In this document: piece by piece, positions 1 through 64,000 of the stretch
Layout: each line of letters begins with the position of its first letter
Position numbering within the stretch: position 1 is the first letter of the stretch
Assembly: GCF_024323335.1 (NCBI RefSeq)
Contig: NC_066583.1
Coordinates: 409,026,031 to 409,090,030 of the forward strand
Source of the DNA: Lathyrus oleraceus
Lineage: Eukaryota > Streptophyta > Magnoliopsida > Fabales > Fabaceae
Direction of reading: 5' to 3'
DNA length: 64,000 nt
Made by a program: the position numbers and the translations under genes
The notes under the pieces: generated by a model
What the model was told of the DNA's origin: nothing
What the model saw: the letters and a program-made list of their open reading frames with translations, nothing else
Databases searched by the model: none

Positions 1-2375
1 GTCATCAAGAATGAAAATTCCATATTAAAACAGAAATGAATCAAACAATCCTGGAAATTTTTATGTGCACACAACAGGTCAAACACAATCATCATGCCAA
101 AAATTATGATCAACAAAACTCAATTGACCTAGAAATGACAATGCACAAGTATGACATCAAATTTTGTGACACACATTGTCACACCATACATTCATGTGTC
201 TAAAACAGAGATGAAAAATGCTAAAAATGCACAACCAAGCCTCAAAAATCATGTATCATGTTGGGAATCAGCATATAAAATTTCAAATCAATTGGCCAAT
301 GTATGAGCATTTCACAATAGCATGAATGAAGCATGTCACATTTTGCATATATGATCAATCAACAGTCCACAATCAAAATTCCAGAAATGATAAAATCATG
401 AATTTTATATAAAAAAATAATAGACACTTCAAGGAACATGTGAGAAAAAAATTGGAATTATTTGGAATCATTTTCAATTTTTAGTGACTTTTTGAATGTG
501 ATGAAAATATTTGAAATGAAAATGATCATGCATAAGAAATTATGGAGGGAAATGAGAAAAGGTTGAGAAATTTGAAAAAGTGCTGCCAGTGAGATTCGAA
601 CCGTGTAGCAACCAAAATGCGCTGGTAGATGAAATAAAACACAAAATGTCCCAAGCCAAGGATCGAAGCGTGTATGCAAGGCAAAACGTTGTAGTTTCAT
701 TAAATGACAGGGCGTCCAGTCACGGTCAATGCATGTGTGGCGAAGGTCAAAAGAATGTAGGCCAATAGAATGGCCACGAGGACGCTCGCGTGGAAGCCTG
801 CGTGTACAAAACCCTAGCCAGCATAGTCTGTTGCAGACGGCGGCTCACGCGGCGAGGCAGAGTGGTTTCCACCGTCTTCTTCATAGAGACGGTGGAGCTA
901 CAGTGATGTTCATGCAAAAAAAATTCCAGAACCAGGCGAGAATTATATCAATGGAAAGCTTAGCTCATGTACAATACAAATCCAGCATCAATTCATATCA
1001 ATTCATCACAACCAATGCAAATCGAAGAGAAAACATTTGGATCTACAAAACTTCTATCAAGCATAACTCATGCAATACTTCACCATTTTTTATGAAATCT
1101 ATATCAGAATTTTCAGCATGAGGAGATCTATCTAAACATGTGCATAAAATGTAGAAAGGTGATGATCGAATTGTAACCTCTTGAAGAGCAGAATGATGAA
1201 ATCGAGTGATTCAAGTGCCAAAAGTGTCCAGATCCAATCCTGAGATGATGTTATGAAGCTTGATGTAGAAATTGAAGCTTGAAACGAACTCGATCTTGAT
1301 TAATTTGCCACTTCCATCTTCATGTTCTTGAGCTTGCACAGCTTGATTTCTGCTCGAATTCTTCAAATCAAAGCTTGATCTGCACTCAATTACACTCCAT
1401 AATCCAGAATACGCAAGAAAATTGCTATGTCATGACAAGCAATATGCAAAAAGAGTTACTCATTTTGGAGTTTTGAGTCAAAAGTTATGGCACTTTGATG
1501 TTTCATGCACACTTGGTGATCATTTGAGCATAACTCCTCAACCATTCATTAGATGCTCATGATCTTGGACTTTTTTGAAATGGGAGAGAAAGATCTTCAA
1601 CTTTCATGTTGGACAAAATTTCATTTGAAGCTTCTTTGATGTTGGAAAGTCAAGTTGAAGATGGTCCAAAAACTTGCTATTTTTGGAAACTTTCAATTAT
1701 AGGTCACTTTCCATTTTGGGAAACTTTTGATCTGACTTCAAATTCTTCAAGGTATGTGTTTGACATGATAAATAAGCCTCTTTTGAACATGAATGAAGTG
1801 TTGAAACTCAATTCTCCACCTCCAAGCCCTCAGTTGACTTTTATGGGCCCCAGATGACTTGAACATGCACTGTGGACTTTGAGCCTCTACCACCTGAGGA
1901 AATGGCTCAGAAATGAACCCCTAGCTCCAATAAGCTCTCCACATAACCATGTGATCTCCATCTCAATAGAATACTTCACCTCCTTGAGAATCCCTGGTTG
2001 GAATAGAAGTCAGTGATTAGGGTTGACCGGAGGTCAAAACCCTAATCCAGAGGAAATTGATCATGAATCATGAAGCCCTTGGATGATGACATAACCATGA
2101 TGATGGTGACATATCCTTACAAACCAGATAATGGCAACCTCCTTGAAGAACCAAGAGAACCCTAATTAAAGCACAAACCCTCAGATGGTTGGTGATCAAT
2201 TCAATAAGACCCTCAGGCTTGAACCAATCACTTCTCCATCTCTGAAAAGACTTTGGAGGATGACTTCATTATTTCCAAATGATATGCAATATGCAAATGC
2301 CTAATGTCCTAAAACATGAAATGCAATATGCTAAACTAGTCCCAAGAAGAGGAGGGCAAATTTTGAGGTGTTACA
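1..2375 (-). repeat. Element A 3' LTR (partial, cut by window edge)
   Basis: Position 1 aligns to 12766 and 2375 to 15547 of the other LTR. The terminus on the minus strand is TGTAACACCTCAAAATTTGC, the same start as the LTRs of element F. Relative to the right LTR it lacks 406 bp (14195-14600 there), joined here at 1430/1431. The missing piece contains the putative TATA box. Short ORFs in this stretch have no recognisable domain and recur only because the LTR is duplicated. About 2.56 kb of this LTR should lie left of the window. Confidence 0.93.
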
Positions 2376-2390
2376 GCTGCCCCTATTGAA
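2376..2390 (-). other. Polypurine tract of element A
   Basis: On the minus strand the bases just before the 3' LTR are TTCAATAGGGGCAGC. Elements B (AAATAGGGGCATC) and F (GAATAGGGGCAGT) have the same AATAGGGGCA core in the same place, as expected for the plus-strand primer. Confidence 0.8.
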
Positions 2391-2639
2391 TACCAAGAAC
2401 AGACGAACAATTTGCACTCCGCTGGGGATTATTATTATTATTTTTTTGCTTTTCTTGAACCCACAACTTTTCAGTTGATTTTGCGCGGATAATCCCTTAT
2501 CACCGCATTTGGACCCCGATAATTTCATGTCAATCTTGCTGCCAAACCATGAATCCCGTTCTCCATTTTCCATGCTAATTCCGTTGGCAATGCCGGAAAT
2601 AACACCAACCACCACCCTAATGGCGACATATCAGAGGAT

Positions 2640-3604
2640 ATTCGACCAGACATTTACCAATGACTAGGAAGAAACTCGACGTTTACTGACATCGGACAAT
2701 GATGTTTACTGACACCAAAGAAAAGATACTCGACCAGACATTTACCAATGACTGGGAAGGAACTCGACGTTTACTGACATCGAACAATGATGTTTACTGA
2801 CACCAAAGAAAAGATACTCGATCAGACATTTACCAATGACTGGGAAGGAACTCGACGTTTACTGACATCGAACAATGATGTTTAGAGACACCAAAAAAAA
2901 ATACTCGACCAAACATTTACCAATGACTGGGAAGGAACTCTACGTTTACTGACATCGAACAAAGATGTTTACCGACACCAAAGAAAAGATACTCGACCAT
3001 ACATTTACGAATGACTGGGAGGGAACTCGACGTTTACTGACATCGAACAATGATGTTTACCGACACCAAAGAAAAGATACTGGACCATACATTTACCAAT
3101 GACTGGGAGGGAACTCGATGTTTACTGACATCGAAAAATGATGTTTACCGACACCAAAGAAAAGATACTCGACCAGACATTTACCAATGACTGGGAGGGA
3201 ACTCGACATTTACTGACATCGAACAATGATGTTTACCGACACCAAAGAAAAGATACTCGAACAGACATTTACCAATGACTGGGAATGAACTCGACGTTTA
3301 CTGACGTCGAACAATGATGTTTACTGACACCAAAGAAAAGATACTCGACCAGACATTTACCAATGACTGGGAGGGAACTCGACGTTTACTGACATCGAAC
3401 AATGATGTTTACCGACACCAAAGAAAGATACTCGACCAAACATTTACCAATGACTAGGAAGGAACTCGACGTTTACTGACATCGAACAATGATGTTTACT
3501 GACACCAAAGAAAAGATACTCGACCAGACATTTACCAATGACTGGGAGGGAACTCGACATTTACTGACATCGAACAATGATGTTTACTGACACCAAAGAA
3601 AACA
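2640..3604. repeat. 88-bp tandem repeat, about 11 copies
   Basis: Units start near TCGACCAGACATTTACC, continue through GAACTCGACGTTTACTGACA and end in GACACCAAAGAAAAGATAC. Copies differ by a few bases each. The reverse complement appears in element F at 53865-54060 with only about two full units, so copy number differs between members of one lineage. Confidence 0.93.
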
Positions 3605-4129
3605 GACATTACGGGGATCGACACAACACTTACCGGTATCGCAGGGATGACATCTACATATGTCAAAACAAGGCAGACGCTTGCCGGGGACTAACTGGGG
3701 AATATTGTTGATCCAAAATCACGATGCTAAACTCCTCAGAGTAACACCTTCCAACTTCTATCTCGCATGACGGAAATTCTTCCTCCAATATCGCACTACT
3801 GGGGAATACCATTGACCCAACGTCACGATGCTAAACTCCTCGGAGTAACATCTTCATCATCCGGCGAAACCAAACCTCAAACGGTAACCATGGCTTGAGT
3901 CTAGCTTATCCTTGCAACGCTGATGTTGATCTTCCAACCAGTTAAACCAATTCTCAAACGGTAACCACGGCTCGAGACTAGCTTATGCTTGCAATGCTAA
4001 TGCATGATGACTTTTTTTTACAGCGTAATGCTCCATAATCATGGAAATGCTACGCAATGAATTATGCAATATGCTATGATCTTCTAAATGATGAATGCAT
4101 AAACAAGTATCCCCCTCAAGGGACTCTAC

Positions 4130-4440
4130 TAGAGAGTCCGAAGCACTCTGCTGAGGAATTCGATACCACTCCAACCTCCACCCTGCTGGGGAATAGCACT
4201 GCTGCTGGGGAAAGGACCACCCTCACCAGGGATGAACTCCACTGAACCCGATCCGCTTGGGGACTTCGCTGGGAAACAGCTACCAACGCACTCTGCGGGG
4301 AAAACAGCAATCTTCGACTTGTTGGGGAAATAACAATCCCGACACTGCTTGGGGAAACTGCCACCTTCATTCCTGGCTGCTGAGGAAACACCGATCTTGA
4401 ACCCGCTGGGGAGATAACAATCCCGACCCTGCTAGGGGAA
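4130..4440 (-). repeat. Cluster of PBS-complementary CCCCAGCAG motifs (element A)
   Basis: On the plus strand CTGCTGGGGA-like words recur about every 30-40 bp (for example CCCTGCTGGGGAA, CTGCTGCTGGGGAAA, CACTCTGCGGGGAAA). On the element's sense strand these read TTTCCCCAGCAG(AG), i.e. the tRNA-like sequence complementary to the PBS. Elements B, D and F have equivalent clusters. Confidence 0.7.
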
Positions 4441-5314
4441 ACAAGGAATAACTGGCACAGAACACCCGTCGACTCGTCGAACCCTGGTATTCACCATCTA
4501 ACTCCAGTGTCAGCTTTCCACTTTTGAGAACTCCCAGACTCGTCTGGACTTTTCTGATTCATCACCTTGTATCCTCGACTTCTCCGTACTCTACGGAGAT
4601 CGAATTCCTTGGATTCGTACAAACTTTCCAGTCCTCGGACTTTGAAGAGTCTTCTTGATTAATCTTCCAGGATCGTCGCACGTTTCTCGCCGTCTTTTCA
4701 CCATTCTTCAACGCCTTGTTCCTGATTGGACTCCACAGGGATCCTTTGTCAAAAAGGCTTCACATTACACCCTGTAAGTGACTGAAAATATCTAACAGCA
4801 CCTGCAAAAGAGATCGTTAGATAAAAACGTGCCCCAGGCGTGCCAAAATTTCAACACTTGGGTCACTCCACCTTCCGAATAAGATTTCAAGTTTTCAATC
4901 TTATAAACATGCATTGGAAGGGACCTGTATGTCTTAAAATGCAAATATTCTTTATCAAAATAAACGGATGTTTTTGCAATCAAAGCGGTAATGAAAACAA
5001 AAACAAAATTATTTGACTGAATATGCATTTTATTGATTGAAAAGGTGGCTTGGAACTGAGCAATACACAGGAAGCAATTCCTGAAAAGAGGTAATTATGC
5101 ACAAAAGGAAAAATCTATCCTAATGGCAATGTGAACCCGTAATCTCATCGAGTTCCAACTCGGTTACACCCCATATGTCCTCAGACTCTCCGTGCTTTCT
5201 GCCTTCTGAACAAGACGCTTTCGACTGATCTCTGCCAGGGATTATCCATGTGTCTCAACCAAAACACAAACGATCATGCTAGACGCAGTTGTTCGTTTCA
5301 ATCCCTCTTTTGCC

Positions 5315-5507
5315 TGGACCGCCCTTTCGGGTTTTCAGTCCACCGGGATACCCTTTTTTGCCCAAGTCGCCCTTGTCAGGTTTTCGACTTGCCGGGTGTA
5401 CAGTTTTTCCTTTTTATCCCTAATTTTTGCCCGAACCTTTTTTCATTTTTCTCTTTGGTTCGCCGGGATGCCCCTTTTTGCCTGGACTATTTTATTCTTC
5501 TCGTCCA
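5315..5507 (-). ncRNA. Array of four co-varying hairpins downstream of pol (element A)
   Basis: Arms on the plus strand: TGGAC 5315-5319 / GTCCA 5338-5342, with inner CCC 5322-5324 / GGG 5329-5331; CAAGTCG 5363-5369 / CGACTTG 5385-5391; CGAACC 5432-5437 / GGTTCG 5457-5462; TGGAC 5483-5487 / GTCCA 5503-5507. The four pairs differ from each other yet each remains self-complementary. The same order is found in F (51945-52137) and a related set in B (17354-17499). Transcribed structure is inferred. Confidence 0.65.
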
Positions 5508-5516
5508 ACGGGTCTC

Positions 5517-5866
5517 TTATATGAAGTATTTTTTAACTGCATCCGTATTCATAGGGGATGGAAAATCCTCGCCATCCATGGTCGTCAATAACAAGGCTCC
5601 GCCAGAGAAAACCTTCTTGACCACGAATGGACCTTCATAGTTGGGTGTCCACTTGCCCATACGATCGTTCTGAGGAGGAAGGATCCTTTTCAACACCAGA
5701 TCTCTCACATGGGATGCACGGGGTCGCACCTTTCGGTCAAAAGCACGCTTCATCCGCTGCTGGTATAACTGCCCATGACAAATGGCTGCCAGCCTCTTTT
5801 CCTCAATTAGGCTTAACTCCTCATACCGAGTCTTTACCCATTCTGCCTCTTTCTATTTAACGTCCA
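5517..5866 (-). pseudogene. Integrase C-terminal fragment (element A)
   Basis: The last part of the pol polyprotein is readable from about 5866 to the stop at 5517. It has the chromodomain-like integrase tail with GKWTPNYEGPFVV and GGALLLTTMDGEDFPSP, ending KKYFI. A TAG lies just upstream (about 5864), and the catalytic integrase core is missing through the deletion at 5957-5965. It aligns closely with 51590-51935 in element F and more distantly with 17054-17329 in B. The piece has no catalytic residues, so it cannot function as integrase. Confidence 0.9.
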
Positions 5867-5956
5867 TCAGGACGACGGAATCTGAACCTCAACTGGTAGC
5901 ACGGCTTCCATCCATACAGGGCGAGAAAGGCTTGGCCCCAGTAGACGCACCGAGGG

Positions 5957-5965
5957 TCGATACCC
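5957..5965 (-). other. Integrase-core deletion junction shared with element F
   Basis: On the minus strand, RNase H codons for NNVAECEACILGI run directly into the part of integrase that precedes PFSLVYGM. The joint lies in GGGTATCGA, which belongs to both flanks. Element F has the identical joint at 51479-51487. A 9-base direct repeat at the joint fits template switching during reverse transcription. Confidence 0.85.
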
Positions 5966-6210
5966 AGGATACAAGCTTCGCACTCAGCCACATTGTTGGT
6001 GCATTCAAATGTTAGCCGGGAAGCAAAAGGAATGTGGGATCCCTTCGGCGTAACCAAAACAGCTCTAACTCCACTACCATCCATGTGAATATCCCCATCA
6101 AACATCAGAATCCGTTCGGATTCAGGGTCAGGCCCCTCCTCCGGGATTGGTTCCTCACAATCTTTCGATTTGAGAACCATGATGTCTTCATTAGGGAACT
6201 CAAACTTCAT
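5966..6210 (-). pseudogene. RNase H fragment (element A)
   Basis: Minus-strand reading gives FEFPNEDI, an acidic linker, then the start of a type I RNase H: MFDGD with the first catalytic Asp, a GSGVRAVLVTP strand, RLTFECTNN and the catalytic Glu in ECEACILG. The second half, with the remaining catalytic Asp residues, is lost at the shared junction. The same segment is intact in element B (15890-16120). Domain assignment is firm; function is lost. Confidence 0.85.
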
Positions 6211-6595
6211 CGGTTGATAATCCTCAATGGGTTGCTAGGCGAGGTAATCAGACCATACACTCCCCTTGATTGCTTTCTGAGAGGTATACTGGATGTCATA
6301 TTCAGTTAAAATCATCTGCCATCTTGCAACCCGTCCGGTCAATGCTGGCTTCTCAATGCTGGCTTCTCAAATACATACTTGATCGGATCCATCTTGGAAA
6401 TCCATAAAGTGGTATGAACCAACATATACTGTCTTAGTCGGCGAGCAGCCTATGCCAAAGCACATCAAGTTTTCTCGAGCAGTGAATATTTTGTTTCACA
6501 GTCGGTAAACTTTTTACTAAGGTAAATTGCATGCTCTTTTCGACCATACTCGTCATGCCGCCCCAGTACACACCCCATAGACCCCTCGAGGACTG
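6211..6595 (-). pseudogene. Decayed RT connection / RNase H linker (element A)
   Basis: The stretch is recognisable by similarity to element B (WLISRMDPIKY and FEKPAL words), but it is split by stops and frameshifts. A short tandem duplication (GAGAAGCCAGCATT on the minus strand, plus-strand 6346-6372) is seen here. No open frame longer than a few dozen codons carries the domain. Confidence 0.7.
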
Positions 6596-6829
6596 TCAAG
6601 TATAGGATTCACGGTCGTCCCTCCACAATAGAATCGGAGGCTCCTGCAAATATTCTTTTATTTTTTCAAATGCCGCTTGGCAATCATTATTCCACCTGAC
6701 CGTTTGATCTTTTCTCAACAACTTGAATATGGGTTCACTCGTGGCTGTTAGATGAGATGTGAACCATGAAATGTAGTTCAATCTACCTAAGAAACCACGA
6801 ACCTCTTTTTCTATTCTCGGTTCAGGCAT
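6596..6829 (-). pseudogene. RT thumb/connection fragment (element A)
   Basis: 77 codons: PEPRIEKEVRGFLGRLNYIS, then HLTATSEPIFKLLRKDQ, WNNDCQAAFEKIKEYLQEPPIL. These are typical of the segment following the RT palm in Ty3/gypsy pol. After PPIL the frame leaves the family sequence (indel). It aligns with 50640-50850 in F, where the AAFEKIK codons have turned into a pure A-run. Confidence 0.88.
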
Positions 6830-6848
6830 TTCTTGTATTACTTTTTCC

Positions 6849-7169
6849 TTAGCAGGATCGACCTCGATTCCTCTTTTTTTTCTTCATAATAAACCCCAAC
6901 AATTTTCCGGACCGCACCCTAAAAGTGCACTTATTCGGATTCAACCTCAGTCTGAATTGTCTCAACTGGTCAAACAACTTGGCCAGACCTGCCAGATGCC
7001 CCTCTTCTGTTTGGGACTTTGCTATCATGTCATCAACATAGCATTCGATTTCATGATGAATCATATCATGAAGCAAAGTCACCATAGCCCTCTGATACGT
7101 GGCACCGGCGTTCTTGAGACCGAATGGCATCACCTCCGCTCTTGACACTCGCCTCAAAGGCGGCCCCAA
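6849..7169 (-). pseudogene. RT palm C-terminal half with YVDD box (element A)
   Basis: Reads VMPFGLKNAGATYQRAMVTL, then CYVDDMIAKS (YVDD codons at 7029-7040) and NPNKCTFRVRSGKLLGFI. The N-terminal half of the palm, with the first catalytic Asp, is deleted: the minus strand jumps from the pre-RT segment (VGAAFEASVKS) to VMPFG near 7150. Downstream the frame drifts at an A-rich run (KKKKRN). Element F has also lost the N-terminal palm, but with different endpoints. Confidence 0.9.
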
Positions 7170-7182
7170 CCTTCACTTCCTT

Positions 7183-7404
7183 TCAGACCTCCTCGGTGCC
7201 CTGATTAACAATTTCAAGTCGCCCCTCGTGCGGTTGAATCACCTTCTCCTCCGAATTTAACAACCTGGCTAATTCCTCCGGCAGTTCACAATCTTCTTCG
7301 CCTTCTTCTTCGGCATGATAGCTCGGATTGTCGAAGTCATATGAGGGTGTAACAGAATTGTTATCAACGAGATCCAGAGAATACGAAAGTTGGAACGAAG
7401 CCAA
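7183..7404 (-). pseudogene. Pol segment preceding RT (element A)
   Basis: 73 codons with an acidic stretch (EEEGEEDCELPEELARLL) and EEKVIQPHE, matching the segment in front of RT in F (50094-50160). No protease DSG/DTG motif is present between gag and this point, so the protease region has been lost. The same loss is seen in F. Confidence 0.75.
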
Positions 7405-7631
7405 TCAAAAGGAAGGACAAATGAAAATAAACATTGCCATTTTTTTATTTTTGTTTTAAACTGCAAAAATAAATTAAAAACAGGGAACACCACTTTTAAC
7501 GTGAAAAACATCCATTTGTTAATGATGCAAACAATGCAAAATGAAACACATGAGGTGGCCCTTATAATGGACCATTACGTTTTGGGCAAAACGTATGGCT
7601 TTCATGCAAACAGAATTGAAAAACAGAAATA
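7405..7631 (-). other. Non-coding spacer between gag and pol (possible Ogre intron remnant)
   Basis: About 230 bp without coding similarity, shared with element F (49640-50030). Ogre elements are known to splice an intron between the gag-containing ORF and the RT-containing ORF, and this spacer occupies that place. I could not fix splice sites. It holds the hairpin at 7572-7598. Confidence 0.5.
7572..7598 (-). ncRNA. Co-varying hairpin in gag-pol spacer (element A)
   Basis: On the minus strand CCATACGTTTT, loop GCCC, AAAACGTA, bulged A, TGG: an 11-bp stem with one bulge. Element F has the same hairpin (49760-49786) with a G-C pair where A has T-A, and a U.G pair where A has U-A. Both arms changed together. 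Confidence 0.6.
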
Positions 7632-9326
7632 CTACTCTTCATGTAGAGTGACAGTGATGATCTTTTCGGCCTTCCAGTTCTGGACTTCGATCCCTGGTAC
7701 GCACGGTTTTATCCAATGATCAAGCTCACAGCCACTGTCAGTCTCTTCACCCACCGCACAGAAGTGATCTGAATCTTCAGCAATTACACCCACCATCCCC
7801 TGACCATGCGCCGGCATGGGATTAGCATTAACATTCGGCGATGGTGCAAAATTAATGGCCTTGGAGTTTACCAAGTCTTGGACAACATGCTTAAAGGCTC
7901 TACAACCCTCAATGTTATGCCCTGGTGTACCAGAATGGAATTCACACTTGGCATTCTCATCATGGTTAGGAGGCCTCTGATCTGGTCTTACCGGAGCCAT
8001 CGTCCTCGGCTGAACCAACCCAAGATCCATCAACTTCTTAAACAGAAAAGCATATGTCACGGGTGGCTTATCAAACTGACGATCAATCCCCTTTCCTCTC
8101 ACTTGGTACCCCGCTCTCTCTGCTCTCTGCTGAGGTGGCTGATGTTGCTGTTGTACCGATTGATTACCAGCAGAAATTGTTACCGCAGCAGTGTGCTGGT
8201 AGTAACGATCCCTACCGTGTCCCCTTTGGGCATACACAACACTCGATTCACCCTCATTATTGCGCTGACCGTTCCCAAATGGCTTCTTTTCTCTAAATGA
8301 CGGAGTATTTCCCTGTATTTTCCCTATTCTCAGCCAGCTTTCTATTCTTTCCCCAACCACCACTATATCTGCAAAGCCAGTGACGGGACAACCCACCATC
8401 CTTTCAGCAAAAATCCCCTGCAGGGTACCCATGAACAGATCAGACATCTCCCTGTCTACCAACGGAGGTTGAACTCTAGCAGCCAACTCCCTCCATCTTT
8501 GTGCATATTCTTTAAACCCTTCGTTCGGCTTCTGAGACATACCCTGCAATTGGGTACGGCTAGGAGCCATTTCAGCATTGAATTGATACTGTTTAAAGAA
8601 AGCATCTCCCAGATCCTGCCAGCTCTTAATATCTGAGGATCTCAGCTTGGTATACCATTCCAAAGACCCACCAGACAAGTTGTCCTGGAAGAAGTACATC
8701 CAGAGCTTCTGGTCCATTGTATAAGCAGAAATCTTTCGGACGAAAGCCTGGAGATGAGTTTCCGGGCAAGAACTCCCATTATACTTATCAAACGCAGGCG
8801 CTTTAAACTTCTGTGGGATCACAATCCCCTCAACTAGCCCCATGTTTGTCATGTTGATAACCCCATGAGTAGCATGGCTTTCCAGAGCCCTGATCTTCTC
8901 TGCCAGCACCTGAATCTCTTTATTTGGCGGTTGAACACCCCACTGACCAAACTGTTCATTCAGCATGGAGAACTGATCCGCTTCTTTATCTTCCAAGGCT
9001 TCCAAGAAAGGAGGAAACTGATTATCCTTCAGATTATTGCCCATAGGACCTGGTCCACCACCCGCAGCGAAACCAAAACCTCCACCGTTATTGATCACCA
9101 CATCAGCAGCAGTCTTCCTTCTGGGATCGCCACCATCCCTAGAACCACCGAGACCGTTGTTGGAAACCCCCTCAAGATTATTACCATTGTTGGCAGCCGA
9201 AGCCCGCTCGAGCTTTTCCACTTTCTCAACCAGTACCTTCTGCCCCAAGGCGAACCCTTGCATAACATTGATCAACTCTCCCATCTTCTCTTTCAACTCG
9301 AGAATGTCTGCGTTGGATGTATCCAT
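7632..9326 (-). CDS. gag: Gag protein, intact (element A)
   Basis: A 564-codon uninterrupted frame starting MDTSNADILELKEKMGEL. Residues about 8-40 are a short coiled coil, followed by a Gly/Asn-rich linker (45-110). The retrotransposon gag (capsid) core is at about 170-330, including PAFDKYNGSSCPETHLQAF, the SLEWYTKL and FFKQYQFN helices, and a WRELAARVQPPL region. A basic Gln-rich stretch follows, then a zinc-knuckle-like C-x2-H-x6-H-x4-C (CEFHSGTPGHNIEGC) near 470. The start agrees with the homologous start in F. No protease follows. It is odd that gag is intact while pol is in pieces; this copy could still supply or mimic capsid protein. Particle assembly is known for the family, not shown here. 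Confidence 0.92.
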   Translation of the reverse strand: MDTSNADILELKEKMGELINVMQGFALGQKVLVEKVEKLERASAANNGNNLEGVSNNGLGGSRDGGDPRRKTAADVVINNGGGFGFAAGGGPGPMGNNLKDNQFPPFLEALEDKEADQFSMLNEQFGQWGVQPPNKEIQVLAEKIRALESHATHGVINMTNMGLVEGIVIPQKFKAPAFDKYNGSSCPETHLQAFVRKISAYTMDQKLWMYFFQDNLSGGSLEWYTKLRSSDIKSWQDLGDAFFKQYQFNAEMAPSRTQLQGMSQKPNEGFKEYAQRWRELAARVQPPLVDREMSDLFMGTLQGIFAERMVGCPVTGFADIVVVGERIESWLRIGKIQGNTPSFREKKPFGNGQRNNEGESSVVYAQRGHGRDRYYQHTAAVTISAGNQSVQQQHQPPQQRAERAGYQVRGKGIDRQFDKPPVTYAFLFKKLMDLGLVQPRTMAPVRPDQRPPNHDENAKCEFHSGTPGHNIEGCRAFKHVVQDLVNSKAINFAPSPNVNANPMPAHGQGMVGVIAEDSDHFCAVGEETDSGCELDHWIKPCVPGIEVQNWKAEKIITVTLHEE

Positions 9327-10586
9327 CAGTTTGGATTTGTTGCGTCTGGTAGGATATCTGTGCGGACGTGCTACGTGCAGGGGAATGATTCGGCGTGCGC
9401 GAGCAATGATTCCTGAGTAAACCCAAACACGTTAGAAACTGACACCTGCAAAATAGAAGACAGGTTATTATGACTCACGCATGAATGCAATGTCTATCCG
9501 TATGAGGAACATTATGTCCTTCGATCCTAGTTTCATCGAGACGGATAAAAATTCGACGATAACATTCTGACATCAGGACGTCTCTCAACCAGAATCTCAA
9601 TCGAGAATGTACCCTGAGTATGGATAAACATGGGTTAGATGCAGATGAATGCAAAATAGGAATGATGCTGATGCATGAATGCAATGCACTGTGCCATCCT
9701 CCAAGTCATCTGATCATCAACTGTACTGAGTTCCGGTCTCTGAACTAACCACAACCATCTGAGGTACTGAGTAACCATAAATCCAACTTGGGAGGTTCTG
9801 AAATAAACGGAACGGAAGATACATCACCATCATCACAGAAAAATCAATGAACTGATAGCCACAACAAAAAACCATCTGAATCAACCCAGGGAATCCTGAA
9901 ATAAACGGATCCCCACTGATAAATACCGCGGACAGAACTTCGGCGTGTCAGAAATAAATATCCATGATCCAACTGAAATAGAGTCATCATCAAAACATCA
10001 CCATCAGAACATGCATTTGTAGGAATCAACCCTCCCCTCACAGGTGAATTCTAATAAGGTCATCCTAAGACGGATAATGGTCTCGACAATCGGACAAGAT
10101 ACTCAACGGGTTTGCCCTTTCGGGTGTGCCGCTGCAGCTCTCATAAAATCGTCTAAACCAAAGATCCGGGAATGAACGGTCACCGAAGTCAACAGCTCAG
10201 ATGGGGTGACACAACCAAAGTGGATACTCCACAAAGGAAGAGCTCCCTCAAAAGAACCTCGTCCGGCTTGTGGTATGTCACGTCGCCAAAAACATGTTGA
10301 CCTAACATGAGAGGCAACATGAGACCACGCTAATCCTAGGTGTATACTCGGGCCTGGGTTTTAGCCCCACTCAGAACACCCACCCCAAATCAGAGGAACC
10401 AACCTGTATAGAATCCAGCACAATGATAATATGATGCATGCAAACATATATGCAAATATATACAGTCACAGTATAATAATCATAAATGCGATAAATAAAG
10501 CAGCAAAAGCAACCAAAACTACCCTAGAGAGCGCTAGGATTGACTCGCTCAGGGAAGATGGACCAGCAAGAGGTCAACTTCTATAA
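9327..10586 (-). other. Element A leader between PBS and gag; ORF1 deleted
   Basis: Aligns with the leader of F (45706-46741) and then, at TCAGA (plus-strand 9566-9570), jumps to the sequence that in F follows ORF1 (about 48741). The whole ORF1 of about 1.7 kb is missing. TCAGA occurs at both ends of the missing part in F, so the joint is again at a short direct repeat. No other gene is seen; short ORFs are incidental. Confidence 0.85.
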
Positions 10587-10604
10587 TCCCCAGCAGAGTC
10601 GCCA
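10587..10604 (-). other. Primer binding site, tRNA-Arg type (element A)
   Basis: Plus-strand TCCCCAGCAGAGTCGCCA, i.e. TGGCGACTCTGCTGGGGA on the element's strand, two bases inside the 5' LTR end. It is identical to the PBS of F (45688-45705). Ogre elements are known to use tRNA-Arg. Confidence 0.92.
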
Positions 10605-10649
10605 GCTGTCGTAACGCGAAAAACAACCGGCGGGAAAAAACAAAACAAA

Positions 10650-10660
10650 CAGAGCCGCCA
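10650..10660 (-). other. PBS-like word inside LTR (element A)
   Basis: Minus-strand TGGCGGCTCTG, one mismatch to the first 11 bases of the PBS, lying 43 bases from the LTR end. It is conserved in the LTRs of B, D and F. Confidence 0.6.
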
Positions 10661-10793
10661 CCGTGCGTTATTTATCCCAAAAGAGGGAAAGGAAACGCTC
10701 GAAGTAAACCTGGAAAGGAAATGGTCTTACGGCCGGAGATTGCAAGGATCGGGAGTCGATTACGCGAGGGGAAGGTATTAGCACCCCTCACGT

Positions 10794-10809
10794 CCGTCGT
10801 ACTCGACGG
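10794..10809 (-). ncRNA. AGTA-loop hairpin in LTR (element A)
   Basis: Minus-strand CCGTCG-AGTA-CGACGG, a perfect 6-bp stem. B and D keep the AGTA loop but have a different, still perfect, stem (CCCTAGG/CCTAGGG). Confidence 0.65.
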
Positions 10810-10916
10810 GATCCATGCTCAAGAGAATAGAATAAGGTTGCTGAATAACTGCTCAAAAGAATGCACACACACTGGAATAAAACACAGATGGAGGAAGACG
10901 GAGGAAGTGGACTCGG

Positions 10917-10976
10917 CAGGATATCGCATCCTGGGCCTACGTAGTTTGTCAGAAACAAACATCAGAGTCGACGTAG
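10917..10976 (-). ncRNA. Three-stem LTR module, copy A1
   Basis: Plus-strand coordinates: stem 1 CTACGT 10937-10942 / ACGTAG 10971-10976; stem 2 GTTTGT 10944-10949 / ACAAAC 10955-10960; stem 3 CAGGAT 10917-10922 / ATCCTG 10928-10933. On the sense strand an unpaired CTCTGAT lies between stems 1 and 2. Confidence 0.65.
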
Positions 10977-11003
10977 TTCGGGGGAAATGGGAAACGGGCT
11001 CGC

Positions 11004-11063
11004 TAGGATATCGCATCCTATGCCTACGTATCTCATCTGGAATGAGAATCAGAGCTGTCGTAG
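11004..11063 (-). ncRNA. Three-stem LTR module, copy A2
   Basis: Stem 1 CTACG 11024-11028 / CGTAG 11059-11063; stem 2 TCTCAT 11031-11036 / ATGAGA 11042-11047; stem 3 TAGGAT 11004-11009 / ATCCTA 11015-11020. Same unpaired CTCTGAT and CCAG loop on the sense strand as in other copies. Confidence 0.65.
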
Positions 11064-11491
11064 TTCGGCTAACGCACGCCGAAATAAAACACAACACAAA
11101 GACGCTAAGACGTCAAAAGAAACACACAAACGGAAACAGACTGCCAATGGCTGGGCTTACGTCCGACTCCGAACAACAAACGCAAATAAGGAAACGGAAT
11201 GCTAATCGCTGGTCTTACATCCAACTCCGAACAAACAAACGCAAATAGGAAACAGAATGCCAATGGTTGGTCTTACATCCGACTCCTAAACACACGCAAA
11301 AAGGTTATCAAACAGACAAGCTAACAGGGAGTCTGGCACTCGAGCCTAATAGCTATCAAGCAAACACCAAGAAGACGCTGAGACGTCAGAAGAAACAAAG
11401 AAGTTGAACACACAGACTAAAAGGGAGTCGGGAACTCGGACCTAATAGCTGTCAAGCAAAACACACGTAAAAAAGAAAAAGAGCGCCCGGA

Positions 11492-11552
11492 GAGATCTCG
11501 CACGATCTCCTGCCTACGTACCTCATCTGGTATGAGGATCAGGGCGACGTAG
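11492..11552 (-). ncRNA. Three-stem LTR module, copy A3
   Basis: Stem 1 CTACGT 11514-11519 / ACGTAG 11547-11552; stem 2 CCTCAT 11521-11526 / ATGAGG 11532-11537; stem 3 GAGATC 11492-11497 / GATCTC 11504-11509. Stems 2 and 3 have changed on both arms relative to copies A1 and A2. Confidence 0.65.
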
Positions 11553-14294
11553 TTCCCCTAAACAGGGGAGAAACTTCCTCCTAACCAGAGACCGAGGGAA
11601 TAACGAACTAAAAGGGAGACTGACTCGAGCCTAATAGTTGTCATGCAATCCACAATAGCCCTAGGTTGAGGTATCTAGTCAAGAGTTTGACTCACACAAG
11701 AAGTGAGGCAACTCAAGTCCTAATTCTACATACGTTTGACACCACATGCTATATGCAAACAAGCGGCTCATACAAGGCTGGGCTTTAGTCAAGGGGTCAT
11801 ATCGACCTTGACAAACAAGCCAAATACTGGAAGGGGTGTCTGATGCTCTTAACCACTGACATTGACCGTCAGGGTGAGCCGATGAAAGGTAATGAGGGTA
11901 AGACCTCATAGCTCTTAACCCTGGCCTGGGTGAGCTTAAGACAAAGAAGGTGTGGGGGTCCAGAATGAGGGACCCTATTCCACATGACTGACACAACAAG
12001 ATTTTGGGTGTTTATTCAAATTGAATCAGCACGTAATGCGAGCAAAATTAAAGACCGAACTGAATAGCAGGGGATGGATTACACATCCCTTCTATCTGCC
12101 AATGCCTCTTCACTTAGGAGGTCTTTACATGTAACCATGCCTCATTAAGGTCTTTAGCACAAAATTAAACAATCAAAAACATGGCCTCTTAAGGAGGGTT
12201 TCAGACAGGTGCCTGCCAAAGATAGCAGGTCTTCCAGACTACATGGAGGATAGAATGGTTACCTAGGTGGTATGCCAACCACAAGCAAAGCAAAGCAACT
12301 CAAGCAATAAGTTAAAGCGGCTAAAGTACCTGTAAGAAAGTCCAACAATCAGTATTCACATTCAGACATCCAAACAGAAAACAGACAAAAGCAACAGTGG
12401 TTTCCAATATGTACACAAAACAAGGTGCAAAGTGCAATCAACTCAAATTGTTTCATCATTCAAGTGACCTACAAAACAACAAGGTTTGTTAACCAAAGTA
12501 ACTTGCATCTCAAGTAAGGAGATCATATCATCCATGAGGACTAATTGCTTGAACCTGAAAGGAAAAGCTCAAATTGTGAGTACAAACCCCTAGGGCAAAG
12601 CCTAGGGTCAAAGTCAAAGCAAAAAGTCAAAACAGCAACCAATATTCAACATGCAACACATTTAAACAAGTAATAACATGTCCTAAAAAGGACCAAGTCT
12701 AAAGCCTCAAGCAAAGTCATCATATGAGCAAGATATGGCAAAGACAATTTCAAAGTACACAATTGGTCATCAAGAATGAAAATTCCATATTAAAACAGAA
12801 ATGAATCAAACAATCCTGGAAATTTTTATGTGCACACAATAGGTCAAACACAATCATCATGCCAAAATTATGATCAACAGAACTCAATTGACCTAGAAAT
12901 GAAAATGCACAAGTATGACATCAAATTTTGTGACACACATTGTCACACCATACATTCATGTGTCTAAAATAGAGATGAAAAATGCTAAAAATGCACAACC
13001 AAGCCTCAAAAATCATGTATCATGTTGGGAATCAGCATATAAAATTTCAAATCAATTGGCCAATGTATGAGCATTTCACAATAGCATGAATGAAGCATGT
13101 CACATTTTGCATATATGATCAATCAACAGTCCACAATCAAAATTCCAGAAATGATAAAATCATGAAATTCATATCAAGAAATAATAGACACTTCAAGGAA
13201 CATGTGAGAAAAAAATTGGAATTATTTGGAATCATTTTCAATTTTTAGTGATTTTTTGAATGTGATGAAAATATTTGAAATGAAAATGATCATGCATAAG
13301 AAATTATGGAGGGAAATGAGAAAAGGTTGAGAAATTTGAAAAAGTGCTCCCAGTGAGATTCGAACCGTGTAGCAACCAAAATGCGCTGGTAGATGAAATA
13401 AAACACAAAATGTCCCAAGCCAAGGATCGAAGCGTGTATGCAAGGCAAAACGCTGTAGTTTCATTAAATGACATGGCGTCCAGTCACGGTCAATGCATGT
13501 GTGGCGAAGGTCAAAAGAATGTAGGCCAATAGAATGGCCAGGAGGACGCTCGCGTGGAAGCCTGCGTGTACAAAACCCTAGCCAGCACAGTCTGTTGCAG
13601 ACGGCGGCTCATGCGACGAGGCAGGGTGGTTTCCACCGTCTTCTTCATAGAGACGGTGGAGCTACAGTGATGTTCATGCAAAAAAAAATCCAGAACCAGG
13701 CGAGAATTATATCAATGGAAAGCTTAGCTCATGTACAATACAAATCCAGCATCAATTCATATCAATTCATCACAACCAGTGCAAATCGAAGAGAAAACAT
13801 TTGGATCTACAAAACTTATATCAAGCATAACTCATGCAATACTTCACCATTTTTTATGAAATCTATATCAGAATTTTCAGCGTGAGGAGATCTATCTAAA
13901 CATGTGCATAAAATGAAGAAAGATGATGATCGAATTGTAACCTCTTGAAGAGCAGAATGATGAAATCGAGCGATTCAAGTGCCAAAAGTGTCCATATCCA
14001 ATCCTGAGATGATGTTATGAAGCTTGATGTAGAAATTGAAGCTTGAAACGAACTGGATCTTGATTAATTTGCCACTTCCATCTTCATGTTCTTGAGCTTG
14101 CACAACTTGATTTCTGCTCGAATTCTTCAAATCAAAGCTTGATCTGCACTCAATTACACTCCATAATCCAGAATACGCAAGAAAATTGCTATGTTATGTG
14201 GAGAATTTTCAAGTTTGAGATGAGAGAAAAATTTGGAGGGAAGAGAAATTTAGATCTAGAATGAGCAAAAACTTCGAATTCTGTTATGATTTGG

Positions 14295-14302
14295 CATTTA
14301 TA
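14295..14302 (-). promoter_or_regulatory. Putative TATA box of element A 5' LTR
   Basis: Minus-strand TATAAATG in a GC-poor context, within the 406 bp present here but deleted in the left LTR. B and D have TATAAATA in the corresponding part of their LTRs. Promoter use is inferred. Confidence 0.5.
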
Positions 14303-15547
14303 CTCTGTCCTAATCACATAGCTAATCCACATTTGCATTGGTTAATTAAGATTAAGGAAAATAAAGTGTATGACCAAAATTGGAAAATGTGAGGTGCCAT
14401 GCAAATTTGGACGTGAACAGTGCTGTATGGATGCTCAAAATCATTTAAAATCACTTCATGCACATGTTGGCAATGGTATTTTGTTCATATGATGCACCAA
14501 ATTCAAATTTTCTATTTTCCCTCCAAAATGAGTATGCATGGGCAAATGATCATATGATGAAATTTCATGCAATGTGATGATGGATTTGGAAATTATAGGT
14601 CATGACAAGCAATATGCAAAAAGAGTGACTCATTTTGGAGTTTTGAGTCAAAAGTTATGGCACTTTGATGTTTCATGCACACTTGGTGATCATTTGAGCA
14701 TAACTCCTCAACCATTCATTAGATGCTCATGATCTTGGACTTTTTGGAAATGGGAGAGAAATATCTTCAACGTTCATGTTGGACAAAATTTCATTTGAAG
14801 CTTCTTTGATGTTGGAAAGTCAAGTTGAAGATGGTCCAAAAACTTGCTATTTTTGGAAACTTTCAATTACAGGTCACTTTCCATTTTGGGAAACTTTTGA
14901 TCTGACTTCAAATTCTTCAAGGTATGTGTTTGACATGATAAATAAGACTCTTTTGAACATGAATGAAGTGTTGAAACTCAATTCTCCACCTCCAAGCCCT
15001 CAGTTGACTTTTATGGGCCCCAGATGACTTGAACATGCACTGTGGACTTTGAGCCTCTACCACCTGAGGAAATGGCTCAGAAATGAACCCCTAGCTCCAA
15101 TAAGCTCTCCACATAACCATGTGATCTCCATCTCAATAGAATACTTCACCTCCTTGAGAATCCCTGGTTGGAATAGAAGTCAGTGATTAGGGTTGACCAG
15201 AGGTCAAAACCCTAATCTAGAGGAAATTGATCATGAATCATGAAGCCCTTGGATGATGACATAACCATGATGATGGTGACATATCCTTACAAACAAGATA
15301 ATGCTCAACCTCCTTGAAGAACCAAGAAAACCCTAATTGAAGCACAAACCCTTAGATGGTTGGTGATCAATTCAATAAGACCCTCAGGCTTGAACCACAT
15401 CACTTCTCCATCTCTGAAAAGACTTTGGAGGATGACTTCATTATTTCCAAATGATATGCAATATGAAAATGCCTAATGTCCTAAAACATGAAATGCAATA
15501 TGCTAAACTAGTCCCAAGAAGAGGAGGGCAAATTTTGAGGTGTTACA

Positions 15548-16312
15548 GCTGCTAAGCGCTTACGCCAGTATATGTTGAATCATACGACTTGGTTGATATC
15601 CAGAATGGATCCAATCAAGTACATATTTGAGAAGCCTGCTTTAACTGGGAGGATTGCTCGTTGGCAGATGTTATTGTCTGAGTATGATATTGAGTATCGA
15701 GCTCAGAAGGCTATTAAAGGTAGTATCTTGGCTGACCATTTGGCACATCAGCCTATCGAGGATTATCAGTCAGTTCAGTTTGACTTCCCAGATGAGGAAA
15801 TTCTGTATTTGAAAATGAAAGATTGCGAAGAGCCTACACTCGATGAAGGGCCAAAGCCTGGTTCCAGATGGAGTATGGTATTTGATGGCGCTGTAAATCA
15901 ATATGGAAATGGTATTGGGGCAGTGATCATTACTCCTCAAGGCACACACATTCCTTTTACAGCAAGGCTAACTTTCAAATGCACGAATAATATGGCTGAG
16001 TATGAGGCCTGTATTATGGGATTGGAGGAATGCATTGACCTCAGGATCAAGCATCTTGATGTTTACGGTGATTCGACCCTTGTTGTTAATCAGATTAAGA
16101 GTGAATGGGAAACGAATTAGCCTGGTCTCATTCCCTACAGAGATTATGCGAGGAGGATTTCAACGTTCTTTACTGAGGTTGACTTCCATCATATTCCTCG
16201 AGATGAGAATCGGATGGCGGATGCTCTTGCTACGCTGGCTTCAATGATTGTGGTTAAATTATGGAATGAAGTTCCCAACATCATTGTGATGCGCTTGGAT
16301 AGACCAGCTCAT
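15548..16312 (+). pseudogene. pol: RNase H and linker of pol (element B)
   Basis: Reads RLRQYMLNHTTWLISRMDPI, FEKPALTGRIARWQMLL and a linker with ADHLAHQPIEDY. The RNase H follows: SMVFDGAVNQYGNGIGAV (first Asp), RLTFKCTNNMAEYEACIMG (Glu), VYGDSTLVVNQ (second Asp) and IPRDENRMADALATLAS (last Asp). All four catalytic acids are visible. One in-frame TAG at 16118-16120, where related copies have a sense codon, interrupts an otherwise open frame. The 5' part of pol is displaced by element A and lies off-window. Confidence 0.9.
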
Positions 16313-17329
16313 GTATTGGCGAGGAAGATGTTGAGAGCAGGCTACTATTGGCTGACAATGGAGTCTGACTGCTGCAAATACGTGAAGAAATGTCATAAGT
16401 GTCAGATTTACGCGGATAAGATTCATATTCCTCCGACACTTCTGAATGTGATTTCATCACCATGGCCTTTCTCCATGTGGGGAATTGACATGATTGGCAT
16501 GATAGAGCCGAAAGCGTCCAATGGACATAGATTTATTCTCGTAGCAATTTATTACTTCACCAAGTGGGTTGAAGCAGCATCATACGCAAACATGACCAGG
16601 CAGGTGGTCGTGAAGTTTATCAAGAATCAGCTTATATGCCGATATGATGTGCCAGATAAGATCATTACTGATAATGGATCTAACTTGAACAACAAAATGA
16701 TGAAAGAGCTGTGTAGTGAGTTCAAGATAGCACATCATAATTCTTCTCCTTACAGACCCAAGATGAATGGGGTTGTTGAAGCTGCTAACAAGAATATTAA
16801 GAAAATTATCCAGAAGATGGTTGTTACGTACAAAGGTTGGCATGAGATGCTGCCATTCGCTTAGCATGGATATCGTACATTTGTCCGCACTTCAGTAGGG
16901 GCAACCCCTTTCTCCCTTGTTTATGGCATGGAGGCTGTACTCCCAGTAGAGGTGGAGATCCCATCAATGAGAGTCTTGATGGAGGCCAAGTTGACGGATG
17001 CTGAATGGGTTCAGAGCCGTTATGACCAACTGAATTTGATATAAGAAAAGAGATTGACTGCCATGTGCCATGGTCAGTTGTACCAGCAGAGAATGAAGAA
17101 AGCTTTTGATAAGAAGGTCAAGCCTCGTGTGTTCCGAGAAGGTGACCTTGTGCTCAAGAAAGTCTTGTCTTTCGCGCTCGATTCCAGGGGCAAGTGGACT
17201 CCAAACTATGAAGGTCCATATGTTGTTAAAAGAGCCTTTTCAGGCGGCGCTTTGATACTTACAACTATGGATGGGGAGGATTTCACTCGTCCTGTGAATT
17301 CAGATGCAGTCAAGAAATACTTTTCCTAA
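16313..17329 (+). pseudogene. pol: Integrase, lightly broken (element B)
   Basis: Continues in the same frame. An in-frame deletion near 16312 removes the His-His half of the HHCC zinc domain; the Cys half CHKC remains. The D,D-35-E core is present: Asp in WGIDMIGM, Asp in IITDNGSNLNN, Glu in NGVVEAANKNIKK. The C-terminal domain has GKWTPNYEGPYVV and ends ...KKYFS at 17329. Stops at 16862-16864 and 17042-17044 are in frame, so all damage is nonsense plus one in-frame deletion, with no frameshift. It is the only integrase core of the Ogre elements in this window. Confidence 0.92.
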
Positions 17330-17353
17330 AAAATGAAAAAACAGAATAGTTCG

Positions 17354-17499
17354 CTAAGTTGAATACCCGAAAGGGCGGCTTAGGCAAAAATGAGCGTCTC
17401 GGTGGATTGAAAACTCGAAAGGGCGGTCCAGGCAAAAGTTAGAGACATGAAAAAAAATACATCCCGCTAGATTAAGTACCTTATCCTGGGGCAATCTAG
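17354..17499 (+). ncRNA. Hairpin array downstream of pol (element B)
   Basis: Arms: CTAAG 17354-17358 / CTTAG 17379-17383 around CCCGAAAGGG; TGGAT 17403-17407 / GTCCA 17426-17430 (one wobble); CTAGATT 17467-17473 / AATCTAG 17493-17499. Position and repeated GGCAAAA spacers match the arrays in A and F, but the arm sequences differ. Confidence 0.62.
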
Positions 17500-20136
17500 A
17501 CAAAATTAGGGATTTGGCAAGTAACTGCATCCTGACAAGACTTTATTCTACAACTATCATCCGTCAGGGATTCTTGTTCATTCGTCATCAACCGAAGCTT
17601 CAAATACATCAGATTCAGAATTGGTGGAGAAATGGTCATTATGTTCAATGTAGCCCTTTTCCAATATATATCACCAATTTCAAATTTGTAAAGATCTATG
17701 GAGTCTTGCCATTTGCAGATTACCATTCCATCAAATAAATTTGAGCCTTTATCCAATTATTTGCACTCTTATTTGTTTCTAGTCAATAAATATTTTGCAT
17801 GTTTTAATTAAGAAAATATCATTGTTGTTAACAAACAAGTTTTTCATAAATTGTTTTTAGAAAAAAAAAACAAAGTGAACATTCACAAAGACGAAAGGAT
17901 ACTTAAGAGATCCTCAGTGCTCTCCCAAGGGTGGTATGATCTCCAACAGGGTAAGACATTTGTTCATATTCCTGGCATAACTATATCCTTTTCCCCCAGA
18001 ATATTGTTGTGGTTTATCCCACCAAGTGGAGTTGCTTGTTATTCACCTTTCTTCCCTTCAGCAGAGCAGTGATCTTTCCTCCTCAGCAGATGTGTCCTCT
18101 CTGGAAGATTCACTTGGTAGTTGGTTCCCAGAATCCCTTTATCCCTCGGATAGATTCCCCAATAGAGTTGCTGTTGTGGCAAATTTTATTTGTGCATTAA
18201 ACTCTTTTCCCTAGCTGTGACTGATGATTCATCCCCTGCAGAGATTTTGTTGTTTCCTGGTATCTCTGATCCCCGGCAGATTGGATACTCTCCGGTGATC
18301 TTGGCTTTCTCTCTTGAGATGTAGTACCGGGTGGTTGATTCCTGGACCTATTTGTGTTAGATATGTCTGTTTGTCAAGCATTCATCATGCGTAAATCACG
18401 CATATACATGCATAATTATAACATTCAAATATTCATGTTGCATTCTTTGCCATATATCGTTGTTTGTTGTCTCCTGCTATTTGGTGGTATATATCTCCCC
18501 AAGCAGGTGCGTGTGTCTGATCTCTCCATATAGAGTCAGCTCCATAGGCAGAAAGCGTGTATCTTTTTTTTTTTTTTCCATATTCCCCACCGAGATATAT
18601 CCTCGTGGATGATGTTTATTTATGTTCCTTCCCAACACATACATTGGGATGGGTTCCCCTATTGAGTTATATCCTCACTAGGACGAGTCTTGATTCGGTG
18701 TGCCTCTTTGGTTTGATCCTAAACTGGCATCTTGTGACAGCTTCTTTTGCCTCCCTGTGGTATAAATGAATAATTGCTCGGTAATTAGTAATCATTCATA
18801 TTATCCCCGGCAGAAGCTTGTGGTTTTCTACCTTATACCGGTAGTTGTAAACCCTATTCTCTTTCCCTTGCAGAGTTAACCTTGGGTTCATCATAATCAA
18901 TGTCAGTTACTTTTCCGTGGTTTCCTACCCAGTATCCGGTAGGTGTAATCCCCTCCTTGGTGGTTATCTTCATTCAATATTCGGTGTTGATATCCCCTTA
19001 ATTGCCTGGATAATTGCTCTGATTTTGCAATTTATCCCCAGCGGGTCATCTTTCGTCTACCCTGTTGTTGTTGGTAATGATTGTTTCTCTCTTGAATTGG
19101 TCATCATTATATACCTAGTTTTGGTATCCCGATGCCTTTTCTTTTCGGTCGATTTATCCTTTATTAACCCAGTAACCGGTTGCGGATAATCTTCCATGCG
19201 AGTATGTTATCTACATTTTTTTACCCATATAACGGTAGTAGATAATATATCTCATGCGCTCTTCAATCGAAGTTATTTTTTCCTTCCCCAGTCGAGTAAG
19301 ATTCGTATTCCTGTTTTGGAATCGAATGTCCATCCGTTAATCGAGTTTGCTTTTTGCCCTCTTTTTGGATGATGAGTGTTTTGGGAACATTCCCCAATTC
19401 ACGCCTTGGTTGGTCACCTATTATATGCCTTTCTGCTCCCTATTATGACTTTTGTCCCCTGTGGAGTCAGATTTCCCTGAGTTGAAATATACCTTTTTAG
19501 GTCTTCCTCGGATGTTTTGGTTGATTGATATCTCTCACCCTTATACTGGTCTTAGATACTCATTCTCCCCGGGCATGTTGTATCTCTCACCCTTATACCG
19601 GTGTTCAGATCACATGTCTCTTTGAGCTTGTTACCCAGTAATCGGTAATACCTCATCTCGCTGCTTACCTAGAAGAGTCTCTTTAGACATCCCCAGTGAA
19701 GTCCATTAGTGGATTGTCCTTGTCCGGATTTTTATCCGAAGTATCCGTTGTGGATAGTTTTTGCTGTATTTGCATATTCCCCAATACGGACGTCTTCGAG
19801 TCAGCTCGAGTCTTTCCATTTGATTTATCCCCTCTGGAATTCTGCTCCCCAAACTTTGAGTCGTGCCCTGGTCAGGCATTTCTTTCTTACCCCCATAAGA
19901 GTCCCCAGGATTTTTTGTCCCATGGAATGTATCACTCATATGGATTGTCAGTGTCTCCTGATTTTCTTTACTCCTTTGTGGACACATACCCCACAAAGTA
20001 TTATCCTTTTACATACATACATTTGCATCATGAGGTCTCTTAGGGACCAAAATTCGTCTCTTTGTTATTATTTAAGCCCATTCTATCTCGTCGAGACGAA
20101 GATTTTAACCTTCACTTCTCCGGCTAGAATGACCTT

Positions 20137-20149
20137 AAATAGGGGCATC
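20137..20149 (+). other. Polypurine tract of element B
   Basis: AAATAGGGGCATC immediately before the LTR start TGTAAGACCC. Confidence 0.75.
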
Positions 20150-21666
20150 TGTAAGACCCTAATTTTGTCCCTAAGATCCCTCATGGAATCATAACATTGC
20201 ATTGCATAGCCTCAAGGATCATTGAGCATCTTGGTTCCTTTTCCCTTTGGGTGGGACTCCTTGTGAGTGGTTTGAGATCACCAAGCATGCTTGAATTGTA
20301 TATCATTGCTTTTATTATTTTGTTTACTAACCAAAAGCACAAAAATATGTCACTAACATCTTTTGTTTGTAGCTTGAGCAATCACAAGGTCCAAAGCTTT
20401 TAGGAGATCCTATGTACAAAGACATGGTCAAGAGGAGATGAAAACAAGCATGGTAATGGTTCCCAAAGCTCTAATCCATCAAATATGCCTCCCTAGTATC
20501 TCAATTCATCATTTTGAGCAAATCAAGTCAAAGGATTTGAGGTTTGTTCCCCAGAGAAACCCTAATTCGTCTGTGCACCATAATGCCTTGCTCATGAAGC
20601 AACCTCAGCCCATGGTCAAATGCAATCAAGGGAAGTTCTTTAATTCATCATTTCATGCATATGTGAACTTATTTGAGTGTCCTCAATCATCAATTCATCA
20701 AGATATGAGGCATGGACTTGAGAAGTTGATCAGTCAATCCATCTGACTATCTTGAAATACACTGAGACCTAACTTTTTATGTGTTTGTCAAATGGATATG
20801 GTTCCAAAAGCAAATATGTTCTTAAGGACAAGGTGAACAACTTTCATGTTCATCAAAATTTGATTTGAAGCTTGGAAAACCATCTGCCATTCGAATACAT
20901 TATAGGTCATTTTGACTGAAACCCTAATTTTGGGTCAACTTCCCAAGGACATAACTCATTCATTTTTTAGGATTTTGAGGTGGGATAAAATGCATTGTAA
21001 ATATTGATATGTCTACTTCAAATGTTATGTTGAACAAAATTTCAAAATCTCAAAGGAAATACATGTGATAATGCAAGACATTATAGGTCCTTTTGGGACA
21101 AATGCATTAAAAGTCAAAAAAGCCCAACTTCAAGTGCCCATAACTCTTTCATCTAAAATCCAAATGATGCAAACCTTAAGTCCATTTTTATTGTATTGAA
21201 AAGATCTACAACTTTTATGTTAGAGGGTTTTCCATTTCAAGCTTGCATCATCAAAACATAAGGGCTTGAAAGTTGGCCAATTTTAGAAACCTTGCCTTGA
21301 CATGTTTTGCACATCACACTTTAAACTCAAATTTCATAAATTTCCACACTGCAAATGAATTTTTTCCCAACATAACATTTGTTCCTTATACAAAATACCT
21401 TTCCAACCATTACCCATATGCCTATGCTTGGATTTTCTAAATGGTACTTTCGAAGAGATGATTGTTTAGGTACAAATGGAGAATTCACTTAAAATCTTGT
21501 TACATGAGCAATTGCCTTTGCATTTCACACGTCCATTTCCATCTGGCTGATGCTCAGAGTTCATTTGGCATTGTTTTTGGGCCTTGTGCATGATCATGCA
21601 ATCCCATGCAATGAAGCTTCACATGCCATGCACACAGATTGCTCACACTCTCCTTGCCATTTTCTC

Positions 21667-21674
21667 TATAAATA
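21667..21674 (+). promoter_or_regulatory. Putative TATA box of element B LTR
   Basis: TCTCTATAAATAGAGAC, a strong TATAAATA match within a small inverted repeat. It lies about 1.5 kb into the LTR, at the same relative place as in D (30455). Confidence 0.6.
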
Positions 21675-24297
21675 GAGACTTCATCCCACTCATTTGAGAC
21701 GCCTAATTCAACCTGAAATGCTACAGAATTCTCTCCCTAACCATTACTAAAGAAGCAATTGCATTTTTCTCAAAAAATTTCAGATCTAGAATTCAGCTTC
21801 ATCTTGTTGTATTCTTAGATCTAATGCTTCTAGACCTTCACTATACATCTCATTGAACTTCTGTTTTGGTAAAGCAAGCAAGACAACAAGCTCAAGCTAC
21901 CAGAATTCAAGCACACACTCCAACTGGTATTTTCTTCGATTCTCCTAATCCTTTGACCTATTGGCTTAGATTTTGTGTTGGCTGAAGTCCTCTCAATGGA
22001 GGCATCATGTTTATGCTTTTAATTTTTGAAATTCATTGAGTTCATGATGAACACCAGATTTTTCCATCTCTGATTTCTCATACTATAAAGATCTAGAGGG
22101 AAAGTGGATGGTACAGGGATGATCTACATCATCCCATCTTTCTAATGATGTATAGATCGCACGTTTTGATGGAGGTTTGAGTTCCTGCAATTTGGCCGGA
22201 ATCCTGAAGCTCACCGGAGAAGACGGTGGCTCCGGTGGCTTCATCATCTCCAGATCAAATCTAGGCCGTGCGTTTGAATCTCCAGATTTAATCTCATCCT
22301 TTCTTTGTTATGACTTTTTATAATGCGTTGTGTGGCTCAGTTGACTTGGATCCATGGTAGGCGCGCGCTTCATGGCCTCATGATTTGCCAGCTCAATTAA
22401 TGAGCTTAGATCAGACGGTCCACGCTTTTTCCAATTTCTATTTTCTGTTTTTATTTTCCTTTTATTTTCTTTAATTCCATTTTATTTCAAAAATCAATAT
22501 CTCTTTCATTTTTATCCAAAAATTATGGGACCAATTGCATTATTTCCCAAATAAATTCTAGTTTCTATTTCTGATTTTTATTAATTTTTATTTTGTCATT
22601 TGATATTTTTTGTGAATTTTCTCTTTTTTGGTTATTTTTAATTCATTTTAAATAGTTTTTGATATTCAAAAAATGCAAAAATATTTTCCCAACATATTTG
22701 AATGATGATGGATCTATGAAAAATATTATCATCAATTTTTGAATTGATTTGAGATTTATTTGAGATTTTAATTCAATTAGGTTATTTTTATTCATTTTTA
22801 ATTGATTAAAAATAGTTTCTGACTTTAAAAAATGCTAAAAAAAATTGTCAAACTTTGTTTGACCTTGTTGAACTTAGGATAAATCACTTGGACCTTTCAA
22901 GGTTGATTTGAAGTGATTTTGAAGTTTGACCTTTCTTTAATATTTTCATTCAAGTTTATTTTAAATATTAAAAATGCCAAAAATATTTTATTCTTTTCTT
23001 GACATCCAATCTTCATCTCACTTCTGTTTTTGATTGTTTGACCTTGACTTTCAATGTTATTGGTCAACATATGAGGATTGGTATATGGTACTTCATTTAA
23101 TGCACTTTAATTTTGTCATTTCCATTTAATGCGCTAAATTTGCCTTATGGCACACTAACTATTGACAATTAACATTTACTTTATGCAATTTACTTTTATG
23201 CAATTTACTATTCTTGCACACATTATCCATTTGCTTTTCTCTTTTCTCATTTGAGCACATGTTTATGTTAATGCCATTTGCCTTTTGCTCACTTGAGCAC
23301 ATAATTGTGTATATATTATTGTGCTTGTGTTTTTGTTTTGATTATTGTGGACCAAAATGCAAAGAAATGGACTTAGTTTCTAGGACTTTCCCTATGCAAA
23401 GAAATGGAGAATTGGACTTAGTTTCTAGGACCTTCCTTATGCAAAATTGGAGTAAAAGGATCTTAATGATGAGGATGGATTAGAAGGACCAAATCTCTAA
23501 ACTCACTCTTATCCTTTCTTGTTTTACTCCATGAAACTTTTGATGTGTGTGCTTTTGTGCTAGGAGTTTCCATTTGAACTTAATTGGAGGACCATTGCCA
23601 TGTTCATCTAAAGAGAGAGATGCAAGAGCCATTGGAGGATTCTTAGAAGCATGACCTTGTGTTTGATTGCTTGAAATATTTGCTTTGTGGTTGCTTTATT
23701 CCAAAGGATGGGAGCTACTTGGATCATCAATATGATCTCAAGGGAGGAACTCCTAGTGTGGTTTCATTTCTTATCCCTCACCTTTTTGTTTTGCTTAGGA
23801 CTTAGCCATTCTTCTTCTTCCCTCCACTCTAACCCAAGCCAAAACTTTTTGTGCAAACATTTAACCATTGTTTTCAAACATTAGAAACCTAAGCCTTATG
23901 CTTTTGATTTTCAAACTTTCTTTTCATAACACTTATTTTGAATTGAATCTTTAGGTCAATTTTGACCATTTTTTGTATAGACTTCTAAATGGTAAATATA
24001 ACCCATTCAAATGTGTTTTTGTGGTTCCAATGGCCACTTTCTTAATCAACTTTTTCATCACCCTTAGCTATTAGGTTTGAGTTATCCTTGAGGTAGATAT
24101 AATACTCACCTATATCCTTAGTGATGGACAATGAGTCTTCCATGCTTATTATAGGGTTAACCCCTCACTAGCATGTTGAAGCTATCCTCACACGGTGGAT
24201 CTGTGGTTTGGTTGAGTTTTCTCCCTTTGATAACAAAAGACCTTAAGGCTTTTGGACCAATCAATTCACCAACTTGTTTTGAGATTCTTACCCCGAA

Positions 24298-24357
24298 CTA
24301 CGAGGTTTTGATCCTGATCTTTTTTTAAGATGGTACGTAGGCAATGGGTTTATCCAT
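24298..24357 (+). ncRNA. Three-stem LTR module, copy B1
   Basis: Stem 1 CTACG 24298-24302 / CGTAG 24336-24340; stem 2 ATCTT 24317-24321 / AAGAT 24327-24331; stem 3 ATGGG 24344-24348 / TCCAT 24353-24357 (one wobble). The spacing matches the A and F modules although this LTR belongs to a different family. Confidence 0.6.
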
Positions 24358-24467
24358 CCAAACACAAAATGTAAATAACTTGTACATTCTCCTCTCATAT
24401 CTTCAATCATGTTTGCACAAATAAATTTTCACAAAATACCAACCTTACAACAAGTGTGAAAAGGGCT

Positions 24468-24485
24468 CCCTAGGAGTACCTAGGG
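24468..24485 (+). ncRNA. AGTA-loop hairpin in LTR (element B)
   Basis: CCCTAGG-AGTA-CCTAGGG, a perfect 7-bp stem. It is followed by a block (GGTGCCTAATACCTTCCC, then CCCCCTTACCC) that is also present in A, D and F. Confidence 0.65.
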
Positions 24486-24622
24486 TGTTTTGGGTGCCTA
24501 ATACCTTCCCATTACATAACCAACCCCCTTACCCAGATCTCTGTTTCTTTTACTAGTTTTTGTTAAAACTATTAGGTTTTTGTTCGCTTTCTAACCATTC
24601 CTTTGGATAAATAGAAGTGCGG

Positions 24623-24631
24623 TGGCGACTC
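24623..24631 (+). other. PBS-like word inside LTR (element B)
   Basis: TGGCGACTC after AGTGCGG, 62 bases before the LTR end; it matches the first nine bases of the Ogre PBS seen in A and F. Confidence 0.5.
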
Positions 24632-24693
24632 GACTTGTATGATTTACCTTGGATTTAGTCAATATCTCTAATGGTAACGAATACCCCGCTACA

Positions 24694-25745
24694 CTAGGTA
24701 AAGTCAATACATAAGTTCCTATGGCTAAAGCAGCAACCTTTGCTCCATTGCCAACTCGTAGGTCGACTTCACCTTTTGCCAAATCTCTACTCCTTTTTAG
24801 TCCCTGCACATTTGTACAAATGTGAGAACCGCATCCAGTATCTAATACCCATGATGCTGAAGTAGATAAATTAATTTCAATAAAAAACATACCTGAAGTT
24901 GAAGTCTCTACTCCATTCTTCTTATCTTCCAGGTACTTTGGGCAGTTTCTCTTCCAGTGTCCGGTCTTACCGCAATGGAAGCAGGTGCCTTCTTTTGCTA
25001 TGCCTCCACTAGGCTTTAAAGCAGCAACGGTGGGTTTGGGTTTGGCAACTTCCTTGCCTTTCCCTTTATCACCCTGCTTAGTGGGCCTTTTGTTCTGTCT
25101 CTTTCCATTTTCGATCATCAGAATGGACTTCCCTTTTGACTTCAGATTCTGCTCAGCAGTTCTTAACATGGTGAGCAATTCAGGAAGAGATTTTTCCATA
25201 TCATTCATATTGAAATTTAGGACAAATTGACTGAATCTATCTGGCAACAATTGCAAGATCAAATCAGTCGCAAGTTCCTTTCCGAGGGGAAAACCCAATC
25301 TCTCAAGGTTTTCCACATACCCAATCATCTTGAGCACATGGGGACCTACAGGGGCTCCCTCAGCTAACTTGCCTTGAAAAAGGGCTTTTGAAACTTCAAA
25401 CCTCTCATGCCTCGCTTGCTCTTGATAGAGCATCTTCAGGTGTTCGATCATATCGAACGTTGTCATGTTCTCATGTTGCTTTTGCAATTCTGAGTTCATG
25501 GTAGCTAGCATGAGATAAGCAGTTTCATTGGTATCATCGACATGCTTCTTATAAGCATCTCTTTCTGCCTTAGGTGCAGACCTAGGAGGTTCCTCTTCAG
25601 GAACAGGTTTCTCCAAGACATACAACTTTTTATCATGTTTGAGGACAATCCTCAGGTTTCGGTGCCAATCCAGAAAATTTGTCCCAAACAATTTTTCTTT
25701 GTCAAGGATTGATCGCAAGATGTTGTTAGAGGTGTTTGTTATCAT
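24694..25745 (-). pseudogene. gag: Copia gag and start of protease, cut by element B
   Basis: About 350 genuine codons from MITNTSNN. Residues 1-220 are a copia-type gag with FGTNFLDWHRNLRIVLKH, MLATMNSELQKQ and a helical ILQLLPDRFSQFVLNFNM region. A basic linker follows, then a CCHC zinc knuckle (CFHCGKTGHWKRNC) near residue 255 and the protease start WVLDTGCGSHIC with its catalytic Asp. At 24694 the family sequence stops. The last ~34 codons of the frame (to 24591) come from the LTR of element B, so the full 384-codon frame is chimeric and not a gene. Confidence 0.9.
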
Positions 25746-27440
25746 GGTAATCTACATAAGAATTAATGAGAATATAAGTATCATTGACATATTTAATTAG
25801 GCATTTAACTAAATATGCTCCCACTATTTTACTCAAAACAAATGACCCTTATTATTTGATTCGGAAAATCCCGTTGGAAGATTTTCTAGTGGGTCGAGAT
25901 CCATATTTCACTTTTTTCTAAGTCCGCGTAGGCGGATTACACAAAACTAGGTTATTTAGGTAGGAACTCCTTCCAATTGTATCTAATACAACTCTCGAAT
26001 ATTTTAGTTGGGTGAATAACTCCTTATTCCAATCCATCACATGGATAATTCCCAACTCTTTCTTATAAACATATATAATCTTATTATAATTTGTTTAGTC
26101 AAGTTTGACCCATTGTTTTAACAATTGGATATTACAATTATCCCATCGCACCTTACTAATATAGAACATGCACCTCGCGTAGGCGAAACCTACATTATCC
26201 GATACTAGTCTTGATGAGTGTTAAAACTTGGAAAGCATAAACTTAATATTTAATTTGAGGGAATTTGCAATTATTCTGATCTCACCGGCTTATTTATCAT
26301 ATAAATCGTCTCTCACATGCATCAACATACATACACATGCATCAACATACATATATAATGAAACAGTTATGGCCCCTAGCGCAATTGTTCTCCCAAGCCA
26401 ATGAGAGAACCTAAGCTAACCTAATAACGATCTAAGCTTCTCCAAGCAAGATCTTCAAGTTTGTCCTCCTTTGGCACTGACTTCTTTGCTTTCTTCATAA
26501 CATTACATTACATAAAGAAACTCGTTTTACATACGAGGAAGTGAGATGAGAAAAGAAGTTACATTGAGAGATTAAAAGAGAGGCACGACACGCAGGTCGT
26601 ATTTTAAAACCCAAAACAAAATAAAGGAAAACTAAGGCCATAACCGATCACCACAAGACAATAATAAACACATTATTATTATTATTAATTCTTTTAATTA
26701 ATTAAAACCAAATTAAATCTCGACGACCGATCACATTACGCAGAGTTAGCCGAACGGGTGAGTTTTGCCTTGCGCTAAACGGTTAACCATATGCGTTAAT
26801 CGGTTAACACTGTTTGAAAATCTATTCATAATTTCTATTCTGTTTTGCGTTAACCAGTTAACCAGATACATTAACCGGTTAACACTGTTGAAAAACTGTT
26901 AGAAAGTTGTATTCTATTTCGCGTTAACTGGTTAACCATATACATTAACCGGTTAACACTGTTTGAAAATCTTTTAGAAAACAATATTCCGTCTTGCGTT
27001 AACCGGTTAACCATATGCGTTAACCGGTTAACACTGTACGAAAATTTGTTAGAAAGCACAACTCTTGTGCAGTCACAACCCCAATCGCATAACTGTCTGA
27101 CAACATAACCCTTGTGCCGTCACTAACCCTGATGCACCAATTTCAGACCGTCAAACACATCTCGATTGTTGATTCAGTATGATTGATCAACACGTCATTG
27201 CTTCACCATACTAATGTCGGATCAAGAAGCAAACGACCATTGATCGCTCAAAGGAAAACAACCATTGAGTGTTTGAATGAACGAAACAAGAACACTATAT
27301 CATATATAATGTATTTTGCATCAAGATTACTTATATCATATATATAATTTGATCGATCTCAATTTAATCTTTGATTCATTCTATTTTAATCGTATTAATA
27401 CAGAAAAATAAACAGTTATCAGATTCATGGTTTCGTAAGT
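25746..27440 (-). other. Copia C untranslated leader
   Basis: About 1.7 kb between PBS and gag with no coding similarity. It is AT-rich and includes the GGTTAACC array at 26771-27058. Confidence 0.75.
26771..27058. repeat. Four ~75-bp repeats with paired GGTTAAC words
   Basis: Each unit reads approximately GCGTTAACCGGTTAACCATA, then GCGTTAACCGGTTAACACTG, then a diverged tail ending TTAGAAA. GGTTAA occurs many times on both strands. The single ORF over it (62 codons, minus) is an artefact of the repeat. Confidence 0.88.
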
Positions 27441-27453
27441 GGCTCTGATACCA
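27441..27453 (-). other. Primer binding site, initiator tRNA-Met type (copia C)
   Basis: Plus-strand GGCTCTGATACCA, i.e. TGGTATCAGAGCC on the element strand, one base from the LTR end. This is the usual copia PBS. Confidence 0.92.
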
Positions 27454-27454
27454 C

Positions 27455-28734
27455 TGAAGGAGGATTGCCATCCAAGGCGCAGCGGAATTTAAAAATTTCT
27501 CCATTTAGTGATCCTTACGAATGGGCATGATCAATGATAGAATCGTTACCTCTTGTGGCGATCACGAATGTTGAACGATGACAACGTCTCTACTCAGTCC
27601 ACACGAACAGATTCCTTCAATCTCAGTGTTAGCTGCTACGAATGAAGGCTTTGATTGAGAGAGAGAGAGAAACGGAATGCAAGAGTGACAATGCTTCTAC
27701 CCAAGGGTTCTATTTATAGAACCACTTGTGTGGGCTTCAAGCTAAAAAGCCCACTTAAGTGTATTTTGGCCCATATCTTATAATATGCCCAAAATCACTT
27801 AAGCGTGTGGTACCTTACCATATTTCGTATTCCACTTAAGTGCACCGTACCTTACAATGTTCCTTAGTTACTCTATTTCTCATCAATCCGTCCTTTGTGT
27901 GTGACCCTGTAGGTTTTCGCGACGTTGGCAATTATATTAAATCACGCATTTAACATAATAAACAGTGAGCGGTATCTAGCAACACATCACTGCTACCCAA
28001 GACACGAAAATGTCATGTGATCTGACAAATCCTTCCGTGATAATAATTATGTGTATAATTACCCTTTTTCCCTTATGTCCATATTGAACACAAGGCATAG
28101 ACCGTCTCATCCTTATCCAGTTCAATATTGGGCCCATAGACATTTATCCTGTTACGCAGGATGGGCAAATTCCATCTAGGTCACTCATGTCCCTTAGCAT
28201 GCTTTGTGGAGTACCCATCAATTGTCTTTATGGTTATCCAGTTACGGACAACGTTGGATCAGCAATAAAGCACTCAACTCTATATCTAGGGTCCATAGTG
28301 GTTTCATGTCGAAGAGTGGTATACACCATTATCACCATGAGAATACCTTATGACACTTTTCATAATATTCTATATAGTATTCTCATAGCGGGTCAATCCA
28401 GTATGAATATTACTCTTAATATTCATACCTAAGTTTAAGACTTGATAACTCTTTATCCATGATCCATGAGACGTGATCATCAGTCTACAAACATAATAGT
28501 CTTCATGCTTTAATATTATCCCACTTCACAATAAAGCTTGACTACAGATACTTTAAGAATAATGTCCTTAGTGTTTAATGTGATCTCATGATTAAGTCAT
28601 ACTTGATACATTAAACGGACTATCTATTCCAAGTACTTTATTAAATAAACATAATAAAGAAAAATGTCTTTTATTATTAATAAATAATTCGATACAAGTA
28701 CCAAAAGTATTGGCCTCTAGGGCTTACACCAACA
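27455..28734 (-). repeat. Copia C 5' LTR (1280 bp)
   Basis: Minus-strand TGTTGGTGTAAGCCCTAGAG at 28734 to ...CCTCCTTCA at 27455. It is closely similar to the solo LTR at 34106-35497. A TATA box lies at 27718-27711. A GA microsatellite is near 27657-27670. The 81-codon ORF inside is not credible. Confidence 0.92.
27711..27718 (-). promoter_or_regulatory. Putative TATA box of copia C LTR
   Basis: Minus-strand TATAAATA at the centre of the inverted repeat GGTTCTATTTATAGAACC. The solo LTR has the same arrangement. Confidence 0.6.
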
Positions 28735-29225
28735 ATTTATCCTTGATATGTTCATCCTAACCGGTGACGGATATTCTTCCTTTGTTGGTTTTCTACCCAG
28801 TAAAAAGGTAGTTGTAATCCCTACTTTTATTCCCCAGAGAGTTAATCCTTGATATGATCATCTTAACCGATGACGATTTTTTTCCTCTTTTCGGTCTTCT
28901 GCCCATTAACAGGTAGTTATAAATCCCGCTTTCCCTTTTTTGAGTCTATCTTTGATATGTTCATCCTAATCGGTGATAGATATTCTCTTTGGTATTCTAT
29001 CTAGTAATTGATAGATATAATTCCTATTTTTCTCCTCGACAGTCTATCCTTGATATGTTCATCTTAATCGATGACATATTTTCTCCTCTCTTTGGTCTTC
29101 TGCCCAGTAACCAGTAGTTGTAAATCCTATTTGACCTTTTTTTCCAGCGGGTTGTTCTTACCCAGTATCCGGTAATGAATACACCGCTTTTTCCTCAGCG
29201 AGTCATCCTTGATATGTTTACCCTT
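28735..29225 (+). other. Element D 3' non-coding region, truncated
   Basis: Repeated words TCCTTGATATGTTCATC and CCAGTAACCAGTAG, as in the 3' region of element B. Junction with LTR sequence lies near 29225 (approximate); the PPT and LTR start are deleted there. Confidence 0.65.
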
Positions 29226-30454
29226 AATACCAAGAGATCAATCAATATATGGTTCACATTAGTTATAGACATCATATATTAATCCCCATGGCCTTCACAT
29301 ATCATTTTGATCAAGAATTCATCAAGAGTTTGAAGCTTGTTTGCCTTGGAAGCCCTAATTCATCTAGGTTCTTGTGTGAATTCCTCAACAAGTTTCTTCA
29401 TCATTTGATCAAATGTTTCTAGTTATACTTCATATTACATCATATTTCACATATATGATCCTCCATGAGTCCCAAATATCAAGAGAATGTCAAGTTTACA
29501 AGATGGTTCATGGTGGTTGACCAAAGAAAGTCAACTAGTCAAAACTAGGGTTCCCTAGACCCTATCTCCTACAATTTTTATCATATGAAAATGATTACAA
29601 GATAAAAGTTACTCCTTATGACATTACAAACAACTATCATGTTGAAGTAAAGAGCTATTTTTTATTAGAAAGTCATTTTTTATGGTGAAAGATTACAGGT
29701 CATTTTGTTTGAACCCTAGTTAGGAGGTCAACTTCCAAAGACCATAACTTGATCAATTTGTATGATATGAAAGCCATTAAAGTTCCATGATCTAATTAAA
29801 GATGTCCTATCCAGAGTTTATTCTTGGAAGAAGTTCAAATAAATCTTGAAAATGCATGTGCCAAGAGGAAACATTTGGGTCATTACCATTGAACAAGTGA
29901 TATTCCTCAACTTCTAAAATGCATAACTCCTTCATGAAAAAACCAAATAAGGTCAAATTTATAACCATATTGAAGAGATTTGAAAGATCTACAACTTTGA
30001 TGAAGGAACATTTTCCATTTGAAACCCATAGCAAAATTTATTCAAGGTGGAAGAAGTGAATATTTGACTTGGTACTTAGAATTTTTTTAAATATGTTTGA
30101 TTTTCCAAACTTCCACCTCAAAATTCATAATGATCCAGGCTTCAAATGGAAATGTGTTCAACATTAAAGTTGTTCCCTTTGATCTCACCTTTTCAAAAAA
30201 TCCAAGATCATATCATTAGGCTAAGAAATGAAGGACTTGCACATGGGTTCTTTTCAAAGGATCATTTGGATGGATTTCACATTCACTTTTCAATCTCCAT
30301 CGCATGAGTACATGACATGCTTTCAGCATTGCACATTGGTGATTTGGGACCTGATAGCATCATTTGATGGGCCTATCACACGCCCATGCAAGCATGCAAG
30401 GAAATTGCTAAATTTGGCAAATTTCGGAAGTGTGTGAAAATCAAATGGAAGGCC

Positions 30455-30462
30455 TATAAATA
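30455..30462 (+). promoter_or_regulatory. Putative TATA box of element D LTR
   Basis: GGCCTATAAATACAACCC, about 1.2 kb into the truncated LTR, matching the place seen in B. Confidence 0.6.
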
Positions 30463-33400
30463 CAACCCTCTTGGCTCAGAAATAAGGACCTCATGTCCAA
30501 GCTTTGAACCTGCAATCCAAACCATCACCATTAAAGGATAATCTTGAAGGTTTTCATTTAAAAATTGAGCTTCAAATCTCATTCTGTTTTGAGATTGAAA
30601 CTCCAAGATTCCAAGCTTTTCTTTGATTCAATTCATCTCCTACAAGCTTTTGAAGCCAAGCCAAGGTCAATTGGAAGCAAGATCAAGCAAGTTTAAAGCT
30701 CACTCGAAGGTGATTTTCCATAATTTTCATCTTTTCGATTCTCTCTTAATTCTTCACTATTCTTTGTGATTTTCGGTTGGCTGAAGTCCTACCAATGTAG
30801 GCAACAAGATTGAGTTTCTTTAAGGTCAAATCAAAGCAACTCAGTTCATGATTCTCAAAATTCAAATCCTTGTATCTTTTTATATACTTGGAATTGGAGA
30901 AAATTGAGGCCAGATTCGAGCTCCTGAGAATTTTTCCTTTAAACCCATGTCTTTGTTTTTCATTTCTATGGTGGTTTGTGGTGGACCAGTTCGGTGAGGT
31001 CCACCAGAGAAGAAGACCAGAGCCCTAGCTCCGGTGGTGTGTTGGCACCTTCCAAACCATCTGATCATTTTAAAATGTTTTAATCTTTGCCATTGGTTCT
31101 GATTACCATTGGTGTGGCGCATTGACCCAGTTCTTTGGTGGAACATGCACGTTTGACCATCAGATCTGCCACCTCAATTAATGAGGGAGATTTAATGGCC
31201 CTGTTTTTTTTGTATTTTCTGAATTTCCATTTAATCCACTTATATTATTTAATTCATAGAAATTGGATTTTTAATCCAAAAAATATGGGACTTTCACCAA
31301 AAATATTTAAATATTTTTCTCTTTCATATTCTGAATTAAAATTATTTTTGGATTAATCTTGATATTTTTCATGAATTAAATATTTTTGTGCATATTTTTA
31401 ATTGTTTAAAAATACTTATGACTTTTCCAAAATCATGAAATTTTTTGTCTAAGGTCCTTTGACCTTGCTTGACCTAAGATAAATCTCTTGGCCATTTGTT
31501 TGGTGTTTTGAAGAGATTTTAGGTTTTGACCAAATTAAATTGTATTTTAATGCATTTTTAATTTGATTTTTAATTGATTAAATGTGTAAAAATTATGTTG
31601 AGCCATTTTTATGGTCTTATGATGTTTGATTATTTCTTTGGGCCTTGGTCAAGGTTGATTTGACTTTTGTTGGATTAAAATCATTGGATTTAGGGGATCA
31701 ATGAAATGTACACTTCATCTCCCAAAATGAATGAATGGTTTTAATTTGATAAAATTCCTCCCATGACCAATTTGTGTTTCTCCCATTCCCCTCCCTCTTC
31801 ATCTTCATCCCTATTCTTTTCCATTCCCTCATTTGATCAATGAAATCTCTAATGTCTTAAGGCTAATTGGTTCATCAATGACCTTGTGTCAGATGAACCA
31901 ATACAAGTATGACTGAGATAGGTCCATCCCTCTTGATCTTTTCTTTTAGTGTGTGGTGTGTTTTAGGAGTTTGGTTCATTATACCAAATATCTAACATTC
32001 ATTAACAAATAAATTTTTATTTCCCGACCTCAGATAGTTATGACTTCTACAAAAGTCCAATTACGATTGCTTAACATAGAGCTAAATTTGACCTTAAAAG
32101 CATATCATTCTAGTAAGTGAGATTGTAAGTCTCCCATATTTCATGGTATTGTATGGAAACTTGACCTTCTTTCCTTTCATGAGAGCTAGTCGCATACATG
32201 TTGAATTATCCAAGTCAGAGCCCTTCTCATGGAAGACGTCTTGGTTTAAGGATCCATGCATGTGAATGGATGATTGAGTGTTCTCCAAAGAATGACTTAA
32301 TCAATTAAACAACACCACTAACACTTGACTAAATCTTGTTAATATTGCTTTACTTTCAAGTCATTTACTTTATGCAATTTAAATTTCAGTCATGTACCAT
32401 TCATTACCATTTACATTTCATTTAACTTGTTTATGTTTATGCCATTTTCATTTTGCTCATTTGAGCCATATCTTATGATTGTATATATTGTTTATGCATT
32501 TTGATTTTGTTTGTGGTCTTAGGACCTTAAAAAATTTAATAAACAACAAAAACCCTAAAAATATTTGGTGGACTGTTGATCTTGATATGAACTTTTGGAC
32601 TTAGGATTAGGCAACATTTCCTGTGCAAAAAGGACTTGGCCAATGCCAACATTCTGAGACCAAGTTATTATGAACCAAGCCTTCATCCGATGCAAGCCTT
32701 GGACTCTGTTTGAATTCATCTGTTACTTTGTCTTAGTGGTAATTGTTATTTTGATCTTGTGTCTGATGCTTTATTCTGAGTTGATCAAGGAATATTTCAT
32801 CTAATACATGAGAAGACAAAGAAGACTGCTAGCTATGGGATTTGCTTGCTTGGATATGGCTATATTCATTTGATACCTTTATCTTCGTGATGTCTGGATA
32901 TTGCTAATTGCTTGTTGATTATTTCTTGATTCAAAGTCTAAAGGGAAAGTGGGTTTTCTATATGACATTCTTGTCTGTTGGATTGCATCCCATTGGTCAG
33001 ATATTTTCAACTCTTAACTTTTAATTTTATGCTTAGGGTAGCCTCTTCATCTTCTCCCACTTCTTATATTTCAAAATTTCTCCCCCTTTTCAAAAACTTT
33101 CTTTGCTTGTGATTTCATACTTAGACCTTATTTCAAATAGAAACTTTGGCCTTATGCCAATGGATTTTCAAACTTTTTCTTAAATCAAATTTGTAAATAA
33201 ACTTAATCATATTGACTCCAAATTTCAAAAGACAAAAAGAACTAACAACTTCATTCAAATTTTTGGCCCTTTGTGCCCTTTTCATTTAAAGTTTTGTTAA
33301 AAGCAATTCACCAACTTTGAAATAGTTACCACAAACTATGAGGTTTTGATCCCTCATTTTTATGTTGGCACGTAGGAACAAGTACGAAGGTCTTGTCAAA

Positions 33401-33498
33401 CACAAAAATATAATTAATGAATTCTTTTCTCATCCCCATACTCTATTTTGCTCAAACATCTTTTATACCAAAAACACATACACACATAAAAAGGGCTC

Positions 33499-33514
33499 CC
33501 TAGGAGTACCTAGG
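33499..33514 (+). ncRNA. AGTA-loop hairpin in LTR (element D)
   Basis: CCTAGG-AGTA-CCTAGG, a perfect 6-bp stem. It is followed by TCTAACACCTTCCC and ACCAACCCCCTTACC as in B. Confidence 0.6.
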
Positions 33515-33661
33515 ACACTTTGGGTTCTAACACCTTCCCTCTGTGTAACCAACCCCCTTACCTGTAATCGATGGCATTTTATTAGTTTTGATTTGAAAAA
33601 TTCTTATCTTTGGGTTTTGTTCGTGCTTTTCTCTTTTCCTTTGGAAACAATAAAAGCGCGG

Positions 33662-33672
33662 TGGCGACTCTG
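33662..33672 (+). other. PBS-like word inside LTR (element D)
   Basis: TGGCGACTCTG, an exact match to the first 11 bases of the Ogre PBS, 55 bases before the LTR end. Confidence 0.65.
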
Positions 33673-33727
33673 GTTTTATTGACGTTAAGCTTATCCATAG
33701 CTTAATGGTCATGAATTTACCACTACA

Positions 33728-34105
33728 AAAACCTCAGATGAGTGGACTCTATGTAGCGACGAGTCGACTCATGGGTCGACCTGTTGGTACCCGAAGTTAA
33801 TGATTCGAATGCATGAATTTCAACAATGCTCCTAATGATGAATACATGTTAAATATGAATCCTAAGCAAGTTCAAGCATATTTCAAACATACAAATGGAT
33901 TAAGCTTAGACCAAACCATAAAATGAACATCAAGAAAGTACATTATATGGAACAAGTACATATATACATAATTGATCAAGATAGTACAAATAAATAGGAA
34001 CGATATAATCTCCAATGATGATAGACGACGAATGCCCTCAAAGAGCACGCACTAGTCAAAATCAAAGAATAGACATGCATAGATATAGAGCAAGCATCAT
34101 ATATA
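33728..34105 (-). repeat. Copia E 3' remnant (LTR / 3' untranslated)
   Basis: Between the end of Ogre D and the solo LTR. GAGTCGACTCATGGGTCGAC at about 33761 resembles the TCGAC-rich repeats at 61232-61570 in the other arm of E, which suggests LTR sequence of the same element. No gene is seen. Exact boundaries are uncertain. Confidence 0.5.
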
Positions 34106-35502
34106 TGAAGCAGAATTGCGGTCCAAAACGCAGCGGAAATTAAAATTTCTCCTTTAGAGATCCTTACGAATGGTCATGATCAGTGATAGAATATTTACCT
34201 CTTGTGATGATCGAAACCTTTGGTGCAGATCTCTTGTGACGATCAAAACCTTTGATGCAGATCCACGAAGCGATCACGAACGTTGAACGATGACAACGTC
34301 TCTACTCAGTCCACACGAACGGGTTCCTTCAATCTCAGTGCTAGTTGGTACGAATGAAGGCTTTGAGTGAGAGAGAGAGAGAGTGAGAGAAAAACGAAAG
34401 TAATGCAACCGCCATTTTATGCTTCTGCACAAAGGTTCTATTTATAGAACCACTTGTGTGGGCTTCAAGCTAAAAAGCCCACTTAAGTGTATTTTGGCCC
34501 ATATCTTATAATATGCCCAAAATCACTTAAGCCCATGGTACCTTACCATATTTCGTATTCTACTCAAGTACACCGTACCTTACGATGTTCTATAATTCAC
34601 TTAAAGGCACCGTACCTTACGGTATTCCTTAGTTACTCTATCTCTCATCAATCCGTCCTTTGTGTGTGACCCTGTAGGTTTTCGTGACGTTGGCAATTAT
34701 ATTAAATCACGCATTTAATATAATAAACAGTGAGCGGTATCTAGCAACACATCACTTCTACCCAAGACACGAAAATGTCATGTGATCTGACAAAACCTTC
34801 TGTGATAATACTTATGTGTATAATTACCCTTTTGCCCTTATGTCTATATTGAACACAAGGTATATACCGTGTCATCCTTGTCCAGTTCAATATTGGGCCC
34901 ATAGACATTTATCCTGTTACGCAGGATGGGCAAATTCCATCTAGGACACTCATGTCCCTCAGCATGCTTTGTGGAGTACCCATCAACTGTCTTTATGGTT
35001 ATCCAGTTACGGACAATGTTGGATCAGCAATAAAGCACTCGACTCCACATCTAGGATCCATAGTGGTTTCAGGTCGAAGAGTGGTATACACCATTATCAC
35101 CATGAGAATAACTTATGACACTTTGCATAACTTTCTATATAGTATTCTCATAGCGGGTCAATCCGATATAAATATTACTCTTAATATTCATACCTATGTT
35201 TAAGACTTGATAACTCTTTATCCATGATCCCTGAGATGTGATCATCAGTCTACAAACATAATAGTCTTAATGCTTTAATGTTATCCCACTTCACACTAAA
35301 GCTCGACTACGGATACTTTAAGAATAGTGTCATTATGTTTAATGTGTTCTCATGATTAAGTCACACTTAATACATTAAACGGACTATCTATTCCAGGGAC
35401 TTTATTAATCAACCATAATAAAGAAAATGCTTTTTATTATTAATAAATAATTCGATACAAGTACCAAAAGTATTGGCCTCTAGGGCTTACACCAACAATA
35501 TA
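34101..35502 (-). mobile_element. Solo LTR of the copia C family with ATATA target duplication
   Basis: The LTR is 34106-35497 (1392 bp), TGAAGCAGAATTGC... to ...GGCTTACACCAACA on the plus strand. It is flanked by ATATA at 34101-34105 and 35498-35502. No internal region or PBS is present, so it is a recombination product of a complete copy. It is inserted just downstream of the stop codon of copia E. It carries the TATA box TATTTATA at 34439-34446 (minus). The ORFs inside mirror those of the copia C LTR. Confidence 0.95.
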
Positions 35503-35505
35503 AAT

Positions 35506-36288
35506 TTAAAAGTAATACGAGATATCGAGAACACCAAGTTCCCTATGGATGTGGAAGAAAGGCTCCGTCGCAAGTGGTTTTGTGAAAATATCGACAAGTT
35601 GATTTTTACTATCAACATGATCGAAGACGACATCACCTTTCTTAACATGATCCCTAAGGAAGTGATGCCTAATTTCAATATGTTTAGTGCGTGAATTTGG
35701 TATATGATTTTTGGTTAAATTAATGGCGCTTGTATTGTCACAAGAAATGGGAATACGTTCAAGTTGAACATTAAAGTCGAGTAATTGTTGTTTGAGCCAC
35801 AAGATTTGAAGATAATAATTACCGACTGCAATGTATTCTGCCTCGGCTATTGACAAAGCAATTGAAACTTGATTTTTGCTATGCCAACTCACTAAGTAAT
35901 TTGAATAAAAATGACAAGTACCACTAGTGTTTTTCCTATCCGATTTGCAACCGACAATGTTGGAATCAGAGTAACCAACCAAGGAGCAATCACTTCCCTT
36001 AGAAAACCAAAGCCCATACTTTGGAGTGCCACAGAGGTATCTAAATATGTGCTTGACGACCTTTAAATGTGATTCTTTGGGACATGATCGATACCTAGAA
36101 CACATACATACACTAAACGTAATATCTGGACGAGTTGCAACAAGATAAATGAGGGAACCTATCATACCTCTATACCTTTTTATATCTATGGCCTTACCAT
36201 TTTCATCCCGATCCATATTTACCACAGTAGGCATTGGAGTGTTGATTACATTTTGAGTTTTCCATATCAAAGTGCTTAAGCAAATCAT
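35506..36288 (-). pseudogene. RT C-terminus and RNase H (copia E)
   Basis: 260 codons open. RGMIGSLIYLVATRPDITF and SHLKVVKHIFRYLCGTPKYG mark the RT-RNase H connection. RNase H has Asp in GYSDSNIVGC, Glu in IAEAEYIAVG and the conserved KHIEIRHHFLRDHV, ending DISYYF with TAA at 35506. This is the best preserved part of E. Confidence 0.92.
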
Positions 36289-36953
36289 TGCAGTACTTCG
36301 TTTGGCTCACAAAAGTTCCTTCTTCAAGTTGCTTGATTTGAAGTCCGAGGAAGTAATTTAGCTTCCCCATCATGCTCATTTCAAATTCTATCTGCATAAA
36401 CTTAGAGAATTCCTTGACCAAATTTATGTTAGTAAATCCAAAGTAATGTCATCCACATAAATTTGAACTAAAATAGAGTGTTTTCCTTGACGCTTAATAA
36501 AAAAGATTGTATCAACCTTCCCTCTTGAGAATCCTTGTTCTAGTAAAAATTTGCTAAGACCCTCATACCATGCCCTAGGGGCTTGTTTGAGACCGTACAA
36601 AGCATGCTTAAGCTTATAAACACAGTTAGGATGCTCATAGTTTTTGAAACTCGGAGGTTTAGATACATAGACCTCTTCATTAATGTATCTATTTAGAAAA
36701 GCACTCTTAACATCCATTTTAAATAATTTGAAGTTTTGAGAACAAGCATAGGTAAGCAAAAGGTGTATAGCCTCGAGTCAGGTGACAGGAGCATAAGTCT
36801 CCTCATAGTCGATGCCTTTCTCTTGGTTATACCCTTGAGTACAAGGTGAGCCTTATTGTGAGTTATAACTCTGTTTTTGTATAACTTGTTCCTAAACACC
36901 CATTTAGTACGAATTACTCGATGGCCTCGCAGAGGGGGCGCAAGGTCCCACAC
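36289..36953 (-). pseudogene. Reverse transcriptase, frameshifted (copia E)
   Basis: The palm is spread over three frames. 36953-36693 begins IRTKWVFRNKLYKN and then shifts; 36759-36424 has FKMDVKSAFLNRYINEEVYV (first catalytic Asp), YGLKQAPRAWYE and IYVDDI (YVDD box); 36421-36203 has GKLNYFLGLQIKQ. At least two frameshifts separate these. Confidence 0.9.
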
Positions 36954-36980
36954 CTTATTTCTCTTGAACTGATTAAGTTC

Positions 36981-37367
36981 TTATTGCATTACTAAAAACC
37001 AATTTTCATCGAGTAATGCGTCTTTGGAGTTTTTAGGCTTAATTTGAGAGACGAAAGAGAAATGATAACAAAATTTACTTATCTTTGACCGTGTGGTAAC
37101 TCCCATTGAGATATCTCCTAGAATATTATCGATGGGATGATCCTTAGAAGATTTCCATTCCAAAGGAAGATCATTGTTATTAATTGGATGATCCTCCTCG
37201 TTCTTTTCAGATATGTGATCCGGCTCCTCCTCAGCTTTTTCCGGATAGGGTTCAACACTCTTTTCTTCTTGATCTTTTATTATATTTTCCGAAGGAGCAC
37301 CTACACCATCAACAAAAATACCTTCTTCGACAATTTTCGGATAAGATTCATCAAAGGAAACATGCAT
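36981..37367 (-). pseudogene. Integrase-RT linker (copia E)
   Basis: 128 open codons, acidic, ending in FVSQIKPKNSKDALLDENW, the conserved lead-in to copia RT. The acidic first half is a typical variable linker. Confidence 0.8.
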
Positions 37368-38060
37368 AGATTCTTCAACTATGAGTAACCTTTTGTTGTA
37401 TACCCTATATGCTTTACTAGATTGAGAGTATCAGAGAAAGATACCTTTATCAGCTTTTGAGTCAAATTTACCAAGATTTTCTTTACCATTATTTAACACA
37501 AATCATTTACATCCAAAGACATGAAGATGTGAAACATTAGGTTTCCTTCCCTTTAGCAATTCATAAGGAGTTTTGTTTAGAATAGGATGAATGAGTATCC
37601 TATTCAATACATAACAAGCCGTGTTTATGGCACCGGCCTAAAAATATTTAGGAAGGCCATTTTCATGGATTATAGTCCTTCCAAGCTCTTCTAAAACTCG
37701 GTTTTTACGTTCCACTACTCCATTTTATTGTGGAGTTCTTAGAGCAGAAAAATCATGATCAATGTCATTTGTTTCACAAAATTCCTCAAAGAGGTGATTT
37801 TCAAATTCACCTCCATGATCACTTCGAATAGTAACTATGCTAGTGTTCAACTTGTTTTGAGAAATCTTGGCAAACTTTTCAAAAGCTGAAAAAGTGTCAC
37901 TTTTACTTGCTAAGAAAATGGTCCAATAAAATCTAGAGTAGTCATCTACTATAACAAAACCGTAGTAGTTTCCACCTATACTTTTAATTCTAGATGGCCC
38001 AAAAGGTCCATATGGAGAAGTTCAAGGGGTCTCGTTGTGGAAATAATGTTTTTAGATTTA
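37368..38060 (-). pseudogene. Integrase core, decayed (copia E)
   Basis: Reading across frames, the minus strand has HMDLFGPSR (first Asp, near 38010), RSDHGGEFEN (second Asp, near 37810) and NGVVERKNR (Glu, near 37710) with a TAA just before it. Copia D,D-35-E spacing is kept. It is interrupted by stops and frame changes. Confidence 0.82.
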
Positions 38061-38628
38061 AAAGAGATCCTTGTTTGCTCTTCCATTTGGCACGCATCAC
38101 ATAAGTGATCTTTTGAAAATTTGATTTGGGTAGACCAATTACTAGATCTTTTGCAATAAATTTATTTAGAAAGTCAAAGTTGACATGGGCTAATTGCATA
38201 TGCCAAAGCCAGGAGTCTTCACTCATGGAGACGAGACATTTAGCGATATTCAAAGATACTTCATTCAAGCCAAGCATGTATACATTATTTAACCTCAAGC
38301 CCTTAAACACGTCATTCTTTTTATCATTATGTTCAATCATGCAACAATCTTTTGAAAATGATACTTTATATCCTTTTTCACATAATTGGCTAATGCTAAT
38401 AAGATTGTGCTTAAGGCCTTCAACTAAAAGGACGTATGAGACAGTAGTAGAGGAGGGATTACCTATACTACCTTTTCCAAGTATAACTCCCTTGTTATTA
38501 TCACCGTAGGTTACAAATCCTTTCTTCTTAGCCACAAAGTCAAAGAATAAGGAAATGTCACCTGTCATATGTCTTGAGCATCCACTATCGAGAAACCACG
38601 TTCTCTCTGTAGCCTCAAGACATTCCAC
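38061..38628 (-). pseudogene. Protease and GAG-pre-integrase region (copia E)
   Basis: Open from 38628. TWFLDSGCSRHMTGD has the aspartic protease DSG at the start. GLKHNLISISQLCEKGY follows, then the integrase N-terminal zinc region WLWHMQLAHVNFDFLNKF (His-His). The Cys pair is displaced by a frameshift near 38090. Confidence 0.9.
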
Positions 38629-38657
38629 CTACAAATTTAAATAAGGGAAGGAGGTAT

Positions 38658-39564
38658 TCAATCTTCATTGGGTCCTTGTGTGTGACTGAAACTTTGGTTG
38701 CATTTGGGTAACCATTGAAAAATGACTTTAGGAACCAAAAATCTCCTAAATCGGCATTTAGCAATAGTGTGCCCCCTCTTGCAACAATATAGACAATTTA
38801 AGTTCGGATGAGAGTTGCTTTTGCTAACTTGATCCTTTACCACATAAGTGTATTTTTGATAGGGATTATTCATGTTACTTCTAAAATGTGATTGATCAAT
38901 AACAAAGGCAACTTTAGGTTGTAAAGCCTTGTCTAATTTAGCTTGAAGAGTTCTAACTTCTCTTTGCCAAATGAGACAAGTTTCACATCTAGACCATCTA
39001 AACCAAAATCCCCTATCATCTTCAGTTTTGCCTTTACTAGCCTCTATCGTAGATTTCTTAAGAGTTTCTAATTCCTTTTCGGAATCAAAAACCTTCTTTT
39101 CTAAATACCAGAAAATTTTCTTATTTAAGGATAAGCGTTTAAAATCTTCCTTGGACTCATTGTGTAGAGTACTAAAGGATTTTTGCAAATCAAAATAAGA
39201 CATTTTATCAACATGATAATATTTAAAATGACTTACATTCTTTTTCTTATTCATCACTTGAGTTATCATCGCTTGAGGGCTCACTATCGCTCTCCCATGC
39301 AATGTATGTTCTTCTAGCTTTGCTAGATTTCTTGTGACATTTGTCTCTTCCTTTGTTTTTCTTCGACAATGGATAATCCGGCTTATAGTGACCGAACTTT
39401 CCGCAATTGTAACATGATCCTCTTGACTTAGTTGTCTTACCTTCTTCTTGATTTGGGAATTTTTATTGTCTTCTATAGTTGACTAGATTTTTATTCGAAT
39501 CTTGAACTTCATTATTTCTAAGGTATCGGTTATACCTCCTTACAAATAGCCCCGTGTATTCATT
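38658..39564 (-). pseudogene. Gag C-terminus with zinc knuckles (copia E)
   Basis: A zinc knuckle CYNCGKFGHYKPDY near 39418-39370 (last Cys replaced by Tyr), then a 214-codon frame (39302-38658) with a Lys/Glu coiled-coil region and a second knuckle CLYCCKRGHTIAKC. Frames change near 39303 and between knuckle and gag core. Confidence 0.82.
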
Positions 39565-40357
39565 CTAATCTTTATCATCATCACTTGATTCACTCTCACA
39601 CGTATCATTGGTGGATGACTTAGAACTTGAAGCCTTTAAAACGATAGACTTCCTTTCAGTGTCCTTAGATTTCTCATTCTTTTCCTTCTTTTGACTCTTT
39701 TCATGTTTCTCAAGGTTCATAAGCTCTTGCTCATGCTCTTGAAGCTTACCAAACAATGTTGTCATGTCCAATGTTCTTAGATCATTGGCTTCCTTAAGCG
39801 CGATGACCTTCGGTTGCCATTCCATGTTAAGACATCTTAAGATTTTTTTAATAGAAACATCATTAGGGTTAGTTCTATCAAGAGAATTTAACCGATTGAT
39901 TAGATGAAAAAATCTCTTTTGCATATCAGCAATGGTTTCACCATCCTTCATATGAAAAAGGTAAAATTCTTGAGTCAAAGTGTTGATTCTAGCTAGTTTG
40001 ACATCATTGGTTCCCTCATGGGTAATTTACAATGAGCCCCACATAGCTTTAGCCCTAGTACAATGGGAAACCCTATAATACTCATCAACACCTAATGTAG
40101 CAATGATCATATTTCCGACTTTCTAATCATAGCTATACTTTTTTCTCATCTTCTTCATTCCATTGTGCTTCAGGTTTAGGTATAACAACACCATCCGCAT
40201 TGGTCATAGTTATTTCCATAGGACCATCTTGGATGACTTTCCATACCTTCCTATCAATAAAGTTGATATGAATACGCATAGAATCTTTCCAATAACTGTA
40301 GTTTTCACCAGTGAAAATGGCGCTCTATTGTACGCCCTTTTAGGATCGTTACTCATT
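39565..40357 (-). pseudogene. Gag N-terminus and core, UBN2 type (copia E)
   Basis: The frame opens MSNDPKRAYNRAPF at 40357 and shifts at once; WKVIQDGP-like residues follow in another frame. From 39978 a 137-codon frame reads FYLFHMKDGETIADMQKRF, HLINRLNSLDR and ILRCLNMEWQPKVIALKEA, typical of the UBN2 copia gag, then an acidic/Ser-rich end. Confidence 0.85.
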
Positions 40358-40394
40358 TTCTAAATAGTTATATGTAAGAACTAGATGAACCAGT

Positions 40395-40406
40395 GCTCGG
40401 ATACCA
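40395..40406 (-). other. Primer binding site (copia E)
   Basis: Plus-strand GCTCGGATACCA; on the element strand TGGTATCCGAGC, one or two changes from the usual initiator tRNA-Met site, two bases from the LTR end. Confidence 0.8.
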
Positions 40407-40408
40407 CT

Positions 40409-40699
40409 TGTTAGACGATAGTACCGATCTAGAAGAAGGGGTTGAATAGATAAGTATTTAAAATTTAGCGCTTTCTAAAATTGTTTTTAAAGGTTGCGGA
40501 AGCTCCCTAGACCACAATCGTCTAAACGATCCATTAATGGAAATATCGGATATGCGTGAAACCTAATGGAATGACAAAGATAAAGATAATCAACAACTAT
40601 CTTAATCAATCGATCAAATACACATATCCTTGATATAGTTACCACTAGTGATGAGTTAACACAATGATAGAACAAGCAAGATATTGATAAACTTGTGTG
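40409..40699 (-). repeat. Copia E 5' LTR, first part
   Basis: Starts TGTTAGACGATAGTACCGAT on the plus strand next to the PBS. It is split by Ogre F and resumes at 60202. Confidence 0.75.
40695..40699. repeat. Target duplication of element F, left copy (GTGTG)
   Basis: GTGTG directly before the LTR start TGTAACACC at 40700, identical to 60197-60201. Confidence 0.92.
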
Positions 40700-42100
40700 T
40701 GTAACACCTCAAAATTTGCCCTCCTCTCTTGGGACTAGCTTAACATATTGCATATCGTTTTTAGGTCATTAGGCATTGCATATTGCATATCATGTGGTTA
40801 CATTGTGCCAGCCATTCTTCCAAGTCTTGATCAGAAGATGGGAGGTCATGTGCAAGCTAGGGTTTCATTGGACTGGTCATTAATCATCTGAGGGTGGTGG
40901 TTCAAAATTAGGGTTTGTGGTTCTCAAGGAGATTGGTCTTTATCTTGATTGAGATGATTCATCATCATCATCATGGTTTGTCATCATCAAGTGTTGGAGC
41001 ATAGTTCCTTGAGATTAGGGTTTTGACCACTGGTCAACCCTAATCAGTTGCATTGGGCCAATCAGGGCATAGCAAGGAGATGGGGTCTACAATGGATATG
41101 AGGATCATTCCATGATTGTATGGAGCTAATTGAGGCTAGGGTTTCATCCTTGAGCCATTTCATCAGAGAATTGGGGCTCAGATTGATCAGTGCATTGCCA
41201 AATTCATCTATCAGTTGAAAAAGTCAACTGTGGTCAACTGTGCTTGATTTTATGGATTTGGAGGTGGGAGAGAGTTGGATACACTTCATTCATGTTAGAA
41301 CAAGTGTTATTTGACATTGCAAAGCTCAAGAATGAAGAAAATAAAGTCAGGACAAAGATTGCCAAAAATAGAAAGTGACTTGTAATGGAAGTTTCCAAAA
41401 ATGGAAAGTTTTTGACCACAAAATTACATGTCCAAGGAAGCTTCAAATGAAAATTTGTTCAACATGAAAGTTGTAGATCTTGGTCTCACCTTTCCAAAAA
41501 GTCCAAGAACTTGAAATTCCCATGTATGGTTGGCAAGTTATGGTCCATTCAATTTCAAAAAAGACCCATAATCAAAGTGGCATAACTTTCACATGGAGTG
41601 TCCAAATTGAGTGATCTTTTTATGAGCAAACTCCATTTGACATGTACTTTCATGGTGCATAATCAAAATTCATCAAAAGTGGTCAATGCAAAAGGTCAAT
41701 TTTCAAGTGTACAATTAAAAATCCAAGGGCAAAATGGTCCAAATGGAGAAATACTTGGAATTTTGGGGTGGGAGTTTTTGCAACACCTCACATATGCCAA
41801 TTAGAAGTGGTTTGAACTATCATAAGTTTCCAAGGTGCAATATTTGGCAAGGCTACTTTTGAACTTGCACTTAAAATGCATTTTTTAGCATAGCATATTG
41901 GAAATGAGAAATACAATGCCAATTGCCATGGGATCAAAGCCAACACATTCCAAATGGTATTTAGAGGATGTCTGAGCTGTCACATAGCTGTCATGAGCCC
42001 TAATGTGGAAAGTCATTTTTGCCCTTTCACTCAAATTGCACATTATGCTAATTACATGTGTTTTGGCTAATTGGTGATTAAGTGAGTGATTAGAGTGGAG

Positions 42101-42108
42101 TATTTAAG
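42101..42108 (+). promoter_or_regulatory. Putative TATA-like box of element F LTR
   Basis: GGAGTATTTAAGCCTAATTG, a weaker TATA-like word about 1.4 kb into the LTR, the place of clear TATA boxes in A, B and D. The same bases are at 56612-56619. Confidence 0.4.
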
Positions 42109-45062
42109 CCTAATTGTAACAGAATGCAAATCACAATCACATTCTCCAAGATTCATAACAAACTTTCCCTCCAAAAGTGCAAATTCTCTCAAGAACATCA
42201 TCAACAAAATTCATCAAAACTCCACGAATTCTTCATCATTTGGCTTGGTTTTTGTTGCTTCATCTTCCATAGATCATAATCTCCAACTGTTTTGAGGAAT
42301 TGGAAGAAGACAACATCAAAATCGCAGCTGTCCAAAGTATGTGCATCAATGGCATTTCGAGATTTCTTCCAACTGAGGCATCTTTGAGCTAAAGTACGCA
42401 CTCCAATCATCTTCCTAAAGCTTCTCCTGCATCTGTTTTGGATCATTGAAGCCAAATACATCACGAATCACAACTGCCATCACTTTAAGGTGCAAATTCG
42501 AATCTTATGATTTCTTAAATTGTTATATGCGTTAGAAAGTTCATTCATCATAGATCATTATGCCATGCTTGGTTTGTGAAATGATTGAGTGAGTTGAGAG
42601 AAATCCGGATTTGAAGCTTTGGTGCACAAACTTAATTCAATCGATTCGTAATATACATGAAATTCTGGATGATTTGATGATGATATTTGTGATCCACACA
42701 CTTAGACCTTTCCATTGGTATATCATTTGTGAGTTTTGGTGAGAAAATGAGTGTAACCGAATTTGAAGAAGAAGAACGCGTGAACACAGGCAGGGACGAA
42801 GAAAATCTGGAAAAATTTCATGTTTGATCTTCTTTTTTCGCTTGGCATTTGAAATTGTTGTTTCCCGCCTGTACCGTCCAACCACAGAGCGCCACGCAAT
42901 AAATGAAAACGGTACCGTTTTGATCCTTGGCACGGTAATTACGAGTTTGCCGCTGTAATTAATTAATTCATTTTCATCTTAAATAATTATTCCATACTAT
43001 TTAACAAACTTAAAAAATCATAAAAAATTCATTATTAATCCAAAATTAGTGAGGCTTTTTTTGATAGATCCCAAATTTTGTCTAGAATTTTATAGACATG
43101 ATACCATAAGTTGTGCATGGAGAAATTTTGACCTTGCCTATTGATCTTTGACTTGTGTGCATATTTTGTATGTTTTGCCATTTTTAACATGAAATGCTCA
43201 TATTTGTAAAGAAATGGATGAAAATTTTTGTGCTTATTCTGGACATTTTTATGGTGATTTTCATGTAGAGTTTGTGAATTTTGGATACTTGGTTGATTAG
43301 ATATGAATTTTTGGATTAAGGTGTGACAATTTGTGTCACACCAAGCTAGGTCAACTTTCTGATTTTATTTAAAATGCTTAGGGATGTTGATTTGAGCTGA
43401 AATTTTGTGTGAATGATCATTGATATGTCAAGATAACATGTGATTTTTGCTGGAGTTTTTGGTTGCATTTTTTAATTGATTGATAATTTTCTTCTCTGTT
43501 GGCTAATTTGGCAACCTTGTGTGACACATGTTGGCATTTTGCTTGTGAAATTCTCATATGGTATTGGATGAAGATGAAATTTGACATGAGCATTCTAGAC
43601 ACATTGTGGGACATCATGCTTTTGGTCCCATTCATTTATTAATTGTTGTCACTGTTTTATGAATTATTGAAATGGATGCTTGCTTGGATGTCTTGAATTG
43701 GCTTACATAATTGTGTCTGGACTTTTTGATTTTCATTGACCTACTTTCTTTTGTCCAATTGAGCTGAAAATTAACATGCTACTTGTTGATTGTGTCCTGT
43801 TTAGGTGTGAATTATTTGAGGATTTTTGGAATTGTTTTGGTATGCCTTTGATTGAAGTCATTCTGTTTGGACTTTTGGTGTTGTATTTGACCTAGTTTGT
43901 GGTATATTGTGCATGAATTGATATTGGTGAATGGTATGAGCATGGGACCAATTGCATTTGCTTTTAATTTGTTTTAATGTGATTTTGGTTGGTTGGCACT
44001 TGCTGTTTAGAGTTTTTTATCCCTTTGGACCCTAGGCTTGGCCTAGTGGTCTAGTTTCTCACATTTGGTGTGGATTTTCAGGTTGAAATGCAAAAAGGCT
44101 TAAAGGAAAAAGTGCAAGTTGATTAAATTGAGTTTTGTTTGATGTTGTAAACTAACATTGATTTTGTGTTGTAGGTTTGATGCTTGAGCTTGAGCTCATA
44201 GCTTGCACTTGTGTGCATTAACTTGTGTTGTCTGTATAGATTAACATTTGCTGTTTATCGTTGGTTTGTCTGAGTACTGATGATACTTGATTGATTTCAG
44301 GTACATTTAGTCGCTTACAGTTCTTTAAGAACTTGCTTGCTGTTGCTTGGTTTTTTTAACCAGTTGAGGTAGAATCTCTATACTTCATGTAGTCTGGAAG
44401 ACCTGGCCTGTTACCTGGCCAGGCAACTGTCTGAAGTCCTCCTTAAGAGGCGATGTTTGTGGTTGTTTACATTTGTGCCCAAGCAGGTGAAGACCTCTAT
44501 GAGGCAATTGGCGGAATCCAAGGTATATGCAATCTATCCCCCGCTATTCTGTGAGTCGTCCCTCTGCTCACACCCCTGTGTTGACGCATTGGGACACAAA
44601 CCCAAGATCTTGTACTTTGTACAGTCGAGTCAGAGTCTTGAGCGTAGAAGGGTCCCTCCATTCTGGACCCACGCTCCTTTGTCTGAAGCTCTCCCTGGTC
44701 AGGGATAAGAGCTGTGAAGTCTAATCTTCACTCACCTATCATCTGCTTCACCTTAGCCCCTCAATGGCAAGGTTAAGAGCGAACACTACCCATGTACAGA
44801 TGACTTGCTTCGGCAGTCAAACCCATTGTTTGAGCCCACTTGACTGGTTATAGTGTGTGCTTTGTGAATATTTGTTTGCTCCGTTTGCTTGTATGCTTGT
44901 ATGCTTGCTTTCTTCCTGGATAGGATTAGATTGCAGTTGTGCAAGTAGGTAGAAACCTCAACGTAGGGCAATGATGCATGACAACACTAGGCTCGAGTCC
45001 AGCTCCCTGGTAGTGTGTCTTCCCTTGGTTTCTGGCTAGATTTTCTTTCCCTTTCAGGGGAA

Positions 45063-45123
45063 CTACATCGCCCTGATCCTCGTGCCAGACGAGGTATGTA
45101 GGCAGGAGACCGTGCGAGGTCTC
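45063..45123 (+). ncRNA. Three-stem LTR module, copy F1
   Basis: Stem 1 CTACAT 45063-45068 / ATGTAG 45096-45101; internal CCCTGAT; stem 2 CCTCGT 45078-45083 / ACGAGG 45089-45094 with loop GCCAG; stem 3 GAGACC 45106-45111 / GGTCTC 45118-45123. Stem 1 shows a paired change against the CTACG/CGTAG of other copies. Repeated at 59574-59634. Confidence 0.68.
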
Positions 45124-45325
45124 TCCGGGCACCTTTTTTTTCTTTTTGTGTGTGTTTACTTGTTATCTGCTTATGTGTCAGGATATGGACGTAAGCCCAG
45201 CGATTGGCTATACGTATCCTGATTGTGTTTGTTTGGTTCGGAAGCTGACGTAATTCCATCGAGTGGTTGTCGGGTTCCATGTTTGCCTGTGTGTTTGTTT
45301 GCTTGTTTGGCGTGCGTGAGCCGAA

Positions 45326-45386
45326 CTACGGCAGCTCTGATTCTCGTTCCAGACGAGATACGTAGGCATAGGATGCGACGTCCTAT
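45326..45386 (+). ncRNA. Three-stem LTR module, copy F2
   Basis: Stem 1 CTACG 45326-45330 / CGTAG 45361-45365; internal CTCTGAT; stem 2 TCTCGT 45342-45347 / ACGAGA 45353-45358 with loop TCCAG; stem 3 ATAGGA 45368-45373 / TCCTAT 45381-45386. Repeated at 59837-59897. Confidence 0.68.
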
Positions 45387-45480
45387 CGAGCTCTCTCCCC
45401 CTTAACCCCACCTGTGTTGTCTTCGGTGCGTGTGTGTGTGTGGTGTTTTAGCAACCTTTTATTTTCTTAGAGCGTGGATC

Positions 45481-45496
45481 CCGTCGAGTACGACGG
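45481..45496 (+). ncRNA. AGTA-loop hairpin in LTR (element F)
   Basis: CCGTCG-AGTA-CGACGG, then GAGGGGTGCTAATACCTTCC. Repeated at 59992-60007. Confidence 0.65.
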
Positions 45497-45627
45497 ACGT
45501 GAGGGGTGCTAATACCTTCCCCTTGCGTAACCGACTCCCTTACCCTTTCTCTTTGGTCGCGAGACCACGTCTTTTCCAGGTTTCTCTGAGCGTTTCCTTT
45601 CCCTATTTTGGGATAAATAACGCGCAG

Positions 45628-45638
45628 TGGCGGCTCTG
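45628..45638 (+). other. PBS-like word inside LTR (element F)
   Basis: TGGCGGCTCTG, one mismatch to the PBS start, 47 bases from the LTR end. Repeated at 60139-60149. Confidence 0.6.
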
Positions 45639-45687
45639 TGTTGTTTTTGTTTTAGCCCGCCGGTTGTTTTTTCGCAGATGCGACAGC

Positions 45688-45705
45688 TGGCGACTCTGCT
45701 GGGGA
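45688..45705 (+). other. Primer binding site, tRNA-Arg type (element F)
   Basis: TGGCGACTCTGCTGGGGA, two bases after the LTR end. Confidence 0.95.
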
Positions 45706-46741
45706 GTCATAGATGTTGACCTGTGCTGGTCCATCGTCCCTAAGCGAGTCCTTCCTAGCGTGCTAGGATTAGTTTAGGTTGCTTGTGTTGTGTTATTTAT
45801 TGCATTTATTATTCTAACAGTGTATATATTTGCATAAATATTTGCATGCATCATACTATCGTGTTGCCGTCCTCTGTGCAGGTGGTTCCTCTGTTTTGGG
45901 GTGGGTGTTCTGAGTGGGGCTAAAACCCAGGCCCGAGTATACACCTAGGATTAGTGTGGTCTCATGTTGCCTCTTTCATGTTAAGTCAATATGTGCCTGG
46001 CAGCATGATGTACCACAAGCCGGACGAGGTTCATTTGATAGTGCTTGCCTCCGTGGGTATTCCACTTTGGTTGAGTTACTTCATCTGAACTGTTGACTCT
46101 GGTGACCGATCATTTTCCGGATCTTTGGTTTAGACGATCTCAGGAGAGCTACAATGGCACACCCGAAAGGGCAAACCCATTGAGTATCTCTGCCCGATTG
46201 TCGAGACTATTATCCGCCTTAGGATGACCTGATTAGAATTTACCTGTGAGGGGAGGGTGATTCTTTCAGATGCATGTTCAGATGGTGACTCAGATGGTGA
46301 TTTTTTGTTCCGTGGATCAGAGTCCTATTTATAAGTCAGATTTACGGCCATTTATTTCTGAGACGCCGGAGTGCTGTCCAAATTACTTATCAGTGGGGAT
46401 CCGTTTATTTCAGGATTCCCCGGGCCGATTCAGATGATTATGGGTATCTGTTCAGGGTTTGTCTGCTGATGATGATGATGATGATGTATCTGTCTTCCGT
46501 TTATTTCGGAACCCGTGGGTCGGATTGGTGGTTACTTGTTCCCTCAGATGATTATGATCAGTTCAGAGACCAGGGCTGTGACTCAGAGCAACAGATGATC
46601 AGATGACTTGGAGGATGGCAATGCATTGCATTCATTCATCAGCATCATTTCATTTTGCATTTACCTGCATCTAACACATGTTTATCCATATACAGGGACA
46701 TTTCTGATCGAGATCCTGGTTGAGAGACTTTCTGCTCAGAT
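45706..46741 (+). other. Element F untranslated leader
   Basis: About 1 kb between PBS and ORF1 without a credible gene, with a short GAT microsatellite near 46468-46487. It aligns with 9590-10586 of element A, including GGGATCCGTTTATTTCAGGA-like words. Confidence 0.8.
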
Positions 46742-48463
46742 ATGAGGACCGGTTTGAAAGACAACGTTGCCTACAGTTTCTTCAACCCAGAGATTGACGA
46801 GTTGAGAGATATGATAGCATTGATAACACCCGACTACGTGGGGATGTTCAGAGAGGCATACGGTAGTATTCTGAAGATGGTCTTCAAACTCACTGACAGT
46901 GACAGGAGCGCCATTCATACTCTTCTCCAGTTCTATGACCCGGGTCTGAGATGCTTCGTGTTTCCAGATTATTTGTTGGGGCCTCTGATGGAGGACTATG
47001 CTAGCATCCTAGGTATTCCGATCCGTGATCAGATTCTTTTCCATGTTACTAGGATGGGGCCCGATGTCCTTGGGATTTCCCGTGCTCTTTATTTGAGTCC
47101 GGAAATGATCAAGGAGGGTTTGAAGGAAAAGGGGAAGTTACCTGGATTTCATTTGAGTTTCTTGGAGGCTAATGCCAAGGAGCATGCTGCTATGGGTAAT
47201 TGGAAGACGATTTGCGCTCTGATTGCTGCGAGCATTTATGGGATTATTTTGTTTCCTAATCAGAAGAACTTTGTAGACCATAATGCTATCAGATTGTTCG
47301 TATGGAGGAACCCTATTCCTACTCTGATCGGAGATGTTTACTACTCGGTTCATAACAGGAATGAGAAGCGACGTGGAGGTTTGATCAGGTGTTGTGCCCA
47401 GTTGCTCTTCAGGTGGTTTATGGGGTATTTGCCTTCCCGAGGTGCTTTTGCTTCTATTGATCCTACTGTCAAGTGGTCATTCAGGTTGATGGGTTTGCGG
47501 GCTGATGATATAGCATGGACTCATAACGGTATGGCTGGCCGGGATTTCATATATAGCTGTGGGAGATTTCCCAATGTGCCTCTCATAGGTGTTCAGGGTT
47601 GCGTTAATTACAACCCGACGCTTCTCAGGGGGCAGATGGGGTTTGCCATGGAGGTTCCTCCTCTCGAGCGGGAGATTCAGGAGTCCTTTTACTTCTCAGC
47701 TGAGGGCGATCAGGCCAAGCTGGTGCAGGTGTCTGGGGCATGGCGCAACATCCAGAGAAAGGGCAAGGTTCCATTTGGTAAGGTCAACAGTCGGTATTTT
47801 CCATTATTTGAGGATTGGTTGCGGAAGAGGATAGAGCTCACACTTCTACCATTTCCAGGAGGTGATCCTTGGTGTCCCGTGATTGAGGGTCCAAGTTCTT
47901 CTGTCAGTATGGAAGAATTCCTCGAGATGAAGAGGGCCAGAGATCAGTTGCTTGCAGAGAAAGCGGATTTGGAGATGACTGTTGCTCGGATTCAGACGAC
48001 CAACCAAGAGATTAGAGTGAAGATGGAAGATCAAGACAAGCGACATGCCCTGGAAGCAAAGCGCTTTGAGATGGATACTGCCTACTATGGGAAGATCAGT
48101 CAAGCCTTAGCATCGTCCAACAGAGAGCACGACATCACTAAGGAGAAGCTATCCAGAGCGTCAAAGGTTATTGAAGATGAGAAGAGGAGGCAGATCCTCG
48201 TGAGAGATCAGAGGGACGACAGAGTCCGAGTCCTCATTGCTGAGTGGGAGGCCAAACTGAAGGTCAAGGAAGCAGAGAATGTGAAGGTCATCACCGAGAG
48301 AGATCATTACATTACTGAGAGAGATCATTACTTCAGGCAGATGAAGATTCACCAGAAGGAGGTGGGGAGATTACAGCAGGAGAATACCGAGCTCAGGTTC
48401 GCCACAGATTTCGCGAAGATGGTTGATGATACAGGGTCATCTGTGGGATCCTCATCGGGCTAG
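46742..48463 (+). CDS. Ogre ORF1 protein, intact, 573 aa
   Basis: Uninterrupted frame from MRTGLKDNVAYSFF to stop. Residues about 1-375 look globular, with LLQFYDPGLRCFVFPDYLL, MEDYASILGIPI, KEGLKEKGKLPGFHLSFL, NWKTICALIAASIYGIILFP and the GAFASIDPTVKWSFRLMGLR region. I recall this as the plant DUF7745-like / Ogre ORF1 type (from memory, not searched). Residues about 390-555 are a long charged coiled coil starting EEFLEMKRARDQLLAEKADL, with a tandem ITERDHY duplication; the tail is Ser/Gly-rich. It has no known enzymatic motif. The start is the first ATG after the leader; element A lost this ORF at a TCAGA repeat. It is striking that it is open while gag and pol of the same element are broken. 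Confidence 0.9.
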   Translation: MRTGLKDNVAYSFFNPEIDELRDMIALITPDYVGMFREAYGSILKMVFKLTDSDRSAIHTLLQFYDPGLRCFVFPDYLLGPLMEDYASILGIPIRDQILFHVTRMGPDVLGISRALYLSPEMIKEGLKEKGKLPGFHLSFLEANAKEHAAMGNWKTICALIAASIYGIILFPNQKNFVDHNAIRLFVWRNPIPTLIGDVYYSVHNRNEKRRGGLIRCCAQLLFRWFMGYLPSRGAFASIDPTVKWSFRLMGLRADDIAWTHNGMAGRDFIYSCGRFPNVPLIGVQGCVNYNPTLLRGQMGFAMEVPPLEREIQESFYFSAEGDQAKLVQVSGAWRNIQRKGKVPFGKVNSRYFPLFEDWLRKRIELTLLPFPGGDPWCPVIEGPSSSVSMEEFLEMKRARDQLLAEKADLEMTVARIQTTNQEIRVKMEDQDKRHALEAKRFEMDTAYYGKISQALASSNREHDITKEKLSRASKVIEDEKRRQILVRDQRDDRVRVLIAEWEAKLKVKEAENVKVITERDHYITERDHYFRQMKIHQKEVGRLQQENTELRFATDFAKMVDDTGSSVGSSSG

Positions 48464-48895
48464 CTTTGTCATTTGTGTGGACTACCGTCAGGCTTGTTGA
48501 CGGAATCCATTTGCTTGTATCTCCTTGTCGATTCTGGAGAATTGTATCTGACTTGTATCAGCTGTGATGTATGACTATGGCACCATTTGTGCACTTTGCT
48601 ATGTGATGGTTATTTTCATTCATTGATTGATCTTCAAGCTTTATTTGCTTTACCGTATGCACTCACACAAGCACACACGTGGTTGGGGTATTCATGCTAA
48701 ATCATATATCTCTGATCTGTATGAGGGAAGTAAATGTTGAATATCAGAATATTGCGGCCGGATTATTATTTGTCTCAATGAAGCCAGGATCAAGAGACAA
48801 AGTGTTCCTCATGTGGGTGGACATTGCATTCATGCATAATAACTTGTTTTCTGTTTTGCAGGTGTCAATTTCTAACCTGTTTGATTGACACAGGA
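48464..48895 (+). other. Spacer between ORF1 and gag
   Basis: About 430 bp non-coding. A pyrimidine-rich stretch TTTTCTGTTTTGCAG at 48847-48861, before GTGTC, looks like a 3' splice site and is conserved in element A. A frame entering from 48824 is open into gag, but the family start is at 48896. Confidence 0.6.
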
Positions 48896-49636
48896 ATGAT
48901 GAATCCGTCCAACACCGATATTCTCGAGCTGAAAGAGAAGATGGGAGAGCTGATCAGTGTCATGCAAGAGTTCGCCTTGGGGCAGAAGGCGATTGCCGAG
49001 AAAGTGGGGAGGATTGAGGACTGGCTGAAGAAGGGGGAGATGCAGGGAAACGTTTCGTCGTCTGGACCAAAGAAATCCTTCGGTAATGACCAGCGCAAGG
49101 ATGAGGGTGAATCGAGTGCTGTGCATGCCCAAAGAGGACGGGGTAGGGATCGTTACTACCAGCACACTGCTGCAGTAACCCTCCCTGCTGGCAATCAGTC
49201 AATCCGACAGCAACATCAGCCAACCTCACAGAGAGCACAGGGAGCTGGGAGCCAAGTGAGAGGAAAGGGGGTCGATCGCCATTTTGACAAGCCGCCCGTG
49301 ACATATGCTGTTCTGTTTAAAAAGTTGATGGATTTTGGGTTGGTTCAGCCGAGGGCGATGGTTCCGATGAGAACATATCAGAAGCCTCCTAACTATGATG
49401 AGAACGCCCAGTGTGAATTTCATTCTGGAACACCGGGGCATAACATTGAGGGCTGTAGAGCATTCAAGAATGTTGTCCAGGATCTGGTAGACTCCAAGGC
49501 TATCAGTTTTGCGCCATCGCCGAATGTTAATGCTAATCCCATGCCGGCGCATGGTCAGGCAAGGGTGAGTGCAATTGTTGAAGATTCGGGTCACGCCTAT
49601 ACAGTGGGTGAAAAGACTGATGGTAACTGCAAGTGA
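48896..49636 (+). pseudogene. gag: Gag with capsid core deleted (element F)
   Basis: 246 codons. The start MMNPSNTDILELKEKMGEL matches the gag start of A. At about residue 38 (49003-49010, around GTGGGGA) it jumps to GRIEDWLKKGEMQGN, which is residue about 326 of A. About 290 residues holding the capsid core are missing, but the frame is kept. The rest is present: basic RGRGRDRYYQHTAAV, Gln-rich part and knuckle CEFHSGTPGHNIEGC. The last ~30 residues seen in A are lost by a frameshift before the stop at 49634. It cannot form a normal capsid but keeps the nucleic-acid-binding half, so it might still bind RNA (inference). Confidence 0.88.
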
Positions 49637-50093
49637 TGGTTGGATAAAGTCGTGCGCACCAGGGATGGAAGTCCAGAACTGGGAGGCCTAGAAGGATCAT
49701 CACTGTCACTCTACTGGAAGAGTAATATTTTCTTGTTTTCAGTTTTATTTGCATGAAAGCCATACGTGTTGCCCGACACGTAATGGTTCATTGTAAGGGC
49801 CATCTCATGTTTACATTTGCAACATTTCTGCATCATTAATAAATGGATGTTTTTCAGTCAAAAAGCGGTGTTCCCTGTTTTTCATTTATTTTTGCAGTTT
49901 AAAAACAAATAAAAATGGCAATGTTTATTTTCATTTTTCTCTTCTTTTTGATTTGTCTTGTCCCGACTTCGAAAAATAATTCACCGGATCTCGTTGATAA
50001 CAATCCTGTTACACCTCATATGACTTCGACCGTCCGATCTATCATGCCGAAGAAGAAGGCGAAAAAGATTGTGATCTGCTGGAATTAGCCAGG
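49637..50093 (+). other. Spacer between gag and pol (possible Ogre intron remnant, element F)
   Basis: No coding similarity until about 50040. Conserved with 7405-7631 of A, including a hairpin (49760-49786) and ATTAATAAATGGATGTTTTTC-like sequence. It occupies the place of the known Ogre intron; splice sites are not certain. Confidence 0.5.
49760..49786 (+). ncRNA. Co-varying hairpin in gag-pol spacer (element F)
   Basis: CCATACGTGTT, loop GCCC, GACACGTA, bulged A, TGG. Compare 7572-7598 in A: one G-C to T-A pair exchange and one U.G to U-A. Confidence 0.6.
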
Positions 50094-50369
50094 TTGTCAA
50101 AACAAGAGGAGAAGGTGATTCAGCCGCACGAGGAGCGGGTTGAGGTTGTTATTCCAAGCACCGCCGAGGTCAGGAAGGAAAAAATTGGGGCCGCTTCAGA
50201 GGCGAGTCGAGAGCAGAATGGTAGCCCTATTGAAGGAGTGTGTGAGTACCTTCACCTGGTCGTGTCAGGATATGCCAGGGTCGGATACCGATGTTGTTGT
50301 GCACAAGCTGCCATGGAGAGAAGGTTGTCCTCTAAAGAAGCAGAACGCCGGTGCCACGTATCAGAGTGA
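50094..50369 (+). pseudogene. Pol segment before and into RT, frameshifted (element F)
   Basis: EEKVIQPHEERVEVV opens as in A. Then, after a one-base shift, a second frame reads SRMVALLKECVSTFTWSCQD and DTDVVVHKLPWREGC (50200-50330). The RT palm up to NAGATYQ is deleted at about 50345. The deletion ends differ from those in A. Confidence 0.85.
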
Positions 50370-50589
50370 CTTTGTTTCATGATATGATTCATCATGGAAT
50401 CAAATGCTATGTTGATGACATGATAGCAAAGTCCCCAAACAGGAGAGGGGCATCTGGCAGACTGGGGCAAGTCGTTTGACCGGTTGAGACAATTCAAACT
50501 GAGGTTGAATTCAAGTGAGTGCACTATCAGAGTGCGATCCGGTAAGCTGTTGGGGTTTATTGTCAGAGAGGAATCGAGGTTTGATCCTG

Positions 50590-50590
<1 letters not shown>
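50345..50590 (+). pseudogene. RT palm remnant with YVDD box (element F)
   Basis: NAGATYQ, an indel, then WNQMLC and the YVDD codons TATGTTGATGAC at 50408-50419. Further on, SGKLLGF-like codons are at 50540-50562. Several frame changes. Confidence 0.85.

Positions 50591-50591
<1 letters not shown>

Positions 50592-50621
<30 letters not shown>
50592..50621 (+). repeat. Poly(A) run of 30 inside pol remnant
   Basis: Element A has a mixed A-rich coding stretch here (GCTAAGGAAAAAGTAATAC on its strand, near 6835-6855). Confidence 0.95.
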
Positions 50622-50625
<4 letters not shown>

Positions 50626-51478
50626 AATAAGAGAAGTGCCTGAACCGAGAACAGAAAAAGAGGTTCGTGGTTTCTTAGAAAGATTGAACTACCTGTCATG
50701 GTTCACATCTCACCTAACAGCCACGTGGGAACCCATTCAAGAAAAAAGAGATCAAACGGTTAGGTGAAATAATGATTGCCAAGGGGCATTGGAAAAAAAA
50801 AAAAAAAAAAAAAAAAGATTGAGCTGCAGGAACCTCTGATTCTGATGCCTTATGTGGAGGGAGAAATTGTTAATCTGGTACTTGACGGCCTTCGAGGGGT
50901 CTGCGAGGTGTATTGGGTCAGCATGACGAGGCTTGTCGAAAAGAGCATGCAATTTACCTAAGCAAAAAGTTTATCGACTGTGAAACAATACACTCACTGC
51001 TCGAGAGAACTTGATGTACTTTGGCATAGGCTGCTCGCCGACTGAGACAGTATATGCTGGTTCATACCACTTTGTGGATTTCCGAGATGGATCCGATCGA
51101 GTATGGGTTTGAGAATCCAGCATCGGCCGGACAGGTTGCGAGAGTGCAAAAGAATGTTGACTGATTTGTGATACTCTCAGAAAGCAATAAAAGGGTGTAT
51201 TGTCTGATTACATCGCTCCGCGACCCATTGAGGATTATCAACCGAGGAGGTTTGAGTTCCCTGATGAGGACATCTCGAGGTACTCTAATCGAAAGATTGA
51301 GAGTAACCGATCCCGGAGGAGGGGCCGGACCCCGAATCCGAACGGGTTTTGATGTCTGATGGGGTTAATGTGGACGAGTTAGTGCTTTGGTTACGCCAAA
51401 GGGATCCCATGTTCCCTTTCGTTTCCCGGATAGCATTTGAATGCGTTGACAATGTGGCAAGTACGAAGCTTGTATACC
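50622..51478 (+). pseudogene. RT connection and RNase H remnants (element F)
   Basis: VPEPRTEKEVRGFLERLNYL, SHLTATWEP and KRDQTV words, then decayed linker (DPIEYGFENPAS near 51091-51126), PIEDYQPRRFEFPDEDI at 51221-51272, and an RNase H start with FVSRIAFECVDNVAS at 51419-51463, spread over different frames. It ends at the shared junction. Confidence 0.82.
50793..50816 (+). repeat. Poly(A) run of 24 inside pol remnant
   Basis: Replaces the A-rich codons AAFEKIKEY of the related element A (near 6665-6680). Confidence 0.95.
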
Positions 51479-51487
51479 GGGTATCGA
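51479..51487 (+). other. Integrase-core deletion junction shared with element A
   Basis: GGGTATCGA joins RNase H codons (EACILGI-type) to integrase codons just before [11 protein letters not shown], exactly as at 5957-5965. Confidence 0.85.
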
Positions 51488-51935
51488 ACCTCGGTGCGCC
51501 TACTGGGGCAACGCCTTTCTCGTTGGTGTATGGAATGAAGCCGTGCTACCGGTTGAGGTCCAAATTCCCTCTTTGAGAGTCCTGAGGGACGCGAAATTGC
51601 AAGAGGCGGAATGGGTAAGGACCCGGTACGAAGAGCTGAGCCTAATTGAGGAAAAGAGGCTGGCAGCCATCTGTCATGGGCAGTTGTACCAACAGAGGAT
51701 GAAGCGTGCTTTTGACAAGAAGGTGCGACCTCGGGTATATCACGTAGGTGATATGGTGCCGAAAAGGATCCTTCCTCCTCAAAACGATCGTAGGGGCAAA
51801 TGGACACCGAATTATGAAGGTCCATTCGTGGTCAAGAAGGTTTTCTCTGGTGGAGCCTTGTTGTTAACGACCATGGATGGTGAGGATTTTCCATCCCCTG
51901 TGAATGCGGACGCAGTTAAAAAATACTTCGTATAA
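51488..51935 (+). pseudogene. Integrase C-terminal fragment (element F)
   Basis: After [11 protein letters not shown] (51505-51537) and a frame change, 130 codons from 51543 are open: EAEWVRTRYEELSLIEEKRL, HGQLYQQRMKRAFDKKVRPR, GKWTPNYEGPFVVKKVFSGG and TTMDGEDFPSP, ending KKYFV. It has no catalytic triad. This C-terminal piece is better kept than any other part of pol in both A and F. Confidence 0.9.
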
Positions 51936-51944
51936 AAGGACCCG

Positions 51945-52137
51945 CTGGACGAAAAGAATAAAATAGTCCAGGCAAAAATGGGCATCCCGGCGAACCAAAA
52001 AAAAAACAGAAAGAAATGGTTCGGGCAAAAATTAGGGATAAAATGAAAAACTGTACACCCGGCAAGTCGAAAACCTGAAAAGGCGACTTGGGCAAAAAAG
52101 GGTATCCCGGTGGACTGAAAACCCGAAAGGGCGGTCC
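51945..52137 (+). ncRNA. Array of four co-varying hairpins downstream of pol (element F)
   Basis: CTGGAC 51945-51950 / GTCCAG 51966-51971; CGAACC 51991-51996 / GGTTCG 52018-52023; CAAGTCG 52063-52069 / CGACTTG 52084-52090; GGAC 52112-52115 / GTCC 52134-52137 enclosing CCC-GAAA-GGG 52122-52131, a GNRA-type tetraloop. It starts ten bases after the stop codon. Confidence 0.65.
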
Positions 52138-52719
52138 GGGCAAAAGAGGGATTGAAACGAACAACTGCGTCTGGCATGATCGTTTGTCGCTTTGGTTAAA
52201 GCATCATGGATAATACCCGGTAGGGATCAATCAGAAACGTCTTGTTCGGAAGGCAGAAAGCACGGAGAGTTTGAGGACATATGGGGTGTAACTGAGTTGG
52301 AACTTGATGAGATCACGGGTTTCACATTGCCATTAGGATAGATTTTTCCTTTTGTGCGCAATTACCTCTTTTCAGGAATTGCTTCCTTTGTATTGCTCAA
52401 TTTGAGCCACACATTTCCTATCAATAAAATGCATATTCAGTCAAATAATTTTGTTTTTGTTTTTCATTACCGTTTTGATTGCAAAAACATCCAGATATTT
52501 TTGATAAAGAATCTTGCATTTTAAGACATACAGGTCCCTTCCAATGCATGTTTATAAGATTGAAAGCTTGAAATCTTATTCGGAAGGTTGGGTGACCCAA
52601 GTGTTGAAATCTTGACACGCCTGGGGCACGGTTTTATCTAACGATCTGTTTTGCAGGTGTTGTTAGATATTTTTTCACTCACATGCAGGTTGTGATGAGG
52701 AAGTTGTTGGCGAAGCAAA

Positions 52720-52990
52720 TCCCCATGGAGTCCAATCAGGAACAAGGGACGGACGAAAGAATATGAAGGGATGACGAGAAGACGTCGAGACGTACGACGA
52801 TCCTTGATTTTAATCAAGAAGACTCTTCAAAATCGGAAGATTGGAAAGTCTGTAGAAATTCCCCGCAGGGTCCAATCCGGGACGAATGAATGGGTAGAGA
52901 AGCGATGAGAAGACGTCGAGACGTCCGACGACCCTTGGAATTAATCAAGAAGACTCTTCAAAGTCGGAAAATTGAAAAGTCTGTATAGTC
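52720..52990 (+). repeat. ~130-bp tandem duplication in 3' region
   Basis: GAGAAGACGTCGAGACGT, CGACGAYCCTTG and AATCAAGAAGACTCTTCAAA occur twice in the same order, at about 52778 and 52908. Confidence 0.8.
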
Positions 52991-53160
52991 CCAGGAGTTC
53001 GCTCTCCGTCGAGCGCGGAGCGATTTTGAATACAAGATGATGGAGCAGAAAAGGTCCAGACGAGTCTGGGAGTTCTCAAAAGTGGAAAGCTGATACGAGA
53101 TTGGGAGGCGGATACCGTGGTTCGACGAGTCGACGGGTGTTATGTACCAACTTTTCTCAT

Positions 53161-53460
53161 TTCCCCAGTTATATCCCAGCAGAGTATCTGTGAGCATTTC
53201 CCCAGTGAAGTCGTCAGGTATCTGTGAGGGTTTCTCCAAGCAGAGTCGGGATTGATATCCCCAGCAAGTCAAAAACTGATGTATCCCCACAGAGCGTTGG
53301 TGGTCCTTATCCCCAGCAGTTTCTCGAGCGGATTGGGTGCAAAGGAAGTTCTTCCCCAGCGAGGGTTGCCTTATCCCAGCAGCAGTATTATTCCCCCAGC
53401 GGGGTGGAGATCGGAGTATTGACGAGTTCCTCAACGGAGTGTCTCGTGCTCCCCAGCAGA
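53161..53460 (+). repeat. Cluster of PBS-complementary CCCCAGCAG motifs (element F)
   Basis: About ten copies: TCCCAGCAGAGT at 53174, TCTCCAAGCAGAGTCG at 53233, TCCCCAGCAAGTC at 53258, TCCCCAGCAG at 53310, TCCCCAGCGAGG at 53353, CCCCAGCAGA at 53451, and others. The exact complement of the PBS would be TCCCCAGCAGAGTCGCCA. Confidence 0.75.
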
Positions 53461-53864
53461 ATCCCTTGAGGGAGACGATTTTATGCATTCATCATGTAGA
53501 ATAGCATAGCATGTTGCATAGAAAAATAATAAATCGCGTAGCATTTCCATAATTATGGAGCATTACGCAGAAAAAGTCATGCATCATTGCAAGCATAGGC
53601 TAGTCTCAAGCTGTGGTTATTGTTTGAGAGGTGGTTTCGACAGAAGGTGCAGATGTTACTCTGATGGGTTTAGCATCATGATGTCAGATCAGCAATATTC
53701 CCCAGTAGTGTGATGCTGGAGGAAACTTTTCTGTCAGGACAGAGATAGAAATGTTACGCGATCAGCGCGGCTCGAGCCGTGGTTACCGCTTGAGATTTGG
53801 TTTTGCCGGACAGTGAAGACGATACTCCGAGGAGTTCAGCATCGGGATTTTGGAGCAACAGTAT

Positions 53865-54300
53865 TTCCCAGTCATCAGTAAGTGTCTGGTCGAGCTTTCT
53901 TTGGTGTCAGTAAACATCATTATTCGATGTCCAGTAAACGTCGAGTTATTTCCCAGTCATTGTTTAGTGTCTGGTCGAGCTTTCTTTGGTGTCAGTAAAC
54001 ATCATTATTCGATGTCCAGTAAACGTCGAGTTATTTCCCAGTCATTGTTTAGTGTCTGGTTGATCCTTGTTCGATGTCCTGTCAACATCATTGTTCGATG
54101 TCCTGTCAACATCATTGTTCGATGTCCTGTAAACATCATTGTTTGATGTCCTGTCAACATCATTATTCGATGTCCAGTAAACGTCGAGTTATTTCCCAGT
54201 CATTGTTTAGTGTCTGGTCGATCATTGTTTGATGTCCTGTCAACATCATTGTTCGATGTCCTGTCAACATCATTGTTCGATGTCTTATAAACATCAGTTT
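53865..54300 (+). repeat. Tandem repeats of two periods in 3' region
   Basis: Two or three 88-bp-type units (GTCTGGTCGAGCTTTCTTTG, then AGTAAACGTCGAGTTATTTC), the reverse of the array at 2640-3604, followed by TTGTTCGATGTCCTGTCAAC units of about 24-26 bp. Confidence 0.88.
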
Positions 54301-54850
54301 TCCGGTGTTCAGACCGAGGCGGTATTCAGACCGAAGTGGCGTTCAGGCCGATTTTCCGATTTTCAGATCGAAGAAGTTTCCGACGATCAGGTCGAAGTAC
54401 TTATGGCATTCAGGCCAGTTTTCCGGTGTTCAGACCGAGGCGGTATTCAGACCGAAGTGGCGTTCAGGCCGATTTTCCGATTTTCAGATCGAAGAAGTTT
54501 CCGACGATCAGGTCGAAGTACTTATGGCATTCAGGCCAGTTTTCCGGTGTTCAGACCGAGGCGGTATTCAGACCAAAGTGGCGTTCAGGCCGATTTTCCG
54601 ATTTTCAGATCGAAGAAGTTTCCGACGATCAGGTCGAAGTACTTATGGCATTCAGGCCAGTTTCCGGTGTTCAGACCGAGGCGGTATTCAGACCGAAGTG
54701 GTATTCAGACCAATTTTCCGGTATTCAGACCGAAGTGGTATTCAGACCAATTTTCCGGTGTCCAGACCGAAGTGGTATTCAGACCAGTTTTCCGGTGTTC
54801 AGACCGAGGCGGTATCCAGACCGAGGCGGTATCCAGACCGAGGTGGTGTT
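54298..54850 (+). repeat. 121-bp tandem repeat, open in all three frames
   Basis: Units start at TTTTCCGGTGTTCAGACC near 54298, 54419 and 54539, then shortened units to about 54850. Because 121 is not a multiple of 3 and the unit has no stop in any forward frame, three overlapping ORFs of 174-235 codons arise. They are repeat artefacts, not genes. Confidence 0.92.
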
Positions 54851-55195
54851 CAGACCATGAAAATGAAAAAGAAGGAAAAATTTTGGGGTTCAAGAAAAGC
54901 AGAAAAAGAAGAGGAATAGTAATCCCGAGCGGATGAGTGGTATTCAGGCCATGGTTATCCCTGTGTTACCATTTATTTTGGTATCCAGGTCGATGTTGCT
55001 GTTTTGGTGTTCAGGCCGACTTTCTCCGTACCAGACGGATTTTGGTTTCAAGGTTGTTCTTCGCCGATTCTGACAGGCGTTGTTAATTATTTTCCCATCA
55101 GAGTGCAAATTGTTCGTCTGTTCTTGGTATTCAATCACTCTTCATCCTGATCATCTGAAAGCCGAGGCTGTTCATATCGACAGGTTCATAGTCGA

Positions 55196-55210
55196 TTGAA
55201 TAGGGGCAGT
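55196..55210 (+). other. Polypurine tract of element F
   Basis: TTGAATAGGGGCAGT directly before the 3' LTR. Confidence 0.8.
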
Positions 55211-58200
55211 TGTAACACCTCAAAATTTGCCCTCCTCTCTTGGGACTAGCTTAACATATTGCATATCGTTTTTAGGTCATTAGGCATTGCATATTGCATA
55301 TCATGTGGTTACATTGTGCCAGCCATTCTTCCAAGTCTTGATCAGAAGATGGGAGGTCATGTGCAAGCTAGGGTTTCATTGGACTGGTCATTAATCATCT
55401 GAGGGTGGTGGTTCAAAACTAGGGTTTGTGGTTCTCAAGGAGATTGGTCTTTATCTTGATTGAGATGATTCATCATCATCATCATGGTTTGTCATTATCA
55501 AGTGTTGGAGCATAGTTCCTTGAGATTAGGGTTTTGACCACTGGTCAACCCTAATCAGTTGCATTGGGCCAATCAGGGCATAGCAAGGAGATGGGGTCTA
55601 CAATGGATATGAGGATCATTCCATGATTGTATGGAGCTAATTGAGGCTAGGGTTTCGTCCTTGAGCCATTTCATCAGAGAATTGGGGCTCAGATTGATCA
55701 GTGCATTGCCAAATTCATCTATCAGTTGAAAAAGTCAACTGTGGTCAACTGTGCTTGATTTTATGGATTTGGAGGTGGGAGAGAGTTGGATACACTTCAT
55801 TCATGTTAGAACAAGTGTTATTTGACATTGCAAAGCTCAAGAATGAAGAAAATAAAGTCAGGACAAAGATTGCCAAAAATAGAAAGTGACTTATAATGGA
55901 AGTTTCCAAAAATGGAAAGTTTTTTACCACAAAATTACATGTCCAAGGAAGCTTCAAATGAAAATTTGTTCAACATGAAAGTTGTAGATCTTGGTCTCAC
56001 CTTTCCAAAAAGTCCAAGAACTTGAAATTCCCATGTATGGTTGGCAAGTTATGGTCCATTCAATTTCAAAAAAGACCCATAATCAAAGTGGCATAACTTT
56101 CACATGGAGTGTCCAAATTGAGTGATCTTTTTATGAGCAAACTCCATTTGACATGTACTTTCATGGTGCATAATCAAAATTCATCAAAAGTGGTCAATGC
56201 AAAAGGTCAATTTTCAAGTGTACAATTAAAAATCCAAGGGCAAAATGGTCCAAATGGAGAAATACTTGGAATTTTGGGGTGGGAGTTTTTGCAACACCTC
56301 ACATATGCCAATTAGAAGTGGTTTGAACTATCATAAGTTTCCAAGGTGCAATATTTGGCAAGGCTACTTTTGAACTTGCACTTAAAATGCATTTTTTAGC
56401 ATAGCATATTGGAAATGAGAAATACAATGCCAATTGCCATGGGATCGAAGCCAACACATTCCAAATGGTATTTAGAGGATGTCTGAGCTGTCACATAGCT
56501 GTCATGAGCCCTAATGTGGAAAGTCATTTTTGCCCTTTCACTCAAATTGCACATTATGCTAATTACATGTGTTTTGGCTAATTGGTGATTAAGTGAGTGA
56601 TTAGAGTGGAGTATTTAAGCCTAATTGTAACAGAATGCAAATCACAATCACATTCTCCAAGATTCATAACAAACTTTCCCTCCAAAAGTGCAAATTCTCT
56701 CAAGAACATCATCAACAAAATTCATCAAAACTCCACGAATTCTTCATCATTTGGCTTGGTTTTTGTTGCTTCATCTTCCATAGATCATAATCTCCAACTG
56801 TTTTGAGGAATTGGAAGAAGACAACATCAAAATCGCAGCTGTCCAAAGTATGTGCATCAATGGCATTTCGAGATTTCTTCCAACTGAGGCATCTTTGAGC
56901 TAAAGTACGCACTCCAATCATCTTCCTAAAGCTTCTCCTGCATCTGTTTTGGATCATTGAAGCCAAATACATCACGAATCACAACTGCCATCACTTTAAG
57001 GTGCAAATTCGAATCTTATGATTTCTTAAATTGTTATATGCGTTAGAAAGTTCATTCATCATAGATCATTATGCCATGCTTGGTTTGTGAAATGATTGAG
57101 TGAGTTGAGAGAAATCCGGATTTGAAGCTTTGGTGCACAAACTTAATTCAATCGATTCGTAATATACATGAAATTCTGGATGATTTGATGATGATATTTG
57201 TGATCCACACACTTAGACCTTTCCATTGGTATATCATTTGTGAGTTTTGGTGAGAAAATGAGTGTAACCGAATTTGAAGAAGAAGAACGCGTGAACACAG
57301 GCAGGGACGAAGAAAATCTGGAAAAATTTCATGTTTGATCTTCTTTTTTCGCTTGGCATTTGAAATTGTTGTTTCCCGCCTGTACCGTCCAACCACAGAG
57401 CGCCACGCAATAAATGAAAACGGTACCGTTTTGATCCTTGGCACGGTAATTACGAGTTTGCCGCTGTAATTAATTAATTCATTTTCATCTTAAATAATTA
57501 TTCCATACTATTTAACAAACTTAAAAAATCATAAAAAATTCATTATTAATCCAAAATTAGTGAGGCTTTTTTTGATAGATCCCAAATTTTGTCTAGAATT
57601 TTATAGACATGATACCATAAGTTGTGCATGGAGAAATTTTGACCTTGCCTATTGATCTTTGACTTGTGTGCATATTTTGTATGTTTTGCCATTTTTAACA
57701 TGAAATGCTCATATTTGTAAAGAAATGGATGAAAATTTTTGTGCTTATTCTGGACATTTTTATGGTGATTTTCATGTAGAGTTTGTGAATTTTGGATACT
57801 TGGTTGATTAGATATGAATTTTTGGATTAAGGTGTGACAATTTGTGTCACACCAAGCTAGGTCAACTTTCTGATTTTATTTAAAATGCTTAGGGATGTTG
57901 ATTTGAGCTGAAATTTTGTGTGAATGATCATTGATATGTCAAGATAACATGTGATTTTTGCTGGAGTTTTTGGTTGCATTTTTTAATTGATTGATAATTT
58001 TCTTCTCTGTTGGCTAATTTGGCAACCTTGTGTGACACATGTTGGCATTTTGCTTGTGAAATTCTCATATGGTATTGGATGAAGATGAAATTTGACATGA
58101 GCATTCTAGACACATTGTGGGACATCATGCTTTTGGTCCCATTCATTTCTTAATTGTTGTCACTGTTTTATGAATTATTGAAATGGATGCTTGCTTGGAT

Positions 58201-59573
58201 GTCTTGAATTGGCTTACATAATTGTGTCTGGACTTTTTGATTTTCATTGACCTACTTTCTTTTGTCCAATTGAGCTGAAAATTAACATGCTACTTGTTGA
58301 TTGTGTCCTGTTTAGGTGTGAATTATTTGAGGATTTTTGGAATTGTTTTGGTATGCCTTTGATTGAAGTCATTCTGTTTGGACTTTTGGTGTTGTATTTG
58401 ACCTAGTTTGTGGTATATTGTGCATGAATTGATATTGGTGAATGGTATGAGCATGGGACCAATTGCATTTGCTTTTAATTTGTTTTAATGTGATTTTGGT
58501 TGGTTGGCACTTGCTGTTTAGAGTTTTTTATCCCTTTGGACCCTAGGCTTGGCCTAGTGGTCTAGTTTCTCACATTTGGTGTGGATTTTCAGGTTGAAAT
58601 GCAAAAAGGCTTAAAGGAAAAAGTGCAAGTTGATTAAATTGAGTTTTGTTTGATGTTGTAAACTAACATTGATTTTGTGTTGTAGGTTTGATGCTTGAGC
58701 TTGAGCTCATAGCTTGCACTTGTGTGCATTAACTTGTGTTGTCTGTATAGATTAACATTTGCTGTTTATCGTTGGTTTGTCTGAGTACTGATGATACTTG
58801 ATTGATTTCAGGTACATTTAGTCGCTTACAGTTCTTTAAGAACTTGCTTGCTGTTGCTTGGTTTTTTTAACCAGTTGAGGTAGAATCTCTATACTTCATG
58901 TAGTCTGGAAGACCTGGCCTGTTACCTGGCCAGGCAACTGTCTGAAGTCCTCCTTAAGAGGCGATGTTTGTGGTTGTTTACATTTGTGCCCAAGCAGGTG
59001 AAGACCTCTATGAGGCAATTGGCGGAATCCAAGGTATATGCAATCTATCCCCCGCTATTCTGTGAGTCGTCCCTCTGCTCACACCCCTGTGTTGACGCAT
59101 TGGGACACAAACCCAAGATCTTGTACTTTGTACAGTCGAGTCAGAGTCTTGAGCGTAGAAGGGTCCCTCCATTCTGGACCCACGCTCCTTTGTCTGAAGC
59201 TCTCCCTGGTCAGGGATAAGAGCTGTGAAGTCTAATCTTCACTCACCTATCATCTGCTTCACCTTAGCCCCTCAATGGCAAGGTTAAGAGCGAACACTAC
59301 CCATGTACAGATGACTTGCTTCGGCAGTCAAACCCATTGTTTGAGCCCACTTGACTGGTTATAGTGTGTGCTTTGTGAATATTTGTTTGCTCCGTTTGCT
59401 TGTATGCTTGTATGCTTGCTTTCTTCCTGGATAGGATTAGATTGCAGTTGTGCAAGTAGGTAGAAACCTCAACGTAGGGCAATGATGCATGACAACACTA
59501 GGCTCGAGTCCAGCTCCCTGGTAGTGTGTCTTCCCTTGGTTTCTGGCTAGATTTTCTTTCCCTTTCAGGGGAA

Positions 59574-59634
59574 CTACATCGCCCTGATCCTCGTGCCAGA
59601 CGAGGTATGTAGGCAGGAGACCGTGCGAGGTCTC
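59574..59634 (+). ncRNA. Three-stem LTR module, copy F1 in 3' LTR
   Basis: Same arms as 45063-45123. Confidence 0.68.
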
Positions 59635-59836
59635 TCCGGGCACCTTTTTTTTCTTTTTGTGTGTGTTTACTTGTTATCTGCTTGTGTGTCAGGATATGGA
59701 CGTAAGCCCAGCGATTGGCTATACGTATCCTGATTGTGTTTGTTTGGTTCGGAAGCTGACGTAATTCCATCGAGTGGTTGTGGGGTTCCATGTTTGCCTG
59801 TGTGTTTGTTTGCTTGTTTGGCGTGCGTGAGCCGAA

Positions 59837-59897
59837 CTACGGCAGCTCTGATTCTCGTTCCAGACGAGATACGTAGGCATAGGATGCGACGTCCTAT
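59837..59897 (+). ncRNA. Three-stem LTR module, copy F2 in 3' LTR
   Basis: Same arms as 45326-45386. Confidence 0.68.
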
Positions 59898-60196
59898 CGA
59901 GCTCTCTCCCCCTTAACCCCACATGTGTTGTCTTCGGTGCGTGTGTGTGTGTGGTGTTTTAGCAACCTTTTCTTTTCTTAGAGCGTGGATCCCGTCGAGT
60001 ACGACGGACGTGAGGGGTGCTAATACCTTCCCCTTGCGTAACCGACTCCCTTACCCTTTCTCTTTGGTCGCGAGACCACGTCTTTTCCAGGTTTCTCTGA
60101 GCGTTTCCTTTCCCTATTTTGGGATAAATAACGCGCAGTGGCGGCTCTGTGTTGTTTTTTGTTTCAGCCCGCCGGTTGTTTTTCGCGGATGCGACA

Positions 60197-60201
60197 GTGT
60201 G
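60197..60201. repeat. Target duplication of element F, right copy (GTGTG)
   Basis: Directly after the LTR end GATGCGACA; matches 40695-40699. Confidence 0.92.
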
Positions 60202-61065
60202 AAGTTAATTTTATCAAACAATTGGTGTGCACACTACACCAAGTCTCTATTTCACTAGAATTAATTATGCAGAATTATCTTTAGTTGCAATCAAAGTGAT
60301 TGCCACAATTTATCAAACATCTTTAATGCATAACAATTAAGCGAGATGAAGTTTACAATTAATTTCACACAAGATTCAATTTATGCAGAATTTAAAGAGT
60401 TAGAGAAAGAGAGAACAACACCAAATTTGTTTAGGTAGTTCCTCTTTCATCCTCGCTTAGGGTATGTCTGTCCCCAATTCCAAAGCTAGAATTGAGATAT
60501 TTATTATCAAGTTGCAAAGTTTATACAAGATAATAAATGATCAACACTAAGCAAACCTAAGTGTTATTTCGGATCCTGTTTACTTCTCTCCCCTTGATTC
60601 GAGTTGAACCAAGTGCTTCAAAAATTCTGAACAAACCTTTGATTGTAGCTACCTTATTGCAAGAACTCCACGTTCTCCAAAACTCTAGTTCGGCTAAGTT
60701 CAATCATGACACGCTTGAACCCAAACCTTTCTTCACAAACCTTCGGTTACCGTTACTTGTTCGAACGAACCCACCGTTCTTCAAACCTTTCACTCGACTG
60801 AATATATAAAGCAAAGATTTGTGCAAAAAAACCCCCAATTCTTGGATGACAAAACTCTACGATTTTATTCAAGAAAAACCCACTTAAAGCCTCTACCCAA
60901 ACTAAGATTACACAATCCTATTTGGACGTTATCACCACAGTAATGCACTATGATCAACAAAAATTGTTATGTGTAGTTGTTGAAACATGCAATGAAGAAT
61001 GAAGATGAAGAGGAACTTTAGTGTATATCTCACTTTTCTTGTTGACAGTTGAAAAAGAAACTCTA

Positions 61066-61067
<2 letters not shown>

Positions 61068-61155
<88 letters not shown>
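61068..61155. repeat. (AT)44 microsatellite
   Basis: 88 bases of uninterrupted AT. Confidence 0.99.
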
Positions 61156-61159
<4 letters not shown>

Positions 61160-61231
61160 TATAAACCAAGACACAAACACAACATAATATTTTTGCAAAA
61201 ATACACAGCAGAAAATTGAGTAACATTAGCG

Positions 61232-61570
61232 ATCACTCGACCTGTTCACACAGGTCACTCGACCTTTTCAGACCTGCAGCAGAATAACTCAAGTGAAACA
61301 GGCGAAGATTCGACTCAAACAGGAGATGAGTTGACTTAAACAGGTTTCCCCAGAATTGAGTCGACCTATGACTCGACCTGTTCAGACCCGTAGTAACATG
61401 GTTCAAATTAAACAGATAATGAGTTGAAGCAACAGGTGGATGAGTCGGCTCATCTTGTTTTTCCAGGATTTAGTCGACCTATGACTCAACCTGTTCAGAC
61501 ACGTGAGTTACATAGAATATGATATGAATGAATGAGTTGACTGCTCCAAGGCATGAGTCGACTCAAAGTT
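61232..61570. repeat. Degenerate repeats with TCGACCTGTTCAGAC words
   Basis: GAGTCGACCTATGACTCGAC followed by CTGTTCAGAC recurs at roughly 113-bp spacing, with ACAGG and ATGAGT words between. Confidence 0.75.
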
Positions 61571-61837
61571 CTTAAACGGTCAAAAATGAGTTTTTGAGAC
61601 ATATTTTGGTCAATTCAAACCATTCTCTTATGAACCTAAGGTACCAACGATGATCAAGTACATTATTGACATATATGAGATGCTCATATATGCATGGACA
61701 CATTAATCTTATACTTTGAGCATGTTAGAGAATGAATGCACTCTACGATATGATGACACCGTCCAAAGTACACAGTATGAGCAACTAAAAGGGTTTGACA
61801 TCATTAAAACAAAGACTAAGAACCTTTTCTCTCACAC

Positions 61838-62340
61838 GAATGACCCAGTTGCTCATTGTATTCACCTTTATTCATAGACTTTAACACAATTAAAATCACA
61901 TAATTGTCAAGTCTCCCTTCACTGCAAATAGTGCAATAAGCAGAAGACTCTACCAACAACTTATCAATTAGGATTCAAGTTGTATGTCATGAGCCTTAAG
62001 TAATAAAGACTGATGAGAATGGAGAATTCATATCCTTGTCTAGGGTATCCTTGGGTATGGGACGAATGACCCAGTTGCTCAAGGTATTCACCTTTGTTCA
62101 TAGACTTTAGTGTAATTCGAATCGAATGATTAATAAGACCTTTATCATCACAAGTAGAAGCAAGGATTCTTCTCCAACAACTTGAAAGTTATGATGAGAA
62201 TCACATGCCACGAGCCTTAAGTAGTAAATAATGAATAAGAGTGGAGAATTCTACTAACTCATTCTGAATATCTTTGGGTATGGGACGGATGACCCAGTTG
62301 CTCATTGTATTTACCTTTACTCATAGACTTTAGTGTGGTT
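61838..62340. repeat. ~224-bp tandem repeat, about 2.3 copies
   Basis: GAATGACCCAGTTGCTCA followed by TTCACCTTTATTCATAGACTT starts at about 61838, 62063 and 62287. Between them lie GAGCCTTAAGTARTAAA and GAGAATTC words. Confidence 0.88.
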
Positions 62341-62431
62341 CATATCCAATGAATGCCAAGTCTTCTTCATCGTCTAGTATCATGTCATTTCCCTTGCCTC
62401 AATCTCTTGCTGTCAGCCGTAGTAGATTGAA

Positions 62432-62495
62432 CTACGAGAGCTCTGACTTTCTCATTGTACAGTGAGAATACGTAGGCACAGGAACTCAAATTCTT
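62432..62495 (+). ncRNA. Three-stem LTR module, copy G1
   Basis: Stem 1 CTACG 62432-62436 / CGTAG 62471-62475; internal CTCTGA; stem 2 TTCTCA 62449-62454 / TGAGAA 62463-62468; stem 3 AGGAA 62480-62484 / TTCTT 62491-62495 (one wobble). It marks an Ogre-like LTR remnant that I could not delimit. Confidence 0.62.
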
Positions 62496-63022
62496 TGTGA
62501 GCTACCCTATTTATTGCTACCTTATTTATCCTTCCTTCTTCATTCATCAATCAATACCATCTTTTTGAGATCAAATATCACTTTTCCTTGGATTCCATGC
62601 ATATCCTTTTAGGATGATATAACGGCAGTCCGCCTTATGAACCAAGAGATGTTTGGCTACAAAACCAAACACTTTATTCCTCTTTTTTTGTGTGGCTAAG
62701 ATACATGTTTACTCTCCGATTCAAAGTTTATCCCTTCATTCATCAAAGATACCATTCTTCTTTGGTTTCAAATTGTTTGTTCCCTATAGTGATACATTAT
62801 CCCCTATACTAAATAACACTGCAGCCAACCCTTGAAGTTATGTTTTTCTTATCAGTCCCTGTTGCCTAGGCAAATACCTCTCTCTTTGTTTCCACTACAG
62901 TTAACCCTTGAAATTGTGTTTGTCTTGTGAGTTGATGTTTCTTAGACAAACATCTCTTTATTGCTGGTACAAGTTATACTTTTCATCACTTATCTCTCCC
63001 TTTGTTCTTGTGGTTCCACGGA
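62496..63022. other. Unassigned repeat-like sequence
   Basis: Lies between the two modules. It has a diverged direct repeat of about 80 bp (CAACCCTTGAAGTTATGTTT at about 62824; TTAACCCTTGAAATTGTGTT at about 62902). No credible gene. Confidence 0.5.
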
Positions 63023-63084
63023 CTACAAATGCTCTGACTTCTCATTGCACGATGAGAATACGTAGGCACGAGGATGCGAATCCT
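63023..63084 (+). ncRNA. Three-stem LTR module, copy G2
   Basis: Stem 1 reduced to CTAC 63023-63026 / GTAG 63062-63065; stem 2 TTCTCAT 63039-63045 / ATGAGAA 63052-63058; stem 3 AGGAT 63071-63075 / ATCCT 63080-63084. Stems 2 and 3 are perfect. Confidence 0.6.
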
Positions 63085-64000
63085 TAGCGAGCACAACTCT
63101 AATTATTCTTCTGCCTTAGGGCATCATTCATATATTTCATGATCCATCATCTATCTTCAATCGTAACCACTCACCCCAGTGATATACTGTTGATGCATGC
63201 TTTTTGTAAGTATACGAACGCGTCAGAGTAATATAGAAGATTGTCAAATCCACAGAGACCAAGTGTCAATCTATCGTTATCTATTGTTACGATGTTTATC
63301 TAAGGTAATCGAAATAGGGGGGTTTTAGAGTGCACAATGAAAAATAAAGTATTAAAATAAATTCAGTTAATAAAGACAGGTTCGAATGTAAATCACATAA
63401 TCAATTAATAATCCAAGTACTTGCTAATAAAATTACTTATGGGCAGTGTTTCCTACTTTGAAAAGAACCAATTTAACGGGAATTGTCGCTTTCGCGTATT
63501 CAGAACCGAGTTGTACTCCCTAATCAAACCCTCTTATTGTCACTTATAAAAAGGCGTGCATTGCGTTAGAGTAGTAAACCTATTTTTAAGAAATATAGTA
63601 TCTTGACTAAGTTGAAAAGTATTTTGACCTGGATTCCTTAACCAAAAGAGGTTCTCACGAACCAGACTCTAAACTTATAAACGCGTCTGAAAATAGTTTT
63701 AAAATCACTTTTCTTCTTAAGTTAAAAACTCCTAATGAACTAAACAAAGCGCTTTCGCTGTATTTGAAATAGTTAAAAACAACTAAGTTTAAAAGGACGT
63801 TGGACGACTTTCGATCTTACCCAAGGGAAATTAAGTGCGGGAAAACTTAAGTTGAAAGTCAAAATAGCCCTTAAGTGTTTCTACGAACAATTGTACGGAT
63901 TATCGGTTCAATTACGATCCTTACATTCTAACCTTTATAGGTTTAGCTAGACATGGTAAAGTAAAGGTGCATTTTAATTTAAATAAAAGTAGTGCGAGTG
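63085..64000. other. Unassigned sequence at window end
   Basis: No gene seen. TGTTGATGCATGCTTTTTGT at about 63189 could be the start of another LTR (TGTTGATG...), continuing past the window, but without a second copy this is unproven. Confidence 0.35.

Follow-up and report, generated by a model that had tools for sequence, protein, structure and literature searches.

A repeated module with the marks of an RNA pseudoknot in Ogre/Tat LTR retrotransposons of Lathyrus oleraceus

Retrotransposons and module copies in the window

A large part of Fabeae genomes consists of Ogre/Tat elements, which are among their most abundant sequences. The window analysed here, 64,000 nucleotides of the Lathyrus oleraceus genome (NC_066583.1, positions 409,026,031 to 409,090,030), contains two elements, A and F, for which LTR boundaries were established (Table 1). 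The LTR pair of F aligns across 4988 columns, and its 5' LTR is followed by a motif that we take to be a primer-binding site. Element A contains a Retrotrans_gag domain, and a frame at 16121-16861 encodes an integrase with rve and H2C2 domains and plant relatives. Long LTRs, primer-binding-site-like motifs and plant Tat gag/integrase place A and F in Ogre/Tat, with the integrase frame lying outside both elements; the definition of Tat/Ogre in an excerpt of PMC6317226 also includes an extra RNase H, placed between RH and integrase.

The window holds eleven copies of a module of 72-77 nt, nine of them distinct and two LTR twins. The first-pass annotation had listed ten ('at least ten'), and their positions and stem arms hold; B2 is the addition. 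A covariance model trained on eleven distinct copies, the nine from the window and two from outside it (L024 and L065), returned these eleven matches at 56-91 bits and no further match at E<=10. Since every window match is a training sequence or its twin, the scan speaks for completeness and is not independent proof. The copies were thought to span two LTR families; blastn matches of at least 120 bp divide them into three groups by sequence, namely A/F, B1/B2 and G, with tail motifs suggesting that B1 and B2 also lie in LTRs. The 5' LTR of A has three copies and each LTR of F has two, near the inner end of the LTR in both elements, and a similar position is probable for B1, B2 and L024, with one module each in the available sequence.

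Table 1. Coordinates in the window of LTRs and module copies, with the paired arms of each helix (5' arm/3' arm).
Feature	Position	Strand	P1	PK	P3	P4	Remarks
Element F 5' LTR	40700..45686	+					99.7% identity to 55211-60197; then PBS-like TGGCGACTCTGCTGGGGA at 45688
Element F 3' LTR	55211..60197	+					match to F 5' LTR
Element A 5' LTR	10607..15547	-					inner end approximate; outer end set at TGTAACACC by likeness to F; PBS-like motif then at 10604-10587
A1	10910..10981	-	10972-10976/10937-10941	10965-10969 (GACTC)/10910-10914 (GAGTC)	10955-10960/10944-10949	10928-10933/10917-10922	
A2	10997..11068	-	11059-11063/11024-11028	11052-11056 (AGCTC)/10997-11001 (GAGCC)	11042-11047/11031-11036	11015-11020/11004-11009	PK 4/5 pair
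A3	11484..11557	-	11548-11552/11514-11518	11542-11546 (CGCCC)/11484-11488 (GGGCG)	11532-11537/11521-11526	11504-11509/11492-11497	
B1	24293..24364	+	24298-24302/24336-24340	24304-24308 (GGTTT)/24360-24364 (AAACA)	24313-24321/24327-24333	24344-24347/24354-24357	PK 4/5 pair; P3 2-nt bulge
B2	33331..33402	+	33336-33340 (CTATG)/33371-33375	33342-33346/33398-33402 (GTTT/AAAC)	33351-33357/33362-33368	33378-33382/33392-33396	PK 4/5 pair; P3 5/7 pair
F1, 5' LTR	45058..45131	+	45063-45067 (CTACA)/45097-45101 (TGTAG)	45069-45073/45127-45131 (GCCC/GGGC)	45078-45083/45089-45094	45106-45111/45118-45123	PK 4/5 pair
F2, 5' LTR	45321..45392	+	45326-45330/45361-45365	45333-45337 (AGCTC)/45388-45392 (GAGCT)	45342-45347/45353-45358	45369-45374/45380-45385	
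F1 twin, 3' LTR	59569..59642	+					sequence identical to 5' LTR F1
F2 twin, 3' LTR	59832..59903	+					sequence identical to 5' LTR F2
G1	62427..62503	+	62432-62436/62471-62475	62439-62443 (AGCTC)/62499-62503 (GAGCT)	62448-62454/62463-62468	62481-62484/62491-62495	P4 bulge
G2	63018..63093	+	63023-63027 (CTACA)/63061-63065 (CGTAG)	63030-63034 (TGCTC)/63089-63093 (GAGCA)	63039-63045/63052-63058	63071-63075/63080-63084	P1 one A.C mismatch; P4 GCGA loop

Between A and F, modules are identical at 66/74 and 65/72 positions without gaps, while the flanking stretches reach 24-73% with many gaps. The segment 45465-45538 is likewise conserved (70/74 identical between A and F), so the module is not the sole conserved part. 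A2/F2 and A3/F1 are close relatives among the eleven distinct sequences, and A1 and A2 look like tandem relatives, since both align with F2.

The two outside copies came from a pattern, ACTACG..TGA..TACGTAGGCA, that set no conditions on PK, stem 2 or stem 3 and matched 79 loci in 70 distinct contexts. A PK 4-mer complement occurs in 12 of these contexts, a flush P3 of at least 5 bp in four and the upstream GAA in four; only L024 and L065 combine all three. In both, the fold recurs with new arm sequences. GACTT/AAGTC and GCCTT/AAGGC, the PKs of L024 and L065, are absent from the window copies, and the two loci score 55.7 and 66.7 bits against the model that includes them, with the other loci at 18.3 bits or below. 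P4 of L024 is reduced to about 3 bp. L024 is probably a plant Tat LTR and L065 a probable chimera.

Fold architecture and covariation

The module had been described as a layout of three stems, which we call P1, P3 and P4 (stems 1, 2 and 3). Their arms are as described, yet the description was incomplete: it overlooked a fourth helix, PK, which is among the best supported and turns the layout into a four-helix pseudoknot. In PK, the 4-5 nt directly 5' of UGA are complementary to the 4-5 nt directly 3' of P4, giving the strand order GAA, P1 5' (CUACG), 1-2 nt, PK 5' (4-5 nt), UGAY, P3 hairpin, UA, P1 3' (CGUAG), GCA, P4 hairpin, C, PK 3'. PK closes P3 and P4 into a three-way junction, and the upstream CUACG is able to pair into the P3/P4 linker. 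UGA is invariant in the eleven distinct copies, and GAA (9/11), UA, GGC and the C before PK 3' (10/11 each) are nearly so.

Covariation was assessed in the eleven distinct copies, several of them closely related. All 44 cells of the inner four PK base pairs are Watson-Crick, in six different sequences (permutation p about 1e-5, in a test that ignores the relatedness of copies). Each copy has the complement of its own PK 4-mer within the next 45 nt (11/11), against 3 of 94 pairings with copies carrying a different PK. Dinucleotide shuffles contain such a complement somewhere in those 45 nt in 10-77% of cases, depending on the copy, so that single copies prove little. Across all helices 94.9% of 234 cells are paired and 17 of 22 pairs have changed on both sides; shuffles average 75.6% and 9.7 pairs, neither observed value being reached in 500, and in six slid registers only 31-46% of cells pair.

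The first-pass annotation predicted covarying pairs above a phylogenetic null, and these were found. In our own R-scape-like code, which replays substitutions on a tree built from the same columns (300 nulls), the paired fraction of 0.949 compares with a maximum of 0.650 and the 17 two-sided pairs with a maximum of 14. Four of the 22 helix pairs reach E<0.05 (PK 19-89, 21-87 and 22-86, and P3 27-48); over all 4186 column pairs, P3 27-48 alone does so. The earlier claim that both arms change together stands for stems 2 and 3 (P3, 6/6 pairs changed on both sides; P4, 5/5) and extends to PK (5/5); stem 1 hardly varies. Three of the five P1 pairs never vary, its covariation comes from F1, where A-U replaces G-C, and from one G.U, that of B2, and G2 carries an A.C mismatch. 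Covariation in P1 is thus partial, and near-invariance lends its pairing little support.

These data make us highly confident that the module is an RNA pseudoknot under selection, as the annotation had proposed for RNA structure, and it very probably acts in the sense transcript, where 13 G.U cells stand against 4 A.C cells (one-sided binomial p 0.025, with cells that are not independent). Common ancestry or gene conversion, in the absence of selection, might seem to account for the likeness, given that the A and F copies are homologous and that A1 and A2 match the same F copy; the tree-aware null, which never exceeds 65% paired cells, leaves this reading with hardly any probability. Just as improbable is a cause other than RNA structure, either palindromes acting as DNA (in cruciforms or as protein sites) or conservation of a coding frame. 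CTACG..CGTAG does form a dyad in DNA, and a frame reading ..ALIL.PDE.RR.. runs open through the A and F modules with five protein-database matches, but no open frame crosses G1, G2 or B2, B1 has only a different one, and the excess of G.U over A.C points to RNA. The cruciform alternative raised earlier is disfavoured because the PK arms interleave with those of stem 1, and a single simple cruciform could not hold both helices.

Nested minimum-energy folds take the PK stem in 6/11 copies, P1 in 4/11 and neither in B2, so P1 and PK may be competing helices that do not form together (folding-energy z scores, -2.38 to +0.49 and below -2 in 3/11 copies, are unremarkable). An RNA switch, with P1 and the PK stem as alternative folds toggled by Gag or translation, would use such competition, and the Ty1 authors discuss switching of this kind in a passage of PMC5454406. 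Linker lengths, however, seem to permit both helices at once, with 1-2 nt across PK and GCA plus C around P4. The keeping of both sets of pairs in nearly all copies is what a switch would likewise demand, and we regard a switch as rather unlikely.

Comparison with known RNAs

A literature search found no description of the module and no RNA structure for Ogre/Tat elements, and no Rfam 15 family matches the window at gathering score. The module would be an RNA family new to Rfam 15. Structured RNAs do occur in plant LTRs as retrozymes, with hammerhead ribozymes built on a CUGANGA ... GAAA core. CTGANGA is present in 0/11 module sequences, the nearest being CTGATGT in A1.

HDV-like ribozymes have the strand order P1-P2-P3-P1'-P4-P2', a 7-bp P1, a 3-bp P3 directly after P2, and P1.1 pairs. 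The module's complementary strands follow this order, with P1 and PK as a candidate joint fold, and it shares with the HDV-like group (HDV, R2 and L1Tc/Pr77) the short P1-P2 linker, the C before P2' and occurrence in retroelements. Self-cleavage near the 5' edge of P1 is nonetheless improbable in our estimate. UGAY puts 4 nt between PK 5' and P3, P1 is mostly 5 bp and P3 5-9 bp, P1.1 was not seen by eye, and the conserved upstream GAA would be excluded by an HDV-type cut; several cutting sites per LTR, as A and F would have, should harm an LTR element. Within 45000-45450, Rfam at E<=10 gave no HDV family; the two families that it returned are not ribozymes and score far below their cut-offs. 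The HDV families have no match in L024 or L065 at E<=5. The relevant part of PMC4035085 describes HDV-like ribozymes in retrotransposons, where SIDER2 has two signatures in tandem.

In flaviviral xrRNAs, upstream nucleotides pair with a different junction strand from the module's P3/P4 linker. A pseudoknot-closed junction that braces against a 5'-3' exonuclease of the XRN4 type, with the repeats as redundancy, has about the same small chance as the ribozyme. The module's three-way junction with the upstream strand paired in is possible, on a strand other than in xrRNAs and through the weakly supported P1; loop-to-downstream pairing was not noticed on inspection by eye, and the Rfam search returned no xrRNA family at gathering score. 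The resemblance lies in the junction, the upstream pairing into it and the tandem copies, as an excerpt of PMC5760640 describes them. Taken more broadly, the HDV-like order, the module's own core (GAA, UGAY, UA, GGCA, C) and the several copies per LTR might mark a novel type of small RNA, either catalytic or able to block exonucleases, throughout plant Ogre/Tat, a reading that we consider unlikely.

Structured leaders act in translation in some retroelements. If the module lay in the long Ogre leader it would precede the element's ORFs, and could serve internal entry, shunting or shielding; that leader position, also assumed in the first-pass annotation, is hypothetical, with the 3' UTR as the alternative, the Rfam search is as silent here as elsewhere, and we give this role somewhat less weight than cleavage or exonuclease blocking.

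A proposed cis-acting recognition element

The most likely reading is that of a cis-acting transcript recognition element for export, packaging or stability. We tentatively favour a role in which this compact pseudoknotted RNA, whose shape selection maintains in the sense transcript, would offer a surface by which the full-length RNA of the element is recognized. Its binding partner would most likely be Gag from the element itself or a protein of the host, the bound module would single out genomic RNA that is still unspliced and direct it to nuclear export or packaging, and repeated copies would add avidity.

Export or packaging as the specific role is possible, by analogy, and is held with less assurance. 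Ogre RNA is reported with an intron that is spliced; genomic copies would therefore have to be exported from the nucleus with the intron still in place, and this role would be the most economical. Passages of PMC12786077 describe functional introns in Ogre and a structured pararetroviral leader that recruits TREX. The Ty1 5'-terminal pseudoknot also lies in LTR-retrotransposon RNA and has hairpins within its loops. In the part of PMC5454406 that deals with it, it spans 326 nt with stems of 7 and 8 bp and uses the RNA 5' terminus, which forms stem S1, in contrast to the short repeated module, and its mutants lose retrotransposition, which compensatory mutants partly regain. The transport element of mouse MusD is likewise a pseudoknot in retrotransposon RNA, and as excerpted from PMC3362945 its configuration is needed more than its exact letters; it differs in having a kissing loop too, and in that nuclear export is shown for it and is a candidate role for the module.

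A small, repeated and well-bounded pseudoknot would offer a handle on the export, packaging or protection of plant LTR retrotransposon RNA. The conservation of P1 could itself reflect a bound sequence kept as such, the pairing being broken in G2.

A pseudoknotted fold supported by paired changes

The three stems described for this repeated module in the first-pass annotation (here P1, P3 and P4 for stems 1, 2 and 3) are present, but that layout was incomplete: reverse complements of the arms reveal a fourth helix, PK. When copies are read side by side, the 5' arm of PK lies immediately before an invariant TGA and its 3' arm immediately past stem 3. Because PK crosses stem 1, the module is a pseudoknot, with the strand order P1 5' - PK 5' - UGAY - P3 - UA - P1 3' - GCA - P4 - C - PK 3'. 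The pairing was first spotted in elements A and F, and the other copies were checked afterwards. All ten copies originally annotated were located in the window, together with an eleventh, B2, that had been missed; nine of these 11 are distinct in sequence.

We aligned 11 distinct copies with MAFFT, these nine plus two from outside the window (L024 and L065), excluding the two identical twins in element F. The named structure comprises 22 pairs and 234 cells, 94.9% of which are paired (PK 98.0%, P1 98.2%, P3 89.4% and P4 94.1%), the P3 fraction being lowered because copies G1 and B1 are slightly off register in this helix. Every PK, P3 and P4 pair shows at least one both-sided change; among the P1 pairs a single one does so, another changes on one side only and the other three are invariant. 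By comparison, substitutions replayed on a FastTree tree built from the same columns gave a mean paired fraction of 0.495 and a maximum of 0.650 in 300 replicates. Pair by pair, in custom code modelled on R-scape and applied to few sequences, 4 of the 22 pairs covary beyond the phylogenetic null at E<0.05 when those 22 are tested, and P3 27-48 alone remains below 0.05 when all 4186 column pairs are tested.

A control independent of the chosen segmentation finds the PK complement downstream of its own copy in 11/11 cases, against 3/94 swaps with copies carrying a different PK. When the 45 nt scanned in this control are shuffled with dinucleotides preserved, the complement occurs in 10-77% of the shuffled sequences, varying by copy; keeping the dinucleotides of the 4-mer makes this rate high, and we therefore give weight to the swap control and to the tree null. 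On the sense strand, G.U cells outnumber A.C cells by 13 to 4 (p 0.025). Single-sequence nested folds are unremarkable (z -2.38 to +0.49) and contain the PK stem in A1, A2, A3, F1, F2 and G2, P1 in G1, B1, L024 and L065, and neither in B2. Pseudoknot-free folding programs are unable to show P1 and PK together; from conservation and linker lengths, we infer that the two coexist.

Known families and copies outside the window

No Rfam 15 family matches the window at gathering score, and at permissive E-values every hit stays below threshold (two in 45000-45450, four across L024 and L065), with no ribozyme family among them. The hammerhead core is missing in 11/11 copies, and a coding frame is open through the A and F modules and closed in G1, G2, B1 and B2; both candidates were rejected. 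The fold does not match the full definition of any RNA family tested. Among the literature matches listed from a mainly open-access collection, no title or abstract opening describes the module.

L024 and L065 were retrieved with a pattern that imposed P1, TGA and TACGTAGGCA and was silent on PK, P3 and P4. Its loci represent 70 distinct contexts, with a PK 4-mer complement in 12 and a flush P3 of at least 5 bp in 4. Only L024 and L065 have both, and they are the only pattern loci above 18.3 bits with a model that includes them. L024 (NZ_QPKJ02000028.1), in which P4 is mostly lost and GCA/TGC remains, is filed as Solirubrobacter in a GTDB representative genome; its sequence reads as plant Tat LTR retrotransposon DNA, and its presence in that assembly is probably contamination. 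The L065 module sits in foreign-looking sequence (7700-8000) that forms one end of a Bacilli MAG contig and is joined to a gene that by eye resembles a truncated SSB; this contig is probably a chimera.

A pattern scan of viral_contigs yielded 21 hits, of which none shows the fold by eye or exceeds 14 bits with the model; integrase scans of that set found no relative, and a search with a conserved LTR motif that lies downstream of the module picked out a single contig, phage-like on reading and without a model hit. Searching the translated A module against a protein database returned five hits on ENA contigs. Their residues point to additional copies, with an A2-like plus A1-like tandem in P0121 among them; these were excluded from the pairing evidence.

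Possible roles of the module

The unpaired letters are largely kept (GAA 9/11, UGA 11/11, UA 10/11, GGC 10/11, and the C before PK 3' 10/11), and a conserved unpaired core with variable paired stems is expected of an RNA used by its shape and core. Repeats within one LTR fit a cutting site less well than a binding site, and we consider a ribozyme improbable; a structure that blocks exonucleases we hold to be equally so. The module may instead be a pseudoknotted cis element of an LTR retroelement, of a kind already known: pseudoknots in Ty1 and MusD RNA are reported to contribute to retrotransposition, to RNA stability or to export (PMC5454406, PMC3362945). An Ogre intron is also reported (PMC12786077), which would make it truly necessary to export RNA unspliced. 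Given the conserved core and shape, the repetition, these parallels and the intron, we tentatively favour a role as an export or packaging element.

Host elements and the conserved LTR end

The window (39.7% GC over 64,000 bases) contains plant LTR retrotransposons, with LTR boundaries demonstrated for A and F only; there, coordinates place the inner LTR end ~290-950 nt past the modules. The tail motifs of these LTRs are common to B1, B2 and L024, and the G copies have unrelated sequence downstream of them. The B1 and B2 hosts are mutual relatives (68.7% over 451 bp, blastn), and the G region has no blastn match of at least 120 bp to the other elements. A TATAAAT ~1.25 kb into the A LTR would, as a start signal, place the modules in the leader; F, A and B1 each have an ATAAATA near the LTR end, which might act as a poly(A) signal or else as a late TATA box.

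The A and F modules are 89-90% identical without gaps, against 24-73% with many gaps in the stretches beside them, some of these gaps arising where A has additional copies or repeats. The tail of the LTR is conserved too; the LTR end thus holds at least two conserved segments, one being the module.

Pseudoknot arms of module copies and positions of features in their hosts
Feature	Copy or element	Position (strand)	Detail
PK arms	A1		GACTC/GAGTC
PK arms	A2		GCTC/GAGC
PK arms	A3		CGCCC/GGGCG
PK arms	F1		GCCC/GGGC
PK arms	F2, G1		AGCTC/GAGCT
PK arms	G2		TGCTC/GAGCA
PK arms	B1, B2		GTTT/AAAC
PK arms	L024		GACTT/AAGTC
PK arms	L065		GCCTT/AAGGC
5' LTR / 3' LTR	F	40700-45686 / 55211-60197	99.7% identical
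5' LTR	A	~15547 to 10607 (-)
LTR tail	F	45465-45538	95% identical to A
LTR tail	F	45539-45612	77% identical to A
LTR tail	F	45613-45687	87% identical to A
Primer-binding-site-like motif	F	45688 (+)	contains TGGCGRCTC
Primer-binding-site-like motif	A	10604 (-)	contains TGGCGRCTC
Primer-binding-site-like motif	L024	3515	tggcgactccactgggga; contains TGGCGRCTC
TGGCGRCTC near LTR end		45628 (+), 10660 (-), 24623, 33662, L024 3232
GGGTGC..ACCTTCCC..GTAACC		near 45504-45532 (+), 10758-10786 (-), 24492-24520 (+)	counted by hand
GGGTGC..ACCTTCCC..GTAACC	B2, L024	33522-33550 (+), L024 3075-3118	coordinates computed
~39-nt unit	F	45181-45219, 45240-45278 (+)	LTR twins 59692-59730, 59751-59789
~39-nt unit	A	11132-11170, 11190-11228, 11248-11286 (-)	58-nt spacing
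DUF7745 open frame	F	46724-48460	579 residues
88-bp tandem array	A	2637-3602	units also match ~53865-54271 in F

A tRNA search of the window found none. The Pfam DUF7745 frame begins ~1 kb past the F primer-binding-site-like motif. TGGCGRCTC lies directly past an ATAAATA/AATAAA-like stretch and recurs inside the primer-binding-site-like motif of A, F and L024. In A, F, B1, B2 and L024, a motif resembling GGGTGC..ACCTTCCC..GTAACC occurs downstream of the modules; in F it falls within the tail block most similar to A. Between modules lies a second repeated, hairpin-like unit, GGA..GAYGTAA..CCA..TGG..TCC, some of whose paired-looking arms co-vary, as judged by eye.
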